Source: Boothiomyces macroporosus (Eukaryota; Chytridiomycota; Chytridiomycetes; Rhizophydiales; Terramycetaceae). From it: a stretch of 64,000 nt of DNA. Location: positions 1-64,000 of the forward strand of contig JADGKB010000004.1 of the NCBI GenBank assembly GCA_027604185.1, in the 5' to 3' direction. The notes beneath the pieces are model-generated. The model searched no databases. It was not told where the DNA came from and worked only from the letters and a program-made list of their open reading frames with translations. Shown in pieces: positions 1-64,000 of this stretch. A program made the position numbers and the translations under genes. Each line of letters starts with the position of its first letter. The first letter of the stretch is position 1.

Positions 1-1022
1 CTGAACTTGACATCCGATTTCAACATTCTTTCCCAAGCCTTGTTGGCATATGAAGCAGGAACAAGTTCAATGTCAGCAGTGATGTTCTTTTCACCACAGA
101 AATCAAGCATTTCTTGAGTTTCCTTGATACTTCCAACTAGGGAGCCACCAATCTTTAGTCTACGAGGGATCAAACTGAAAGTTCGCAATTCCAATGGCTC
201 TGGAACACCACCAACAATGACCAAAGTACCATCAGTCTTGAGCAAAGTCAAGTAAGCTCCTAAATCGTGTTTTGCAGAGACAGTATCCAAAATGTAATCA
301 AATGATCGGTTGGCAGCTTTGAATGCATTTTCATCAGTGGTAATCAAAACTTTCTTTGCACCTAATTTGAATGCTTCATTGTTCTTTGATGGAGATCGAG
401 AGAGAACAGTTACATGGCACCCGAGCGCTTTAGCAAGCTTTACTCCCATATGTCCAAGACCACCGAGTCCAAGTACAGCTACATGATCCCCAGCCTTTAA
501 TCCATAATGTTTGATTGGTGACCATAGCGTAATACCAGCGCACAGCAATGGTGCAGCGGCAGCGAGATCCAAGTTTGATGGAACACGTAAAACAAAGCTT
601 TCAGTGACCACAATGCTTTGAGAGTATCCGCCATGGGTGTGACTAGTTCCATCAGTTTGAGGAGATCCATAGGTATCAGTTCTTCCATTAGCACAGTATT
701 GAATATCTCCTCTCTTGCATTCGTCGCAAGTGCCACATGAATTTACAAAACATCCAACAGCTGCAATTTCACCAACTTTAAATTTAGTCACTTCTGGACC
801 AACTGCAACTACAGTACCAATAATTTCGTGTCCAGGTACAGATGGAAGACTACATTGTCCCCATTCTCCTCGGCAATGGTGTAAATCTGAATGGCAGATT
901 CCGCAATACTTGATCTTGATTTTTATATCTTTAGGACCGACTTGTCGTCTTGGGATCTCTAGTAGTTCAAGGTTTCCTTTGTGATCTTTTGCTCCGATTG
1001 CTAGTACGTGCTCAAATGTCAT
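1..1022 (-). CDS. Zinc-dependent alcohol dehydrogenase, copy A (3' end outside window)
   Basis: Medium-chain dehydrogenase of the cinnamyl-alcohol/NADP-dependent ADH6 type, expected to interconvert alcohols and aldehydes in the cytosol. Visible motifs are the catalytic-zinc Cys region (CGICHSDLHH), GHE, the structural-zinc cysteine cluster (CGTCDECKRG) and the Rossmann turn GLGGLGHMGVK. The ATG is at 1022 and the frame is open to base 1. By comparison with copy B about 19 C-terminal residues are missing. There is no intron, unlike its tandem neighbour. The last 330 or so bases in the window are nearly identical to copy B while the 5' half is much more diverged, which suggests gene conversion. 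Confidence 0.9.
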   Translation of the reverse strand, partial: MTFEHVLAIGAKDHKGNLELLEIPRRQVGPKDIKIKIKYCGICHSDLHHCRGEWGQCSLPSVPGHEIIGTVVAVGPEVTKFKVGEIAAVGCFVNSCGTCDECKRGDIQYCANGRTDTYGSPQTDGTSHTHGGYSQSIVVTESFVLRVPSNLDLAAAAPLLCAGITLWSPIKHYGLKAGDHVAVLGLGGLGHMGVKLAKALGCHVTVLSRSPSKNNEAFKLGAKKVLITTDENAFKAANRSFDYILDTVSAKHDLGAYLTLLKTDGTLVIVGGVPEPLELRTFSLIPRRLKIGGSLVGSIKETQEMLDFCGEKNITADIELVPASYANKAWERMLKSDVKF

Positions 1023-1293
1023 TTTACAGTTGCACAATTCATTGCACATTTATATTTGTTGCGGAGAAATTACTCCGATTTGGCGGATCAGCGGAAAATC
1101 GGATATAGTGGAGGCCGCAATTTTAGCAACGACTCGCGGCCTTAATATAATTTGGATGGTTTATTAAATATTTAATTGGTGTTGCGTGATTCTGGCCACA
1201 AATTGTGAAATATTAAAGATGAGCAATCCAACAATGATATTCTGAACTGTATGTACAAAGTTTCGAAAAAAGGCAAATTCAATAAATGTTTTA

Positions 1294-2384
1294 TTATGCA
1301 TCGACAACAGTGTCTTTAGATAAAGTCTTTTCAATATCAAGTACGAATCTGAACTTGACATCCGATTTCAACATTCTTTCCCAAGCCTTGTTGGCATATG
1401 AAGCAGGAACAAGTTCAATGTCAGCAGTGATGTTCTTTTCACCACAGAAATCAAGCATTTCCTGAGTTTCCTTGATACCGCCAACTAGGGAGCCACCAAT
1501 CTTTAATCTACGAGGGATCAAACTGAAGGTTCTTAATTCCAATGGCTCTGGAACACCACCAACAATGACCAAAGTACCATCAGTCTTGAGCAAAGTCAAG
1601 TAAGCTCCTAAATCGTGTTTTGCAGAGACAGTATCCAAAATGTAATCAAATGATCGGTTGGCAGCTTTGAATGCATTTTCATTGGTAGTAATCAAAACTT
1701 TCTTTGCACCTAATTTGAATGCTTCATCATTCTTTGATGCAGATCTAGAAAGAACAGTGACTTCACAGCCTAACGCAGCAGCGAATTTAACACCCATATG
1801 TCCAAGACCACCAAGACCTAAAACAGCAACCTTATCCCCTGCTTTGACTCCATAATGTCTAATTGGAGACCATAAAGTAATACCAGCACATAGCAATGGT
1901 GCAGCGGCAGCGAGATCCAAGTTTCCAGGGATTTTCAAGACATAATTCTGGTCAACAACAATTCCTTGAGAGTATCCACCTTTGGTATGAGAAGTGCCAT
2001 CAGATTGCGGAGAGCCATAAGCTAATATTAATAACACTTACTTCCAGTTACACCTTTAGCACAGTATTGAATTAGTTCATCCTTGCATTCTGGGCATTCA
2101 CGACAAGAGTTTACAAAGCATCCAACACCAACAGCATCTCCAACTTTGAACTTTGTAACATTTGGACCAACTGCTTGAACATGACCAATAACTTCATGCC
2201 CAGGGACAGATGGCAAAGGACAGTTACCCCATTCAGCTTTACAGTGATGTAAATCAGAATGGCACATCCCACAGTACTTTACTTTGATTTGGACATCGTT
2301 TGCGCCAACTGGTCTTCTTTCGATTTCTAGTAATTCCAAGTGTCCTTTGTGATCTTTAGCTCCGATGGCGAATACCTTTTGCAT
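1294..2384 (-). CDS. Zinc-dependent alcohol dehydrogenase, copy B
   Basis: Complete paralogue of copy A, 356 residues after removal of one 20-nt intron at 2022-2041 (GT..TAG, phase 1 inside a Thr codon). Joining restores the block VTG-TYGSP, which aligns with the uninterrupted TDTYGSP of copy A. It keeps the zinc ligands (CGMCHSDLHH, GHE, CRECPECKD) and GLGGLGHMGVK. Family knowledge indicates an NADP(H)-dependent alcohol/aldehyde oxidoreductase. Read without splicing, the gene appears as two ORFs, which could be misread as a frameshifted pseudogene. The same-orientation tandem arrangement indicates local duplication. Confidence 0.92.
2022..2041 (-). other. 20-nt intron present in ADH copy B, absent from copy A
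   Basis: GTAAGTGTTATTAATATTAG on the minus strand. It has a consensus 5' GTAAGT, a TTAATAT element that could serve as branch site, and a TAG end. Its removal aligns copy B exactly with intronless copy A, so the boundaries are fixed by a paralogue in the same window. Confidence 0.9.
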
Positions 2385-2954
2385 TTTTGAGAGTAAAAAA
2401 TATCTAAATGGTTATTGCGGAAAATTTGGAACCCTAGACCCGTCGGTTAAAAAGCCCAATTTATGCCATGTTTTACTTGTTTAGTTTTTAGTGTTGAGAT
2501 AGTTTATTCAATGCATAATCCTAATGCATGGACCTGTTATTCCTTGTATGCATAATGATCACCTGCCATCTGTGTATAGCCAGTCAGGAATTAAGATCCA
2601 TCCCCTGACAAATAAACAGTGCTTGTCTTTTATGCAGAGACACCCAGAAAATCAAGATAAATCTCGACCACAAATATGGAAAACAAATAGAGCTTTTTGG
2701 TTCACTCAGTCAACCATTAGATTATTACTAGTAATGAACGACTTTACTCTTTAAACAAAACTATTTATAGTTACTGCCTGTTCAGTTGCTAGTCATAGGG
2801 ACTCTAAAAGGAGTCACTCTATAACAATCAAATCTAGTTAAGAAACGACTTGATAGGTAGTATAGAACGAGCATAGAAACAAACTCACTTCCTATCTAGT
2901 AAAAGTTACTACACCATTCGGATAAAATAAAATAAACCCCATATTTAAGATATA
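2385..2954. other. Intergenic region
   Basis: About 570 bases between the 5' end of ADH copy B and the 3' end of NC2-beta. A plus-strand ORF of 76 codons at 2524-2754 has no recognisable motif and no splice-joined extension. I see no gene here. It probably holds the ADH-B promoter. Confidence 0.5.
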
Positions 2955-3500
2955 TTACTGTTCAGTTTTCACTTCATCAACTGGACCCGCACCTGACTGT
3001 AATCTCTCTCTCGCTTTCGCAAACATTTCTTCTTGCACTTTAACCAACTCTTCTTCAGTCAACCCACCAGTATCTTTCCTACTACTCTTCTTTTCACGAT
3101 CTACTTTAACAGACTGCTGATGCTCATTCAACAACTCGTGCATATCCTTGACATAATCATCAAATCCAAGATTCTCATTAATTTAAATTTACTTTTAAAG
3201 CAGAAATAACGTGTTCTCCAGCAATGGTTTTCTTGTTTTCTTTCTCGCAGATATCGTTGGCTATATTAGTAAATAGGACCTTCAGAGGATAGTAAGTGAA
3301 TAAATTCTAAGTTAAGGGTTGATTACCGACACAGCAATCAGTTAGCAGATCTCTGGTTTCTTTTGCGGCGCTCATATCCGATGGTAATAATTCCTGTATT
3401 AGTTTAGCCATGGTTGCTGTGTTATTGAATGTAAACCTTTTGGTAGTGACAAATCTTCGTCATTGTTGGTTCCTACTGGTGCATCGAAATCATCATCCAT
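2955..3500 (-). CDS. NCB2: Negative cofactor 2 beta subunit (Dr1-like histone-fold TBP repressor)
   Basis: Assembled from five exons into 155 residues. Introns are 3417-3436 (20 nt), 3307-3326 (20), 3261-3279 (19) and 3174-3192 (19). The joined protein begins MDDDFDAPVG and then carries the Dr1 histone fold: DLSLPKATMAKLIQELLP, CCVEFIHLLSSEAND, KKTIAGEHVISALK and NLGFDDYV, followed by a basic/acidic tail. Family knowledge: NC2-beta pairs with NC2-alpha and binds TBP on promoters to repress or modulate pol II initiation. Intron 3261-3279 starts GTCCTA and intron 3174-3192 ends GAG, both atypical. Four introns in under 550 bases hide the gene from simple ORF scans. Confidence 0.9.
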
Positions 3501-4397
3501 TTCGAGATTGTGAAAAAAAGAAATCAAGACCAGCTTGCTAGACTCGAGTTGATTAAACTCTTCTAGAAGCGGAATCTATTACTGCGGATAAAATTATCAA
3601 GCCATTTACTGTAAATATACTTGTTTATGCCAATTTCATGTTCAGAGAGTGTATGGTTTAAACTGCCGAATGGATGCATCGATTGGTAGATCTGTTGCCA
3701 ATAAGAAAGCTTGAATATCAAATGATGGACCTTTTCTTGTATTCTAGACGCTCTTCAAACTGCCATTTGTCTGTTCTCGATAAACAGACGTTCAATTGCT
3801 GCACTCTGATATGGAATGAAACTCAACATCTGTGTTCCATTAATACGCCATGCTAGAAAAATGAAATGTGATTCCGATATGAAATATTGATTAATGATTG
3901 TATTCTAAACTGGTACCATCCAGTTGGGTTTTGGGACAATTATATGCACGCTAAAATAGTCAAACTACTGGTAAATGTCTATTCTATTTAAACCGAGTCG
4001 TTTGTCTTTGAAGAATATTTAATGTCTCTTTTGAATCCAACTCGTCAAATCCACTAAATCAATTAAATTACTCCATGAACCGACGAAATTATTCTGCCCA
4101 CTAGAGACACTGAATGATCTCTATGTAGAATATGGTCTCCATCATTAGGAGATTTTAAATAATGATTCGTCATTTTCAGTAAATTGAGACGGAAAAAGAC
4201 CATTTTCCCCCAACCATTAAATGCCATTAAACCTAGCCAAAAAAGGAACGAATAAGCGTCAATAAATTATCAAACAAAGAGACAATAATTTGCCATTATT
4301 ACCCCTTTGATTGTTAAATTTAAAGCCATCACACTTAAATATAAACGTCTGTGCTCAAAAAGGATAAAACTAGACTGAAAACTTTTAAAAAAAGATA
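3501..4397. other. Intergenic region
   Basis: About 900 AT-rich bases between NC2-beta and the small EEWY gene. A 60-codon plus-strand ORF at 3674-3856 shows no recognisable domain. Nothing supportable was found. Confidence 0.5.
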
Positions 4398-4730
4398 ATG
4401 GAACAGCTTGAATATAAAACTATATATCTGGGTAACGGCTGGCAAGTCGAACTTGAAATCCAGAAAGCGATTGGGTATGGTATCAAAACCATGGTGCGCT
4501 CAAAAACCTTTCGAAAGGTTGGATCTTCGGCAAAAGATTTCAAGTCCGAGTATAGGAGTACTATATGTGCTGTAGATAGAGGTTTAAAGTGCACTCAGTC
4601 TTATAGAGTGTACAAGTGTCCAATTGACCCTCATGATGCTTACCGGCCTTCTGAAGAATGGTACAATAGCTACAAGAGGTTGATTGCAAAAAAGAATACC
4701 ATCAGTATTGACAACTTGGTTAATAAATAA
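4398..4730 (+). CDS. Small EEWY-family protein 1 (hypothetical)
   Basis: Single-exon ORF of 110 residues starting at an ATG. I do not recognise a described domain. It is supported as a gene because its C-terminal region recurs in two other small ORFs in the window (6508-6807 and 14129-14470). The shared core is Y-x-x-PEEWYxxYxR (here YRPSEEWYNSYKRL), and there is a short C-terminal signature (here ISIDNLVNK) before the stop. The N-terminal half is not obviously conserved between copies. There is no signal peptide or membrane helix. Function is unknown. Confidence 0.6.
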   Translation: MEQLEYKTIYLGNGWQVELEIQKAIGYGIKTMVRSKTFRKVGSSAKDFKSEYRSTICAVDRGLKCTQSYRVYKCPIDPHDAYRPSEEWYNSYKRLIAKKNTISIDNLVNK

Positions 4731-6507
4731 CTATTCCTCGATTTATTTGCTTTCGCTTACATTCTTTGTCATAATGACTCATGATTTTGCATTTGTGTAT
4801 ATTCTGGATATGTAAGTTGTTTCTAGAATGTGAAAAATGCGTTTCGGTTCAAAGTACCAATACAACCATATTCTTAGAAGCTAATACATTCGGAATAGTT
4901 ATATTAAACAATTCTATTTAGAGTCATAAAGGATTGGCATTCCAGATTCTGATATATTCATTTGATATGGGAACTATAAACCCATAACAGAATATACGCT
5001 CAGCTTTGTTTATTCAATCTGTAGAGTATTATAATGTGATAATTGTTATTATGTATTGTAAATTAATGTGAGAAATTAACCTGTTCATAGTTCATGACTA
5101 AAGTTAGATCACAATACAGCATATTGAATTGAAACTTGCCAAGGTACAAGAGTTTATCGACCACTTGGCAGCCATATTTTTCTTATCCAAACTTTTGAAA
5201 AGAATCCGTTGATCTGGAGACATTTTTTTCAAGCCCACACAATAATGATTCCCAATCTTGGATCTATTTCACTCATTTTAACGTGAATAGAATGGTATCA
5301 TTAAATAGAATCTTTAGCATTATTGTTAAAGTATTACAATAGTTGGTTATTGGCAAGTCAACTATAAAGACAGAAATTTATATTTTCAGGATCTCACTAC
5401 TTGCAAGCAGTAGTATCCATTTCAAAAAACGCTATTTTAACAAATACAACAATAATTTATTACGGAGAAGAATCATTCGGACTCTGGTATATAAAGTAGG
5501 TATATCTGCTGCTGTTTCTGGTCATTATCCTCGATTTGCGCAAAAGCTCTTCGTATTTTTGGTACCAAGACTCGTCGTGTCTGATGCAGTTCTCTGCTTC
5601 GATAGGACAAAATACAGGTGTCTTGCTTAGATTTAACATTTATCTGGTAATTGCACTGGGTATCTTCCTTTTTATAGTTTCCATTCTTTATAATTTTTTA
5701 TTCTCACTAATGATGAGTCATCTTGACAAACGATCTATCCGATCATTTGGTAAGAAGAGCCTAGAATCAAAGTTGGGGTTAAAGTAGAACTGTTAACAAG
5801 AAATCTCTAGTGTTTGGTTATCCAACGGGTTTGTGATAAGACACCATTCCGTTAGTGCATAATCACACATGATCCTACTTCGCCACATTATTAATTTTTC
5901 CAACTGGTAAACAGGCGGATAAACAGATGGTAGGTCTAGGGTAACAATTATTTGTCTCTACTATCAGGCTAAGTTATTGGTACAGTTTAACCTTTGTATC
6001 CAGTTTCCCGTGGATTTCTGTTTTATCATGCTCCTTACTAGTTGGCGGGAGTGCCTGCTTAACGTAGGATCACTAAACTAAAAAGTATCTTCAATCTTGC
6101 AGGCGTTGTATTGATTACAACTACGCGCAACAAACAAAACTTGGCTTGTCGTACCAAATACCACAAGAGAAGGAAGGGATAAGTTAAGAGTGATAACATT
6201 ATATTCGTTATTCCTTATTGCTTTTTATTCTCTTATTTTTCACGGAATACATCGGAAAAGCACCCCACCAATCAGATCAAAGACATGGTCCTGTGTAACT
6301 ACAGGAATTAACCGTCAATAGAGAAATTGAGGGAGAAGCTGGATACAAGGTAAATATAGTACCAGCTGGCAATAGTATTAAACCTTCCCGAGATGAATTA
6401 TTTATCTCTGCCCCAGCCGATATGTCTCTCAAGGTTACATAATCACATGAAATCGCCCGCTGCAAGTTGGATAGACAAAAAGTACTTTGGTTTATTTAAA
6501 GTGAGTA
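4731..6507. other. Long gene-poor AT-rich stretch
   Basis: About 1.8 kb flanked by two EEWY-family genes. It contains a possible degenerate membrane-protein remnant (5392-5787, listed separately). At 6277-6465 both strands are open over about 60 codons, with neither reading recognisable. The plus reading (GYKVNIVPAGNS..) is interrupted by an in-frame TAA at its 5' side that no 18-25-nt intron removes. I assign no gene there. Confidence 0.4.
5392..5787 (+). pseudogene. Possible remnant of a membrane protein
   Basis: One reading frame gives protein-like sequence (GSHYLQAVVSISKNAIL, then IIYYGEESFGLW), one TAG, then hydrophobic segments (VYLLLFLVIIL and IYLVIALGIFLFIVSILY) and a short basic tail ending at a TAG near 5787. 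The internal TAG cannot be removed by an 18-25-nt GT-AG intron, and no convincing upstream exon or start is visible. It could be a decayed gene, a read with an error, or chance. The parent family is not recognised. Confidence 0.25.
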
Positions 6508-6807
6508 TCAATTCAACAACATTTCAATTTTGATTGAGGTTCGGTATTTGATATTTGATGGTTCTTGTTTGAGTTTAATTGCCTCTTGGAGCAGCCTTTC
6601 ATACACATTGTACCACTCTTCAGGAGGCTTGTATTGACTAAGTACATCTATTGAAACTTGGCGACGGCGGCAGGTACAGATTTGCGGGGTTTGGGTTTGC
6701 TTGTGCATGTACTCTACTTGTTTGTAACCGGAACGACATCTAAGGTTATATGCCTTGATCTGATTAGGGTTTGGGCTCTTTTCGAGTTTGTATTTTGAAG
6801 CAACCAT
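6508..6807 (-). CDS. Small EEWY-family protein 2 (hypothetical)
   Basis: 99 residues from the ATG at 6807 (MVASKYKLEK..). Upstream in-frame codons extend the ORF but look non-coding. It carries the family core YKPPEEWYNVYERL and a C-terminal stretch (SIKIEMLLN) resembling the SIDNLVNK ending of copy 1. It also has a Cys/Arg-rich patch (CTCRRRQ). Opposite strand to copies 1 and 3. Function is unknown. The shared motif with two other local ORFs is the main reason to accept it. Confidence 0.5.
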   Translation of the reverse strand: MVASKYKLEKSPNPNQIKAYNLRCRSGYKQVEYMHKQTQTPQICTCRRRQVSIDVLSQYKPPEEWYNVYERLLQEAIKLKQEPSNIKYRTSIKIEMLLN

Positions 6808-7095
6808 TATTTTTAGAGAAACTTTTATGCGAAAAAAGTCCGCGTCATTTTCCAATGAAAACATTAAATTATTAGGTATTACACAAAAACTCAGCAGTGT
6901 TATAACAATGTAGGGTGAGCCTTTGGGCTGGCGGCAGTTTCTATTTGCTATTACGATATCCTTTTTTTGTGTGTCTCTTTTCCGCACTGACCCACACTCA
7001 TTTAACTGTAATTCTAAAAGCGCCCAGTATTTAAGATTTAATGTTATTATATTCGCTCTTGGAATTCCAGTCTACCAGAATTTTTTCACTCAAAA

Positions 7096-10000
7096 ATGGA
7101 AAACCCAATTGCCGAGCAGGAAATTGAAGCCATAAAAGCCATTTATGATTCGGATTTCCGCCAAGAAACAATCACTATAAAGCATCGTAATATTAATTAA
7201 TCAAGCTTGGAAAGCGGCGACAACAAAGATTCTCAATATTTTGAATTTAACGCCTCGGAATTCAAACAGAGAAATATTCATAGAATTGGAATTTGAATAT
7301 CCGGAACAGTATCCTGACCAACCGCCGGTATTTAAAATCCACAAATTAAACGGAATCAGTTCATCCAAAATCAAGGTGATTGAAAAATTGGCCCAGGATT
7401 ATGCAAGGGAAAATGTTGGGCGTGAACTGGTACGTAAACTTAAACAATAGATCTTTGATGTAGCAGATCTAGTAACAGAGTATATTACAAATAATTCAAA
7501 TTCAGCGTCGTTTTTCGAAAATATGAACCAGAAACTGGAGTTGGAAAACAAAATAAAACTGGAGCAGAAAGAGCAGGATCTCAGACAAGAACAAGAGCGG
7601 TTGTTTCAGGAGCGGGAGACAATCCAGAAACAAATACAGCTGGAACTGGAGAGGAAAAAGGCAAAGTTGCACCAGGAGAAACCTAGGAAAAAAGCCATTC
7701 CACAAATATCTTTTACAGAGGAATCATTTCAAAGCAGTACAGATTTCACTCCAACGCTACGCGATGCAAATATACTACCAACAAGAACTGGTGGGTTCCC
7801 TTCAACTCAAACCGCGTGGTTTACAGAGTGCGATAAATCCTATCTGATTGAAACTTACGAACTACACTCTATCTCTGATTTGGATTCAACTATTAATGAA
7901 ATCGAAAAGCAAGTCTTGAAAACGAAGCAGTTGTCTCATCCCAGTATCCCTCCAATTTTTGATTTTGATATATCATCAAAGAGCGGCAGCATGGTCCTAC
8001 GTATATTAACCTTGAATTATAGAAAGATTTCGCTCTTTGATACTGTATTATTGACTACATTTTCTCTTCAGTCTTCTAAAAAAATTATCATTACAATACT
8101 TTCTATTCTCCAGGATTTAGGAGATTACGTGACTCAGTTGGGAGACTTGATGCTGGAAAATATCTATTACGATGATAAAATGAACTTGGTTATATCAGGG
8201 ACTAGTTTGTATCAAGCACTGCGTGAATATGTCCAAAGCCCGAAATCAAACCCAATTTGGGCTCAGCCAAATGTTTACAGAATAGGAAAAGATCAGCCAT
8301 TTAGCTTATGGGGTGCGGGGCTGCTCTTCCTGCAGCTACTTAATGGACCAGATTTGTCTAAATTTACGTCTCCATTAGATTGTGCAAATAACATTCCAAA
8401 CACTAGTCAAGCTCTCGTGTCATTTGTCCAGCAATTAATGGATCATAGCCAAGGGATCAGTAAATCCATAAAACTCTGCAGAGATCATGTTTTCCTTCAC
8501 CAAAGATCCGCATCCCCAGAAAAGCTCCAGATTGCTAAAGTTGATAATATTTCGGCAAGTTCAATGGACATTTCATTTTTGGATACAATGCACACCCCCA
8601 AAAAAGAAAGTAAACTATCAAGATACTACTCGGATTTCCAGGAGCTGGAATTTCTGGGTAGAGGAGGTTTTGGTGCGGTTGTGAAAGCAAAAAATCTAAT
8701 CGATGGTCGCTTTTATGCCATCAAAAAGATCAAACTTAACCCTACAGACAAGGAAAATTCTAAAAGGCTGTTGAGAGAAGTACAAACATTGTCTCGACTT
8801 CAGAGTGAGTATATTGTAAGGTATTACCAAGCGTGGTTTGAAGAGGCAGATGATGATTATGACAGTGACGATTCGAGTGAAGACTATTCCAGCGAAGAGT
8901 CGCATTCCCAATACAGCTATGACGAAACCGATGATTGGCTGTCTTCGGGAATCTCTATTAGTTTACGCAAAAAAGGTTCTCTTCGAATATCAAGAAGCAT
9001 CACTAGCGATTCATACGAATCTTCGGTGGTTTCATCAAAGTATACCCAAATACTGTATATCCAGATGGAATATTGCGAAAAGAAAACGCTGCGTGATCTG
9101 ATTGATATTGGAATTAAAGTCGAAGTAAGTTGGAAGTATTTGCGGCAAATTTTAGAAGGATTGGGCCATTTGCACTTGCAAGGGATTATTCACAGAGATT
9201 TGAAACCAAGTAATGTGTTTTTAGACATGAATGGCAGAATCAAAATTGGTGATTTTGGGCTAGCTACTGCTAAAAGAGAGTTTAACATTGCTCAAAGTAA
9301 GCAGTCGCTCATGGCCTCCAGTGATTTGATTGACGATTTATCACTTACTTCGGATATAGGCACCCCCGTATATATTGCTCCAGAAATATTAGCAAGGACG
9401 GGCAAGTACAATTCCAAAGTGGACATGTATTCTTTAGGAATTGTGTTTTTCGAAATGATTTATCCGTTGACTACAGGAATGCAAAGGGCTATAGTGCTTC
9501 GAGATTTGCGTAATCCTGATATTAAATTTCCTGAAGGTATTGATTAGCTGATTGCCAGATTTTCCATATACAGATCTCAAAGATCAGCATGATATTATCA
9601 AGCAGTTACTTGACCATCTACCCCATGTTCGGCCATCTTGTGCACAACTCCTGCAGTCACCTCTCGTCCCTGCGAACGTGGAAGAAGAGTATATCAATGA
9701 GGATTTGCTTCGAGTTGTTCGCCAAAGGAACCCAACCTACTTTTCCAGATTAGTTGAAGCACTTTTTGGACAATTGGTGGACGTCCACAAGGATTACACT
9801 TATGATTTCAACGGAAATATTAAGATATTTCACCAATTAACCAGCGTCGTAAAAGCTTTGGTTCATCACCACGTTCTCAAAGTCTTTACGAGACACGGTG
9901 CTGGCCAAATTTCCACACCTATTATAATCCCAAAATCGAAAAAAGCAATGGAAATATATATATCCAAGCGACCTGCAGAGTTCCTGGATCAAAATGGAGA

Positions 10001-11598
10001 TGTGGTTCAGCTGTACCATGATTTGACTGTACCGTTTGCACGATCGTTGTGTCAGTCCACAGAAGAGGAAATCACTTTTCCCCTAAAAAGATATACTATC
10101 GAGCGAGTATATCGAAAGAATATTGCAGGAGGTTTTTTGAGATTAATTTAGGCCAACCTCGTTCAATAGAAGAGTGTGATTTTGATATAGTCTTCCCAAG
10201 TTCAGATAAATCAATGATTCCAGAGGCAGAAGTAATCAAAATCGTATTTGAAATCCTGGAATTTGGGAAAACTTTGAGGTTGATTGATATGAATGAGTAT
10301 CAAGTTCGTGTAAACCATACCCAAAATTTGTCCAAGTTGATCTCATCATACGGAATTTCAGACTCTCTTTGTGATACCGTGATCGATATTTTGTCGCAGT
10401 TGCATAAACCTCTTAATATGAAACAGGTTGCTGGTCTACTTTCACAAATCGGACTATCCCAAAAGCTGATAGAAAAATTGATTTCTTTGGATGTTGTTAT
10501 TCCTATTACCTCAAAAACAAAGGCCTGTGACTTTGCTACCTATTTTGAAAAGGGTTTCGAATTCACTAATGAATTACTCTCTCTCACTGCAAATCTGGAG
10601 AACATGGGATTGAAAAACATGATCAGCCTTGAACCTTTACTGGTGTGTAATCCAACAGTGTTCCACAATTCCTTTATATTCCAGGTTTGCAGAAAGGTAA
10701 AGTCCAAATACGACGTTATCGCTATTGGTGGCCGTTATGAATCCCTTCTAGATACATTTAGAGGACCGTTTGAGCGAAGGATGACCGACCTGAATTGTAT
10801 AGGGTTGAATTTCTGTAAGTAATCTTTAAACATAGCTTTATCAAAGTTTATTTTGAATATCACAAACTACCAAACAGCAGCAATGCAAGAAGATAAACCA
10901 AATCTCTGTAAAAAGGCTGATGTAGTTATATTAACACTTGGCGATAATCCTGGATTGATTGGACACAAGCTCTTGATCGCAAATGACTTGTGGAGTGCTG
11001 GAATATCTGCAGATCTTTCCCAGCAGCACATCCAATCTACCCAGGATGAAATTTTTACAGCATGGAAGAATGGTAACCAATATTGACGATAGATTATACT
11101 TTTGCCATAATCATTAAACCAAAAGGATCAGATTCCCATGTAATCAAGCTTCGAAACCTGTCTTCAAAGCAGGAAACAGAGGTGCCTCGATCCTCATTAA
11201 TATACCATTTGAAAAGCACGCAAGATGTTAAAAGATCAGAGAGTGAAAGCGACTTGTTCCATAACAAACATTCGGTAACAATCATACCTTTTACACGCAA
11301 AAAGGATGTGCAAAAATACAAGACGAACTCCTCAGTAATTTCAGAGAAATCCATTTCAACCACCAGCAACTTGTACCAAAACTCCCCTATTATTGCAGTG
11401 GAACTGCAGTGTAGCGATATAATATCATTAAGCAATGTTTGGTTTGAGGATGAAGAGGTCTTCAAAAAAGCATGCAAGAGTGCTAATAGAGATTATTGCT
11501 TACAAATCAAACGCCAGGTGGTTAGACTTGCCAAAGAATCGGAGCTACTATGGATATACTCTAATGTCGATAGTAAATCATTCCCAATATTAGTTTAA
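7096..11598 (+). CDS. GCN2: GCN2-type eIF2-alpha kinase
   Basis: Joined from seven exons into 1459 residues. Introns: 7187-7205 (19 nt, AAG end), 7430-7450 (21), 9537-9558 (22), 10132-10151 (20, GTTTTT start), 10815-10835 (21) and 11073-11092 (20). Order: RWD domain (about 1-115, FEYPEQYPDQPP), charged coiled coil (about 130-185), degenerate pseudokinase (about 215-430), kinase (GRGGFGAVVKA near 505, an acidic insert, HRDLKPSNVF near 685, DFGLA, GTPVYIAPE), HisRS-like region (about 870-1230) and a C-terminal anticodon-binding-like domain. Family role: senses uncharged tRNA and phosphorylates eIF2-alpha during amino-acid starvation. The joined length is exactly divisible by three. Its stop lies 22 bases from that of the convergent PSD gene. 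Confidence 0.96.
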
Positions 11599-11620
11599 AA
11601 TGGCAGTAATAAAATATTGA

Positions 11621-12853
11621 TTATATTAAGCCGATTGGTTCGCCCAATTTAATCTTTTGACCTTCTTCTATATGAAATTTAAATGATTTTGGTGCTTCAA
11701 ATACTAATACAACGGTACTTCCGAGTTTAAATCCACCCATTTCTTCTCCTCTCTTGTATGTTAATTTACTTCCGTTATTATTAACAAGCTCTTCAATATG
11801 CTCTCCCAATTTACGATCTAATTCAGCGTGCGGGACGTTTGTAAGAAGATTCTGTTGTTAGCAAATTATTACTGGAGCAAAGTTGAGAATAATCTTTCCA
11901 ACATTGGTAGCAGCTACTGGAACCATTGAAAACAGACCATGGGACCATGTTCCCAAAAGAGAAACCCTTTCATTGAGTGAGAACAAGTGACGCAACTGTT
12001 TTACCATTGATGGAGATACTGAAAACATTTCTCCCGCAAAATGCCTCATCAATTCAATATGCCATTCGGTAGGTGAGTGGAATCTGTGATAATCCCCAGG
12101 AGCAAGATAGATTACTGTAAAGAATAGAGAGTTGCCCTTCTTTGGTATATAGGTGGCACCTTCAGCATTCATGTTCTTTGGGTTCTTTCCCAAAAGCGCG
12201 TTCAATGAATAAGTAATTCCTTTGACTTGTTCAATTTCATCATGAACAATCTCCCCAAAGTGCAATACTCGTCCATCAGCCGGGCTAACAAGAGAGGCTT
12301 CCTTCTTGCTTGCGATTGTTCTAACGTTGGGTTTAATGGTTCTATAAAAGAATTGCCCAAGGTTTTCAAACTTTGTCAAATCAGTTTCTTCCATTTCATC
12401 CAAGTTACATCCACAAACAAAGGAGTAGGTTCTGTAAACAGGGGCACGCAGCCAAACGGGCAAAACAATATCGTTAATGTAACCCCAGCATTGAGAGAGA
12501 TATCTTAGCGGAAGAGAGGCATACAAGCGAAGATAAAGCGGTCCTTCTACTTTGATTCCGTTGTGGTCTTCTTCTCTTTGGCTAATTTTGTAAAAGTGGT
12601 TAACAGCAAGCCAAGCAATTCCTAAAGAAAGGGGGATTGGATACCAAGTTGTTTTAGTGCTATTCCAAGCATTCTTGGCTTGTTGAAATACTAATTAAGT
12701 TCATGAAATACCTGTGGTTTCTCCCTTGGAAGAAATGAACGACCGACGCAGAGAGAGTGGAGTGCGAACATGATGGAACGATTGGACTGGCGAAGGTTCA
12801 ATCCTAGCTATCCTGTGTAAAAATCTAAATGTAATTCGCTTCGAGAGAGTCAT
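11621..12853 (-). CDS. PSD1: Phosphatidylserine decarboxylase, mitochondrial type
   Basis: 396 residues from three exons. Introns are 12691-12711 and 11852-11872, both 21 nt with an in-frame stop. The ATG at 12853 opens a basic, Arg/Ser-rich leader ([18 protein letters not shown]) typical of mitochondrial import, then a hydrophobic segment ([15 protein letters not shown]). The catalytic core shows [20 protein letters not shown] and, near the C terminus, the autoprocessing motif LGST within [14 protein letters not shown]. Family knowledge: the proenzyme self-cleaves at Gly-Ser to give a pyruvoyl cofactor and converts phosphatidylserine to phosphatidylethanolamine at the inner membrane. Tail-to-tail with GCN2. 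Confidence 0.95.
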
Positions 12854-13354
12854 AACAAAAGGTGAGAAAAAAACAACGGCGGCAATGATTTGTCTAATGG
12901 CGATGAAAATAAGCAAGTTGTATAAGCAAAACAGGAGCGCTTTTCTGATTTGCTTTTGAATATTTTTCATACAAATACAAAAGTTTTTGAAAGCCTTTTT
13001 AATCAATGATTGAATGTGGCTTTACCGTTATTACTCTCTTAATTTCTCAAAGGAGGACAAAAAGAATGAGCCAAGTTGGAGATTAATTAAACCATCACGA
13101 AGCGAAAGTTTCCTGATGGTTTATTCGATCGCACCGACGATTCAATAGCCATCAAGGCCTGTAAATTTTTTTGGTGAAGGCACCGAGATTTTTCAATCAA
13201 AGCGATTTTTAAAGTAGCACAAACTTTGATTGAGATGACATTGCATTATTTGTTTCTTTAGAAACGTTTCAAGTTATTGGCTGAACAGCAGACAATAACA
13301 ATTCATTATTTTCAGCAAAAACTAAAATTGCTTACGTAAGGTTCCAGCGTCAAT
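12854..13354. other. Intergenic region upstream of PSD
   Basis: About 500 bases with no supportable ORF. Part of it is open in the PSD frame upstream of the chosen ATG (to about 13006), but that extension is hydrophobic low-quality sequence and I treat it as 5' leader or promoter. Confidence 0.45.
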
Positions 13355-13702
13355 TTACATTCTTTTTATTCTGCCTGAACCAAACTTTTTCATGTTCAAG
13401 TATTCGTTATTTCGTTTTCCTTTGAGTTTGTACTCTCTTTCCCTTTTTAACCATCTGTATATCATACTAATATGAATTCCGGTTTCAAAAGAAACTACTC
13501 TGGGAGACGTGGTGTTCAGTCTTTCTAGAATGGAAAGTTTCTCTTTATAAGTATACTGGGTTCTGACTTGAAAGTGCATTCCTGCAAAATCCAATTTTAG
13601 CCGAATATATATTGCTTCATTGCCATTGCAGACAATTTTTAATCCAATCCTTTCCTGATTATTGCCTAAAGTGTCGTTTTTATTGCGGTCACTTTTCCAC
13701 AA
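13355..13702 (-). CDS. Putative helix-turn-helix protein
   Basis: 115-residue ORF whose middle resembles a homeodomain-like/Psq-type HTH: YTYKEKLSILERL (helix 1), a short linker, ETGIHISMIYRWLKRE (recognition helix with the usual YRWLK ending) and then a basic tail. Such HTHs occur in transposase N-termini and small DNA-binding proteins. No catalytic transposase domain, terminal repeats or extension was seen, so this may be a domesticated or truncated mobile-element fragment. The start is uncertain; a downstream Met in MHFQVRTQ is an alternative. Confidence 0.4.
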   Translation of the reverse strand: MWKSDRNKNDTLGNNQERIGLKIVCNGNEAIYIRLKLDFAGMHFQVRTQYTYKEKLSILERLNTTSPRVVSFETGIHISMIYRWLKREREYKLKGKRNNEYLNMKKFGSGRIKRM

Positions 13703-14128
13703 ATATCCAAGTAGTTCTTTAGCTAGCCGGAATATTTGCAGCGGTCATGAACCCCTGAGCAAATGTTTTATACTTCAATCGAGCAGGCCATCTGTGAATG
13801 AGCAAAATTCAACAAGTTGGCGCTGTGTCCGCCTTTTCTAGCAAGTATTGCCACGACTCTAATTTGGGTGGATGCGGTAGATATGTGCGCCTCCTTTTTT
13901 GTATTCCCAAAGATAATTCTAGACTTACATCATCCATCGTAACAGAGAATAGACTTTAGTTCAACTCATGAGAATGGCCTCACTTTAATATTTCCTCATG
14001 ATAGTTAAATATTTTACTATATCAGGATGGCTACAGGCTTCAATATCAGCTCCACTGTGCCACCTAATCAACAGCTGACATGGGGCCTTGATATAAGATT
14101 CGGAAATGTCCTTGTACTTTTCTAATTT
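13703..14128. other. Intergenic region
   Basis: About 425 bases between the HTH ORF and EEWY copy 3. Only short ORFs antisense to copy 3 reach into it. Nothing supportable. Confidence 0.4.
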
Positions 14129-14470
14129 ATGAACACTACCAATAAAATAAAAAATGATCCAAAAGTTACCCTGATAGAAGGACATTTGGCACTTGTAGAG
14201 TCGTCGTACAACGAAGCAATTCCACCACACAATCAAAGACATAAAATATTAATAATTCCTTTTAATCCTACAGACATGCATCAAGGCTACAAGTACCCTG
14301 AAGAATGGTATGACTCTTATGACAAACGAAAAATGAATGACAATTATGACAAGGAGAATAAGAAAATTACAGTAAATAATCAAGCAGGCGAAGCCTGTCA
14401 GAATAGCAAGAGTCGAGAAAAGAGAAAGAGGCAAAATAGTGTTAATGTTGATAATTTAATTAATAAATGA
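14129..14470 (+). CDS. Small EEWY-family protein 3 (hypothetical)
   Basis: 113 residues, single exon. It contains the family core YKYPEEWYDSYDKR preceded by KILIIPFNP, a charged linker (KSREKRKRQ) and the C-terminal signature VNVDNLINK, closely matching ISIDNLVNK of copy 1. The conserved ending right before the stop in two copies argues for a real coding sequence. No described domain is recognised. The basic tail could be a nuclear-localisation-like patch, but this is only inference. Confidence 0.6.
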   Translation: MNTTNKIKNDPKVTLIEGHLALVESSYNEAIPPHNQRHKILIIPFNPTDMHQGYKYPEEWYDSYDKRKMNDNYDKENKKITVNNQAGEACQNSKSREKRKRQNSVNVDNLINK

Positions 14471-14839
14471 ATTTTTAATACCTTGTTCTCTTGTTCCATT
14501 GCGGCCAGTTGCGCAATGACCCTTTTCCACATGCAAGAACTAATCCAAGGCTCTCTTTGGCGATTAATGAAGATCAGAGTATCAATTTCATTCCAACTGG
14601 TTGCATACAAAACGGAAATACTGTATAGCACTTTGATTACTTATTCCCGTATACTTGGAAATGGTTGCTCGATAGTACAAGTTCCAGCTCGTTCAGCCCT
14701 CTGGTTGTAGTATACCAAATATGGCTGAAAGTTCCCAATTGGTTGATTCAAGTATTTTTTAATATACAAGGTACGGGAACTCAAAGATACCAGAAAAATG
14801 GTCATTCATGCCAACCACAAAAAAGAATCAAAGAAATAA
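14471..14839. other. Intergenic region
   Basis: About 370 bases between convergent EEWY copy 3 and the PRCC-like gene. Two overlapping short ORFs have no recognisable features. Confidence 0.4.
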
Positions 14840-15548
14840 TTAAAACCCATATTTACTTCTAACAGTCTTTTTCAGCGCATTTCGTTCCGCTTTTTGTTCT
14901 GCCATCTTATCGCTCTGCTGCATTGCTTGAGCTGCCAAACTCAAAATGTGATTATTTCTATCTTTGCCCAGGGGAGTGGATATATTCTAGATTAACAATA
15001 TTTACCTTGAACGAATCTGACTCTTTGAATTCAGATTTCGTAAACTGTCGTTGCTGGTTAAGCTTGTATACATCCCCAATCTGTTCTTTCTGGGAGATTG
15101 TAGTAACTTTTACCGGCCCAGATTTCCTCTCTGGTATAGCAATCTCCTGCTCTACTTTAACCTTCTTTTTTATATGTGTCCTTTCTAAATTGTATTTTAT
15201 CGTGGGCTTCTCTGGCCCAGCAGCTGGCCCCAATTCTTCCTGCTCTTGTCCAGCTACAATTAAATCAAAGTTACGCAGCGTAAAAAAACAATCCAGCTCT
15301 ACATTTTCCTCCTTTTTATTCTGTTTCTTTTCTAGCTTTCCAAACGAGATATTCTTTGTTGTAGTTTGTGCTTTTGGTATAGATGCCAATAGATTAGGTC
15401 CAAGCTCCGGTTTCAAGTTAGATTCATGCTCCTCCAGCTCAACAGTTGGAACAAATATCTTTTTCTTTTCTTGTTTCTTTACTACTTTTGGCGGCGCTGT
15501 AATTTCCTCTTCATCCGATGAAGCATAGTACTGTGAAAGCTTGTCCAT
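14840..15548 (-). CDS. PRCC-like splicing-associated protein
   Basis: 229 residues from two exons joined across a 19-nt intron at 14987-15005. The N-terminus (MDKLSQYYASSDEEE) and the low-complexity charged middle resemble PRCC. The second exon supplies the conserved PRCC C-terminal block: HILSLAAQAMQQSD followed by the terminal KYGF. Without the micro-intron this diagnostic tail is lost. Family knowledge: PRCC is a nuclear protein associated with spliceosomal factors. The call rests on N- and C-terminal signatures, as the middle is poorly conserved. Confidence 0.7.
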
Positions 15549-15655
15549 TTTTGAAAATAAAAAAAAGAAAATTAAACATCAGGGTTTGTTTATTAGAAAA
15601 ACGGAATATTTTCAAGTAACCAATTAGATCAGAATATTCAAGCCAAACTCTACTT

Positions 15656-16519
15656 CTATGTATTCAGGGTATTTCGATCAGACAGCTTGATTGTGTCTGT
15701 TACTAAATGCTCCTGAGTTACAACTTTAACTTTTTGTTTTTTTGCTATGGTGACTTGCTTCAGCAGCTTCAGGATATACACAAGAGCAAGCGAATGGAGG
15801 CAGATGCAGAATACACTTGCCAGATCAAAGTGGACAGACTGGTAAGTCAAGGTCCGGATAGTCAGGAAACACATGTAGAACCCAACTGCAGTCCAATCTA
15901 GAGTAATCAGTGCGATATTCAAATTTGTGATCCATTTGAATTTGCTCAGCATTTCGTCAGTCAGTTCTTTGTTGTACTTTACTTGCTTGAATCGATATAT
16001 AATTACAACAAGCGAAATGTGTTGGATGTTGTCGTAAACAACTACAAATATGGAAAATACCGCAATCGTAATATTTCCAATCAACCAGCTCAATTTTGAT
16101 TTCGTTGCCATATTTATCAAACTGGGAATTGCTGCAAATAACAAATAAAAGGCAATGACTGAATATTTGAAAATGTCAAGTCCGCGGTTTGTTAGTTTAG
16201 GTAGCAGAATAGAGTATATTCGTAATATTTCAATGTCAATCAAAATCACGAAAAGCGTTTCCAAATTGGATATCATGCCGATAACAGTCATGTAGTAGTT
16301 ATCTACAATAGCTCCTGGTACTGTACTGTAATATATCAAGTGAATCAATATCAAGCAACTTTGGCATACGTTTATACACAATACAACATTAAATCCTATC
16401 CGGAACAACCTTGGAGGAGAGTATTTAACATTCACATCGTACATCAGATAGAGCGAAATACACGCAATAATGATGCCCAGCACTATAAAGCTTGTATTCA
16501 CAATTTGAAAGCTGTCCAT
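15656..16519 (-). CDS. Array 7TM protein A (intronless)
   Basis: 287 residues from the ATG at 16519 (MDSFQIVN). An upstream in-frame Met gives 311, but family starts favour the shorter form. Seven hydrophobic helices. Array motifs: DIEILRIYSILLP after the third helix, VVYDNIQHISLV near the fifth, LDWTAVGFY in the sixth, and HSLALVYILKLLK in the seventh, followed by a polar tail. It lacks the intron that twelve other members carry after the DW pair, and groups with members C and O. Family not recognised; receptor-like topology only. Confidence 0.85.
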   Translation of the reverse strand: MDSFQIVNTSFIVLGIIIACISLYLMYDVNVKYSPPRLFRIGFNVVLCINVCQSCLILIHLIYYSTVPGAIVDNYYMTVIGMISNLETLFVILIDIEILRIYSILLPKLTNRGLDIFKYSVIAFYLLFAAIPSLINMATKSKLSWLIGNITIAVFSIFVVVYDNIQHISLVVIIYRFKQVKYNKELTDEMLSKFKWITNLNIALITLDWTAVGFYMCFLTIRTLTYQSVHFDLASVFCICLHSLALVYILKLLKQVTIAKKQKVKVVTQEHLVTDTIKLSDRNTLNT

Positions 16520-16675
16520 TTTTGTTGACGTCAATCTGAAAGTTGGAAGATTGTCAACGGAAACTTTTATTAGCAAAGCCGACATTTTCACAAAATAGAT
16601 ACTCCTCCGACCATAACACGGTCAATCAAAGATCATGTAAAATTAAAAGTAGCTTTGTGGGAAAAAGATGTCTCT

Positions 16676-17595
16676 CTACTTGGAAAGCAATTCTGTCTTT
16701 TGGTTATTAATATTGGTACTGATTATCTTTTGATCTACAAGATCCAATAATCTCTTTAGAGGAACAACTGGGCCGTCTGTTTCCTCGTTTCTGGACAAGG
16801 ATAAATCTTTTAATTTCGTCAAACAGTAAATCATTCCCAGCGAGTGGGCACAGATACAGAGCAAAGCCGCCATATTGAAATAGTCGGTGTATTCTCCAAT
16901 ACTTGAAAAAGCGAAATACACGTCACATCCTACACCCTAAGTCAAACTATTTTTACTGTCCAGTCTACCACCTGCATGGTGAAAAAGTACAGTCCCAGCT
17001 CTTTAAATTTAGCAAGTGTGTTCCGCGACATTTCGTTCTGCATCTTTGAATCTTTGAATTTATAGATTGTAAGTAACAGAAAAAAGTTTTGGAGATTATC
17101 GTATAGAACTGATAGGATAGCAAACGCTAAAATTGCAATGTTAGCTGTGTCGATCCACTGTGTATCAAAATCAAGTACTGAGACGATTCTTGTACAAAAC
17201 GCGCATACAAAGTAAATGACTATAACCGTGTATCTGGCCAACTGTAGCATTTTACGGGTTAGATTTGGGACTAGAACTGAAAAAATTGACATTATTTCAA
17301 TATCAGCTATTATAATTAGTAGAATTTGAAAATCTGAAATACTAAATACTATCACGTTCTGGATATGCCAAGTATCCGCGTAGAAACTGTAGCTTATATA
17401 GTATATCAGAATGCTGAATATTGTAACTGTTGCTTGAAGAATGTTGATTATGAGAATCAGGCATGTTGTTTTCTTGAAAGATCTGACGTATTTCCTGTGT
17501 GATATCATTACGAGATAATATCCCGAGAGTAGGCCGATAATCAATGTAGCTGTTGAAAAGATTACATCCAAGATTAAATACGAGAGGATAAGCAT
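16676..17595 (-). CDS. Array 7TM protein B
   Basis: 299 residues, two exons. The intron at 16937-16956 (20 nt, GTAAAA..TAG) lies directly after DWT. Start taken at the ATG at 17595 (MLILSYLILD), matching MIPISYIILD-type starts of neighbours; the frame is open further upstream only from a non-ATG codon. Motifs: ADIEIMSIFSVLVPNL, YDNLQNFFLL and HSLGMIYCLTKLKDL, then a polar tail. Seven predicted helices. Function unknown. Confidence 0.85.
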
Positions 17596-17634
17596 TCTGT
17601 AAATTACAAACTTTTCTCTATTGTTCAGAAACAA

Positions 17635-18136
17635 TAAACCACAAATTGCGACTGTGTGAGAAACTATTCACAAGTTACATAGTGTGGGGGTAACCCAAAC
17701 GTTGGAATACTACTCAACTATTAGATTTGTGTTTCTATTGTACGCGTTCAGGTTATTCACATTGTAAACTGTCGGCAAACCGTACTGTGGTTAACGATGC
17801 AAACGGAATAGTCATTAATTATAAACGCAAGTTTTCGGGGTTTCTTTGAAGCTATAACTATAATGTTGAATCAAAGAATACTTTTAATAGTACTCTTTGA
17901 CAACAAACGCGGGGATATGCATTCGGGATGGAATAGGCTATCAACTAAATTTCTATATGCAGTATATTAAACTAACTGATAGTACCCACGATAAAGTTTA
18001 CTGACGTCAAAGTCGAATATCAAAAAATTAAGCATTCATTAAAAGTAAAGCTTGAAGCTGCTTAATATTTATTTTATTCTTTCCAATTATCTATCAATCG
18101 GCAGTGGATAATCGTCAGCAAGGTGTTTGAGCAAAT
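17635..18136. other. Intergenic region within the 7TM array
   Basis: About 500 bases upstream of member B, longer than most spacers in the array, which are 40-270 bases. No ORF or repeat was recognised; it presumably carries promoter sequence. Confidence 0.4.
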
Positions 18137-18997
18137 CTAAAGTGCTAGTTTCACAGTCGCTGCTGATTCTTGCTTATGTGTGGGTATTTCCTGAGCCTGG
18201 ATCTTCTTACGCTTTTTAAGCAGAGTAAAGTCTTTGATCATCTTCAAGATATAAACCAGTGCAAGTGAATGAAAGCAGACAGAGTAGATACTCAATAGGT
18301 TGAGATAATAAGCCGTCCCTGTAGATGATTCCTGGGTCGTTAAAAGATACCACACTGCAAATCCAATAGCGGTCCAGTCGAGAAATACTAGTATAATGTT
18401 GAATTGCGTGATTTTTTTGAACCTTCTGAATAACTCTGGAGACATTTCAGAATCTTTAAATTTCTTGAATCTATAGACCACTGTGCCCAAGTATATGTTT
18501 TGGATATTGTCGTATATAACCGTTACGACTGCAAAGAGAACAACGCTGATATTTGAGAGGTTTCTAATGACTGAATCGGTAAATATTAAGCGAAGTATAC
18601 TGGAAAATAAAGGAATGGAAATGAAAACGGCTACCACTGTGTTTCTGGTGATATTGAGGGTTCTCTCTGTGACACTTGGGATGAGTGACGAGTAAGTGCG
18701 AAGGATTTCAATGTCCAACACAAAAATCATGGCGATTTCCATATTCGATATGATTGAAATCACATTAGCAACATAGTAATCATCAACGTTGGTGTAAAAA
18801 TATTTGTAATAAATTAATTGGTACAGAATCAATATCGATTGAATCGTATTTGTCAATAAAACAGAATTAGTAAGTATCTTGACAGACCGTATCGCTGAAT
18901 TTTTAATATTGATTAAATATAATGCGAGTATGGTAACAAATACTACGATCAAATCAAGGAATAGAGAGAGGCCATTCAGAAATGCCAGATTATCCAT
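18137..18997 (-). CDS. Array 7TM protein C (intronless)
   Basis: 286 residues from the ATG at 18997 (MDNLAFLNG). Seven hydrophobic segments with LDIEILRTYSSLIPSV, IYDNIQNIYLG, LDWTAIGFAVWY and HSLALVYILKMIK. Uninterrupted across the site where other members have a micro-intron. Resembles members A and O in this region and in the ALVYILK ending, suggesting an intronless subfamily. The tail is Lys-rich then polar. Confidence 0.85.
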   Translation of the reverse strand: MDNLAFLNGLSLFLDLIVVFVTILALYLINIKNSAIRSVKILTNSVLLTNTIQSILILYQLIYYKYFYTNVDDYYVANVISIISNMEIAMIFVLDIEILRTYSSLIPSVTERTLNITRNTVVAVFISIPLFSSILRLIFTDSVIRNLSNISVVLFAVVTVIYDNIQNIYLGTVVYRFKKFKDSEMSPELFRRFKKITQFNIILVFLDWTAIGFAVWYLLTTQESSTGTAYYLNLLSIYSVCFHSLALVYILKMIKDFTLLKKRKKIQAQEIPTHKQESAATVKLAL

Positions 18998-19132
18998 GGA
19001 ATTTTGGTTACGTAGGCAGAAAAGAATCCCAACCTGAAAAAAGAGTATCCAATGATGATTAATAACCAGCACGGCAAATATATTTGAAAAGAGTCGACAC
19101 ACTGAATGGCTGTTTGAGCGTGCTTTCTGACC

Positions 19133-20061
19133 TTATATCTTTGAAATTAGCCTGGTACTTTTGTCATGAACATTCACTACTGGACTATCCTTTAATTCTT
19201 TCAGGTTTTTCAACGGAGGTATCACTGCATCAGCTATTTCGACTGACTCATTCCGCGAAAGTGACAGATCTTTGAGTTTCACCAAACAATAAATTACTCC
19301 CAACGAATGTACGCATATACACAAGCAGCTCGCGAGGCTGAAATAGTACGGGAAATAGGAGGTGTCTGATGTGAATGTGAAATAAGTATGAAATGCAATT
19401 GCCTAGCATTAAATCCCATTACTGTCCAATCAATCATCAGCATGCCACCAATATATATCGTAAGCTCTTTGAACTGTTTAATAGCTTTGCTGTTGATTTC
19501 ATGTTCTAATTTCTCATATTTGAAGTAGTAGATGGCAATCAACAAAAAGATGTTTTGAGCGCTATCCAACATCACTGCTAATATACCAAAAAACATTACA
19601 CAAACATTTCGAATTGTGATGATTGGTGCTTGTTGGGTGATTATTCCGGCTAGTCGGGTCAATAGTGGGAAAACGACATACAGCGCAATTAGCAATATTC
19701 TTAGTTTCTGAAGGATAGCTTTGGTGAGCCTTGGATTCAACACAGAGAATACAATCATAATTTCGATATCGGCCAAGAGAATGAATAGTATCTGCACATC
19801 CGAAATTGTGGTTAACAGTGTAAATCCATTGTACCAAATAACCTGATAAATATTGTAATTAACGTAGTACATCAGGATCCAAAATAATATTACCAGTGTC
19901 TGGACTGTGTTTACAGTAAGGACAAAAGATGACATCCTTTGAAACGATCTTACAAAGTTCCCATAGAAAATCACGTACAGATAGTATAACGAGCTGAAGC
20001 CAATAATCGTAGTAGCAACGGAAAATACACTGTCTAAAATGAGATATGCTAGAGGATACAT
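19133..20061 (-). CDS. Array 7TM protein D
   Basis: 302 residues, two exons joined across the 20-nt intron 19403-19422 (GTAATGGG..CTAG) after DWT, giving DWTAIAFHTYFTF. Start at the ATG at 20061 (MYPLAYLILD). Motifs: ADIEIMIVFSVLNPRL, and HSLGVIYCLVKLKDL in the last helix. The usual YDN motif is changed to LDSAQNIFLL. Without the intron the C-terminal third appears as a separate ORF. Confidence 0.85.
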
Positions 20062-20204
20062 TAGCCTACAAATGTCGAAACAATATACAAATTGATAAGG
20101 GCAGAACAATGAAACATTCTTATCACTTTCCGTAACATCTAGGATATGTAGAGCGACTGCGATCTGGACAAATCCTAGAGTAAATATTTGAGTAAAATAA
20201 AACA

Positions 20205-21112
20205 TCATGTATTGACAACTATCGTTTCCTTGCTATATATCTGCGACATCTCTTTCTTGAGCTCATTCAGATTTTTCAAGTGAATAGATTGATCTAGGGG
20301 TTCCGCTTCTGGGAGAGCTAAATCCTTGAGCCTAAGCAAACAATAGATCATTCCTGAAGTGTGAATACTTATGAACAACACGTCAGCCAAGTTAAAGTAA
20401 TACGGAAAAAAGGAAGGATCTTTGTCGAGATCGAAATATATACTACACGCAATCGCCTAGCGTTATTGAAAAGTACTAGCCAGTCTGTTAGGAGTATAGC
20501 GGTAATATAGCTCGTAATATCTTTGAATTTCTTTACAGTTTTCTTTGATAACTCTGAATTCAACTTTGAATGTTTGTACTTGTAAATCTTGTGCAGAATA
20601 TAAAAGCTTTGCGCATTATCGTAGCATATAGCGAGCAATGCATATACTGTTATGCTGATATTCCCCAACGTAATTACCCAGTCATCTAAATAAAAAGTTG
20701 AAACTATGCGTACGGCAAATGGAAATACAAACATCAAAATAACAGTCCATCGCATTAAATTTAATCTAAAAGTCGTGAGTGATGGATTGAGAACAGAAAA
20801 TATTCGCAGTATTTCAATATCCACTATCACAATGAGTAAAATCTGGACATCACCCAATAGAAACAATATTGGGGTGTCGTAATCCCATCCAGCAACAAAA
20901 ACATCAAAGTTAATATAAAGGATTAATATCCAGTATAAAACATTTAGGGTTTGTAGAATATTCACTGATATTGCAACCAGCGCAGAGTTCTTTATGGTCT
21001 TGGTGAATTTGGATTTGTACAGCGATATAAGAAGGAACACAGATATTCCGCATATCAGTGCTGCGCATGTTGAAAATATCGTATCAAGGATAATGTAGGA
21101 TATTGGTATCAT
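20205..21112 (-). CDS. Array 7TM protein E
   Basis: 295 residues, two exons. Intron 20457-20476 (20 nt) after DWL; joining gives DWLAIACSIYFDL. Start at the ATG at 21112 (MIPISYIILD). Motifs: VDIEILRIFSVLNPSL, YDNAQSFYIL and HTSGMIYCLLRLKDL. The C-terminal tail is short and Glu/Lys-rich. Only about 140 bases separate it from member D downstream. Confidence 0.85.
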
Positions 21113-21235
21113 GTCACCTTGTGGTTATCAAAAAATTGCAACAAAGCGGGGAAAGTATAATGGGCCAATGAAAGAGTTGAGGCTCATTAAGGAATATAAA
21201 TTAGAAACATTTTATTACCCCATATTCAAACGATT

Positions 21236-22164
21236 CTAGCCGATAATCATTGTCTGTTGATCTTGTATTGATGGCATGTTTACTTTCTCTAGTAAGAGTT
21301 TCTGTTGATGAGACTGAGCTGTTGGAGCTTCTGTGGACAGCGTCACTTCTTTCAGTTGTATTAAGCAAGAAATCATTACCAAGGAATGCCCCAAAGCGCA
21401 TAACGCACATCCGAGATTAAAATATTGAATATATCTTGAAAAATTGTTTCTCAGATTGAAATAGATACAGAATGCCAGCCCCTTGATTAATACAATGCTA
21501 CCATCCAATCGGTAATTATCAATATGCCAATATAAAGCAGCAATTCTTTAAACTTTCGAATAATTCCAATAGATAACTGACTCTGAAATTTGGATTCCTT
21601 ATATCTGTATATTTTATATACCAGATAGAAACTCTGCGTGTTGTCATACAGGATTGAAAATAACGCGTATAGTAAAATACTGATGTTGTTTAGAAAATCA
21701 AACCAGTTTGAATAAGTAACATGCTGTTCTATTCCATTCAAGTGAAATATATAGCTGATTATTCTAAAACTGAATGGAAACAGTAGGAAGGTTACCACCG
21801 CAAATATTTTAAATTTGCGTATGGTTGTTACCTGTATTGCTGGATTCAGCACAGAGTAGATTGATAGTATTTCCATATCTGTAACAACGATTAGTACTAG
21901 TTGGACATCTGCAAGAACGCAAAGTATCTGTCCCACATCATAGATTGTATGTTGATATGCTTGATCACTAACGTAAGCTATGAGGAGCCAATATAGAGTA
22001 GTCAATGATTGTAGAATACTGACTATCAGGATAAATCTGATTGTATTCCGAAATGACTTGACAGTTTTATCTACGCTCACAAACATGTGATAGATGGCAA
22101 TTGCCCCTAAAAAAGATGAAACTATAGATAGTCCAACATCTGCTACCAAGTATTTATCATTCAT
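21236..22164 (-). CDS. Array 7TM protein F
   Basis: 302 residues, two exons. The intron 21482-21501 (20 nt) follows DWM and ends in AAG rather than TAG/CAG. Joining gives DWMGLAFCIYFNL. Motifs: TDMEILSIYSVLNPAI, YDNTQSFYLV and HSLVMISCLIQLKEV. Start at the ATG at 22164. Lies immediately 3' of the two ankyrin-repeat genes on the same strand. Confidence 0.85.
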
Positions 22165-22325
22165 TAGTTAAACTTTTTCCAGTCACACAATGGGTTACCT
22201 CCACCTCTATATGACCCAATAAATTGTAAACCATCCCAAAAGCGATCCATGAAATTTGTGAAACACTGCACAATGAAGTAATCAACTTTTTGTAATACAT
22301 ACGACATCCTTGCAGTCAACTATCT

Positions 22326-23267
22326 TTATTTGTCACCACTTTTGCAAGATCGTGATTTCAGCAACTTGCTTACTCTGGAATTTCCATACCGTGCAGCATT
22401 ACTAAATGTTATTGAATCCCAAGGACATCCATTCTCTATTAACCACTTGATATTGTCCAAGTTTCCATTTTTTGCAGCACAACAGTATGCACTTTCATCC
22501 CAAGGACAGTTATTCTCTTTCAACCACTTCATGTTGTCCAAGCTTCCGTTCTTTGCTGCCATAGCAAATGCGCTTTGGTCCCAGGAGCATCCATTCTCCT
22601 TCAGCCATATCATATTCTCCAAGTTTCCATTCTCTGCTGCTCTATTAAAAGTGTTTTCATCCCACGGGCAGTTATTTACTCTCAGCCATTTCAAATTTCG
22701 CAGGTTCCCTACTTCCGCAGCACTGCTAAACGTCCACTCGTTCCATGGACAATTGTTATCCTTCAGCCATATCATATTTTCTAAATTTCCATTATATGCT
22801 GCATTGCAGAACGTTCCTGCATCCCAAGGGCATCCGTTTTCTTTTAGCCATTTCATATTTGCCAAGTTGCCATTTCTCGCTGCACAAGCAAAAGTGAGTT
22901 CATCCCAGGGACACCCATTCTCTTTCAGCCAAATCATATTCTCTATATTTCCTTTATTTACTGCCTCCCGAAATGTATTCTCATCCCATGGACAGTTGTT
23001 CTTTTTCAACCACTTTAGATTATCCAAGTTTCCGTTTCTTGCTGCGCTGCTAAACGTCAAGCCGTCCCAATTACACCCACTCACCAACAACCATTTCAAG
23101 TTCTCCAAGTTTCCCTCAAACGCTGCTTCCTTGAATCTAAAGTACTCTGTGGTTCTTTTTACGTGCCCGCTCTGCAATTCCCTGGTGACTGATATAGTAA
23201 CTCTATCACACAATAACCAGATTTTATCCCATATTTCATTTGGCAAGGTTGGGTTTGCTGATTGCAT
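22326..23267 (-). CDS. F-box-like/ankyrin-repeat protein 1
   Basis: 313 residues from the ATG at 23267 (MQSANPTLPNEIWDKI); an earlier in-frame Met exists, but the second ankyrin gene starts at the equivalent position. The N-terminus LPNEIWDKIWLLCD looks like an F-box. It is followed by about nine full 27-residue repeats of the type GNLENMKWLKENGCPWDE plus a partial one, an ankyrin-type repeat common in amoebae, oomycetes and giant viruses. F-box/ankyrin proteins usually act as substrate adaptors of SCF ubiquitin ligases; that role is inferred. Intronless. The 81-base periodicity leaves a long antisense ORF open. Confidence 0.85.
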   Translation of the reverse strand: MQSANPTLPNEIWDKIWLLCDRVTISVTRELQSGHVKRTTEYFRFKEAAFEGNLENLKWLLVSGCNWDGLTFSSAARNGNLDNLKWLKKNNCPWDENTFREAVNKGNIENMIWLKENGCPWDELTFACAARNGNLANMKWLKENGCPWDAGTFCNAAYNGNLENMIWLKDNNCPWNEWTFSSAAEVGNLRNLKWLRVNNCPWDENTFNRAAENGNLENMIWLKENGCSWDQSAFAMAAKNGSLDNMKWLKENNCPWDESAYCCAAKNGNLDNIKWLIENGCPWDSITFSNAARYGNSRVSKLLKSRSCKSGDK

Positions 23268-23712
23268 TTTGCTAGCCACAAAAATTGTTCGCTTGATCTC
23301 CACCACCACTTTGCTTTTTCTTCTATTTGACCAAATATGGGGTTGGTGCCTAATTATTCAGTAAACATTCGACGCGCAACTATAGCACGTAGTTTATTGA
23401 ATCTTAATAACCCAACCACCTACTGCTGTCTTTCAACGTGACTGTGCTTTAATAAATTATTTTATATGAAAAGTAACAATGAGGTCGCCAAGAATATGTT
23501 GTGCAGAAAAGAATTGAGATTAAGGGCTTGTAGCTTGTCAATCCTTTATGACTATTGTACAGCTTTACGTCAAGCAGATGACTACTTGATGGGTAAGGGA
23601 AGGGTCTGATTTCATTTTGAAAACTTTCAAATCTTTAATAAAGTGTATTCTAGAGTAACTTTGAGAACAAACGGCAACTTTCAATACCACTTAAGCCCAT
23701 CAATTTCAACAT
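23268..23712. other. Intergenic region between ankyrin genes
   Basis: About 445 bases with no supported ORF. Likely promoter of ankyrin gene 1 and 3' flank of ankyrin gene 2. Confidence 0.4.
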
Positions 23713-24576
23713 TTATGTACTTTTTTCCAAGATACGTCCGCTTTCTTTGAGCCAACTTAATATTTCCAAATTTCCAGTTACTGCAGCAGCGATGAATGCA
23801 CTTTCATCACTAGGACAATTATTCTCCTTGAGCCATTTGATATTCTCCAATTTCCCACTTTCTGCTGCTGCTCTAAATGTACTTTGGTCCCACGGACAAC
23901 CATTCATTTTCAACCACTTCATGTTCTGTATGTTTCCATATGCTGCAGCACTTGTAAACGTATCTTTGTCCCACGGACAACCATTCATTCTCAACCACTT
24001 TATATTCTCCAAATTTCCATTTTCTGCTGCACTACTGAATGTCCATTCACTCCACGGGCAATTATTATCTTTGAGCCATTTCATATTCTCCAAGTTACCT
24101 TTCCTGGCTGCCCATTCAAATGTAGTCTCATTCCACGGACAACCATTCTCTTTTAACCATTTCATATTCTCCAGGTTTCCATATGCAGCAGCCCCATTAA
24201 ATGCCCATTCATTCCATGGACAGTTGTTTTCTTTTAGCCATCCCATATTTTCCAAATTTCCGTTTGCTGCTGCTTCTTTAAAGGTATGGGCGTTCCAAGG
24301 ACAGTGATTCTTCAAAAGCCATTTCATGTTTTCCGAATTTCCATTCACTGCTGCTTCACTAAACGTATAAATATCCCAGGGGTATCCCATTCGTTTCAGC
24401 CATTTTAGATTCGCCAAGTTTCCCTTGTAGGCAGCTTCTTTTGTTGTGAAAAACGATGTAGTTCGCTTTACGTGCTCACTTTGCAGATCCCTAGTGTTTT
24501 TCAAGGTATCTTTATCGCACAGGAGCCAAATCTTATCCCAAACTTCGATCGGCAGTCTTGTTTTCTCGGTTTGCAT
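23713..24576 (-). CDS. F-box-like/ankyrin-repeat protein 2
   Basis: 287 residues from the ATG at 24576 (MQTEKTRLPIEVWDKI). Same architecture as its tandem neighbour: an F-box-like start, the linker ELQS/DLQSEHVKRTT, then eight full 27-residue repeats (e.g. GNLENMKWLKENGCPWNE) and a partial last one ending ILSWLKESG. Intronless. The pair sits inside the 7TM array on the same strand. It could be either an insertion into the array or a co-expanded neighbour. Confidence 0.85.
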   Translation of the reverse strand: MQTEKTRLPIEVWDKIWLLCDKDTLKNTRDLQSEHVKRTTSFFTTKEAAYKGNLANLKWLKRMGYPWDIYTFSEAAVNGNSENMKWLLKNHCPWNAHTFKEAAANGNLENMGWLKENNCPWNEWAFNGAAAYGNLENMKWLKENGCPWNETTFEWAARKGNLENMKWLKDNNCPWSEWTFSSAAENGNLENIKWLRMNGCPWDKDTFTSAAAYGNIQNMKWLKMNGCPWDQSTFRAAAESGKLENIKWLKENNCPSDESAFIAAAVTGNLEILSWLKESGRILEKST

Positions 24577-24685
24577 GATGATGAGTAAGAATTACCAAGA
24601 CGTGTTAGAAAAGGGTGTGTCCAAAATAACTAATCGATAAAAGATAAGATTGATATGAGCTATAGAAATCGCTTTCTCAAAGGTA

Positions 24686-25608
24686 TTATTTATTAGCTTG
24701 TTCCACGCAGATTATAGCAGTAGGGTGATTATGCATATCTAGCGTGTCTGGTATTTGCAAATCTGCCAGTTTTTTCACTTGATGACTTGGATCTGAAATC
24801 ACTTCTGTGTCTGCCAAGGAAAAGTCTTTTAGTTTAATGAGACATATAATCATACCCAGTATATGTATTGACTCACAATATGTACTAGCAATGTTGAAAT
24901 ATTTGACATATCCAGAATTTACATATATATTGGCATACGCGTTAAGGAGGATACCCTATCGTTAATTTGCCTTACTGTCCAGTCTATCACAATCATCAAG
25001 ATGATATATAAAACCAACTCTCTGAATTTCGCCACTGTCTTAAGTGATGGTGAGCTATCCAGTTTTTCTTGCTTGTATCTGTAAACCGCGTACAAGATAT
25101 AGAAATTCTGTATATTATCATAAAGCACTCCAAAGGTCGCATATACAAGTATACACATATTACTAATGTTTGTCATTGCGTCTTTATATATGATAAGTGA
25201 AAGTATCTTTGTGCTAAATGGAAATATTAAATAGAGAATAAATACAATATATCTGAATATTCTCAGTCGCTGGTTAGTAATCTTTGGATTCAATACAGAA
25301 AATGTGAACAGCAATTCAATATCTGCCAACAATATCAGAACCAGCTGTATTTCTGAAACGATATTCAACAATTGATATTCCAAATCCAATGTTGAGTCAT
25401 AACTATTCTGACTCACATAGTACATGATGATCCATACCAATACTGTGATTGATTGCAGGATATTGAAAAATAAAATGAAACTCGTCAGTTTTTGAAATGA
25501 TCGAACATACTTGCGAAATAGAATTACTTGCAGAAAATAGATTGAGAGCGCGTTGATTGATACAGCGCCTAGGGCAAATAATATATCCAAGATAATGTAT
25601 TGAATCAT
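24686..25608 (-). CDS. Array 7TM protein G
   Basis: 300 residues, two exons. The intron 24956-24975 (20 nt) follows DWT. The second exon has no good internal Met and is easily missed; it encodes GILLNAYANIYVN, then HILGMIICLIKLKDF, and ends at the TAA at 24686. Motifs in exon 1: ADIELLFTFSVLNPKI and YDNIQNFYIL. Start at the ATG at 25608 (MIQYIILD). Confidence 0.85.
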
Positions 25609-25771
25609 TAAATTTTCGATGGTAACACTGGGATGACATGCTACGTTTCAACAATGTAAACCCACTCCCATTGTGAAAATATAATAATTTGATTCAAGAA
25701 TTAAACGATTTGAACATAGCATTATATATTTAGTATCGCGCAATTATTGATCTGGCAAATATCTGCTAGTG

Positions 25772-26684
25772 TTATAGTTTTATTATATCGGTTTTCAGAT
25801 CCTGTACAGACTTTACTGCTCGTGCACTACTATTCCCCACATCGACCAGCCTCTTGATTGGTTTGATAGGCTCTTGAGAACCTCGCTGTGCCAAGGTCAA
25901 ATCTTTGAGTTGCAGTAAGCAATAAATCATTCCCAGAGTATGTACACATACCAGTATAGAGCACGCCACGTTGTAGTAATTTAAACCAAATGATGTATCA
26001 CTAGATATGTTGTAATAAATATTTAGCGCTAATCCCTTTGTTAGGAGGAAATACCATCCAATCCACCAGCAACATTCCTGCAATGTACAGCACTAGCCCC
26101 CTAAATCTTTGTATAGTTTGAATAGACAATTCGTTTTCGTCTTTAGCTTCTCTGAATTGATAGATGCTATACAAAAGGAAAAAGCTCTGAACATTGTCAT
26201 ATATTGCTGCTAGAACTGCGAATAGCCCGATACTTGCGGAACCTATCACTTGGTATATTTTGGAATCTGTAAAATAACAACCCAGCCTGGCTGCCAGGCA
26301 GACTATAAAGAATGAGATTAAAAATATTCTGAATCTAACGAGCATCTGTCTGGTGATTTTCTGGCTCAGCACAGAGAATATAAACAATACTTCTATATCT
26401 GACCATGCCACCAGCCCTACCTGAATATCACAAATAATATTTTGTAGTGTATTTGCATAATCCCAGGTATACCAGTAGTCCACTTTAAGATAGCGAACAA
26501 GATGCCAATACAGCATTACTGAGCACTGTATTAAATTGACAAATAATATAAAACTGAAGGATTTTTGAAATGTTTTTACCGAGCTGTTGGAGTTGATGAG
26601 GACAAAGAAATAACCCGACAATATTGCTATGCAAATTATCGCAATTGAATTAACCAAATCAATTGCCAGGTATTCCAAATCCAT
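25772..26684 (-). CDS. Array 7TM protein H
   Basis: 297 residues, two exons. Intron 26036-26054 is 19 nt (GTATTTCCTCCTAACAAAG) with a CTAAC element and an AAG end; joining gives DWMGLALNIYYN. Motifs: SDIEVLFIFSVLSQKI, YDNVQSFFLL and HTLGMIYCLLQLKDL. Seven hydrophobic helices. The tail is polar and ends LKTDIIKL. Confidence 0.85.
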
Positions 26685-26826
26685 TCTTTTAAAAGATGAG
26701 AATTATTGTCAAAGAAAATGTTGGTGACGTTTCACTTATGTAATTAGAGTCTGTCCACAATTTGCAATAAATGGTGGTAAAAATATTGAATTGAAGGTGA
26801 TAGAATATTGAGAGCTGATGGCCAAT

Positions 26827-27752
26827 TCATACATTCATTTTGATAATCTCTGTTTTTTGGAAATTAACTGAAGAATTCCTATTGCCACTGCTTTTGAAAT
26901 CCGCCAGTCGAGGTAAACGCACACTCTCTTCAGTTTCTTCGTTTCTAGAGACGGATATTTCTTTTAGCTTCAGCAAGCAGTAAATCATCCCCAATGAATG
27001 AAAACAGATGCAAATCATACTTGCATAATTGTAGTAATCTAGGGATATTGAGTAGACTGGTACTACAGTATAGTATACATAAAATCCAATTCCCTACTAT
27101 TAATTTTGATAACCATCCAATCAACAAACAACATTCCCATTATGTAAAACAGCATTTCTTTAAATCTAGTCAGCATAGTAAGTGACAATTTGCTATCGAT
27201 TTTCGATTCTTTGAATTGATATAATAGGTATACCAAGTAGAAACTCTGTGCGTTGTCATAAATTACTACGAAAAGCGCATACACTCCAATTGCCGAATTG
27301 CTCAGCAAGTTAAGCCAAGGTGTATCAATGAAAAACGATGCTACTCTGGAAGTAAGCGGAAGTGCTATAAAACTAATTACAGACACATTTCGAAATATGT
27401 CCAACTTTCTTTGCGTTATTCTTGGTTCCAAGACAGAATATATTCCTAATATTTCAATATTTGTCAATACAATTAATACTAGCTGAATATCTGCGATTAT
27501 ATCAAGAACTGCAGTCGCGTCAAAGTAATTCTGGTTGGTATAGTCATTATGGGTCATAAAGTACATCACCAGTATATCAAGCAGCGCTATAGCCTGAATT
27601 AAATTTGTGCAGAGTATGAATACAAATGATTTTTGAAAGGATTTCACTGCTCTTCCGAATTTGATTTTCACCAATAAATATATCGATAGCATTCCAATTA
27701 CTCCAGCGGCAATGGAAAAGAATACATCCAGAATATCAAAGGCATCTAGCAT
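26827..27752 (-). CDS. Array 7TM protein I
   Basis: 301 residues, two exons. The intron 27094-27113 (20 nt) begins GTTATC and follows DWM; joining gives DWMGIGFYVYYTV. Motifs: TNIEILGIYSVLEPRI, YDNAQSFYLV and HSLGMIYCLLKLKEI. Only 40 bases separate its ATG from the stop of member J upstream, so its promoter must be very compact or overlap the upstream gene. Confidence 0.85.
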
Positions 27753-27792
27753 TGTATTTCTTTAGAAGTATTTCTTTCTATTTGGGTAAACG

Positions 27793-28759
27793 TCACCTAG
27801 TAACGACAAAGGGGAAGAAAATACAAGTAATGATTGTTGCTAGCGTACCGCTGCTGTTTATTGTTTCAAAGGGAATAATTTGGGTTTGCTGGCATTGAAA
27901 GTAATCAGTTCCATGTGAAACCGTACTTGAAGAATCTTTATGGACAACCAACATTTTTAGCTGTGGTTGAGGTTCCTGGGTGAACAAGGAGAGCTCCTTT
28001 AGTTTTATCAAGCAGTAAATCATTCCCAAGGAGTGAAAGCATATTGAAATCATGCAGGCATAATTATAGTATACGATCATAGTAACAGCGAATGCTACAT
28101 AAAATCCAATACCCTATGTTAAAATATTTTACCATCCAATCGATCACCATCATCAACATAATGTACCCAATCAATTCCTTGAATTTCAAAATGGTTTCCT
28201 TTGTAATCTGACTATCAAGTCTGGATTCCTTGAAGTTATATACGGCGTATATCAAATAGAAGTTTTGAAAATTATCATATATGACTACTGTAAAAGCATA
28301 TAACCCTATGCATACATTTCCAACCACCGCACATCGAAGGTAGAAAATAAAAAGTATCCTGGGCAACACCACTAAAGCAACAAACGCCAAAATTGCAGTG
28401 GTACGAAAGATATCGAGTTTTTTGTGAATTATCCTTGGGTTGAGAACGGAATATACTTTGAGTATTTCAATATTGGCAATGACAATTAACATTAGTTGGA
28501 TGTTTGCAAGAAAGCTGCTGAGATTCGTCAATTCAAAGTGAACCAGTGTGTAGCTGTCCAAATCTAAATAAAATAAGAATATATATATTATGGACAGGGA
28601 CTGTATTAAATTGGTTAATAGTAGTAACACAAACGACTTTCGAAACGATTTGACTGACCTTCCAAAGTTGATGATCTTGAGCAGGTAGATTGACAATAAT
28701 GCTGCTACCAATGACAAAATTGAAAATACTCCATTTAAAGCTACTTTTGAATCTACCAT
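27793..28759 (-). CDS. Array 7TM protein J
   Basis: 315 residues, two exons. The intron 28114-28132 is 19 nt (GTAAAATATTTTAACATAG) after DWM; joining gives DWMGIGFYVAFAV. Motifs: ANIEILKVYSVLNPRI, YDNFQNFYLI and HSLGMIYCLIKLKEL. The C-terminal tail is longer than in most members and ends with a hydrophobic stretch (TIITCIFFPF), a possible extra membrane contact. Confidence 0.85.
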
Positions 28760-29009
28760 TTCAAAGATTTTCAGCTATTGTGCATTATTTAAGGATGATG
28801 AACAATGGCATTACTTTCATTGAGAACAGCTATTTTAAGACACCCTAGTTATGCCTCACATTGTCTAGAGGATGCGATATACATGCTAGTTAAGGCGTTT
28901 TGGGTAATTTTGTACTTGCACAGTGATGTACCTGGGAGTATTTAAATTAGATTGACAATATATTATGATTTGAATGAAAATCTGCACAAAGGAAATAGCC
29001 AGGCTAATA

Positions 29010-29947
29010 TCACGGATTATTTATGTTGTTTACAAACCGAGGCATTACCAAAGTTTGCTGCATAGCAATACTTTTATGAACGACCAATTGGTCCAGTATT
29101 GGCAATCCGCTAGCAACTGTAAAGGATTCAGTTTCTGGTTGCGTAAGAGCGAAATCTTTAAGCTGTAATAAACAATAAATTAATCCCAATGAATGCACCT
29201 CTATGCAAAACACACACGCCACGTTGTAGTAATTATAACTAAAGATAGTATCTATAGCGAAATTCCCATACAGGTAAAAGAGTATTCCCTGCAATTAATT
29301 CAAAATACTATCCAATCAGAAATTAGCATCGCAATATTAAGAACTACCAACTCTTTAAATTTTTGCATTAGCAGGTCTGACGGCTCGTTATTGTTTTTGC
29401 TTAGTTTAAACTTTTTGACAGCAAATATCAACACAAAATTTTGAATATTGTCATAAATCACACACCCAATGCTGAATATTCCTATGGAAATCGTATTCAG
29501 CAACCAAAACCAGTCTGTCGTTATAAATATAGTAAGCACGCTGGTCCCAAATGGAAAAATCAGTGCTAGAACAAACGTTGCTGTTCTGAATATCCCGAGC
29601 ATATGAAGGTTTATTCCTGATTTCAAAACTGAGAATATCTTTATAATTTCCACATCTGCAAATATTAAAAGCATAAGTTGAATATTCGCAATAATACTAA
29701 TTGCTATCAAAATACCATTGACAGTTTCGTCGTAAACTGCTGAACTAATGTAATATAACAATATCCAGTAAACCATTAATATTGATTGAATAATATTGGA
29801 TAACAAAACAAGGTTAAATAATCGTCGGTATAGAGACAGGCCAAGCTTGAGATTTACACGGTATAACCAGTATCCAGATTGCAAAATTATTCCAATAGAG
29901 ATTACTATAAATAGGATATCAACTCCAACCAAGTTTCCTAAAACCAT
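29010..29947 (-). CDS. Array 7TM protein K
   Basis: 305 residues, two exons. Intron 29289-29308 (20 nt, GTATTTTG..GCAG) after DWI; joining gives DWIGILFYLYGNF. Motifs: ADVEIIKIFSVLKSGI, YDNIQNFVLI and HSLGLIYCLLQLKDF. Most similar to member L (shared YxYGNF region and the GLI/GLM ending). Confidence 0.85.
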
Positions 29948-30024
29948 TCTATTCAGAATTATTAGTGTTACGTCAGCAGAGATGGGAAACTTTACGAGGA
30001 TAGAAAATAACTAGAAATGAAAAT

Positions 30025-30951
30025 TTATTGATCAAACTGTATGCTTGGGGCTCCTCTGGGTATCACTCTAGTCTTTTGTAATGACGGTGTATCATTAAAC
30101 AGATTTCTATCTTTCTGACTACTGCCTTCCAAAGAATCTGATGCCGTTTGAGTAAGAGCAATTTCTTTAAGGTGCATCAAGCAATGCATCAGTCCTAACG
30201 AGTGAATGCACACACAAAAGACACACGCCAACGTAAAGTAATTGTATGCGGTTATATCACCGACTGTAAAATTACCGTAAATATAGAATGCAATTCCCTA
30301 GATTCAAAACAGACATACCAGCCAGTCGGACAGTATCATTGCAACATTATATATAATCAATTCTTTGAACCGCTGCAATAATACACCCGATAGCTCGTTA
30401 TTCACTTGAGATGATTTGAACTTCATAACTGCAAATATCAAATAGAAATTTTGGAGATTGTCGTAAATAACGCAATGAACAGTGAAAACAGCAACACATA
30501 TAGTGTTTGTGTACCATATCCAATCATTTAGTAAGAATATCGTGACGGCACTTGTACAAAAGGGAAAGATGAAGGCGATAACTATTACAACCTTCTTGTA
30601 CATATCCAAATATTTCTTTTTGATTAGCTTATTCAGTACTGAGAATATTCCAATGATTTCAACATCTGCTAGCACTAGTCCAGTGAGATGGACACTCCCA
30701 ACAGTGCTAAGCAGTGCTAGCATAATTTGCAGTGATTGATTGTAGTAATAGACGCTGATATATGATATTATCACCAAATATAGCATTAGTACCGCTTGTA
30801 CAATATTACATACTAGTACAAAATTAAATAGTCTCTGGTACAGTTTTAAGCGTGTTTTGAAATTTACAGAATGTATCCAGTATGCAGACAAGAGTATGAT
30901 AAACAATGATATCAGCGCGTATAATGTATTGATGATCAAGTAAGTCTCCAT
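30025..30951 (-). CDS. Array 7TM protein L
   Basis: 301 residues, two exons. Intron 30298-30318 (21 nt, carrying an in-frame TGA) after DWL; joining gives DWLGIAFYIYGNFTV. Motifs: ADVEIIGIFSVLNKLI, YDNLQNFYLI and HSLGLMHCLMHLKEI. Only 77 bases separate it from member K. Confidence 0.85.
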
Positions 30952-31138
30952 GCGAGAGTTGTATAAAGTGTAAATGGATAGTACGTCATTAGCAGATGAT
31001 GGAGGATTGCTAATTTAGAATTTCAAACAATGACAATCTTCTAACAGGGGATACGGTGTTATTTGCACTTTAACTGTTGCTGATATTCAAACCCAAGCGT
31101 AAATTTCATACTTCAAACTTGACTTTATTTGTCCGTAA

Positions 31139-32056
31139 TTATTCATTTCTAGGCAATTGAACAGTTGCAAGTTCGGTATTATGTTTGCTGCTATTCAGTG
31201 TAATGTCCACTAGCCGTTTCAACACTTTGGACGGCTGATGTGTAGTTTCTTGATTGTCAGACAGCGATATTTCCTTCAACTTCAGCAGGCAGTATATTAT
31301 TCCCAATGAATGAAAGCAGATGCAAATCATACTTGCGAGATTAAAATAGTAAGTAGATCTGGTGTAATCTACATAAAGCGTGTAGTAGATAAAAAAGACC
31401 ATACCCTATGATTAGAAATAAACAACCAGCCAATCAGTACACAATGTTCCTGCAATGAAAATCATCAATTCTCGAAACTTGGTCATCACGTTGGATGACA
31501 GTGAGCTGGTCACTTTTTCACCTTTGAATTGAAATATCGCATATATGAGATATACACTTTGAACATTATCATACACGACTCCAATCAGTGCGAAAATAGC
31601 CACACAGATATTTGAAAAAGAGTAAAACCATATTTGATCGACAAACGCTGATATAACTCTTGTCGAAAATGGGAATAAAATGAAATAGGTCATGAATATT
31701 GCCCTGTAGATTTTAATTTTCCTTTTAGATATTTTTGGATTTAGTATTGAGAATATTTGTAGTATTTCAGTGTTTACCAGCACTATTAGAAATAGCTGTA
31801 CATTTGCTATAATCGCTAGATACGACGAAAACGGATTATTCGTGAGATTATATATGCTAATGTCGATATCGTATATTAGAATTTGATAGATTAATCCAAA
31901 TATCTGTATCAAATTTACTCCAAGAATGAATATGAAATTATTGCGAAATGATTTGACACCTTTACGAGTGACTATTGAAATAAACAAAATTGTAAACCAA
32001 ACAAGTACCAAAAGGATTGCTGTAAAGATAATATCCAAAATTATAAAGTCCTTCAT
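31139..32056 (-). CDS. Array 7TM protein M
   Basis: 298 residues, two exons. The intron 31406-31426 (21 nt) starts GTTGTT and carries an in-frame TAA; joining gives DWLGMVFFIYYTLY. Motifs: VNTEILQIFSILNPKI (T replaces the usual I), YDNVQSVYLI and HSLGIIYCLLKLKEI. Start at the ATG at 32056. Confidence 0.85.
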
Positions 32057-32326
32057 TATCAGACTTTTGATTACGTGTTAAAGTATTACATCAATATTTA
32101 CAGCCACCTGCAATACATTTGGTGAGACTTTGTAAATATATCATGGAAATATTCTAGTGATTCGCGAAAGGTATTTTCTACCAATTTCCACTTGCCATTC
32201 CGAATCTTCAGTTCTACACCAAGATGGTTTGTCTCACATTGATGCTTTTACTATCTGGAATGGGATCTAATCTTTTCACACTGGACACATCTATTGGCTG
32301 CTGCGATTTGAGAGCCACAAAGTTCT

Positions 32327-33080
32327 TTAACAAAATATCATCCCTAGAGTATGCAGGGATATGAAGAATATACTTGCTAGATTAAAGTAGGCGTACGCAG
32401 CGGTACCATATACCACTATGTTTCCATAGAGAAAAATAGCCAATCCCTGAATTAGATTGAATTACTATCCAGTCAGAGAAAATCATTCCTGCATTATAGA
32501 ATACAAGCTCTTTAAATTTCCCTCTGATATTACTAGATAAATCGCTTTCTGATTGACTAGCTTTGACTCTGAAAATGGCATATATCAGATAAAAGTTCTG
32601 AATATTATCATAAATCACACATAGCAATGCAAATAGCCCTACAGATATTGTACTAGTAATTGAGAACCAATCTGGGCAGCAGAATAGACAAATGAAACTT
32701 GATCCAAATGGAAATAAAATGAACGAAATCAGAGTGATATTTCTAAAGATCGAAACCCGTTTGTGTGGATCTAGAACAGAAAATATCCGAATTACTTCTA
32801 TATCAGTCAAAAATATTAGAGTAATTTGAAGGCTGGCGACCAAATTAGTGATTCCAGTAACTTGAGATTGGGTTGCTCCAAACACAGGATAGTTAATGTA
32901 AGGAGCAAGCAGCCAATATATTGATTGTAGAAAGCTGGCGGATAGTACCACATTAAAAAGCCATTGCAGTGATTTTACATTGTTGGATACATTGACCACG
33001 TACAACAAGGAAAGCGATATAGTCAGGATGCCAAATGATGCCATAGTAAAACATAAAGCTATTGTTGTATGAGTGTCCAT
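32327..33080 (-). CDS. Array 7TM protein N (frameshifted C-terminus)
   Basis: Start at the ATG at 33080 (MDTHTTIAL). Intron 32447-32465 (19 nt) after DWI gives DWIGLAIFLYGNIVV. Motifs: TDIEVIRIFSVLDPHK, YDNIQNFYLI. The frame stops at 32327 right after HTLGMIFC, where relatives continue LLKLKEL. The missing tail is present in another frame (about 32214-32332: LKNFVALKSQ.. to a TAG), so a one-base loss near a TTTT run has occurred. As read it makes 244 residues ending inside helix 7. Either a young pseudogene, a tolerated truncation, or an assembly error. Confidence 0.75.
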
Positions 33081-33267
33081 AATATGCAACTCGATTATTT
33101 CGAGAAAATGTTATCCGCACAGCACACAATGTTTTCTGTAGTAGACAATGTCCCCAAAGACACTATTTAAACCATAAAACTGTCAGAAGGATACTAAAGA
33201 AAGGTATATTACAAAAAAACAGAATTGAATCTTGTGCCAAGAAATATTGCCAGCAATTTAAAAGGTG

Positions 33268-34185
33268 TCACAAAATTCGAGTATCGTGTATTTCAGGCAC
33301 TGGTGGTGGAAGTGCTTGATGGGTGGTGTTTAAATCAACAATCGCTGGCAGCACGCGTATTGGCTTTTTTGCAACTGTGAATTCCTTGAGCATTTTTAGG
33401 ACGCAGACCAAACCCAGGGAATGCAAGCAGATGCAAAATATACTGGCAAAGTTGGAGTAAGTGGCCAAATAGCTGATGGTCCTATTGTTGGCGAAAAGCA
33501 CAAAGATTGCGTAAAGTGCAATTGCCGTCCAATCCAATGCAACTATTCCCACATTGTATTTTGTGATTTCCCTAAATTTCGCAATCATCTCATCTGTCAA
33601 TTCATGATGGTACTTTGTGTCTTTGAAATTGTATATCAGTATCGCTAAATAGATATTTTGAAGATTATCGTAAACCACTACAAACAAAGAAAATACTGCT
33701 ATGCAAATATTTCCTAGAAATGAAGTGTAAGGAGATCTAAAAACCAAATACATGACATGCGACGTTAAAGGAAACAAGATAAACACCGCAACAACAAAAT
33801 TCCGGAACATGTCAAGTTTTCGGTTCGTAATGCGGTTATTCAATACAGAATATATCCGCAAGATTTCAATATCAATTAGCAAAATGAAACATGTTTCCAC
33901 ATTGGAAATCAAAGCAACTATTTCAATGAAATAAAACCCATTTTCAATATACAGTTGGCTGTTGACATACGACATCATAAATATAATGACAAACATGCAG
34001 GATTGAATTAAATTGATACCAAGCACAATATTAAATCGCCTTCTGAAGGATTTGACGTTTGCTTTTTTGTAATTTATCCTGTATAACAAAAACAGCGACA
34101 AACCAGCGATACCAATGTTGACAAGATTAAACGATAAATCCAGTATACTCTTGGTGGACATCATATTAAAGTTGAAGAGAAACAT
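33268..34185 (-). CDS. Array 7TM protein O (intronless)
   Basis: 305 residues from the ATG at 34185; Mets a few codons downstream (MMSTKSILD) are alternatives. Motifs: IDIEILRIYSVLNNRI, VYDNLQNIYLA, LDWTAIALYAIF and HSLGLVCVLKMLKEF. No intron. It belongs with members A and C but sits at the opposite end of the array, so the intronless type brackets the intron-containing block. The tail is Pro-rich. Confidence 0.85.
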   Translation of the reverse strand: MFLFNFNMMSTKSILDLSFNLVNIGIAGLSLFLLYRINYKKANVKSFRRRFNIVLGINLIQSCMFVIIFMMSYVNSQLYIENGFYFIEIVALISNVETCFILLIDIEILRIYSVLNNRITNRKLDMFRNFVVAVFILFPLTSHVMYLVFRSPYTSFLGNICIAVFSLFVVVYDNLQNIYLAILIYNFKDTKYHHELTDEMIAKFREITKYNVGIVALDWTAIALYAIFVLFANNRTISYLATYSNFASIFCICLHSLGLVCVLKMLKEFTVAKKPIRVLPAIVDLNTTHQALPPPVPEIHDTRIL

Positions 34186-34885
34186 GATACGTGTCGCCTA
34201 CTGAATATGGACAACATGACATCATATCATACTGGTTCAAGAGTGTTGTTCTTCATATCGATAGCATTGGATGCAATGCATCTGACAACTGTTTTTCGTC
34301 ACACAGTGCAGTTAGTTCCTTGTTGGAATGGTGATGGAGATGGCCTTTGAGTTACTAGCTCTAAACCGCTAGATAAATTCAAAAATGGTGCTCGGTGGTG
34401 ACAGCGGCTTTCGGGATGGTTAGCAAAGAAGTTCTGCATCGATTTCCTGCGGGTGCATGGCGCTATAACTATTCTTTGTTTTCTTTCAAAGGGAATTTCC
34501 TTGATGTTCTCTTGAAACACATTCCTCTATTCCAAATTTAGACTAATTGCACCGGGGCCGAGAAAGGGCAGTTTAGTTGAATTATTGAGGAAATAATTTG
34601 AATCATGGTTAATTACCTCTGAAAGAACAAATTCATAAAACTAGACGCTTCATTAAGTTGTCACTCAGTTTGTTGCTAATTTGATACTTTGCAACGAAAA
34701 GGGTTCTTGTTTCAAACGCCTTGCACATGGTCTTGCCGCGTGGCCCTTTCCATTTTCAAGGAGTCGACACGATCGTAAAAGACAAGTTGCGGACGACCAT
34801 GCGGTCTCCACATGAATGACAACGGGGTTGCACAGAGAACTTGTATAAATACTTGGCAAATAACTACTGCATTATCATATACAAA
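34186..34885. other. Intergenic region between 7TM array and first protease
   Basis: About 700 bases between divergent genes. A 73-codon minus-strand ORF at 34299-34520 has no recognisable domain. Likely a bidirectional promoter region; nothing else is supportable. Confidence 0.4.
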
Positions 34886-36094
34886 ATGGTAAACTTTATC
34901 CAACTCTCATTTGCCTTGGCAGTCTCTGCTGCTCCTGCCGCTCATCAGCCAACCACACTGAACATCTTTAGAGTTGTAGATAGTGCTAAATCCCCACTTG
35001 AAAACCACCTTACTGGTCTTCACCACACGCTCAACAAGCTTGCGAAAGGAAAACCAGCCAAAACAGTTAGCCCTCAGTTGACCAACCTTGCAGGAAATAT
35101 GTTGTATAGTGCTCAAGTAACTATGGGAAATGGGCAATCCCTCACTGCTGATTTAGATACTGGTTCTTCTGACATTTGGTTCAAATCCTCACAGTGCCAA
35201 TCTTCCGATAACTCTTGCCAATTTGGAAAGAAGATTGATACATCTGATTCATCATTCTCTCCTTTGAATCAACAATTTGACATTGGATATCTTGATGGAT
35301 CCAAGGCCACTTGCGATATCTACACTGGCCCTGTTACTCTCGGTGGGTTGACTGTAAACGTTCCTTTTGGTGCTGCTACAACTTTGACAAAGTTCAATAG
35401 TGGAAGCGACACTGATGGTCTCTTTGGAATGGGCTTTAACGGAGAATCTGAAATTGCTAACCAGCTTGGTGGTAAATCTGCAAATTTCTTTGACTTGCTA
35501 AATTTCCCAAAAACTCAAAACTTGTTTTCCTTCTATTTGTCCAATAGCGCTGATGGTGACTTTGGCGAAGTTACCTTAGGTGGTGCAGATAAGAAAAAAT
35601 ACACTGGAGCCATTTCCTACTTTCCACTTGTTTCTACAACCGAGTGGGCCTTTAGCATTAAAGGAATGACTTACTCTGTTGGAAGTGGAACCCCAAAGAA
35701 GGCCTCCATTAGTGCTACCCAAGCTATTCCAGACACTGGTACTTCTCTCTTGATGCTGGAAAAGAGCGTTGCTGACTCTGTAAACAAAGACCTGGGAGCT
35801 ACCTACGACCAAACCAATGATGTATACATGATTGATTGCGGGGTTGCAAAAACTGGAAAGCCGCTAACATTCACCTTGAACAAGAAATCCTTCAAGATCC
35901 CTGCCTCCATCTATGTAGTAGACGCTGGTACTGATGATAAGACTGGTAAAAAAATCTGCATGTCTGGGATAGTTTCTGGTGCAGATGACTCCACCCCAGT
36001 TTTACTTGGAGATGTTTTCATTAGAGCTGCATATACTATCTTTGACAAAGGAAACAAGAGAGTTGGATTTGCTCAAGTTGTTCATCCACATTAA
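34886..36094 (+). CDS. Pepsin-like aspartic protease 1
   Basis: 402 residues from the ATG at 34886, which opens a signal peptide (MVNFIQLSFALAVSAAPA). A propeptide to about residue 70 is followed by the mature A1 fold. The first catalytic motif is DTGSSDIWFKSSQC and the second is DTGTSLLML; the flap region and the closing hydrophobic strand (DKGNKRVGFAQ) are present. Intronless. Expected to be secreted and to cut proteins at acidic pH. Very similar in length and layout to protease 2 at 38662-39873, on the other side of the dynamin gene. Confidence 0.93.
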   Translation: MVNFIQLSFALAVSAAPAAHQPTTLNIFRVVDSAKSPLENHLTGLHHTLNKLAKGKPAKTVSPQLTNLAGNMLYSAQVTMGNGQSLTADLDTGSSDIWFKSSQCQSSDNSCQFGKKIDTSDSSFSPLNQQFDIGYLDGSKATCDIYTGPVTLGGLTVNVPFGAATTLTKFNSGSDTDGLFGMGFNGESEIANQLGGKSANFFDLLNFPKTQNLFSFYLSNSADGDFGEVTLGGADKKKYTGAISYFPLVSTTEWAFSIKGMTYSVGSGTPKKASISATQAIPDTGTSLLMLEKSVADSVNKDLGATYDQTNDVYMIDCGVAKTGKPLTFTLNKKSFKIPASIYVVDAGTDDKTGKKICMSGIVSGADDSTPVLLGDVFIRAAYTIFDKGNKRVGFAQVVHPH

Positions 36095-36283
36095 AATATT
36101 TTTAATGAATAAAGTAATACCACATATTCTACTAGATTAACCTGGTCTCATAAGCTAAGCATCAAATCTCAGAATCATCCGTGAAAGCGCTCATCTCTGT
36201 TCCTCAACGCTATCTAACAGAGGACAAGCTGTGAGCACAAAACTCAAAAACTATGATTGGTGTTTCAAAGTAAAATTGACAAA

Positions 36284-38469
36284 CTAAACTGAATTTATAA
36301 TTTCATCTGCCTTTTTCAAAGCTTCCAACATCTTTCTGCATTCCTTTCTTCTTGCCACAACGCTTTCAGACTCCTTTAGGTCTTCATCAAATGCTTCCTT
36401 CTTGTACAATTCAGTGAGCAGTTCGCGCTGTAATTCATCCTTGGTGTATTGCACCAACTTGAACATGATGGCTTTTGGAACAAGGTCAGCAGCTGTACGT
36501 TTGACAATATTGAAATAGGACAACAACAAAAGCTTGATTACTTCAGTTTCCATCTGCTCTCTTTCAGAAAGATTTCCTGAAGGTTTCAACACTGTTGGTG
36601 CCTAGAATTAGAATAATAATACTTGAGTCAATTGACCAGGTACAGTCTTTTGCTTGAAAAATGTACCAAAGAACCCTTGATTACTCTGATCAATCAGGTC
36701 CTGGTTTGGATCCTTTGTAAGTGCTGCCGCTTGTTGGAGGGATGGCGGAGGAGGCTTTGCTTTGTCGTTAGGATTCTTTCCTTGCAATGTATCCATAATA
36801 GCTGGAGGATTCTTCTTTGCTGCCATTCTTTCAGCAACAACAGCCAAGGCACGGTTACCAGTAATGAACTCTGGGTGACCAGTGTTGATATAGCATGCTT
36901 CAGAACTATTGTCAGTGTAATTCTACTTGATGATATCAGATACCAATTTTTGAGTAGGCTGCATGCACTTTTGGAAAAAGTTGATGACAGTACTGTAGAA
37001 TTTTTCTCTCAATTTTGGGAATCTTCTGAAAACAGGCTTTAGCAACAATTTGGTCAAGATACGGACCAATTCATCGTAAATCATTGAGCAACATTTCAAA
37101 CTTGGATCTTCGAGTCTTTTGATTTGTTGCTTTACTAAAATTTCAAAAGCTGCAGTTCCTACAAAGAGAGATGGTGCTGAACCCTAACTTTAAAATAAAT
37201 TACAGCAGAGTTGTATAATATTGTTCTAATGTCAACATCCTTGACTTGATCAAATGGATCCATTGATCGGATAGCAGAAGCGTAAATTTCATGGAATACA
37301 AAGCTGATACGTGCACCACCTCCTAACTCCTCACTAGAAATGTCGTTGGATGTACCAGCAATAACAGTAGAGTATTCATTGGTAAACTCGGTAATGACGT
37401 TGAGCATCAACGAGGACTAGTCTTAATATTAATTACCAATGATGCTGTGTCTTCCAACCCCATAGGATCACCTAAAGCTGTTAGCTCCTGGCTATATTTC
37501 AAACTCATTTGAGAAATTTTGGATTTAATTTCTGGTAGTGTTGCTTTGATATGCATCATGAGAATCTGAATTAAAAGATTTATACCTGACTTAATCTTCT
37601 TGCCAAGTAAGGAGTACCGCAAAAGGCAGCATTATTCTTGTAAGCAGGGTGGTTTTCAAAGAACTGCTTTTCAGCTTCTAATGCAGCTGCTATTCTTTTG
37701 TTGGCAACAATATCCTTTTGCCCACGGTTAACAACTGGAATGTATCCAAATTTAAGAGGAACAATCTTTCCAGAAAGAATATCAATCAAATCTGTTCCAG
37801 GATCCATCAAATCAACCTTAGTCATCACACCAAGAGTCCTAAGACCGTCAGGATCGGTTTCTCTAGCTAACTTTAACCCATCAGAATTTGCAATATCTGC
37901 ATTGGCAGGAGTTACAGCGAGAATAATCGCGTTTGGTCTAGTGATGAATTTTAAAATCATGTCCTTGATCAATTGTTCAATATTCTTTGGCTGATCTCCA
38001 GTTGGGACTTTGGTAATTCCCGGTAAATCGACCAAAGTCAGAGTTAATACATTTGGCGAAGTGACTTTGAGATAAATTGGATCAGGAGAAAGTGCCACTT
38101 TTGAAGACGTTGTTCTATCAGTTTCCGCTTCGATTTCTTTTCTTACTTGTTCAAAATCAGTGAATTTCTTTCCAGGAAGATGGAGAAACTCTGCTACCTC
38201 TTCAGGTCCTGGGCTGTTCACCAGCTGCAATACCAATGGTCTTCTGGTGACGATTCCGGAACCTGGGATTAGCTCCTATTACCTCTTGGCAAGAAATCTT
38301 TTCCAACAATATTTTCGAGGACTGAGCTTTTACCAGCACTCTGCGAACCTACAACGGTAATCTGGGGTCAAGAATTTGTTACTTGAGGTAAATCAATTGG
38401 GTTCTGTACTTTTACAGTAGAAAATGCTTCCTGTAGTTTATTTACTGTTTCAATTAGTGATGTATCCAT
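36284..38469 (-). CDS. VPS1: Dynamin-related GTPase (Vps1/Drp1 type)
   Basis: 680 residues from eight exons. Introns: 38362-38382 (21), 38263-38282 (20), 37566-37585 (20), 37417-37436 (20), 37184-37203 (20), 36906-36926 (21) and 36602-36622 (21). The joined N-terminus reads [16 protein letters not shown] (G1), then [23 protein letters not shown] (G3) and TKVD (G4). The middle/stalk region includes INTGHPEF, and a C-terminal GED is present. No PH domain or membrane helix, so the soluble Vps1/Dnm1/Drp1 class acting in vesicle, peroxisome or mitochondrial fission; the symbol is a best guess among these. Joined length is divisible by three. Confidence 0.92.
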
Positions 38470-38661
38470 TTAACGCTTTCTGGATGAGATTTGGGGCTGG
38501 AGAAAAATGGTCAAAAACAAACCGCCAAAAATAATGGCCATTGTCTGTAGGAAAAATTCTCACGTTCAAATGCGCTGCACGAGATTAGCACTGATTTAAT
38601 GTTCGTCGATGGATGAAGCGACGCGAAAGCAATTCGAATATTACAATTAGCATCTATTTAT

Positions 38662-39873
38662 TTAGTTGTGAACAGCAGGAGCGAATCCGATTCTCTTGTT
38701 TCCTTTATCAAATACAGTATAGACAGATCGCATAAAGACATCTCCGAACAGGATTGGAACGCCCTTGGAGCGGTCAGCACCTCCAATGATGCCAGAAATG
38801 CACTGTCCGTTTCCTTCATTGACGACATAAATGGATGGTGGGATGCTATAAGTTTGACCGTTTACTGTGAATTTGATTGGCTTTCCTCTTTTTGCCACAG
38901 AGCAAGGAATATCGTAAACAGTAGGGCTACTGCGATCTAAAGTAGCTCCAATTTGTTTGTTGATTGCAGCAGCAACGGAGTTTTCCAACATCAAGAGTGT
39001 AGTTCCGGAATCTGGAATTGCTCCGTGCACACCACCAGTGGCATCTTGTGGTTGGCCACTACCAACTGAAAAAGTCATTCCAGTTGAGTTGAATGCCCAA
39101 AAGTAGTCTGAAATTACTGGCACATAATTGAGGTTTCCAGAGAATTTAGCGCTATCGACACCGCCCAGTGCAATTTCCCCGTTATCTCCATCTGCAGAGT
39201 TTGACAAATACATTCCAAACAAGCTTTGGTCTTTGGAGAACCCCAGTTTGTCAAAGAAAGACGCGGATTGCTTTGTAGTATTTGAAATTTCAGAGAGTGA
39301 GTCAAACCCTAGACCAAGCAGACCGTCATATTTTTGTCCAGTTCCAAACCCTTGCATATAGAATGCAGCACCGATTGGAAGGCTGTTGGCGGTCAGCCCA
39401 CCCATAGTTACAGGAGCAGAATAGATTTCACATTGGGCAGTAGATTGATCCAAATATGTAATATTGAACTGTTGATGCAAGTCTGAAACAGCAGGGTCTG
39501 AAGTATCGAGCTGGTTACCCATTTGGCAGGAGCTGTCTCCAGAATCTTGGCAGCTAGTGCCAACCAACCACAAATCGGAAGAGCCGGTATCCAATTGCAC
39601 ATTGAACTGTTGTTGGTTTTGGCCAACAGTTATTTGGCCTGTATACAATGCATTTTGGAGATTGCCGACAGCAGCATCGGAAGGGGACACAGATACACCA
39701 GCTAGTTTAGAAGAGAATGGACTATTGACAATCTTGTTTACAGTGTGCTCCAATCCTACTAGGATATTTTCCCTAAGAGAAAGGGATGCATCTCTAGTTC
39801 TAGTAATTGGAACTTTGTATTGTTTTTGAGCAGGGGCAGCAGCAGCGAGGAGAGGAAGAACAACTTGCAACAT
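38662..39873 (-). CDS. Pepsin-like aspartic protease 2
   Basis: 403 residues from the ATG at 39873, with signal peptide (MLQVVLPLLAAAAPA) and propeptide. Catalytic motifs DTGSSDLWLVG and DSGTTLLML; C-terminal DKGNKRIGFAPAV. Intronless. Paralogue of protease 1, in opposite orientation. Confidence 0.93.
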   Translation of the reverse strand: MLQVVLPLLAAAAPAQKQYKVPITRTRDASLSLRENILVGLEHTVNKIVNSPFSSKLAGVSVSPSDAAVGNLQNALYTGQITVGQNQQQFNVQLDTGSSDLWLVGTSCQDSGDSSCQMGNQLDTSDPAVSDLHQQFNITYLDQSTAQCEIYSAPVTMGGLTANSLPIGAAFYMQGFGTGQKYDGLLGLGFDSLSEISNTTKQSASFFDKLGFSKDQSLFGMYLSNSADGDNGEIALGGVDSAKFSGNLNYVPVISDYFWAFNSTGMTFSVGSGQPQDATGGVHGAIPDSGTTLLMLENSVAAAINKQIGATLDRSSPTVYDIPCSVAKRGKPIKFTVNGQTYSIPPSIYVVNEGNGQCISGIIGGADRSKGVPILFGDVFMRSVYTVFDKGNKRIGFAPAVHN

Positions 39874-40285
39874 AATTACCCTTTAGCCTTTCCAGCCATT
39901 TAAATACTTTGGTGGCCGCATTAATGTCACGAACCTCAAACAAAATAGGATCTTGTAAAGCACACAGGGCCCGTACATTTCCCAAATCTGGAAAGTTCGA
40001 ATTCCACGATTTTGCCAAAAAGTGATTGCCAAGTGTGTTCTTGAGCCTCGTAATTCAATTTGTTTTCGCATTTCAGTTAATTTTTATGAATTGGTGATTG
40101 ACAGTGCGTCTGTGTATGAATGAAAAACGGCACACGATTTAGCCGCATGTCTGACGCATGGAGATGCACATGGCGGACATCGAACCTCACCCAAGATGTA
40201 ACTAAAGGAAGTCGGTCACGCAATTTGCAATCGAAATGACTGTCTCTCGAAACTGCTGGTATTACTATTATATATTAAAGGTAAA
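39874..40285. other. Intergenic region
   Basis: About 410 bases between the start of protease 2 and the end of the tryptophan-repeat gene. No ORF, repeat or RNA gene recognised. Confidence 0.4.
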
Positions 40286-41166
40286 TTAATCACAGTCATG
40301 AAATTCCACACTTGGAGATGGAGACAATGATAAATTCCATGTAACGGATTCAGGAATCTCCCCAGTTCCTTGAACAGCATGTTCAAACACAATTTTAAAA
40401 TTGTTTCCATCAATGACCCATTCAGACACATCTCCCATGCAAGCAAAATACGATTGCCCATCGGATGGCGATAAAGCAATTACGATGTTTGGATCTGCAT
40501 GTCTAATCCTGCTTATTAACAGTTTTTGTAATTGGTTTGGTATAGCTTCCCATTCGCATTCACTACAATCAATAAGGGTTACCCGTCAGCAAACCGCACA
40601 AACCATCCACCAAAGGCTGATATGGCTATCTGATCGATTGGCGGGTCGTATATGGTTCTTCTTCGAAGTAGTTGATCCAGGGTTGATGGCAATCTTTCCC
40701 AACACATTGTGCCATTCTGCTGTAATACCAGCCAGCCGCCAGCAGGTGCAAATATAAACTTTGCAGGATCTTCATCCATCAACGCTTCCCGCATTTTCAT
40801 CGGCATAGGAAACCCTGAAGTAGCAAAGCTCCCATCCTTGAAAATCAACACCCAGCTGTTATCAGATGATATCGCTAGGGATTGTATTGGGGGAAGTGTT
40901 TTTGGCCTTCTGTATAGCTTATTATGCAACTCTGGAGGAATATTTTCCCATGTGGTTGTGCCGTCAGTTAAAAGCATAAACCAACCCTTTGGTCCAAAGG
41001 CCATAAATGCAACGTCTCGTTCTACAGAATTATTCACTTTTGGTATTTCGATTTGAGGTTTTGGTTCCGGGATATCCATCATTTTTTCAGTGTCTGCAGT
41101 GTTTAAATGATTAGTTTCTGACTTGAGAGTAGCGCTGGATTCAGTATCTACATCGAGCTCCTCCAT
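40286..41166 (-). CDS. Tandem Trp/Gly-repeat protein (hypothetical)
   Basis: 286 residues from the ATG at 41166, two exons with a 20-nt intron at 40563-40582. After an acidic N-terminus, about five imperfect 35-40-residue units follow the pattern GWF.L..DG...W..(L/I)P..L...L, e.g. GWFMLLTDGTTTWENIP, GGWLVLQQNGTMCWERLP and GGWFVRFADGECEWEAIP (the last formed by splicing). Such blade-like repeats suggest a beta-propeller or lectin-like fold, but I do not recognise a named family. No signal peptide. Confidence 0.7.
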
Positions 41167-41398
41167 TTTAAATTTATTGTTAAAGCTGAAAACATGGAAT
41201 CCTAAAAGCTCAAGCCACGCCGCTATTATTACTGCAAGCAAGGAGGAAAGAAATACGAAACACACCGCAACAAGCAAAAACGGAAATCGGCAGAAACAAT
41301 CGCTTCAATGGTAGGACTATATCTGTCGATAGCGAGATTGATTACACTATAATTGAGGTTTTTCAATACTGGCTCATCACAAATGGATTACTTTATTA

Positions 41399-42733
41399 TC
41401 ATTTTGATTGGGGTTCAATATCGATCCCTTCTTCCTTTTCTAGCAGTATCAGAGCATCTTTATCCATTACTTTTGGCTTCTTGGTAGGAACTTGGACTGT
41501 ATCATCAAGTGCCACTTGGACCAAGGAAGTATCATGTCCACTGCTCATGAGAGACTTTCTCCAGAATGATGGTAAAGGTGCGTGTACTTGCAAATGCTGT
41601 CCTTCTCCATACCAATCTTCTATTTTCAGACTGTGCATATGCAAATGTAGAGGGACTTTGTGAGGATCCGAAACTTGATGCTATTCTTAGCTACAACTTA
41701 CTCTATATTTCTTTGTGCACCCTACACCGTACTTGTAATCACCGATAATGAAAGAGTTGCTGAAATAATTCATGTGCGAACGCAGTTGATGTTTTCTGCC
41801 CGTGACTGGTTCAAGAAGGAGGAATGTAGACAACTTTCTCTTGCTTAGAACAGTTACTTTAGTTTCAGCTCTCTTGACATCCTTGAACGATTCACCTTGG
41901 AATGAATCATCTAAATTAAACAGTGCATTACTCCATGGGACTATTTTCATTCTTTCGTTCCTTGCATCACCAGTCTTGACCAATCCTGTTTCAATAGTAA
42001 CAGTTTCTCCTTTTTGCAGCTGTAGAGGTGGGATGACTAGCGCCAAGTATCGTTTCCTAATACGCTTTCCCTCCCGGAATAACTCTGATATCCGTGCAGC
42101 AGCTTCTTTAGTCCTAGCAAATATCAAACAGCCAGTAGTCGCTTTATCTAATCGATGAACTAGACGTAGTTCGCTTCCAGTTTCATTATTGATTTTATCA
42201 ATCATCTTGCCCAGGTTATCCTGAGTAATCTTTGATCCAGCATGGACAGCCATATTCTCATTCTTGTTGATGACAATAATATGCTGATCCTTGTACAATA
42301 TTCCTGCGTTGAAACTGTCAATTATCTCTTGAATTGGAGTCTCTGGAAACTCAACTTTTTTCAACACTCCGCCTGCAACAATATCCCCAGCTTTCAGCTT
42401 TGACGAGGGATGTAAATCAATGTATTGCGCATGCAGGGATCCCTTTACCCATATTTCCCTGTTGACAATTTTCATTCTTGCAGTGCCATGGTCAATTCCA
42501 AACTTTTTAGCAACGAAATGGAACATGAGTGCCCCATGATCATTTTCTTCTACTCTGAATTCCCTTTCTTCCAATTTCTCTCGCAGGTCAACTTTTTCTT
42601 GCTTCTTTATCGTTGGAGCAACTTTAGCCCATCGTTCCGCAGTCCTTTTTGACATTGATACTGGTGGGTTGTAGACTCCTTGAACTAGTGTCAAGGGGGA
42701 AGTGTTTTTCAATAATTTTGCTGTCCTGAGCAT
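41399..42733 (-). CDS. RluA-family pseudouridine synthase
   Basis: 437 residues, two exons, intron 41681-41701 (21 nt, with in-frame stops). The catalytic motif RLVHRLDKATTG contains the essential Asp; RYLAL, GRKHQLRSH and the second-exon HLHMHSL complete the fold. The N-terminus (MLRTAKLLKNTSPLTLVQG) is basic and hydroxylated, compatible with mitochondrial import. Family role: converts uridine to pseudouridine in rRNA or tRNA. Its ATG lies only 26 bases after the stop of the upstream RlmN gene on the same strand. Confidence 0.9.
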
Positions 42734-42759
42734 TTACAATAATTTTTTTTGAAAAAAGT

Positions 42760-43833
42760 TTATTGGCGTTTTGACATTGAAGAACTTTTTAATTGCCCAC
42801 AAGCAGCCATTATATCCTGCCCTCTGGATGTGCGAATATGGCAGGGAATACCCGCATCCTGCAAGATTGCTTGAAACGACTTGATTCGTTGTTGAGAAGA
42901 GCATTCAAACACTGTCCCTGGCCATGGATTAAACGGAATCAGGTTGACATGAGGAGATAGTGGCTTCAGCAGTCTAACCAATTCTTTTGCTTCGGTATCA
43001 GAGTCATTTACATTGTCCAGCATGACATATTCAAAGGTAATTCTTTTGTAGGTATGCTGTTTGACTTGATTCAAATATAGCAGACACCCTTTCACCACCT
43101 CACTGATAGGATATTGCTTATTCAAGGGCACAAGCCTATCACGCAATTCGTCTGTAACTGCATGCAAAGACACTGCTAACGATGCTGATAAGTCCCCAAT
43201 CTTTGGCATTAAAGGAACCAATCCAGAAGTAGATACAGTAGTTTTCCAAGGCGAGAGGTTAAAAGCGTCGTTCATAAACATGATAGCCTTGCTGACATTC
43301 TTGAAGTTGTACAGCGGTTCTCCTTGACCCATAAACACCATATTCGATACCTGCCTTTTCTTTGTAGGATGGTACGGAAAGAATTTCGTTTCTTGGAGGG
43401 CATTCATGTACTGGCCAACTATCTGTGAGGCAGTCAAATTTCCCATAAACTTTTGGGTTCCTGTGTGGCAGAACGCACATTGAAGCGAACAGCCGACTTG
43501 AGAGGAGATACATAAGCTACCTGTCGTCTGTTTTTTGTTTACTTCAGGGATATACACTGATTCGAAAGACTTGTTTTCGTATTCGAGTAACCATTTCCTG
43601 GTACCGTCTTTGGAGGTTAATGATTCTTTTTGTACTGGATATCCAATGGTATAATGCCGCTGTAATTCTTGGATTAATGGCCGAGGAAGGGCTGTTATAT
43701 CCTTGATTTGAGTTATCCCTTGCTTATATATTGCATCAAATATTTGCTTGGCTCTGAATGCTTCTAGTTTTGGAACGGCTTTCTGGAGTAATAATGCAAG
43801 CTCTGGTAGTGTTGTACCAATTAGTGGAGTCAT
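42760..43833 (-). CDS. rlmN: RlmN-type radical SAM rRNA/tRNA adenine-C2 methyltransferase
   Basis: 357 residues, intronless. Radical SAM cluster motif C-x3-C-x2-C at residues 115-122 (VGCSLQCAFCHTG), the extra catalytic Cys at 108 (LCISSQ) and the methyl-carrying Cys at about 345 (DIMAACGQL) are all present, along with FMGQGEPLYN and SLHA. Family role: C2-methylation of A2503 in 23S rRNA and of A37 in some tRNAs. This is a bacterial/organellar family, so mitochondrial ribosomes are the likely substrate; no clear targeting peptide is seen. It sits 39 bases after eIF3c and 26 before RluA. Confidence 0.93.
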   Translation of the reverse strand: MTPLIGTTLPELALLLQKAVPKLEAFRAKQIFDAIYKQGITQIKDITALPRPLIQELQRHYTIGYPVQKESLTSKDGTRKWLLEYENKSFESVYIPEVNKKQTTGSLCISSQVGCSLQCAFCHTGTQKFMGNLTASQIVGQYMNALQETKFFPYHPTKKRQVSNMVFMGQGEPLYNFKNVSKAIMFMNDAFNLSPWKTTVSTSGLVPLMPKIGDLSASLAVSLHAVTDELRDRLVPLNKQYPISEVVKGCLLYLNQVKQHTYKRITFEYVMLDNVNDSDTEAKELVRLLKPLSPHVNLIPFNPWPGTVFECSSQQRIKSFQAILQDAGIPCHIRTSRGQDIMAACGQLKSSSMSKRQ

Positions 43834-43872
43834 GTCAAAAAAAAGAAAAAATAGAATACGACCAACTTTTTA

Positions 43873-46353
43873 TTATCCTCTGAAACGCACCTCCTGCTTG
43901 CGATTAGGTTTCTTGAACTTTTCGTCAGTGCCGGTCTTGGATTCCAATACTTTTTCATTTGCATCAACAAGGATGGATATCTTTTCAGCAAAGTGACTGG
44001 ACAAGTACTCTAATCTTGTTGAACAAATGCCAGGAGCAGATCTACTCAAATGGATTGATTTGGATTTCGGATCAATGTGCGCTTGCAGCTGTTCATTCAC
44101 AATCAACTTTGATACCACACTAGTTGTCTTTTGTTCATCTAATCTAAACATTGAAGATAGAGTTGCAATATCTAAAGATTCGTAAAATGGAGCGTATGTA
44201 AAGATATATGTTTTCAATGATTCAACTTGAATTGCACTAATGTTAATTGAAAACTTACTCTGTGAGGGACTTTTTGATGCTTTCTGAATTTGGAAGTAAA
44301 TCCCAAACTTTAACTGCAAGGACAAAGTCTCTAGCAGCTTGCCAATTTCCACTTGCCATACTCTTTGCTGCTGCCATAATATGATCACGGTTATTTTCAG
44401 GAGGTCCAATAAATACTTGTCTTTCATTGTATTCCAGCATTCTTCTAAAGGACTTGCTAATCATCTTTCTTCGAGAATCATGCGAGTTTAGAGCCATGTT
44501 TGGGATTTCAAGAAGCATTGCAGAGACAAGATAAACACACTCCAAAAGTTCCAAATTAACATGCATGTGGAATGGCAATTGGCGAGATTTATCCAATTTC
44601 TCTTGTTCTGGGGTCTTTTCGACAAACTTTTGACTGGACACTCCTTGCGCAAGCAATTCTTTGGTTTTTCCAACGGAGCAAATTTCTTGTAAAACAGTGT
44701 GAGCTTCCTTATACAGTCCTTTTCGGAATGCACAAAGGCCAATTTGAACCAAGGATCTGTTGTACAGAGTTTGGGTAGGAATATCACTTTGGGTAATGGT
44801 TTCCTGTAATCTTGACATCAATATCATATCCCTTGCTTTGTGATAGTCGTCGTGTAGTGCTACATGATAAACATGGCATAGCAATGCACGAACTCTGATT
44901 CTATCAATGTTTGTCTTGTATAACAAAGTGCAATAATGTGCCACCAGTTGGTCAATTTTCAGGTTTTCAGTTCCAAACGAATATTCTGTTTGAACAGCGG
45001 CTTCAAATGCCTCAATGATAGAATCAGGCTAATGTTAGTAAAAAGGGTACCTTGTAGTACAAATGCTCCACCCTTCTCATCAACATCAAATCCAAGATAT
45101 CTTGACTTTCGTTTGTTGATTCAGCATACTTTAGCGCACGAACAAGAAGGCAGTACAATGGCGTTTCGTCCCTTAATCTGTCGATATATTCCGTGGTGTG
45201 AGGGTCAATATTTTGCAAAGATTTTAAAAATTCATCATCTAGACGATCAACAAATGATGCAATGTTTCCACGAACTTTGACTGCTTCACCTTTGGTTGCC
45301 AATTTGTCCTTGGCCTGTTCAGTTTCTTCATTGTCATCAAAAGGCCCAATTTTGATATTTGGATTTTTATCAAGCAGGTCATACAACGCTTTGATTTCTT
45401 CCAAAGCAGATTGCCACATATCGGTGGACATACAGCCAGTTACAGGTGGAACATAATCGAAACGTGTAGGAATCAATAAATTCAATACGATAACTCTTTG
45501 ATATTGGGTTTTTGCACTTTTCTTTAGTCTGACGAGCGTTTCAATTTGAGCCAACTTATCGGTATTCTAGTTGGTCAATTTAAGGTTACCTTTTTGCCAC
45601 GGGCATCCAATACTTGATTTAAAACTTCAAATAGATTAACATCTGCTGTAGTAGGAATAGCCTTTCCTTTCGAAACTGCGGTAAATCCATCTTCTTCAAA
45701 TTCAACCTTCTTGGTTTTTTTGGCTGATTCCATGGCAGCACGCTCTTCTTCTCTTTCTTGAGCTAATTCCTGTGCTTCGAATTCTGAAGCTGCTTCGTCA
45801 ACAGGATTTTCCCTGAATCTTTCCAATTCAACTTCACGCAACTTCAGCTCCTTCTTCAACTTTTGTTTCATTGCATTTAGGGCTTTGGTAGATGAGGCAT
45901 TCATGCTTGGGTCTTTTTCGTAGTTTTTCAATACATCGTCAATGGTGTTGATGGTGCGAATGTAGAACCGTGGAATCCCTTCCCTTTTAATAATTGCATC
46001 TGCTTTCACCAAGGATTTTTGGAGCTTGTCATATTCTAATATTAGCAGGAATTACCGTTGTTTACGGTAACAAAATCATCGAATTCAAGTGCATTCAACA
46101 ACGTTTGTGTAATGTCCCGTAATTCATCAAATCTTTTTTCCTTTGCTGATTTGATTTGCTTTGGTCCTTCAGAGTCGCTGTCGCTTTCGTCTTCAGTCTT
46201 CTTTAACCATTTACTGATTCCGGATGGTTGATCGTCTTCCACTTCTGGTTCGTCGGACATTTCTGAATCAGATTGGTCTGTAAATGCGTCGGATGATTTA
46301 TCGAATTCATCATCGGAAGATTCTGAATCGCTAGCTGCAAAGAATCTAGACAT
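43873..46353 (-). CDS. NIP1: Translation initiation factor eIF3 subunit c
   Basis: 797 residues, five exons. Introns 46036-46055 (20), 45567-45589 (23), 45029-45050 (22) and 44237-44258 (22). The acidic Ser/Asp-rich start (MSRFFAASDSESSDDEF) is typical of eIF3c/Nip1. The central helical region includes VRALLCHVYHVALHDDYHKAR and the C-terminal PCI module spans ESLKTYIFTYAPFYESLD and SIHLSRSAP. Family role: scaffold of eIF3, contacting eIF1 and eIF5 in the 43S complex. Joined length is exact. Confidence 0.93.
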
Positions 46354-46543
46354 TTTTTAAAGTGAAAACCTTTTCATTTTTTTTTGCAGTTGCGTTTTCA
46401 ATGTGGCTTTGTGAGTCGATTACAAGCTGAGAGTATAACTCAAAAATACACGAATTCCAGTCAATTTCAATGTCCAGCTTCGGCCAAGGAAGTGCGGTAC
46501 AGCCGGGCACTTTTACTACAAGATAAGGTGTTTATTATATCAA

Positions 46544-47173
46544 TTAGGAAGTATAAGGTTTAGCAACCATGCCGTCTGGAGGAGTGACATCCACTTTCTT
46601 TTGCTTTACTTCATCCCAATTGGTGGACAAACAGGTTCCATTACTTTCTTGAAAAGACTTCATCATAGCCTTTTTGGTCTCGTCGCTTCCATTCTTGAAA
46701 ATATCCTGGAATAACTTGTTCAAAGCCTGTTCGCCTTCCAACTTATCTTCTTCTACAGCCTTGTCTACGGCGTTAAAATCAACTTTCTACGATTAGTATT
46801 CAATTACATGTCTTGCAGAAGACGGATATGAGTGTGCAGCACTAGTTGATGTATTCATAGTTGTCAATAATCCTGTAGGTTGCCCTTGTAGCAGCTCCCA
46901 TCGAGTACCAACTGAGGCTTTCTTTAATTTGATTTCAATCTTGGTCGACAAAATCTCAAATGAGCTTGCTGCTGGATCGACAGGAAGGAAAAGCGGATCG
47001 AAATCTACCTGGGATTCTCTGGAGGCATCCATCTTCACAGTGACTGTGAGTGAAGTGTCTGCAAAATCAACTTGAACTTGATCTTGCTTTAGATTTTTGA
47101 TAAATACTGAAATAATAACATGAGAGTCAGTTTGGTACCATTCATGGCGGATTGCTGGCTTTTCGGTGGTCAT
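46544..47173 (-). CDS. SGT1: SGT1-like co-chaperone lacking TPR
   Basis: 202 residues, two exons, intron 46787-46807 (21 nt with in-frame TAA). Start at the ATG at 47173 ([16 protein letters not shown]). It has a CS domain ([19 protein letters not shown] to [17 protein letters not shown]) and an SGS domain ([18 protein letters not shown]). The TPR domain found at the N-terminus of yeast, plant and animal SGT1 is absent, and there is no room for it: the stop of protease 3 is 74 bases upstream. Family role: Hsp90 co-chaperone linked to Skp1/SCF and kinetochore assembly. Confidence 0.85.
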
Positions 47174-47247
47174 AGTTTTCAAAGAATTTTCAACACCCAA
47201 ATTCAAGTCAGCCACACGTTCGAGAACCTTCAAATATACAATCAATT

Positions 47248-48383
47248 TTATTTATGGACAGCAGGGGCAAATCCTATCAGTTTTTGTCCCTTGTCATACA
47301 CGGTATAATACACACGTTGGAACACATTTCCAATTATGATAGAGTTTTTATCTAGTAGATCCGTCCCAAAAGAAGAAGCACGGTTCAGTGCCAAGATGCA
47401 GGAGGTTTTTTCGGGGGTTGCATATAGTACATAGTCCGTAGATTTTAGCGTAAAGCCAACGCCTTTTAGTGTGAATTTTAAAGATGGTCCAGAAGTCATT
47501 ACACTACAAGGAATCGAATAAGATCCGTGCTGAAAAGGTCCAGGATTTGGATTGTAAGCTGATGCTCCAAGCGCAGAAGCCAACTTATCAGCCGGGCCAT
47601 CGTCAAGGTAGATGTAAGGGGCACCTGAATCAATCAATGCATTTGGAAAGGAACCACAGGCATCTTGCGCTGAACCTCCATTTACACTGAATGTCATCCC
47701 AGTCGCATCAACCTGCCACAAAGTCTGAGAATTTATTGGAAAATAGCTAAAGCCTCCAGAATACTTTGTTGAATCAGTCCCTCCCAGTGTCAATTGTCCA
47801 GGGGAAGATTCTGCCAAGTTTGATAAGAATATTCCAGCAACACTTACTCCCAACTGATCCATAAAATTAGTATCTGGTTTCGCTATCGCAGAGATACCAG
47901 AAAACCCCAGCCCTAGCAATCCATCGATGTTTTGCAAAGGTCCTGTATAGGCTGAATTAGTCGCAACTCCAAAAGACATTTTGTGTACAGTTCCACTTCC
48001 AACTTGTACACTGCTACCATAAACATTTCCCGACACTGATAATCCATAGTAACTCTTTTGAAAAGAAAGGCTTTCAGATGTTATTAGACTATCCGTCAGG
48101 TCTACTTTATCTCCTCTCACCCAAACGTCACTTGATCCGGTCTAACATTAGCACTAGTTACATCAACTGCCACATTAAAGATTTGTCCATCTCCTACTGA
48201 TACTTGAATGAGGTATATATAATCAAATCCGTTTTGGAGTGCTCCAGGAACAGAAAATCCACCGCTTCCACTATTGGGAGGCGTAATTGCCTGTTTGATA
48301 ATGGGTATATTGAATATATTATCCAGCGGTACTGACAGGGCCAGCTGATATAACAAGAGAAATATGTTGAATAGCATTCCCAT
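47248..48383 (-). CDS. Pepsin-like aspartic protease 3
   Basis: 371 residues, two exons. The 20-nt intron 48142-48161 falls exactly between the Asp and Thr codons of the first active-site motif; splicing creates VAVDTGSSDVWVRGD. Unspliced, the gene looks like two broken ORFs without a catalytic Asp-Thr-Gly. The second catalytic motif is ALIDSGAPYIYLD. Signal peptide at the ATG at 48383 (MGMLFNIFLLLYQLALSVP). The closing motif DKGQKLIGFAPAV is shared with protease 2. Expected to be secreted. Confidence 0.9.
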
Positions 48384-48673
48384 TCACCATGAGTGAATGC
48401 TGTTTATACCTCTAGAGGTCCCTGAAAACTCCCGTATATGTGCGCCAGATCCAACAGAGGCCTCAAAAATATGAAATCTAAGCAGAAGCTGCCGGGCCAG
48501 CTTGATGGTTACCTCCAACTTGATTGGTGGAAACTTTTGAGGCATCGATGTTTGATTTTTGTCAATTTCGAGTGAAAGACGGCAAGTTTGACGTGGAGTC
48601 ATAAAAGGGAAAAAAGCGTGATAGACCCGGACCATCCATCAGTTTTGAATGTTTTCTCGTGAACTTTTATTAA
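48384..48673. other. Intergenic region
   Basis: 290 bases between proteases 3 and 4. A short inverted repeat (CATTCAC..GTGAATG, 48381-48399) overlaps the start codon of protease 3. No gene seen. Confidence 0.4.
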
Positions 48674-49834
48674 TCAAACAGCTTTTGCGAACCCGATTCG
48701 CCCGTTGAATTTGTCATAAATAGTATAGTACGAGCGACCCCATACCTGACCAAAGTTTGAGAATGCAGTATGGCCGTCAGCTCCGTTCCTAGATATTCCA
48801 GATAGACAGACACCGTTGTATGGAATAATGTAAGATGAAGAGGAAAGTGAATACTTTACCCCGTACAAGGTGAATATCATTGGAATCTTTGAGTTCTGCC
48901 ATTTGCAATCAACAACGTACGATCCGTATACGTTACTGTAGACACCGCCAAGGAAAGAGTTCACTCTGTCCGCCAAGCTGTTATCTAAATATATTTGGCC
49001 AGTCCCAGTGTCAGATATTGCATTTCCTCCGCCAGAGCTTCCCAAGTATAATGGCTGCGATCCCCCAAATGAAAACGTTAAAGTAGAGATGTTGAACTTC
49101 CAATACGATTCGCTAATCAGTGGAACATAGGTTATTGGACCAGTGAATTTGGTGTTATCAATACCGCCAATAGTGATTTCTCCGCCAACAACATCATTTA
49201 CAAAATGCTGAAAGTCAAAATTTGAAAGGTATGTTCCAAAAATTTGCTGCCGACCGGTAAGACCCAATGCATCGAATATACTTGCATCCTTCCCAGTGGC
49301 CCAAGCAACCCTGCTTATTGAATTAAACCCCAATCCCAAAATACCATCACCAGAATTGCCCAATCCAGAAATTTGATACGCTGATCCAAATGGGAAGTTT
49401 GTTATTTGGAAACCATCAAATAGAACTGGACCGCTGAATATGTTAAAGTTGACGTTTGCAGACCCATACTGGACATATGCAGTTTGCGACAGATTGGACA
49501 ACGACGAATCAAAAGTGTTCAAAACACAGGCAGTAGGATTCGGAAGCATGTTATCACACTCACAACTGTTATCCCCACTGTTAGAAACGCAACCAGGTCC
49601 TCGAACAAACATGTCTGAAGAACCAGTATCAACGATTAAACTAAACACCTGGCCATTGCCCACTGTAACATTGACGTAAAAATCGAAATCTTGAGCATTG
49701 ATTAAACTAGCAGAATTTTGCCTTTTGTGATGCTTGTGCTGGTGAATGTGTTTCGCTTTGTGGGTAAGTTGAAGCTTGTAGACTTTTGACAACACGCATG
49801 AATAGAAGAGCAAATGAACCAGTACAACGAGCAT
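48674..49834 (-). CDS. Pepsin-like aspartic protease 4 (His-rich propeptide)
   Basis: 386 residues from the ATG at 49834 (MLVVLVHLLFYSCVLSKVY, signal peptide). The frame is open upstream, but the signal sequence favours this start. A propeptide with a His/Lys-rich run (HKAKHIHQHKHHKRQ) ends in a KR pair, a likely processing site. Active-site motifs DTGSSDMFVRG and SDTGTGQIYLD; a Cys-rich insert (GPGCVSNSGDNSCECD) follows the first. The ending DKFNGRIGFAKAV is typical of the family. Intronless and divergent from the Hsp70-like gene. Confidence 0.9.
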   Translation of the reverse strand: MLVVLVHLLFYSCVLSKVYKLQLTHKAKHIHQHKHHKRQNSASLINAQDFDFYVNVTVGNGQVFSLIVDTGSSDMFVRGPGCVSNSGDNSCECDNMLPNPTACVLNTFDSSLSNLSQTAYVQYGSANVNFNIFSGPVLFDGFQITNFPFGSAYQISGLGNSGDGILGLGFNSISRVAWATGKDASIFDALGLTGRQQIFGTYLSNFDFQHFVNDVVGGEITIGGIDNTKFTGPITYVPLISESYWKFNISTLTFSFGGSQPLYLGSSGGGNAISDTGTGQIYLDNSLADRVNSFLGGVYSNVYGSYVVDCKWQNSKIPMIFTLYGVKYSLSSSSYIIPYNGVCLSGISRNGADGHTAFSNFGQVWGRSYYTIYDKFNGRIGFAKAV

Positions 49835-50165
49835 TCTATTGTATTCTATTGAGTTGAAATTTTTTTCAAGGCTCTTGTGTTTTTCGGGATGAAAGAGAAT
49901 CGCTTCAAGAAAAGATCGTTCATTTGCTGGCTGCATACCACTTGCGAATCGCTTTTTCAAGCAGATGATTTTGAATCTACTGTGGACCGAGCTCCCCAAA
50001 GGATTTTGAATTTTAAAGGCTCAAAACGAGTCTACGATAGCAGCAATGAATTAGAACTTGATCGCATGTCAATTACTGAGCGTTCTGATTCACTTTATCT
50101 TTGTAACCCAAGTGGTATTCGGAGAGGTCTTTGAGGCACTTGAAAAATTTTCACCAAACAACGAA
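49835..50165. other. Divergent intergenic region
   Basis: 331 bases between protease 4 and the Hsp70-like gene, likely a shared promoter. An 85-codon plus-strand ORF at 49877-50134 is largely antisense to the protease 4 upstream region and has no recognisable motif. Confidence 0.4.
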
Positions 50166-52043
50166 ATGGCTTTCCAGTACTATGCTGCCTTAGACATTGG
50201 GGTTTGTAAGTTTTAACCCTAGACTTCTCATTCAGGATATGCCTACATATCACGTAACGACCTCAAGAACAACATGTCCCCCAAAATCCAAGCAATTTGG
50301 AAACACATGCTTTTCCCGTATTGTAAAGATGCATCCTATATCTTGTACGAGATTGATCCGCAAGGTGATTCGCAAATTGACTGGTAGGGTTTGGTACTCC
50401 AAAGGCATATGGTTATGGAGCGCTTGCACTCTATCAAAGGAATCCAAAAGTGAATTTGGAATTGATCAAACACTTTAAACTACGACTTTCACCTCATAAC
50501 AAAGAGGAACCACTTCCAGGAAAGTTGACGGTTGCCCAAATATTAAAGGATTACATGAATTACATCAAAACCAATGCTCTTGCCGCAATGAGAGTAGATG
50601 ATCCAAACCTCGACGAAAATACAATTGCATGGTAAGCGAAATGCTGATGATAGGGCTATTACTGTACCAGCAATTTGGACTGACCAAGCAAAGCGCCTGA
50701 TGAGAGAAGCGTGCTTTGCCACTGGAATTATTCCAACATTCGACTCTGATAAAATGCGAATTGTACTTGAACCAGAAGCTGCTGCTATTTGCGCACTGAC
50801 AGAAAAACGTTCCGGATTTGAACTGAAAGATGGAGAGTCTGTTGTGGTCCTCGATGCGGGTGGTGGTACTGCCGATATCACATCATTGAAAATGACCCCA
50901 AGCGGCTTACAGCAACTAATCCCAAGTTCTGGGTGCTTAGTTGGAAGTATTAACATTACCAAAGCTCTGGAGGAAAAATACAGAGAAAAAGTGGGAATGG
51001 ACGCTTATCAAAGAGCTAAACGCTCAGATCCTCGATTCTTTGATAAAATCTATAGGTAAGATGAATTAATGGAAAGAGAGTTTGATCAAGTAAAGAATGA
51101 TTTCAACTTGGACCCTACAATGGACGAAGTGCCTAACAGAGCCGAAATTACAATGTCAAATAGTTTATTCAATGCATTAAGCCCAGATATGCAAAATCAC
51201 TTTAGAAGAGTTCAAAATGTAACCAATTTTTAAATTCAGGGATGTACTGATAAAGTGTACTTTTCTACCAGAGATATTGAAAGTGCTTTCGATCCGGTGA
51301 TTAAAGTCATTTTCCAGTCGTTGCAGGAACATATAGAAAAGTTGGAGCAAGTTGAACAACGCCAAGTTTCAAACATCCTGGTTGTTGGTGGTTTCGCACG
51401 CTCAGCTTACTTTGTGTCTTGTCTAAAACGAAGATATTCCTATGCACTTAAAGTTCCAGCTGATCCAGAATCTTGTATTTTGAAGGGGGCCGTTTACTAT
51501 CTAACGAATGTTATTCAATCTGATCCTCCAAGAGGCCAGCAAACTGCCCCAGCTGGTGATGCAGTTCCAGATGAAAGCTTTGCCCCTCGATTCCCAATTG
51601 TTAGTAGAGCAATGACCTATACTTGTGGTATTGCAGCAACAAAGGCATCTCCCCGCCCAGAACCTGGGTATATTTGGGATGAAAGAGCCAAAGAATATTC
51701 CCTCAAGAACGCATTCTTGAAGTTTGTAACTATAGGACAAGTAGTTAATCCATCTGAAGTAAAAGAAATCAAGGTTAGTCCAAACTTGGACACCAGCAGA
51801 GCTGTGACATTTACACTATTCTATTCACCAGACAAAGACCCTCAATTAATATCCGATCTCGCCCACTTGCCAAATGGAGGTCAAATTGTAACTGAAACTT
51901 TTTACGTCCCTCCTGAATATCAGCACCTTGGAAGAAAGAATGAATTTGTAGTAAGAATCAAGTTTGGAGAAACAGAACTAAACTGCGAAATCACCCATAC
52001 TCAGAGTGGACAAGTGCAGCACTTTTTTGCTCTCTCACGTTGA
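50166..52043 (+). CDS. Hsp70-family ATPase (HSPA12-like)
   Basis: 589 residues, six exons. Introns 50202-50222 (21, GTTTGT start), 50365-50387 (23), 50632-50653 (22), 51056-51076 (21, AAG end) and 51219-51239 (21). The joined phosphate-1 loop reads LDIGTSHSGYAYI, then WAITVPAIWTDQAK, phosphate-2 VLDAGGGTAD and the adenosine motif ILVVGGFARSAYF. The C-terminal substrate domain is shorter and diverged, as in the HSPA12 branch rather than canonical Hsp70. Role of this branch is poorly defined. Each exon join is fixed by conserved Hsp70 motifs. Confidence 0.9.
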
Positions 52044-52081
52044 ATAAATACATTAAACGGCAAGCATTTTATTGGTACAAA

Positions 52082-53685
52082 TTAAGCATCCACTTCTCCA
52101 AGGTTGAGTCTTGCTTTACCCAACTCGGCTTGAAGTAGTTCATCATACTTTTCATATTCCGCCTAAATTAGTCCAGTCAAACCTTTTCAGCTTCAAACTC
52201 TTTTTGCCTTCGCAATTTTTCCTGCACTTTACGCTGTTCAAACTCTTCAATTTGATCAGCCAGTATTTTAGAGTACTTTTGTTTAATTGCAAATGATTTT
52301 GCGTTTTCTTCAGCTTCAATTAGTTTGCCTTTTTCAATCTCTTTTTCAAGTTCGATTTTGTGCAGACGATTAAGCTCTTGCTCGTGCTTATTACGCTCTA
52401 TGGCTGCTTGTAACTGCTCTTGGCGCACTTTAATCACATCCTGCATCAATTTATCTCTAGCAGCTTGCTCTTTTCTCCATTTCTCTGTTCTTACTTTCCA
52501 AATCTAGACTTAGAATTCATTTTACTCTATCTTGCTCTTCATTATAATATTGCTCCAGTTCCTTTTCTCGTTTAGCTTCTTCTGCTTTCTGTCTAGTCAA
52601 GTGTTCTCGGTAAAGCTGCATTTCTTTTTGCAGTTCCAATTTACGTCTAGAGTGGGACTCTTTCTCTGCCTTTTCCATTCTTGAAATTTCATCCAGTATT
52701 CTTAAATCATTATCCAATGCTTTCTTTACATCTTGTTGACGCTGAAGAATCTTTGCCTTATTAAATTCGTCCAGATCTGCTCTAATTGCACGCTTCTCTT
52801 GTTCTTTGCGCATTAGTATTCGTTCATCTTCCATCTGTCTCATTTGCATATCCTGCCGCTAGCTGTTAGTGCCTCCGTACCATTAATCGCGCTTCCTCTG
52901 CCTTTAGTTCTTCTTGAAGTCTGGCTTGTTTTTTTAATGACTCCAATTGTTCTTGGAGAATGACTAAAGTCTGGACATTTCTTTCATGTGTAATTTGATG
53001 ATCACGACGTTCTCTCTTTTCTTTTTCTAATCGCCCTTGCTCCCACAGTTTATCGTAATACTCTGCTTCCTTCTTTTCAAGCGCTCTCCTTTCCTCCTTT
53101 TCAATCAACTGCAATGCGCGATCTTTTGCAACTTGTTTGACGAGAATCTTGCTTTCCAGTTGACGCAACTCATCGCATCCTTGTCTTTACGTTATCCTTG
53201 AATTACCTCCATTGCTGATCCAACTTTTGCTTCACGACAGCCTTTCGCTCGTTTTCTCTTGCTAATCGTAATTCGGTCATCCTCTCCTTCATTGCTTTAA
53301 TACGCGATTCAGTGGTTTCTTCCTTTTTCAGTAGCGCTTGTCTGTAATATATTTCGTCTTGCGCTAGTAATTGTCGTAATCTATGTTGAGATACAGTTAC
53401 TTTTCGCGCCTTTGTTCTAGCTTATTGTTTTCAGTCCCTCTTAGAGCATTTAGTTTTTGAAGAAACCGATTCCTGTTTATTTTAAATGTAGTAGACTGTT
53501 CGAATTGAGACTAGGGTTATCAGATCCGTACTTTGCGATCCATATTCTCGTAGTACTGTCTGGTTTCTATTACTTGCTGTCGCAAATCCTCATCCTTTCG
53601 TCTATTTGTAATTAGAAAGTCAGATCTTGCCCCCGATGGTTTCTGTACTGTCAATTGCGGATGGTACCTTGAAAAGAGATGTCAT
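52082..53685 (-). CDS. CFAP53: Cilia- and flagella-associated protein 53
   Basis: 483 residues, eight exons. Introns: 53643-53667 (25, the longest micro-intron here), 53511-53531 (21), 53381-53400 (20), 53185-53206 (22, AAAG end), 52859-52880 (22), 52504-52525 (22) and 52163-52182 (20). Almost entirely coiled-coil, with the order of CFAP53/CCDC11: LRQLLAQDEIYYRQ, KQKLDQQWRQGCDELR, SKLWEE-like YDKLWEQGRLEKEKRE, EEARLM and NEEQDR. Family role: microtubule inner protein of axonemal doublets. It implies a flagellated life stage. The first exon and its 25-nt intron are least certain. Convergent with the Hsp70-like gene, 38 bases apart. Confidence 0.85.
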
Positions 53686-53785
53686 GAAAAGTAAACTTTT
53701 TCTCTAATAATGACGTATCACCAAACAGAAAGAAATTTCAATTTTTTTAAAAATGTGTAACCCAGTATGATTTATTAAAAAAGCT

Positions 53786-55158
53786 CTACAACTCGTCAGC
53801 GTATGGGAGACGTAGAAGATTTCCTGAAGCGACAACACTTGGTTTAGATGCAATGGCGGCTTTGACAATCTGAATTAATCAACGATTACCTTTTGAACGT
53901 CTGCAGCAGTGACGGATTTGATATTGGCGACATCTAATAGCTGAGTGGTTTTTCCAGAAGTAGCTTCCTTTCCAAGAGCTTCAACTAAGCCTTGGCGGTT
54001 TAATTCTGTTTCTGCGGTAACAACTGCGGCTTTCTTTGCAGCTTCAAACACATCGGCTGGGATTGCGGAAGCAAATCCTTTGAGAGCTGCAATAGACTTT
54101 TGGACAGCAGCTTTAATTTCACCAGTCTTTCCTTCAGCAATGAATCCAACCAAACCAGTGTCAACATAAGAGTTGCTGAATCCTGAAACCACGGTTGATT
54201 GCTCGCTTTGGCTTCCCCATTTGACATTTTGTACTTGGTCTAATAATGCACGTAATACCAATGAAGCGCTATAGTCTTCGGAGGTATAAGCTACACCAGG
54301 ATATGCAACAGCATATAATGCTAATGAGTTTGGACCGGCTTCTAAGCGAGCTTCTCCTCCAAAGTATTTTGCTTTTGGGGTTTCGATTGCTTCTTTAGCA
54401 AATGAAACCTTTGATAATGCATTTTCAACTACTGCTTGCAAATCTGTGTGTGCAACTCCTGTAGCTACGACAGCGATGCGATCTGGAGTTAAATATTTTG
54501 AATGGGCTTTAACTTCTGCACGGGTAAATCCGGATAGTGCTTCTTTTGAAGCAAAAACACTGTTCCCTAAGCCAGTTCTGAATGCGACTTGGTGCAATTT
54601 TTCAAAAGTTTGAACATGACGGCAAGCTAATGCTGAAGCGGATTGGCTGGCAGTGCCATTGAGAGCATCCAAGAATTCATAAACTTCCAATGATGGGTTG
54701 AATACTTGTGAAATTAATAAAGGAACTGCATCGACACTGTAATTAATCACTAATCTTACACATCGTCACGTAAAAATTCTGAACCCACACTGATGTGTTC
54801 TCTTGAAACAGTGGTATAAAGGCTGTTTCCTCTTAATTGGGCTTCTAATACATTGCGAACTGCACTATCTCCTGGGGTGTCCTATGATTATTTGCAATTG
54901 TACCCTAACCAACAAGCGCTTGTACAAATGAGCTACACCCGGTGCGTCAGGAGATTCGTATCTAGAACCTGCCTTTAAATAGACAGCGACGGATGAAACT
55001 GGTCCTAAATGATCGTAGGTGGCCAATGTAACACCTGAAGGAGTCTTTGAAACTGTTTTAACTGCCTTTGGTGCAGCAGCAACTTGTTCTCCCTTGCGGT
55101 TGTAACTAACAGATGATTGTGCTCTGATTTGATTTAAAATAGTACGATTTCGAAGCAT
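53786..55158 (-). CDS. QCR2: Cytochrome bc1 complex core protein 2
   Basis: 435 residues, four exons. Introns 54882-54903 (22), 54737-54759 (23) and 53870-53889 (20). Mitochondrial leader MLRNRTILNQIRAQSS. An M16-protease-like fold, but the zinc motif HXXEH is replaced (GVAHLYKRLL), as expected of core 2 rather than the processing peptidase. Conserved FNPSLEVYEFLDAL, and the C-terminus LLRLPYADEL is restored by the last intron. Structural subunit of respiratory complex III. Confidence 0.93.
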
Positions 55159-55269
55159 GCTGTGAAAAAATTCCAGATGAAAAAAATGATTTTCGTTCTC
55201 CAGCCATAATTCACTTTAGGGTGGCTGAAGTGGAATAAAAGCACCGTCGACAGTGGAATGAATAATTTA

Positions 55270-57015
55270 TTACATTCTGAATACTCCAAACTTGGTTTCT
55301 TCTGGTTTTGAATTCAGGGCGGCGCTCAAAGCAAGTCCCAGAACTTTACGAGTATCTTGAGGTTCAATGATACCATCATCCCACAAGCGAGCACTAGCGT
55401 AGTATGGATGCCCTTCATTATCATACTGCTTTTGAATAGGCTCTTTGAATTTCGCTTCGGCTTCTGGGCTCCAATTTTCACCCCGCTTTGCCTTGGCATC
55501 TCTAGTGATCTGAGCAAGAACTCCAGCAGCTTGCTCTCCGCCCATCACTGAAATGCGAGAGTTTGGCCATGACCATAGGAATCTAGGGCCATAAGCTCTT
55601 CCACACATTCCATAGTTTCCTGCACCAAATGAGGCTCCACAAAGAACCTACGCGTTAGTCAAAATATACAGTGAATTTAGGAACTTTGGCTGAAGCAACT
55701 GCGTTCACCATCTTTGCTCCGTTCTTTGCAATACCACCAGCTTCTGCAGATTTACCAACCATGAACCCAGTAATGTTTTGCAAAAAGACTAGAGGAATTC
55801 CTCTCTGGGAACAAAGTTCAACAAAATGAGCACCTTTCAAAGCACATTCAGAGAATAGAATTCCGTTATTTGCTACAATACCAACAGGATACCCGTGAAT
55901 TCTAGCGAACCCTAAACTTAGCGTAAATTACCAGTAACTAGTGTCTGACCGTAGTTTTCCTTGAATTCATGGAATCTACTTTCGTCGACAATTCTAGCAA
56001 TTACTTGTTTAATATCAATTGGTTTTCGCAAATTATCTCCAACGATTCCACCAATTTCTGATTCAGGGTACAGCGGTGGTTTAGAAACAGTCAAATTCAT
56101 TTTAGTTTCCTTCTTGTAATTGAAATTTGCTACAATTTGGCGACCGATTGCAAGTGCGTGTTCATCGGATTCTGCCAGATGATCAGTTACCCCAGAAACT
56201 TTGCAATGTAAATCTCCTCCTCCCAACTCTTCAGCAGTAACTTCTTCGCCAGTAGCGGCTTTAACCAACTAATATTAATAAAAATTACAGGTGGTCCTGC
56301 CAAGAAAATTGTTCCTTGGTTCTTTACAATAACACTTTCATCAGACATGGCTGGGACATAGGCACCTCCAGCAGTACACGATCCCAATACAATAGCAACC
56401 TGTGGGATCCCAGCACCAGAGAGTGTAGCCTGGTTGTAAAATATTCTTCCGAAATGCTCCTTATCTGGGAATACGTCTGCTTGACGAGGCAGGTTTGCAC
56501 CACCGGAATCAACAAGGTAAATGCAAGGAAGATGGTTTTCCCTAGCGATTTCTTGTGCTCTTAAATGCTTTTTAACTGTGATTGGATAGTAAGAGCCACC
56601 TTTGACTGTTGGATCGTTGGCAACGATCACACATTCCACACCACTAACTCTACCAATACCGGTAATGATACCGCCGGCTGGCACATCATCATCGTATAGT
56701 TCATATCCAGCAAACTGAGATAATTCTAAAAATGGAGTTCCAGGATCAATCAATTGATCAATTCTATCCCTTGGCAAGAGCTTTTTACGCTCCAAGTGAC
56801 GCTGTCTCGCTTTTTCGCCTCCTCCTAATTTGATTTGCTCTACTTTTGCTCTCAAGTCTGCAACCAACCTGGCTTGAGCTGTTGCGTTTTCCTATGTTAC
56901 CATCTAGTACCTTGAATTGGGCAGAGTCAGTGTCGATAGTGTTCTTGATTACTGGCCCGACAGTGTGGAACCTCCTTCTTAATGAATGGGCTGCGATAGA
57001 CTTGAGTCTCAACAT
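55270..57015 (-). CDS. MCCB: Methylcrotonoyl-CoA carboxylase beta subunit
   Basis: 554 residues, five exons. Introns 56892-56910 (19), 56269-56288 (20), 55912-55931 (20) and 55648-55669 (22). Mitochondrial leader [20 protein letters not shown]. Carboxyltransferase motifs: [63 protein letters not shown] and [10 protein letters not shown]. Transfers carboxyl from biotin to 3-methylcrotonyl-CoA in leucine degradation. The biotin-carrying alpha subunit is not in this window. Propionyl-CoA carboxylase beta is the main alternative, but the motif wording favours MCC. Confidence 0.93.
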
Positions 57016-57126
57016 TTAGAGTGAACCTTTTTTTGCCTGCTTCAAATTGCTAACGTGACCTTAATTTGTGCGACACACTTTCCATTCGCTGAAGCCAAAA
57101 CCATATGAATAAATACTTTATTGAAT

Positions 57127-58080
57127 TTACATGTTAAAACCAGAGTCTCGTTTGACTTGACAAAGTTTTTCGGAATCATCTATATGGGAAATCACCACAG
57201 AAATTCCTGTCTGTGTATGCACTTGTATTGGGGTATCGTTGGGAGTAATCTTTTTCTCGAGGGATGTAGTACGAGGATACATTCGTGAGATGTCTGCGGG
57301 CACTTGAAGCGACGAGCTTCTTCTATACATTCTAGGTTCGCCTTCTTCATCAGAATCAGGGAATATTATTCGATCTAGTTCGGGGATAATGCTGTCGAAT
57401 GTTTCAACAAAAGTCTCCCAAAAAGATGGAGAGGGCTTTTTTGTCTTCCATATGACTTCTTCAGCATCTTTAGGGGAAGGTGGAACAACTATTTTTGATA
57501 GATCAGGCACCTTGGTTTCTACCTTTGGATGAGGGGAGCCAATTGGAGAATTTGAAAACGATAACCGCTTGCGATCTTCCGGAAGTGTTTGATAGGCAAC
57601 ATGAAACAGCTTATCAAATATCTGCGACAGATTAGTGGAGGTTTCTATGCTAGTTTCCGCAAAGAGGCACTTATATTTGAGCGCCAATTGCTTCCCCATT
57701 TCCAAGTCAACTTTTCTGTTTCCACAATCCACTTTGTTTCCAATTATCAATATCGACGGATTCGGTATCTTGCAGTTTGCTTTGTAAGCCTCCAACCACA
57801 TAGGTACTCGGTCAAACGACTTGGAATTAGTTGAGTCGTAAACCACTATGCAGCCAATAGTTCTAACCCAGTGCGTTTTAATGGTATTCAGTAGTTCCTT
57901 TTTTCCAGGATTATCGATTATATGCACTTTAACAGACTTGCTATCTATTGGCAATACTGTTGAAAACAGCTGGATTCCATAAGTCGGAAAAGTTGGCTCC
58001 TGCTTTTGCAAATATCTCTTGATTAAACTGGTTTTGCCAACATTCGAATCCCCTATTACTGTTATTCGTAAATCTGTCAT
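57127..58080 (-). CDS. Divergent Ras/Rab-like GTPase with long C-terminal tail
   Basis: 317 residues, intronless. The first 170 residues form a small GTPase: G1 GDSNVGKTS, G4 GNKVD and G5 ETS. G3 is IDNPGKKE instead of DTAGQE, so the catalytic Gln is absent and GTP hydrolysis may be weak. The remaining 150 residues are Ser/Pro-rich (SPIGSPHPK, PPSPKDAEE) with no CaaX or double-Cys ending (it ends KRDSGFNM), so prenylation is unlikely. Function cannot be assigned. Confidence 0.85.
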   Translation of the reverse strand: MTDLRITVIGDSNVGKTSLIKRYLQKQEPTFPTYGIQLFSTVLPIDSKSVKVHIIDNPGKKELLNTIKTHWVRTIGCIVVYDSTNSKSFDRVPMWLEAYKANCKIPNPSILIIGNKVDCGNRKVDLEMGKQLALKYKCLFAETSIETSTNLSQIFDKLFHVAYQTLPEDRKRLSFSNSPIGSPHPKVETKVPDLSKIVVPPSPKDAEEVIWKTKKPSPSFWETFVETFDSIIPELDRIIFPDSDEEGEPRMYRRSSSLQVPADISRMYPRTTSLEKKITPNDTPIQVHTQTGISVVISHIDDSEKLCQVKRDSGFNM

Positions 58081-58240
58081 TGCTCAACCAGTTTTTTTTC
58101 TACTTTTATGTTCGCGGTATGGTGAAACCACAACGCCTACCATACACCAAAGGGCTGAGACAGCTCAGCCGTCCTAAAGGTCTATACAAAAATGGCCATT
58201 CCGTCATTGTAAAAGACCATCTTGGCACTTTGCCGAATAT

Positions 58241-58387
58241 TTAAGCTAGAATAAAACCTTGCAAGTGGAATTTCATGTGGCGATTTACAAACACACCTTT
58301 TGAGAGAGCATTTTCGATAAAGTCGCGGATTGATTCCACCCGATTGTTTGTTATCTGTATGGTTTGTGTGAAACAATGCCCGGCCAT
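58241..58387 (-). CDS. Very small hypothetical protein divergent from vasohibin
   Basis: 48-residue ORF from the ATG at 58387 (MAGHCFTQTIQITNNRV..) ending GFILA. It reads like protein sequence and its start codon is only 17 bases from the oppositely oriented vasohibin start. No splice extension of normal size was found and no domain recognised. Could equally be leader sequence. Confidence 0.3.
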   Translation of the reverse strand: MAGHCFTQTIQITNNRVESIRDFIENALSKGVFVNRHMKFHLQGFILA

Positions 58388-58404
58388 TCGCCTAAAACAA
58401 AAAA

Positions 58405-59202
58405 ATGAATGTCATTACGGAAGATAGAATAATACAGTCATACAGTCTATTAGAGAAACTGATCAATGCGCATACAGAGTGTCAAGAAACAAAAGAAATC
58501 CTCAATGAAATGCGATGGTCACCCTCCTTGACAGATTATCCAATACCAAGGCCAGCAGTCCTGTCAAAATCAGCCCCAACAATACGGAAAATCACATCAA
58601 TACGTAAGCAATAATAATATTAGAGAAATACATAGAGAGATTATCATACAACTTTTTGGGAGAACCATTTTTTACCATAAAAAAGACCTTTTCAATAAAC
58701 AGGTTATGCAAACTATCACAAGAAATGATCCAATGTGGTCTTCCAATCAAATGCTTAGAAGCCGTGGCATTGGGGATATACCTCACTATGAATTTTGACA
58801 TTGATCGAGTCCGTAAATCCATTTTTAATTAAGCGATTTCATTCAAATCCGAATGCGATGGGAACGAGTACAGACACATAGTGCTGGGAGTCAAGTTCGG
58901 AGACAAATGGGGTGCCATTGGACTATCTCGCAGATTAGGTAGCTATTGCTAACAAGATTTGATGGACAAGCCAGTCACTTACAAGTCGCTGTCCGATTTG
59001 ATTCATGACTACAAGCGATCCTATGAAAATAGTAAAAATTGATTAATAAGACTGTCACACCTTGGTAAAGATCAAGATTGGAGCTCCGGTGCCCCATAAC
59101 ATTAGCAGCAACGAACTCCCTATTTGGAAAGTAACTCTCTTTAAAATAGAAATTCTCAATCCGGACAGATCAAGGTTGGTCGATCGTAGGAAAGGAAATT
59201 GA
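58405..59202 (+). CDS. VASH: Vasohibin-type tubulin tyrosine carboxypeptidase
   Basis: 239 residues, five exons. Introns 58604-58623 (20), 58813-58833 (21, AAG end), 58939-58956 (18, AAG end) and 59032-59050 (19, AAG end). The joined protein matches vasohibins closely: IQKYIERLSYNFLGEPFF, LPIKCLEAVALGIYLT (catalytic Cys), VPISFK, YRHIVLGVKFGD (catalytic His), AIGLSRR (catalytic Ser), DLMDKP and CHTLVKIKIG. Family role: removes the C-terminal Tyr of alpha-tubulin. All three catalytic residues are intact. Unspliced, only fragments are visible. Confidence 0.93.
58939..58956 (+). other. 18-nt intron in vasohibin, shortest in the window
   Basis: GTAGCTATTGCTAACAAG: GT start, CTAAC element six bases from the end, AAG end. 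Its position is fixed on both sides by conserved vasohibin residues (LSRR before, DLMDKP after). Retained, it would introduce an in-frame TAA. Confidence 0.85.
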
Positions 59203-59251
59203 TTTACATGCGAGAGCAATAAGAACTTGAATTATTTTTTTGTTTTTTGAA

Positions 59252-59854
59252 ATGAATCTGTTTGACGAGTCTAACCATCTCCTGGACGACACTTGGTCTG
59301 AATCTGTTATTCATCCCCTATTGGAAATGTCTGCTCCAAAGATGCTGTTGGAAGAGCTTGGACCATCAGAGAGTACTTTTGAAGATCTGGACTCGAAAGA
59401 TATTGCAGATTTATTAAATCAAGTCCAAGAGATTTGCAATGATGATCAGGAAGAAGTAGAGGATTTACTGAATGCTGTCAATGCGGCTATAGATAAGGAG
59501 CCTGCGATCAAACTACCGGCAACAAAGAAACCACCTGAAGCGAAAAAGTCTGAAAAGCTGGATACGGTTTACAGTATTCCAAAAATAGAGTACGAGTCAA
59601 TGTTTCTGGAAGAGGATACGATGATGGAGGTATTCCAAATCTCATTTTAGAGCCAAGTTATTGGAATAATGGGAAAGTACATGCCTAAAACCGATATTGA
59701 AAAAGCGTACAGAATTAGACAGGAGAAATCGCAAGATCAAACTCGAATAGAATCTCCATCTACAATCGACTATTTACACCGCCATCGACTGTATGAAGAA
59801 AACACCAAAATATTAGACATTGGAAAGATTCAGAAATTGCCAAAATTAAGATGA
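59252..59854 (+). CDS. Acidic hypothetical protein
   Basis: 193 residues, two exons, intron 59630-59650 (21 nt, ending in an in-frame TAG). Start at the ATG at 59252 (MNLFDESNHLLDD). The N-terminal half is acidic with predicted helices (DIADLLNQVQEICNDD), followed by a Lys/Pro linker and a basic C-terminal half (IEKAYRIRQEKSQDQ). The joined length is in frame and both exons have protein-like composition. No known family is recognised. The stop is 12 bases from that of the convergent downstream gene. Confidence 0.7.
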
Positions 59855-59866
59855 TATACATTATAT

Positions 59867-60387
59867 TTATGTAGAATAATAAATCACATAGTCATTTTGA
59901 ATGATCCAGCCCCAATCTTTTGTGCGGGAGCAGCTCGTTGGTGGATATTGCTCCACTAGGTTAAATAAGCTTACCTTGAATATCACCCGCATAAAACCTC
60001 CATTTCAATTCGTGATCAAACAGGTCACTGACATATGTGTAATCTGGTCTAAAATAAGCTTTGATTCCGGGATGATCTTCTGGCCATTGCTTGAATTTGA
60101 ATAACCTACATTAGGACAGCTTACCATTCTGTAGTACATAGCTCTTCCTTTGTTATTGCAGTACGTTTAGAGTCTTTTTCGGCGGCAACAAATGAAGCTT
60201 TCCACTTTGGAAAATAGGCAATCTGGTCCTTTGGATCCGAGTCCAGTAATGCTTTCTTTAGCTCTGATTTCTCTAGCAATCCTTTGATTGGGATTAGTCT
60301 TTTCTTTAGTACTGATTTGATTTCCTTTACTGATAGTGTATCTATAATGCGGGAATAGTTACAGCGGGGATGCAATTCCAATGCCAT
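59867..60387 (-). CDS. Hypothetical protein with SAP-like N-terminal helix pair
   Basis: 160 residues, three exons, introns 60106-60124 and 59956-59974 (both 19 nt, GTAAGC..TAG). The N-terminal part (SVKEIKSVLKKRLIPI then LLEKSELKKALL) resembles a SAP-type helix-extended-loop-helix DNA/RNA-binding motif. The C-terminal part is aromatic-rich (FKQWPEDHPGIKAYF; CSRTKDWGWIIQND). Splicing gives an exact frame and a composition unlike random DNA. The overall family is not recognised. Confidence 0.7.
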
Positions 60388-60452
60388 TCTCCACTTTCCC
60401 TTCCATCTGCGGTTACTATTATGAGACCAGATATACCAAAACTTTTTGTAAA

Positions 60453-60810
60453 ATGAATTATCATTGGCAACGTTATTCCACAGCTGGGTTACTAATAGTT
60501 ACCTGGCATGCCTCTGAGCAATTCAACAGCTCCTTCATATCCAAATACGAGAAAATGCTAATCAGGATTTCTCTAGGCAACACTTTGATGGTTGTTTCTG
60601 TCATTAAGGCCGCAAAAATCAAAGTGGAAAAATATCGGGTGGACCCATCTCTTTATGCGTGTATGAATGCTTCAACGCATTTCTATAATGCAAATCGCAG
60701 GTTTGATTGTTGCAAGTGCCAATCAAATTTTAGTGTCCTTTGTTAGAGGTCCAATCGATTGTAGTGATTTCATCAAAATCATCTGCCTGAAACGTCACTT
60801 TTTGATTTAA
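60453..60810 (+). CDS. Possible cyclin-fold-like small protein
   Basis: 105 residues if a 40-nt GT-AG intron at 60661-60700 is removed, giving ..SLYACLIVASANQILVSF, reminiscent of the A-x-L-I-V-A-S box of Pho80-type cyclins. This intron is longer than all others in the window and the similarity is weak. Alternatively the stretch is 5' leader of the HMG-box gene. Divergent from the SAP-like gene, with ATGs 66 bases apart. Confidence 0.3.
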
Positions 60811-60932
60811 CAATTTGCATCAAGGCAAATTTCCTATACAAATTAGTAAAAGCTTATTATCTACCAGGAATAACCGATCTACAGTAAAGGTAAGCGATAG
60901 AGGCCGTTATTCGCGAACAGATTAATATCTAG

Positions 60933-62105
60933 ATGTCAAATCTGCAACACTCGCCAGCCAAATACTATCACAACAACAGTAGCCCATCTTCGCTCAATAT
61001 TATGCTTCCAGAGCATGGCAATGATAACTCCATACAGGAAACTTTGATAGGAAAACAGCTTAATTATCCAATGGGCTCTTTCAATCCACACTCCTATATG
61101 CCGCAAAATCCTTATATGGGTCAAGACGAAGATACAGTACTGTCAAGAGTAAAGGATAATATCAACCATCCACAAGAAGGTTCTCCCCCAGCGCAACACG
61201 CTGCCGCGGCAGCACAAGGAGATCAAGACATAGCGAATAGAGGAAAATTAGTTTTGCCAAAGCTTAATTTAAATGTAAATGATTCTGGCGCCTCGTTTCC
61301 TGACGATTCTCTCTCTCCTAATGAATTCCCGCTGTCCACGTCAACAGTGAGCTCGTCAGCCACACCAAGAATGGCTGACAGTCCTAACAGCAAGCCAAAG
61401 CGAGAAAGACCAAGATCCCACACACCTAGACCATCCAATTCGTTCATTTTGTACCGAAGGGAAAAACATATAGAAATTATGGCCCAATATAAAGGCGTGA
61501 AAACATTAAATAACAATGTAATTTCTAAAATAGTTGCAAATATGTGGAGATCAGAAAGTCCAGAAGTCAAAGCCCACTTTTCCGCTCTTGCCGATGCTGA
61601 AAAGAGAGCGCATATGTTAAAGTATCCAGATTACAAATATAGACCTAGAAAATCTGTAATAAAGAAGAGTCCAACGAGAAAAACACCTACCACCTCAAGC
61701 AAAGAACTAAAGATGCCTGCAATGTCTCAACCAATGGGCATGGTACAACAAGCTTACCCTCCTAATATGGCAGCTCCATATTCTAGTATGGGGCAGCAAA
61801 TGCATTGGAACGTCATGCCTCAGCACATTAGCCCAATGAGCCAGGGACACTATCAACAAATGCATTTAATGGATCAAGCACACCAGATTCCAATGATGGA
61901 ATCTGAAGTAGAGCACGGATATGATATGATGGGCGGTGAACGTTTTGTAATGTCTCCAAACTTTGACAGCCATGAAAACTTTCTTCCACACGATACAATG
62001 TTATCTCCTGCAGAATATACACATTCATGGCCTATGGGAACTTCTATTCATGGGGTTTGGGACCTTGGTTTAGACCAAAAACCACTGGGGGAATTATCCG
62101 AATGA
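60933..62105 (+). CDS. HMG-box transcription factor (MATA-HMG type)
   Basis: 390 residues, intronless. A long Asn/Ser/Pro-rich N-terminus precedes a single HMG box at about residues 160-235 (HTPRPSNSFILYRREKH, then NNVISKIVANMWRSES and EKRAHMLKYPDYKYRPRKS), the pattern of fungal mating-type/STE11-like factors. The Met/Gln-rich C-terminus may be a transactivation region. Family role: sequence-specific minor-groove DNA binding. The mating-type role is not shown here: no TPT or RNA helicase neighbours of a zygomycete-style sex locus are present. Confidence 0.9.
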   Translation: MSNLQHSPAKYYHNNSSPSSLNIMLPEHGNDNSIQETLIGKQLNYPMGSFNPHSYMPQNPYMGQDEDTVLSRVKDNINHPQEGSPPAQHAAAAAQGDQDIANRGKLVLPKLNLNVNDSGASFPDDSLSPNEFPLSTSTVSSSATPRMADSPNSKPKRERPRSHTPRPSNSFILYRREKHIEIMAQYKGVKTLNNNVISKIVANMWRSESPEVKAHFSALADAEKRAHMLKYPDYKYRPRKSVIKKSPTRKTPTTSSKELKMPAMSQPMGMVQQAYPPNMAAPYSSMGQQMHWNVMPQHISPMSQGHYQQMHLMDQAHQIPMMESEVEHGYDMMGGERFVMSPNFDSHENFLPHDTMLSPAEYTHSWPMGTSIHGVWDLGLDQKPLGELSE

Positions 62106-62255
62106 ACTTATGATTATAAAAAGTGTATATCTTTTGAAATAAAAATACAAGTAAAATCGATGTTATTTTGGGATTTGAATAGGAATTTCACATTGTGTTC
62201 TTTCCACGACAAATCCACATTCGCGATTTTTGATAAAGAAAAATCAATTTAGATA

Positions 62256-64000
62256 ATGGCAGAAGTTAGCGAAACCCCAGCGTACGAAAAAAAGTCATCT
62301 TCAGCAGCGCCTTCCGGGTCACCTAATGCTACTCCACGAACAACATCTACAGGACAGAAAATAGGTCCGTATGTGTTGGGAAAGACATTGGGTGTAGGAA
62401 GCACAGGTACCGCATGTTTAAACGTCAGGAAGAGTAAAGCTGGCAGTGCATATGGAAACTAATCAAAAAGTAGCAATAAAAATTATCAGCAAAGACAATC
62501 CAGAAACACCAGGAAAAAAGAATCCAGCAGTAGAAAAGAAATTGGATAGAGAAATTACAATTATGAAGCTAATTCAGCAGTACGAGAAGAATTAATCAAT
62601 AGTCCGAACGTGTTGCAAATTTACGATGTGTACGAAACCAGCCGGGAGTTGTAACTATTCGTTTAAAGATAGATATCTTGTATTAGAGCATGTAGAAGGA
62701 GGCGAATTATTCGATTATCTCGTAAAGAAAGGCCGCTTATCAGAATCTGAAGCAGTCCAGTTTTTCCAGCAGATAATTTTTGGAGTAGAGTATTGCCATC
62801 GGCATCTAATATGGTAATTAATATTTGATTCAGCCACCGTGATTTAAAACCAGAAGTACTTTTAACTTGATGTAGAACTTGCTTTTAGATAAAGAGTACA
62901 ATGTTAAAGTAGCCGATTTCGGGATGGCGAACATGATTGTTCAAAGTAAGATGCTGGAAACCAGCTGTGGGTATGCTTCGTGTAACATAGATCCCCCCAT
63001 TATGCCAGTCCAGAAATCATCAGGGGAGAGAAATATGATGGGAGGACTTCAGACGTTTGGAGTTGCGGGATTATATTATTTGCACTAGTGACTGGAAATC
63101 TTCCGTTTGACGATTCTAATATCCGCCGATTGCTGACAAAGGTTAAAACCGGTGTATACCATATTCCCGAGCATGTTTCTCCAGCTGCGAGAGATTTGAT
63201 CAAAAAAATGCTGACAGTAGAGCCAGCAAGCCGAATAACTGTAATTTTTTCTAACGATAGTTGCAAGAAGTAATGAAGCACGAATTCTTTCTCTCCCGGC
63301 CACCAAAGAACAACCAAACAGTGATGCCATCCATGTTGGAGTCTGATAATGTAATTCGTGCTTACTTTAGTTCAGTCAAGGATATCCAAAGAATTTTAAA
63401 TTTGAAACAGATATTTTGGACTCCTTAACATTGTTGGGGTGGGACAACAGAGACAATTTGATAGAATGTTTGCATGCTGAAGGAACAAATGCAGAAAAAG
63501 TGTTTTACAATCTATTGCACAGAAGAAAATGGGAAATGCTTGAAAACTATAACAGCGAGAAACAGGATAAAGTGGATCCAGATGGTAGGTTTTATTAATT
63601 TCAGGAAACACTCCAGTTAGACGAGCCGATTCCTTCTGCAGTGATAATCTGGATCCTGCAGCCAAGCGTGAACCTACTGGAAACAGAAGGGCGTTTAGTG
63701 AAGGTGGTCCCGCACGTGCACCTACGATGACAATGAAGAGTCCGTTGGCAGCAGAAACCAAATTGTAATTTGTGATTCATAATAGGTCAACCGATTCAGA
63801 TGAAGCAATTTCAAAATCTGGGTCACAATCCCCTCAGAAAACACCTACTATCAAAAAAGCAGTGGGCAGCAAGCGCAAGGGACCTTTGGCAATTAATACC
63901 ATAGCGAATGGTGAAGCTACAGAGCCATCACCAGTGTCTGCTTCATTGAAAAGCCCAGCGATTGCAAGCGCTTTTGCTGCAATTGGCTTGGGAACGCCTA
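62256..64000 (+). CDS. BRSK/Gin4-type Ser/Thr kinase (3' end outside window)
   Basis: Ten introns in 1.75 kb: 62407-62428 (22), 62580-62602 (23), 62651-62672 (22), 62814-62833 (20), 62856-62875 (20), 62971-62990 (20), 63241-63260 (20), 63351-63370 (20), 63585-63604 (20) and 63765-63785 (21). The joined kinase reads [73 protein letters not shown] and [19 protein letters not shown]-like segment ([20 protein letters not shown]) follows, typical of SAD/BRSK and yeast Gin4/Hsl1/Kcc4, then a Ser/Pro-rich tail open to base 64000. Family role: cell polarity and morphogenesis checkpoint. Confidence 0.92.

Follow-up and report, generated by a model that had tools for sequence, protein, structure and literature searches.

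The nuclear genome of the fungus Boothiomyces macroporosus carries GT-AG introns that are almost exclusively 18-23 nt long. Judged from sequence, these segments are probably U2-type spliceosomal introns that have been compacted genome-wide to near-minimal size and are defined as one rigid unit. An initial annotation of a 64,000-nt stretch of this genome (the window) had proposed near-uniform introns of 18-25 nt, and this proposal was confirmed by a gene finder requiring only an open reading frame and GT...AG ends, with a flat length prior of 10-300 nt and no splice-site model. Applied to the window and 20 other contigs, this first pass produced a sharp peak at 19-22 nt; 154 of its 387 introns were 18-25 nt long. 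When the same finder was run with 14 decoy dinucleotide pairs, only 13-36 introns fell within this range, including 19 of 352 for GC..AG; of the 15 pairs, GT..AG was the only one to produce a short peak. A chance origin of the peak is excluded. The GT and AG ends that the initial annotation gave for all introns are imposed by the finder.

The finder was then trained, the final set (264 kb) being obtained with six-base weights for the donor and acceptor ends. In early runs after training, many introns longer than 60 nt looked like joins between neighbouring genes, so the length was limited to 60 nt for the final set. Of the 375 introns within this limit, which leaves longer introns outside the count, 367 were 18-24 nt long. 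The tiny-intron pattern is not local to the window: on other contigs, every one of the 20 stretches contained between 5 and 27 introns of 18-24 nt. Introns were present in 107 of 138 complete predicted genes, and extrapolation gives a genome total of roughly 20,000 introns.

In the window, 81 introns of up to 60 nt were predicted: 18 nt (1), 19 nt (13), 20 nt (27), 21 nt (23), 22 nt (11), 23 nt (4), 32 nt (1) and 60 nt (1). Three (43866-43886, 47228-47259 and 55214-55273) were judged to be neighbouring-gene joins and dropped. The remaining 78 come close to the 77 counted originally, and the outermost introns of that count coincide with those predicted at 2022-2041 and 63765-63785; a single 25-nt intron included in it was not recovered by the gene finder. 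Introns were counted in 23 of the 37 predicted genes rather than in the 31 or more first suggested, a shortfall due in part to the finder fusing some neighbours. Coding lengths divisible by three, also claimed, were found in all 35 complete window gene models, where they are imposed by the method. The 78 introns are as follows (coordinates, strand, description):
2022..2041, minus, 20-nt intron, ADH copy 2, branch TTAAT, exactly missing from tandem copy 1
3174..3192, minus, 19-nt intron, NC2-beta-like gene, predicted
3261..3279, minus, 19-nt intron inside CBFD_NFYB_HMF match
3307..3326, minus, 20-nt intron inside CBFD_NFYB_HMF match
3417..3436, minus, 20-nt intron inside CBFD_NFYB_HMF match
3563..3582, minus, 20-nt intron, predicted
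7187..7205, plus, 19-nt intron, GCN2-like, inside RWD
7430..7450, plus, 21-nt intron, GCN2-like, inside RWD
9537..9558, plus, 22-nt intron, GCN2-like, inside Pkinase
10132..10151, plus, 20-nt intron, GCN2-like, inside HisRS-like match
10815..10835, plus, 21-nt intron, GCN2-like, predicted
11073..11092, plus, 20-nt intron, GCN2-like, inside HGTP_anticodon2
11573..11593, plus, 21-nt intron directly ahead of stop, predicted, weaker
11852..11872, minus, 21-nt intron, PS decarboxylase, inside domain
12691..12711, minus, 21-nt intron, PS decarboxylase, predicted
14987..15005, minus, 19-nt intron, predicted
15254..15274, minus, 21-nt intron, predicted
15986..16006, minus, 21-nt intron, tandem paralogue array, predicted
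16303..16321, minus, 19-nt intron, predicted, weak
16937..16956, minus, 20-nt intron, tandem paralogue array, predicted
26036..26054, minus, 19-nt intron, tandem paralogue array, predicted
27094..27113, minus, 20-nt intron, tandem paralogue array, predicted
30298..30318, minus, 21-nt intron, tandem paralogue array, predicted
32377..32396, minus, 20-nt intron, tandem paralogue array, predicted
32447..32465, minus, 19-nt intron, tandem paralogue array, predicted
36602..36622, minus, 21-nt intron, Vps1, predicted, deposited Vps1
36906..36926, minus, 21-nt intron, Vps1, corrected from 36923-36943 (homologues keep VSDII upstream)
37184..37203, minus, 20-nt intron, Vps1, predicted, deposited Vps1
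37417..37436, minus, 20-nt intron, Vps1, predicted, deposited Vps1
37566..37585, minus, 20-nt intron, Vps1, predicted, deposited Vps1
38263..38282, minus, 20-nt intron, Vps1, predicted, deposited Vps1
38362..38382, minus, 21-nt intron, Vps1, predicted, deposited Vps1
40563..40582, minus, 20-nt intron, predicted
41681..41701, minus, 21-nt intron, pseudouridine synthase gene, predicted
41911..41931, minus, 21-nt intron, pseudouridine synthase gene, predicted
44237..44258, minus, 22-nt intron, eIF3c, inside PCI
45029..45050, minus, 22-nt intron, eIF3c, inside eIF-3c_N
45567..45589, minus, 23-nt intron, eIF3c, inside eIF-3c_N
46036..46055, minus, 20-nt intron, eIF3c, inside eIF-3c_N
46787..46807, minus, 21-nt intron, predicted
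48142..48161, minus, 20-nt intron, aspartyl protease gene, removal restores DTGSSD
50202..50222, plus, 21-nt intron, Hsp70-like, predicted
50365..50387, plus, 23-nt intron, Hsp70-like, predicted
50632..50653, plus, 22-nt intron inside HSP70 match
51056..51076, plus, 21-nt intron inside HSP70 match
51219..51239, plus, 21-nt intron, Hsp70-like, inside MreB match
52163..52182, minus, 20-nt intron, CFAP53-like, inside TPH
52504..52525, minus, 22-nt intron inside TPH
52859..52880, minus, 22-nt intron inside TPH
53185..53206, minus, 22-nt intron at TPH edge, left out of the inside-domain tally
53381..53400, minus, 20-nt intron, predicted
53511..53531, minus, 21-nt intron, predicted
53870..53889, minus, 20-nt intron, QCR2-like part, predicted
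54737..54759, minus, 23-nt intron, QCR2-like part, predicted
54882..54903, minus, 22-nt intron, QCR2-like part, predicted
55648..55669, minus, 22-nt intron, MCC-beta-like, inside Carboxyl_trans
55912..55931, minus, 20-nt intron inside Carboxyl_trans
56269..56288, minus, 20-nt intron inside Carboxyl_trans
56892..56910, minus, 19-nt intron, MCC-beta-like, predicted
58813..58833, plus, 21-nt intron inside vasohibin
58939..58956, plus, 18-nt intron inside vasohibin
59032..59050, plus, 19-nt intron inside vasohibin
59131..59149, plus, 19-nt intron inside vasohibin
59630..59650, plus, 21-nt intron, predicted
59956..59974, minus, 19-nt intron, F-box gene, predicted
60106..60124, minus, 19-nt intron, F-box gene, predicted
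60342..60362, minus, 21-nt intron, F-box gene, predicted
60484..60502, minus, 19-nt intron inside F-box
62407..62428, plus, 22-nt intron, BRSK-type kinase, inside Pkinase
62580..62602, plus, 23-nt intron inside Pkinase
62651..62672, plus, 22-nt intron inside Pkinase
62814..62833, plus, 20-nt intron inside Pkinase
62856..62875, plus, 20-nt intron inside Pkinase
62971..62990, plus, 20-nt intron inside Pkinase
63241..63260, plus, 20-nt intron inside Pkinase
63351..63370, plus, 20-nt intron, BRSK-type kinase, predicted
63585..63604, plus, 20-nt intron, BRSK-type kinase, predicted
63765..63785, plus, 21-nt intron, BRSK-type kinase, predicted

Individual junctions were supported by protein comparisons. 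Ten of the spliced proteins of the window together have 53 junctions, of which 34 fall within Pfam matches, and removal of the aspartyl protease intron restores the DTGSSD motif as originally described. The tandem ADH paralogue, copy 1, lacks exactly the 20 nt of the copy 2 intron. The deposited Vps1 protein matches the predicted spliced product, with seven tiny introns removed, at 100% identity over 680 aa, so introns of this size are already in the public annotation. One Vps1 junction was shifted in our prediction (36923-36943), homologous proteins indicating 36906-36926 instead; the deposited Vps1 shares this single misplaced junction, and the deposited gene models may therefore rest on similar ab initio prediction.

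The branch motif YTRAY, which is complementary to the GUAGUA box of U2 and was absent from the first-pass model, was sought at a distance of 6-8 nt from the 3' end. It occurred there in 69.1% of the 152 introns from the first pass that measure 18-23 nt, compared with 1.8% of 3,443 coding and 4.0% of 1,600 intergenic decoys; this first-pass share is the independent figure, that of the trained set being partly built in by the weights. Of 367 introns examined, 299 contained one clear site and 68 lacked a single clear motif. The branch A lay at position 14, 15 or 16 in 292 of the 299, and 6-8 nt from the intron end in 279. AG follows YTRAY after 2-4 nt in most introns, and the near-fixed branch A leaves no room downstream for a polypyrimidine tract. 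In one stretch (L015) the YTRAY share was only 33%; its genes look ordinary and its branch sites are variant. The 5' splice site is mostly GTA and weak at +5, with GTAATT, GTAAGT and GTAACT the commonest of variable 5' ends, and the middle of the intron shows a mild excess of U (T 40.5%). Information content was 6.3 bits for the donor, 6.6 for the branch and 4.6 for the acceptor, about 17.5 bits in sum. A composite score whose weights came from training outside the window distinguished 79 introns of the window from 898 coding decoys (AUC 0.987), an optimistic value since the finder choosing those introns itself used donor and acceptor weights.

Searches for spliceosomal RNAs identified one U6 gene, one U1 gene (68.8 bits, slightly below the 69.5 cut-off) and two U2 genes (GUGUAGUAUC, read in stretches L003 and L004), and U1, U2 and U6 retain their standard pairing sequences. 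A U5 search gave no match here, nor in any control, and the same was true of a search for RED (PF07808), so neither result indicates absence. If the segments were some other kind of skipped DNA, such as eliminated sequences, translational bypass or assembly errors, neither the unique GT..AG peak, the U2-complementary branch motif at a fixed distance, the presence of U1, U2 and U6 genes nor the precise 20-nt difference between the ADH paralogues would follow, and such an origin is extremely improbable. Minor (U12-type) introns were also considered. Some branch motifs, TTAAC for example, are similar to a portion of the U12 consensus, but the U12 donor is GTATCC and the 5' ends here are variable, standard U1, U2 and U6 are present, and AT..AC produced no peak of short introns (in the first pass, 20 of 389 were 18-25 nt long), making a U12-type identity about as remote.

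How U1, U2 and SF1-U2AF recognise such introns, a question raised by the initial annotation, was the right one to ask, and the answer obtained is partial. SF1 is retained with conserved KH and ULM, as is U2AF65 with conserved ULM and UHM; its intact ULM tryptophan speaks for a U2AF heterodimer that still assembles. The RRM1 fold of U2AF65 is predicted with confidence, and its RNP1 reads KEHCHVEF, both aromatics (positions 3 and 5) being lost; F or Y occupies position 3 in 118 of 119 other homologues and position 5 in 118 of 119. Globomyces keeps the RRM1 aromatics, and a tie between this loss and intron size is conjectural. The Isy1 N-terminus looks diverged, with its first exon uncertain. U2AF35 was not recognised among the predicted proteins of 17 zf-CCCH loci, a search in which not all could be named and intron-split zinc fingers can be missed.

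A fully conventional recognition, with a complete SF1-U2AF65-U2AF35 complex in which U2AF65 contacts uridines that precede the branch site, and with neutral drift as the cause of the RRM1 change, would agree with the conserved SF1 and U2AF65 interaction domains and with the mild mid-intron U-richness. It fits poorly with the replacement of both aromatics in an otherwise nearly invariant octamer, with the 2-4 nt between branch motif and AG, and with the failure to see U2AF35 among 17 zf-CCCH matches, albeit by a search that can miss it; we regard it as rather unlikely. In the preferred reading, the intron would be read as a single rigid unit of 5' splice site, branch site and AG. The lariat would have a loop of some 14-16 nt and a tail mostly of 5-7 nt, and the stretches paired with U6 and with U2, if they pair as usual, would lie only 2-4 nt apart. 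As a polypyrimidine tract has no space downstream of the branch, recognition would proceed without one and U2AF65 may dispense with full RRM1 binding, acting mainly through ULM/UHM contacts; this relaxed need may explain the loss of the two RNP1 aromatics. A diverged Isy1 N-terminus could give the tight lariat the space it needs, in line with the proposal made for Stentor. Taken alone, the U2AF65 and Isy1 part of this explanation is tentative. It is conceivable, if somewhat less than probable, that the major spliceosome of the Boothiomyces lineage has wholly shifted to a rigid ruler (about 14-16 nt from 5' splice site to branch, 6-8 nt from branch to end), with the polypyrimidine step abandoned, the RNA-binding face of the U2AF65 RRM1 inactivated and the N-terminus of Isy1 reshaped. 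Were this so, it would represent convergence with Stentor in a fungus that can be grown in culture and carries thousands of introns.

A genome-wide narrow mode within about 15-25 nt, together with the near-fixed branch A, places Boothiomyces among known ultra-short intron systems, and the likening to chlorarachniophyte nucleomorphs and Stentor made at the outset was apt (PMC10245619, PMC9505925). Stentor coeruleus has introns of 15-16 nt with the branch A at 10/11 in 18% of genes, and changed branching factors (the Cwc25 plug and the Isy1 N-terminus) are reported; it shares tiny GT-AG introns, a fixed-position branch A, standard U1/U2/U6 pairing, a free-living host and, apparently, a diverged Isy1 N-terminus, whereas its introns are shorter and without the strong branch consensus of Boothiomyces, which has introns in most complete predicted genes (PMC9505925). 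Nucleomorph introns (18-21 nt) span nearly the same range (PMC10245619), but in reduced endosymbiont nuclei rather than a 15.2-Mb fungal assembly of an isolate from pollen. Mikrocytids and Paramecium also belong in this comparison. Mikrocytid introns (16-17 nt, with 17-19 spliceosomal proteins detected) are likewise narrow in length and conserved in sequence, but these are parasites, M. mackini having 224 introns in 179 genes (PMC10245619), against the roughly 20,000 extrapolated here. Paramecium has many short U2-type introns across a large share of its genes, although it is a ciliate and its range is longer and broader (median 24-25 nt; PMC12862383). Microsporidia, of the wider fungal lineage, have short introns with conserved motifs, but few of them, a reduced spliceosome and an intracellular parasitic life (PMC10245619).

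The initial annotation had considered such introns undescribed in a fungus. They are implied by the deposited proteins; a description of tiny introns in Boothiomyces was not found in the papers searched, where comparably short cases come from ciliates, relict nuclei and reduced parasites. For a human B complex, the smallest distance it can accommodate from the 5' splice site to the branch is put at 52 nt by one estimate (PMC6692369). The corresponding distance of about 14-16 nt in Boothiomyces is far below this, so either assembly geometry must differ or early complexes hand over differently. B. macroporosus was isolated on pollen and is held in culture collections (PMC11210171), and in a culturable fungus whose splicing signals are canonical this question can be tested beside well-studied fungal splicing. 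A survey of over 3,000 genomes dropped introns under 30 nt (PMC10639083); surveys of this kind miss genomes like that of Boothiomyces.

Stop-free introns whose length is a multiple of three are invisible to reading-frame methods. Stops were absent from 10 of the 76 3n introns detected, a count that gives no estimate of selection against such introns since most of them escape frame-based finding. Finally, a few longer introns probably exist: of 35 predicted introns above 24 nt, nine combine a GTA donor with the branch motif at the usual distance from AG (motif background 4%), at least two of these nine resembling gene joins.

A two-strand gene finder modelling codon usage, start and stop codons, and introns in any phase was written for this analysis and run on 264 kb of the Boothiomyces macroporosus genome (Chytridiomycota, Rhizophydiales, Terramycetaceae; 15.2 Mb, 216 contigs), comprising the window and 20 ten-kilobase stretches from contigs C1-C21 without C4, the contig of the window. 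In the first pass all intron lengths from 10 to 300 nt had equal prior weight, and the sole requirement was the pair of end dinucleotides. With GT..AG ends, 387 introns were placed, of which 154 were 18-25 nt long, with a peak at 19 nt (30), 20 (62), 21 (43) and 22 (13). Fourteen decoy dinucleotide pairs each gave 13-36 introns of 18-25 nt, and in the other length bins the GT..AG counts fell inside or under the decoy range. A trained run, with intron length capped at 60 nt, predicted 375 introns: 18 nt (2), 19 (80), 20 (152), 21 (84), 22 (38), 23 (10), 24 (1) and longer (8). Further small loci contained 112 distinct introns, 110 of them 18-24 nt long. Splicing was predicted in 107 of the 138 complete genes, at 2.2 introns per gene, and coding sequence and introns occupied 78% and 2.9% of the 264 kb, respectively. 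Scaled by length, this extrapolates to roughly 20,000 introns in the whole genome.

The branch-point motif YTRAY, which was no part of the first-pass model, provided a check on these introns. Its A lay at -6 to -8 from the 3' end in 69.1% of the 152 first-pass introns of 18-23 nt, compared with 1.8% of 3,443 coding and 4.0% of 1,600 intergenic GT..AG decoys. Of the 35 introns predicted to exceed 24 nt, nine combined a GTA donor with the branch motif at -6 to -8. Two or more of the nine resemble joins of genes; judged by such signals, some introns longer than 24 nt probably exist.

Protein comparisons bear on the same introns. Ten spliced window proteins have 53 junctions between them, and 34 of these lay inside Pfam matches, as tallied from junction positions and match ranges; the 53 include two judged to be artefacts, both outside the matches. 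A segment of exactly 20 nt, GTAAGTGTTATTAATATTAG, sets the two tandem ADH genes apart. The initial annotation had placed 77 introns of 18-25 nt in the window and named the genes that carry them, and its GCN2, PS decarboxylase, eIF3c, Hsp70, MCC-beta (as carboxyl transferase), BRSK and vasohibin agree with the families matched here. QCR2, NC2-beta, CFAP53 and similar gene names are presumed assignments, partly carried over from that annotation. The spliced Vps1 product was 100% identical over 680 aa to a deposited B. macroporosus protein. Vps1 homologues, however, retain VSDII where both our model and the deposited one put an intron (36923-36943), and an intron at 36906-36926, GTAGAATTACACTGACAATAG, gives VSDII back. 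Since the deposited models share this misplaced intron, they cannot count as independent confirmation of each junction.

On the donor side, G was present at -1 in 51% of introns, A at +3 in 90% and at +4 in 58%, and G at +5 in just 21%; on average the 5' splice sites matched the U1 complement at 5.4 of 9 positions. The commonest branch sequences were TTAAT, CTAAT, TTAAC and CTAAC. A single clear branch site was found in 299 of 367 introns, with none or more than one in the remaining 68. Among the 299, the branch A was at position 14 (128), 15 (125), 16 (39) or elsewhere (7), and its distance to the intron end, A counted, was 5 (15), 6 (135), 7 (123), 8 (21) or 9 nt (5). The 3' end read TAG in 245 of the 367. 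Information content was 6.3 bits for the donor, 6.6 for the branch and 4.6 for the acceptor. A composite score whose weights came from the 20 other stretches gave an AUC of 0.987 in telling 79 window introns apart from 898 coding decoys. This value is optimistic, since the finder that picked these window introns had itself relied on donor and acceptor weights derived from all 264 kb. With sensitivity set at 90%, 14 decoys passed in 42.8 kb.

Searches for snRNA genes found one copy of U6, one of U1 (68.8 bits, just under the 69.5 cut-off) and two of U2, with AUACUUACCUG, GUGUAGUA and ACAGAGA intact in the U1, U2 and U6 found. The two U2 genes (stretches L003 and L004) have the branch-recognition region in common and differ in their 3' halves. 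SF1 has its ULM, KH-QUA2 domain and zinc knuckles.

U2AF65 contains an RS region, the ULM tryptophan, two RRMs and a UHM. Against a family cut-off of 310.3 bits, the unspliced genome match scored 230.7 and the spliced deposited protein 341.4. The deposited model (P0121; stretch L025, 433-2551) is a fusion with an upstream ribosomal protein L24-like gene. RNP1 of RRM1 reads KEHCHVEF. Among 119 other homologues (the 120 best-scoring among 1,337 hits, without the deposited Boothiomyces protein), F or Y occupies position 3 in 118 and position 5 in 118. The sole exception at both positions is P0124, a metagenome protein 55% identical, which also lacks both aromatics and reads KNSAIVEF; its source is perhaps another tiny-intron chytrid. 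RRM2 of the Boothiomyces protein retains KGFAFCEY. In human U2AF65, the RRM2 position-5 residue, F304, is described as stacking on uracil (PMC7408900, PMC4786784), and the RRM1 change would therefore strike the equivalent place. RRM1 is retained with high confidence in the predicted fold, where both histidines fall on strand beta-3; whole-chain pLDDT was 65.7, with much of the chain predicted to be disordered.

Isy1 was compared with 24 homologues, hand-picked from the 120 best-scoring. The start [MQ]AR[NS]xEKA was found in 18, and three were truncated models retaining MLYRF. Starts were diverged in the other three, from Globomyces, Kappamyces and Gorgonomyces, and apparently likewise in Boothiomyces, whose predicted first exon is uncertain. 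For Stentor, the Isy1 N-terminus is reported to lack conservation, a feature suggested to relieve a clash with a tight lariat (PMC9505925).

The signals, their spacing and the machinery parts found form the established part of an account of how such introns may be spliced. The intron would be defined by a single rigid unit, with branch and AG probably read together because of their closeness. U1-U6 hand-over and U2 pairing would take place with 2-4 nt separating the two helices. The distance from 5' splice site to branch is far under the minimum of 52 nt estimated for the human B complex (PMC6692369). U2AF65 may act via ULM/UHM contacts instead of a polypyrimidine tract. SPF45 is reported to take the place of U2AF in human cells when introns are short and their tracts truncated (PMC8363638).

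Ultra-short introns as a kind are already known. B. macroporosus is presumably a free-living saprotroph. Listed strains came from soil or water, on pine pollen or pollen (PMC11210171). Reported intron lengths are 15-16 nt in heterotrichs, 16-17 in mikrocytids and 18-21 in nucleomorphs (PMC10245619), with a median of 24-25 nt in Paramecium (PMC12862383). No description of tiny introns was found in the B. macroporosus and Rhizophydiales intron literature searched, which lay mostly outside subscription journals, and within that scope the present instance appears undescribed.

Other features of the window include nine related gene models arranged in tandem (15656-33753), which share a [YL]D[NS].Q motif. 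By eye their products look like multi-pass membrane proteins, and six of the nine have one or two tiny introns each. Two adjacent intronless ankyrin-repeat genes stand in tandem at 22326-24576, with Pfam ankyrin matches for the first only. Listed below are four aspartyl protease genes, of which one has tiny introns and the others have none, and three small intronless gene models with the motif EEWY(N/D) in common, perhaps a lineage-specific family.

34886-36094, aspartyl protease gene
38662-39873, aspartyl protease gene
46544-48383, aspartyl protease gene
48674-49936, aspartyl protease gene
4398-4730, small intronless EEWY(N/D) model
6508-6807, small intronless EEWY(N/D) model
14129-14470, small intronless EEWY(N/D) model

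A radical SAM gene (42763-43869) lies immediately downstream of eIF3c and has a weak RlmN N-terminal match, under the Pfam cut-off; its product may be a bacterial-type rRNA methyltransferase encoded in a fungal nuclear genome. Elsewhere in the assembly, stretches L049 (C36:45043) and L050 (C36:87227), about 42 kb apart, carry the same set of genes, including an apparent Cwc2/RBM22. Cir_N (contigs C49 and C100) and one RRM match (twice on C20) are also doubled, and these doubled loci may reflect recent duplication or an assembly artefact.
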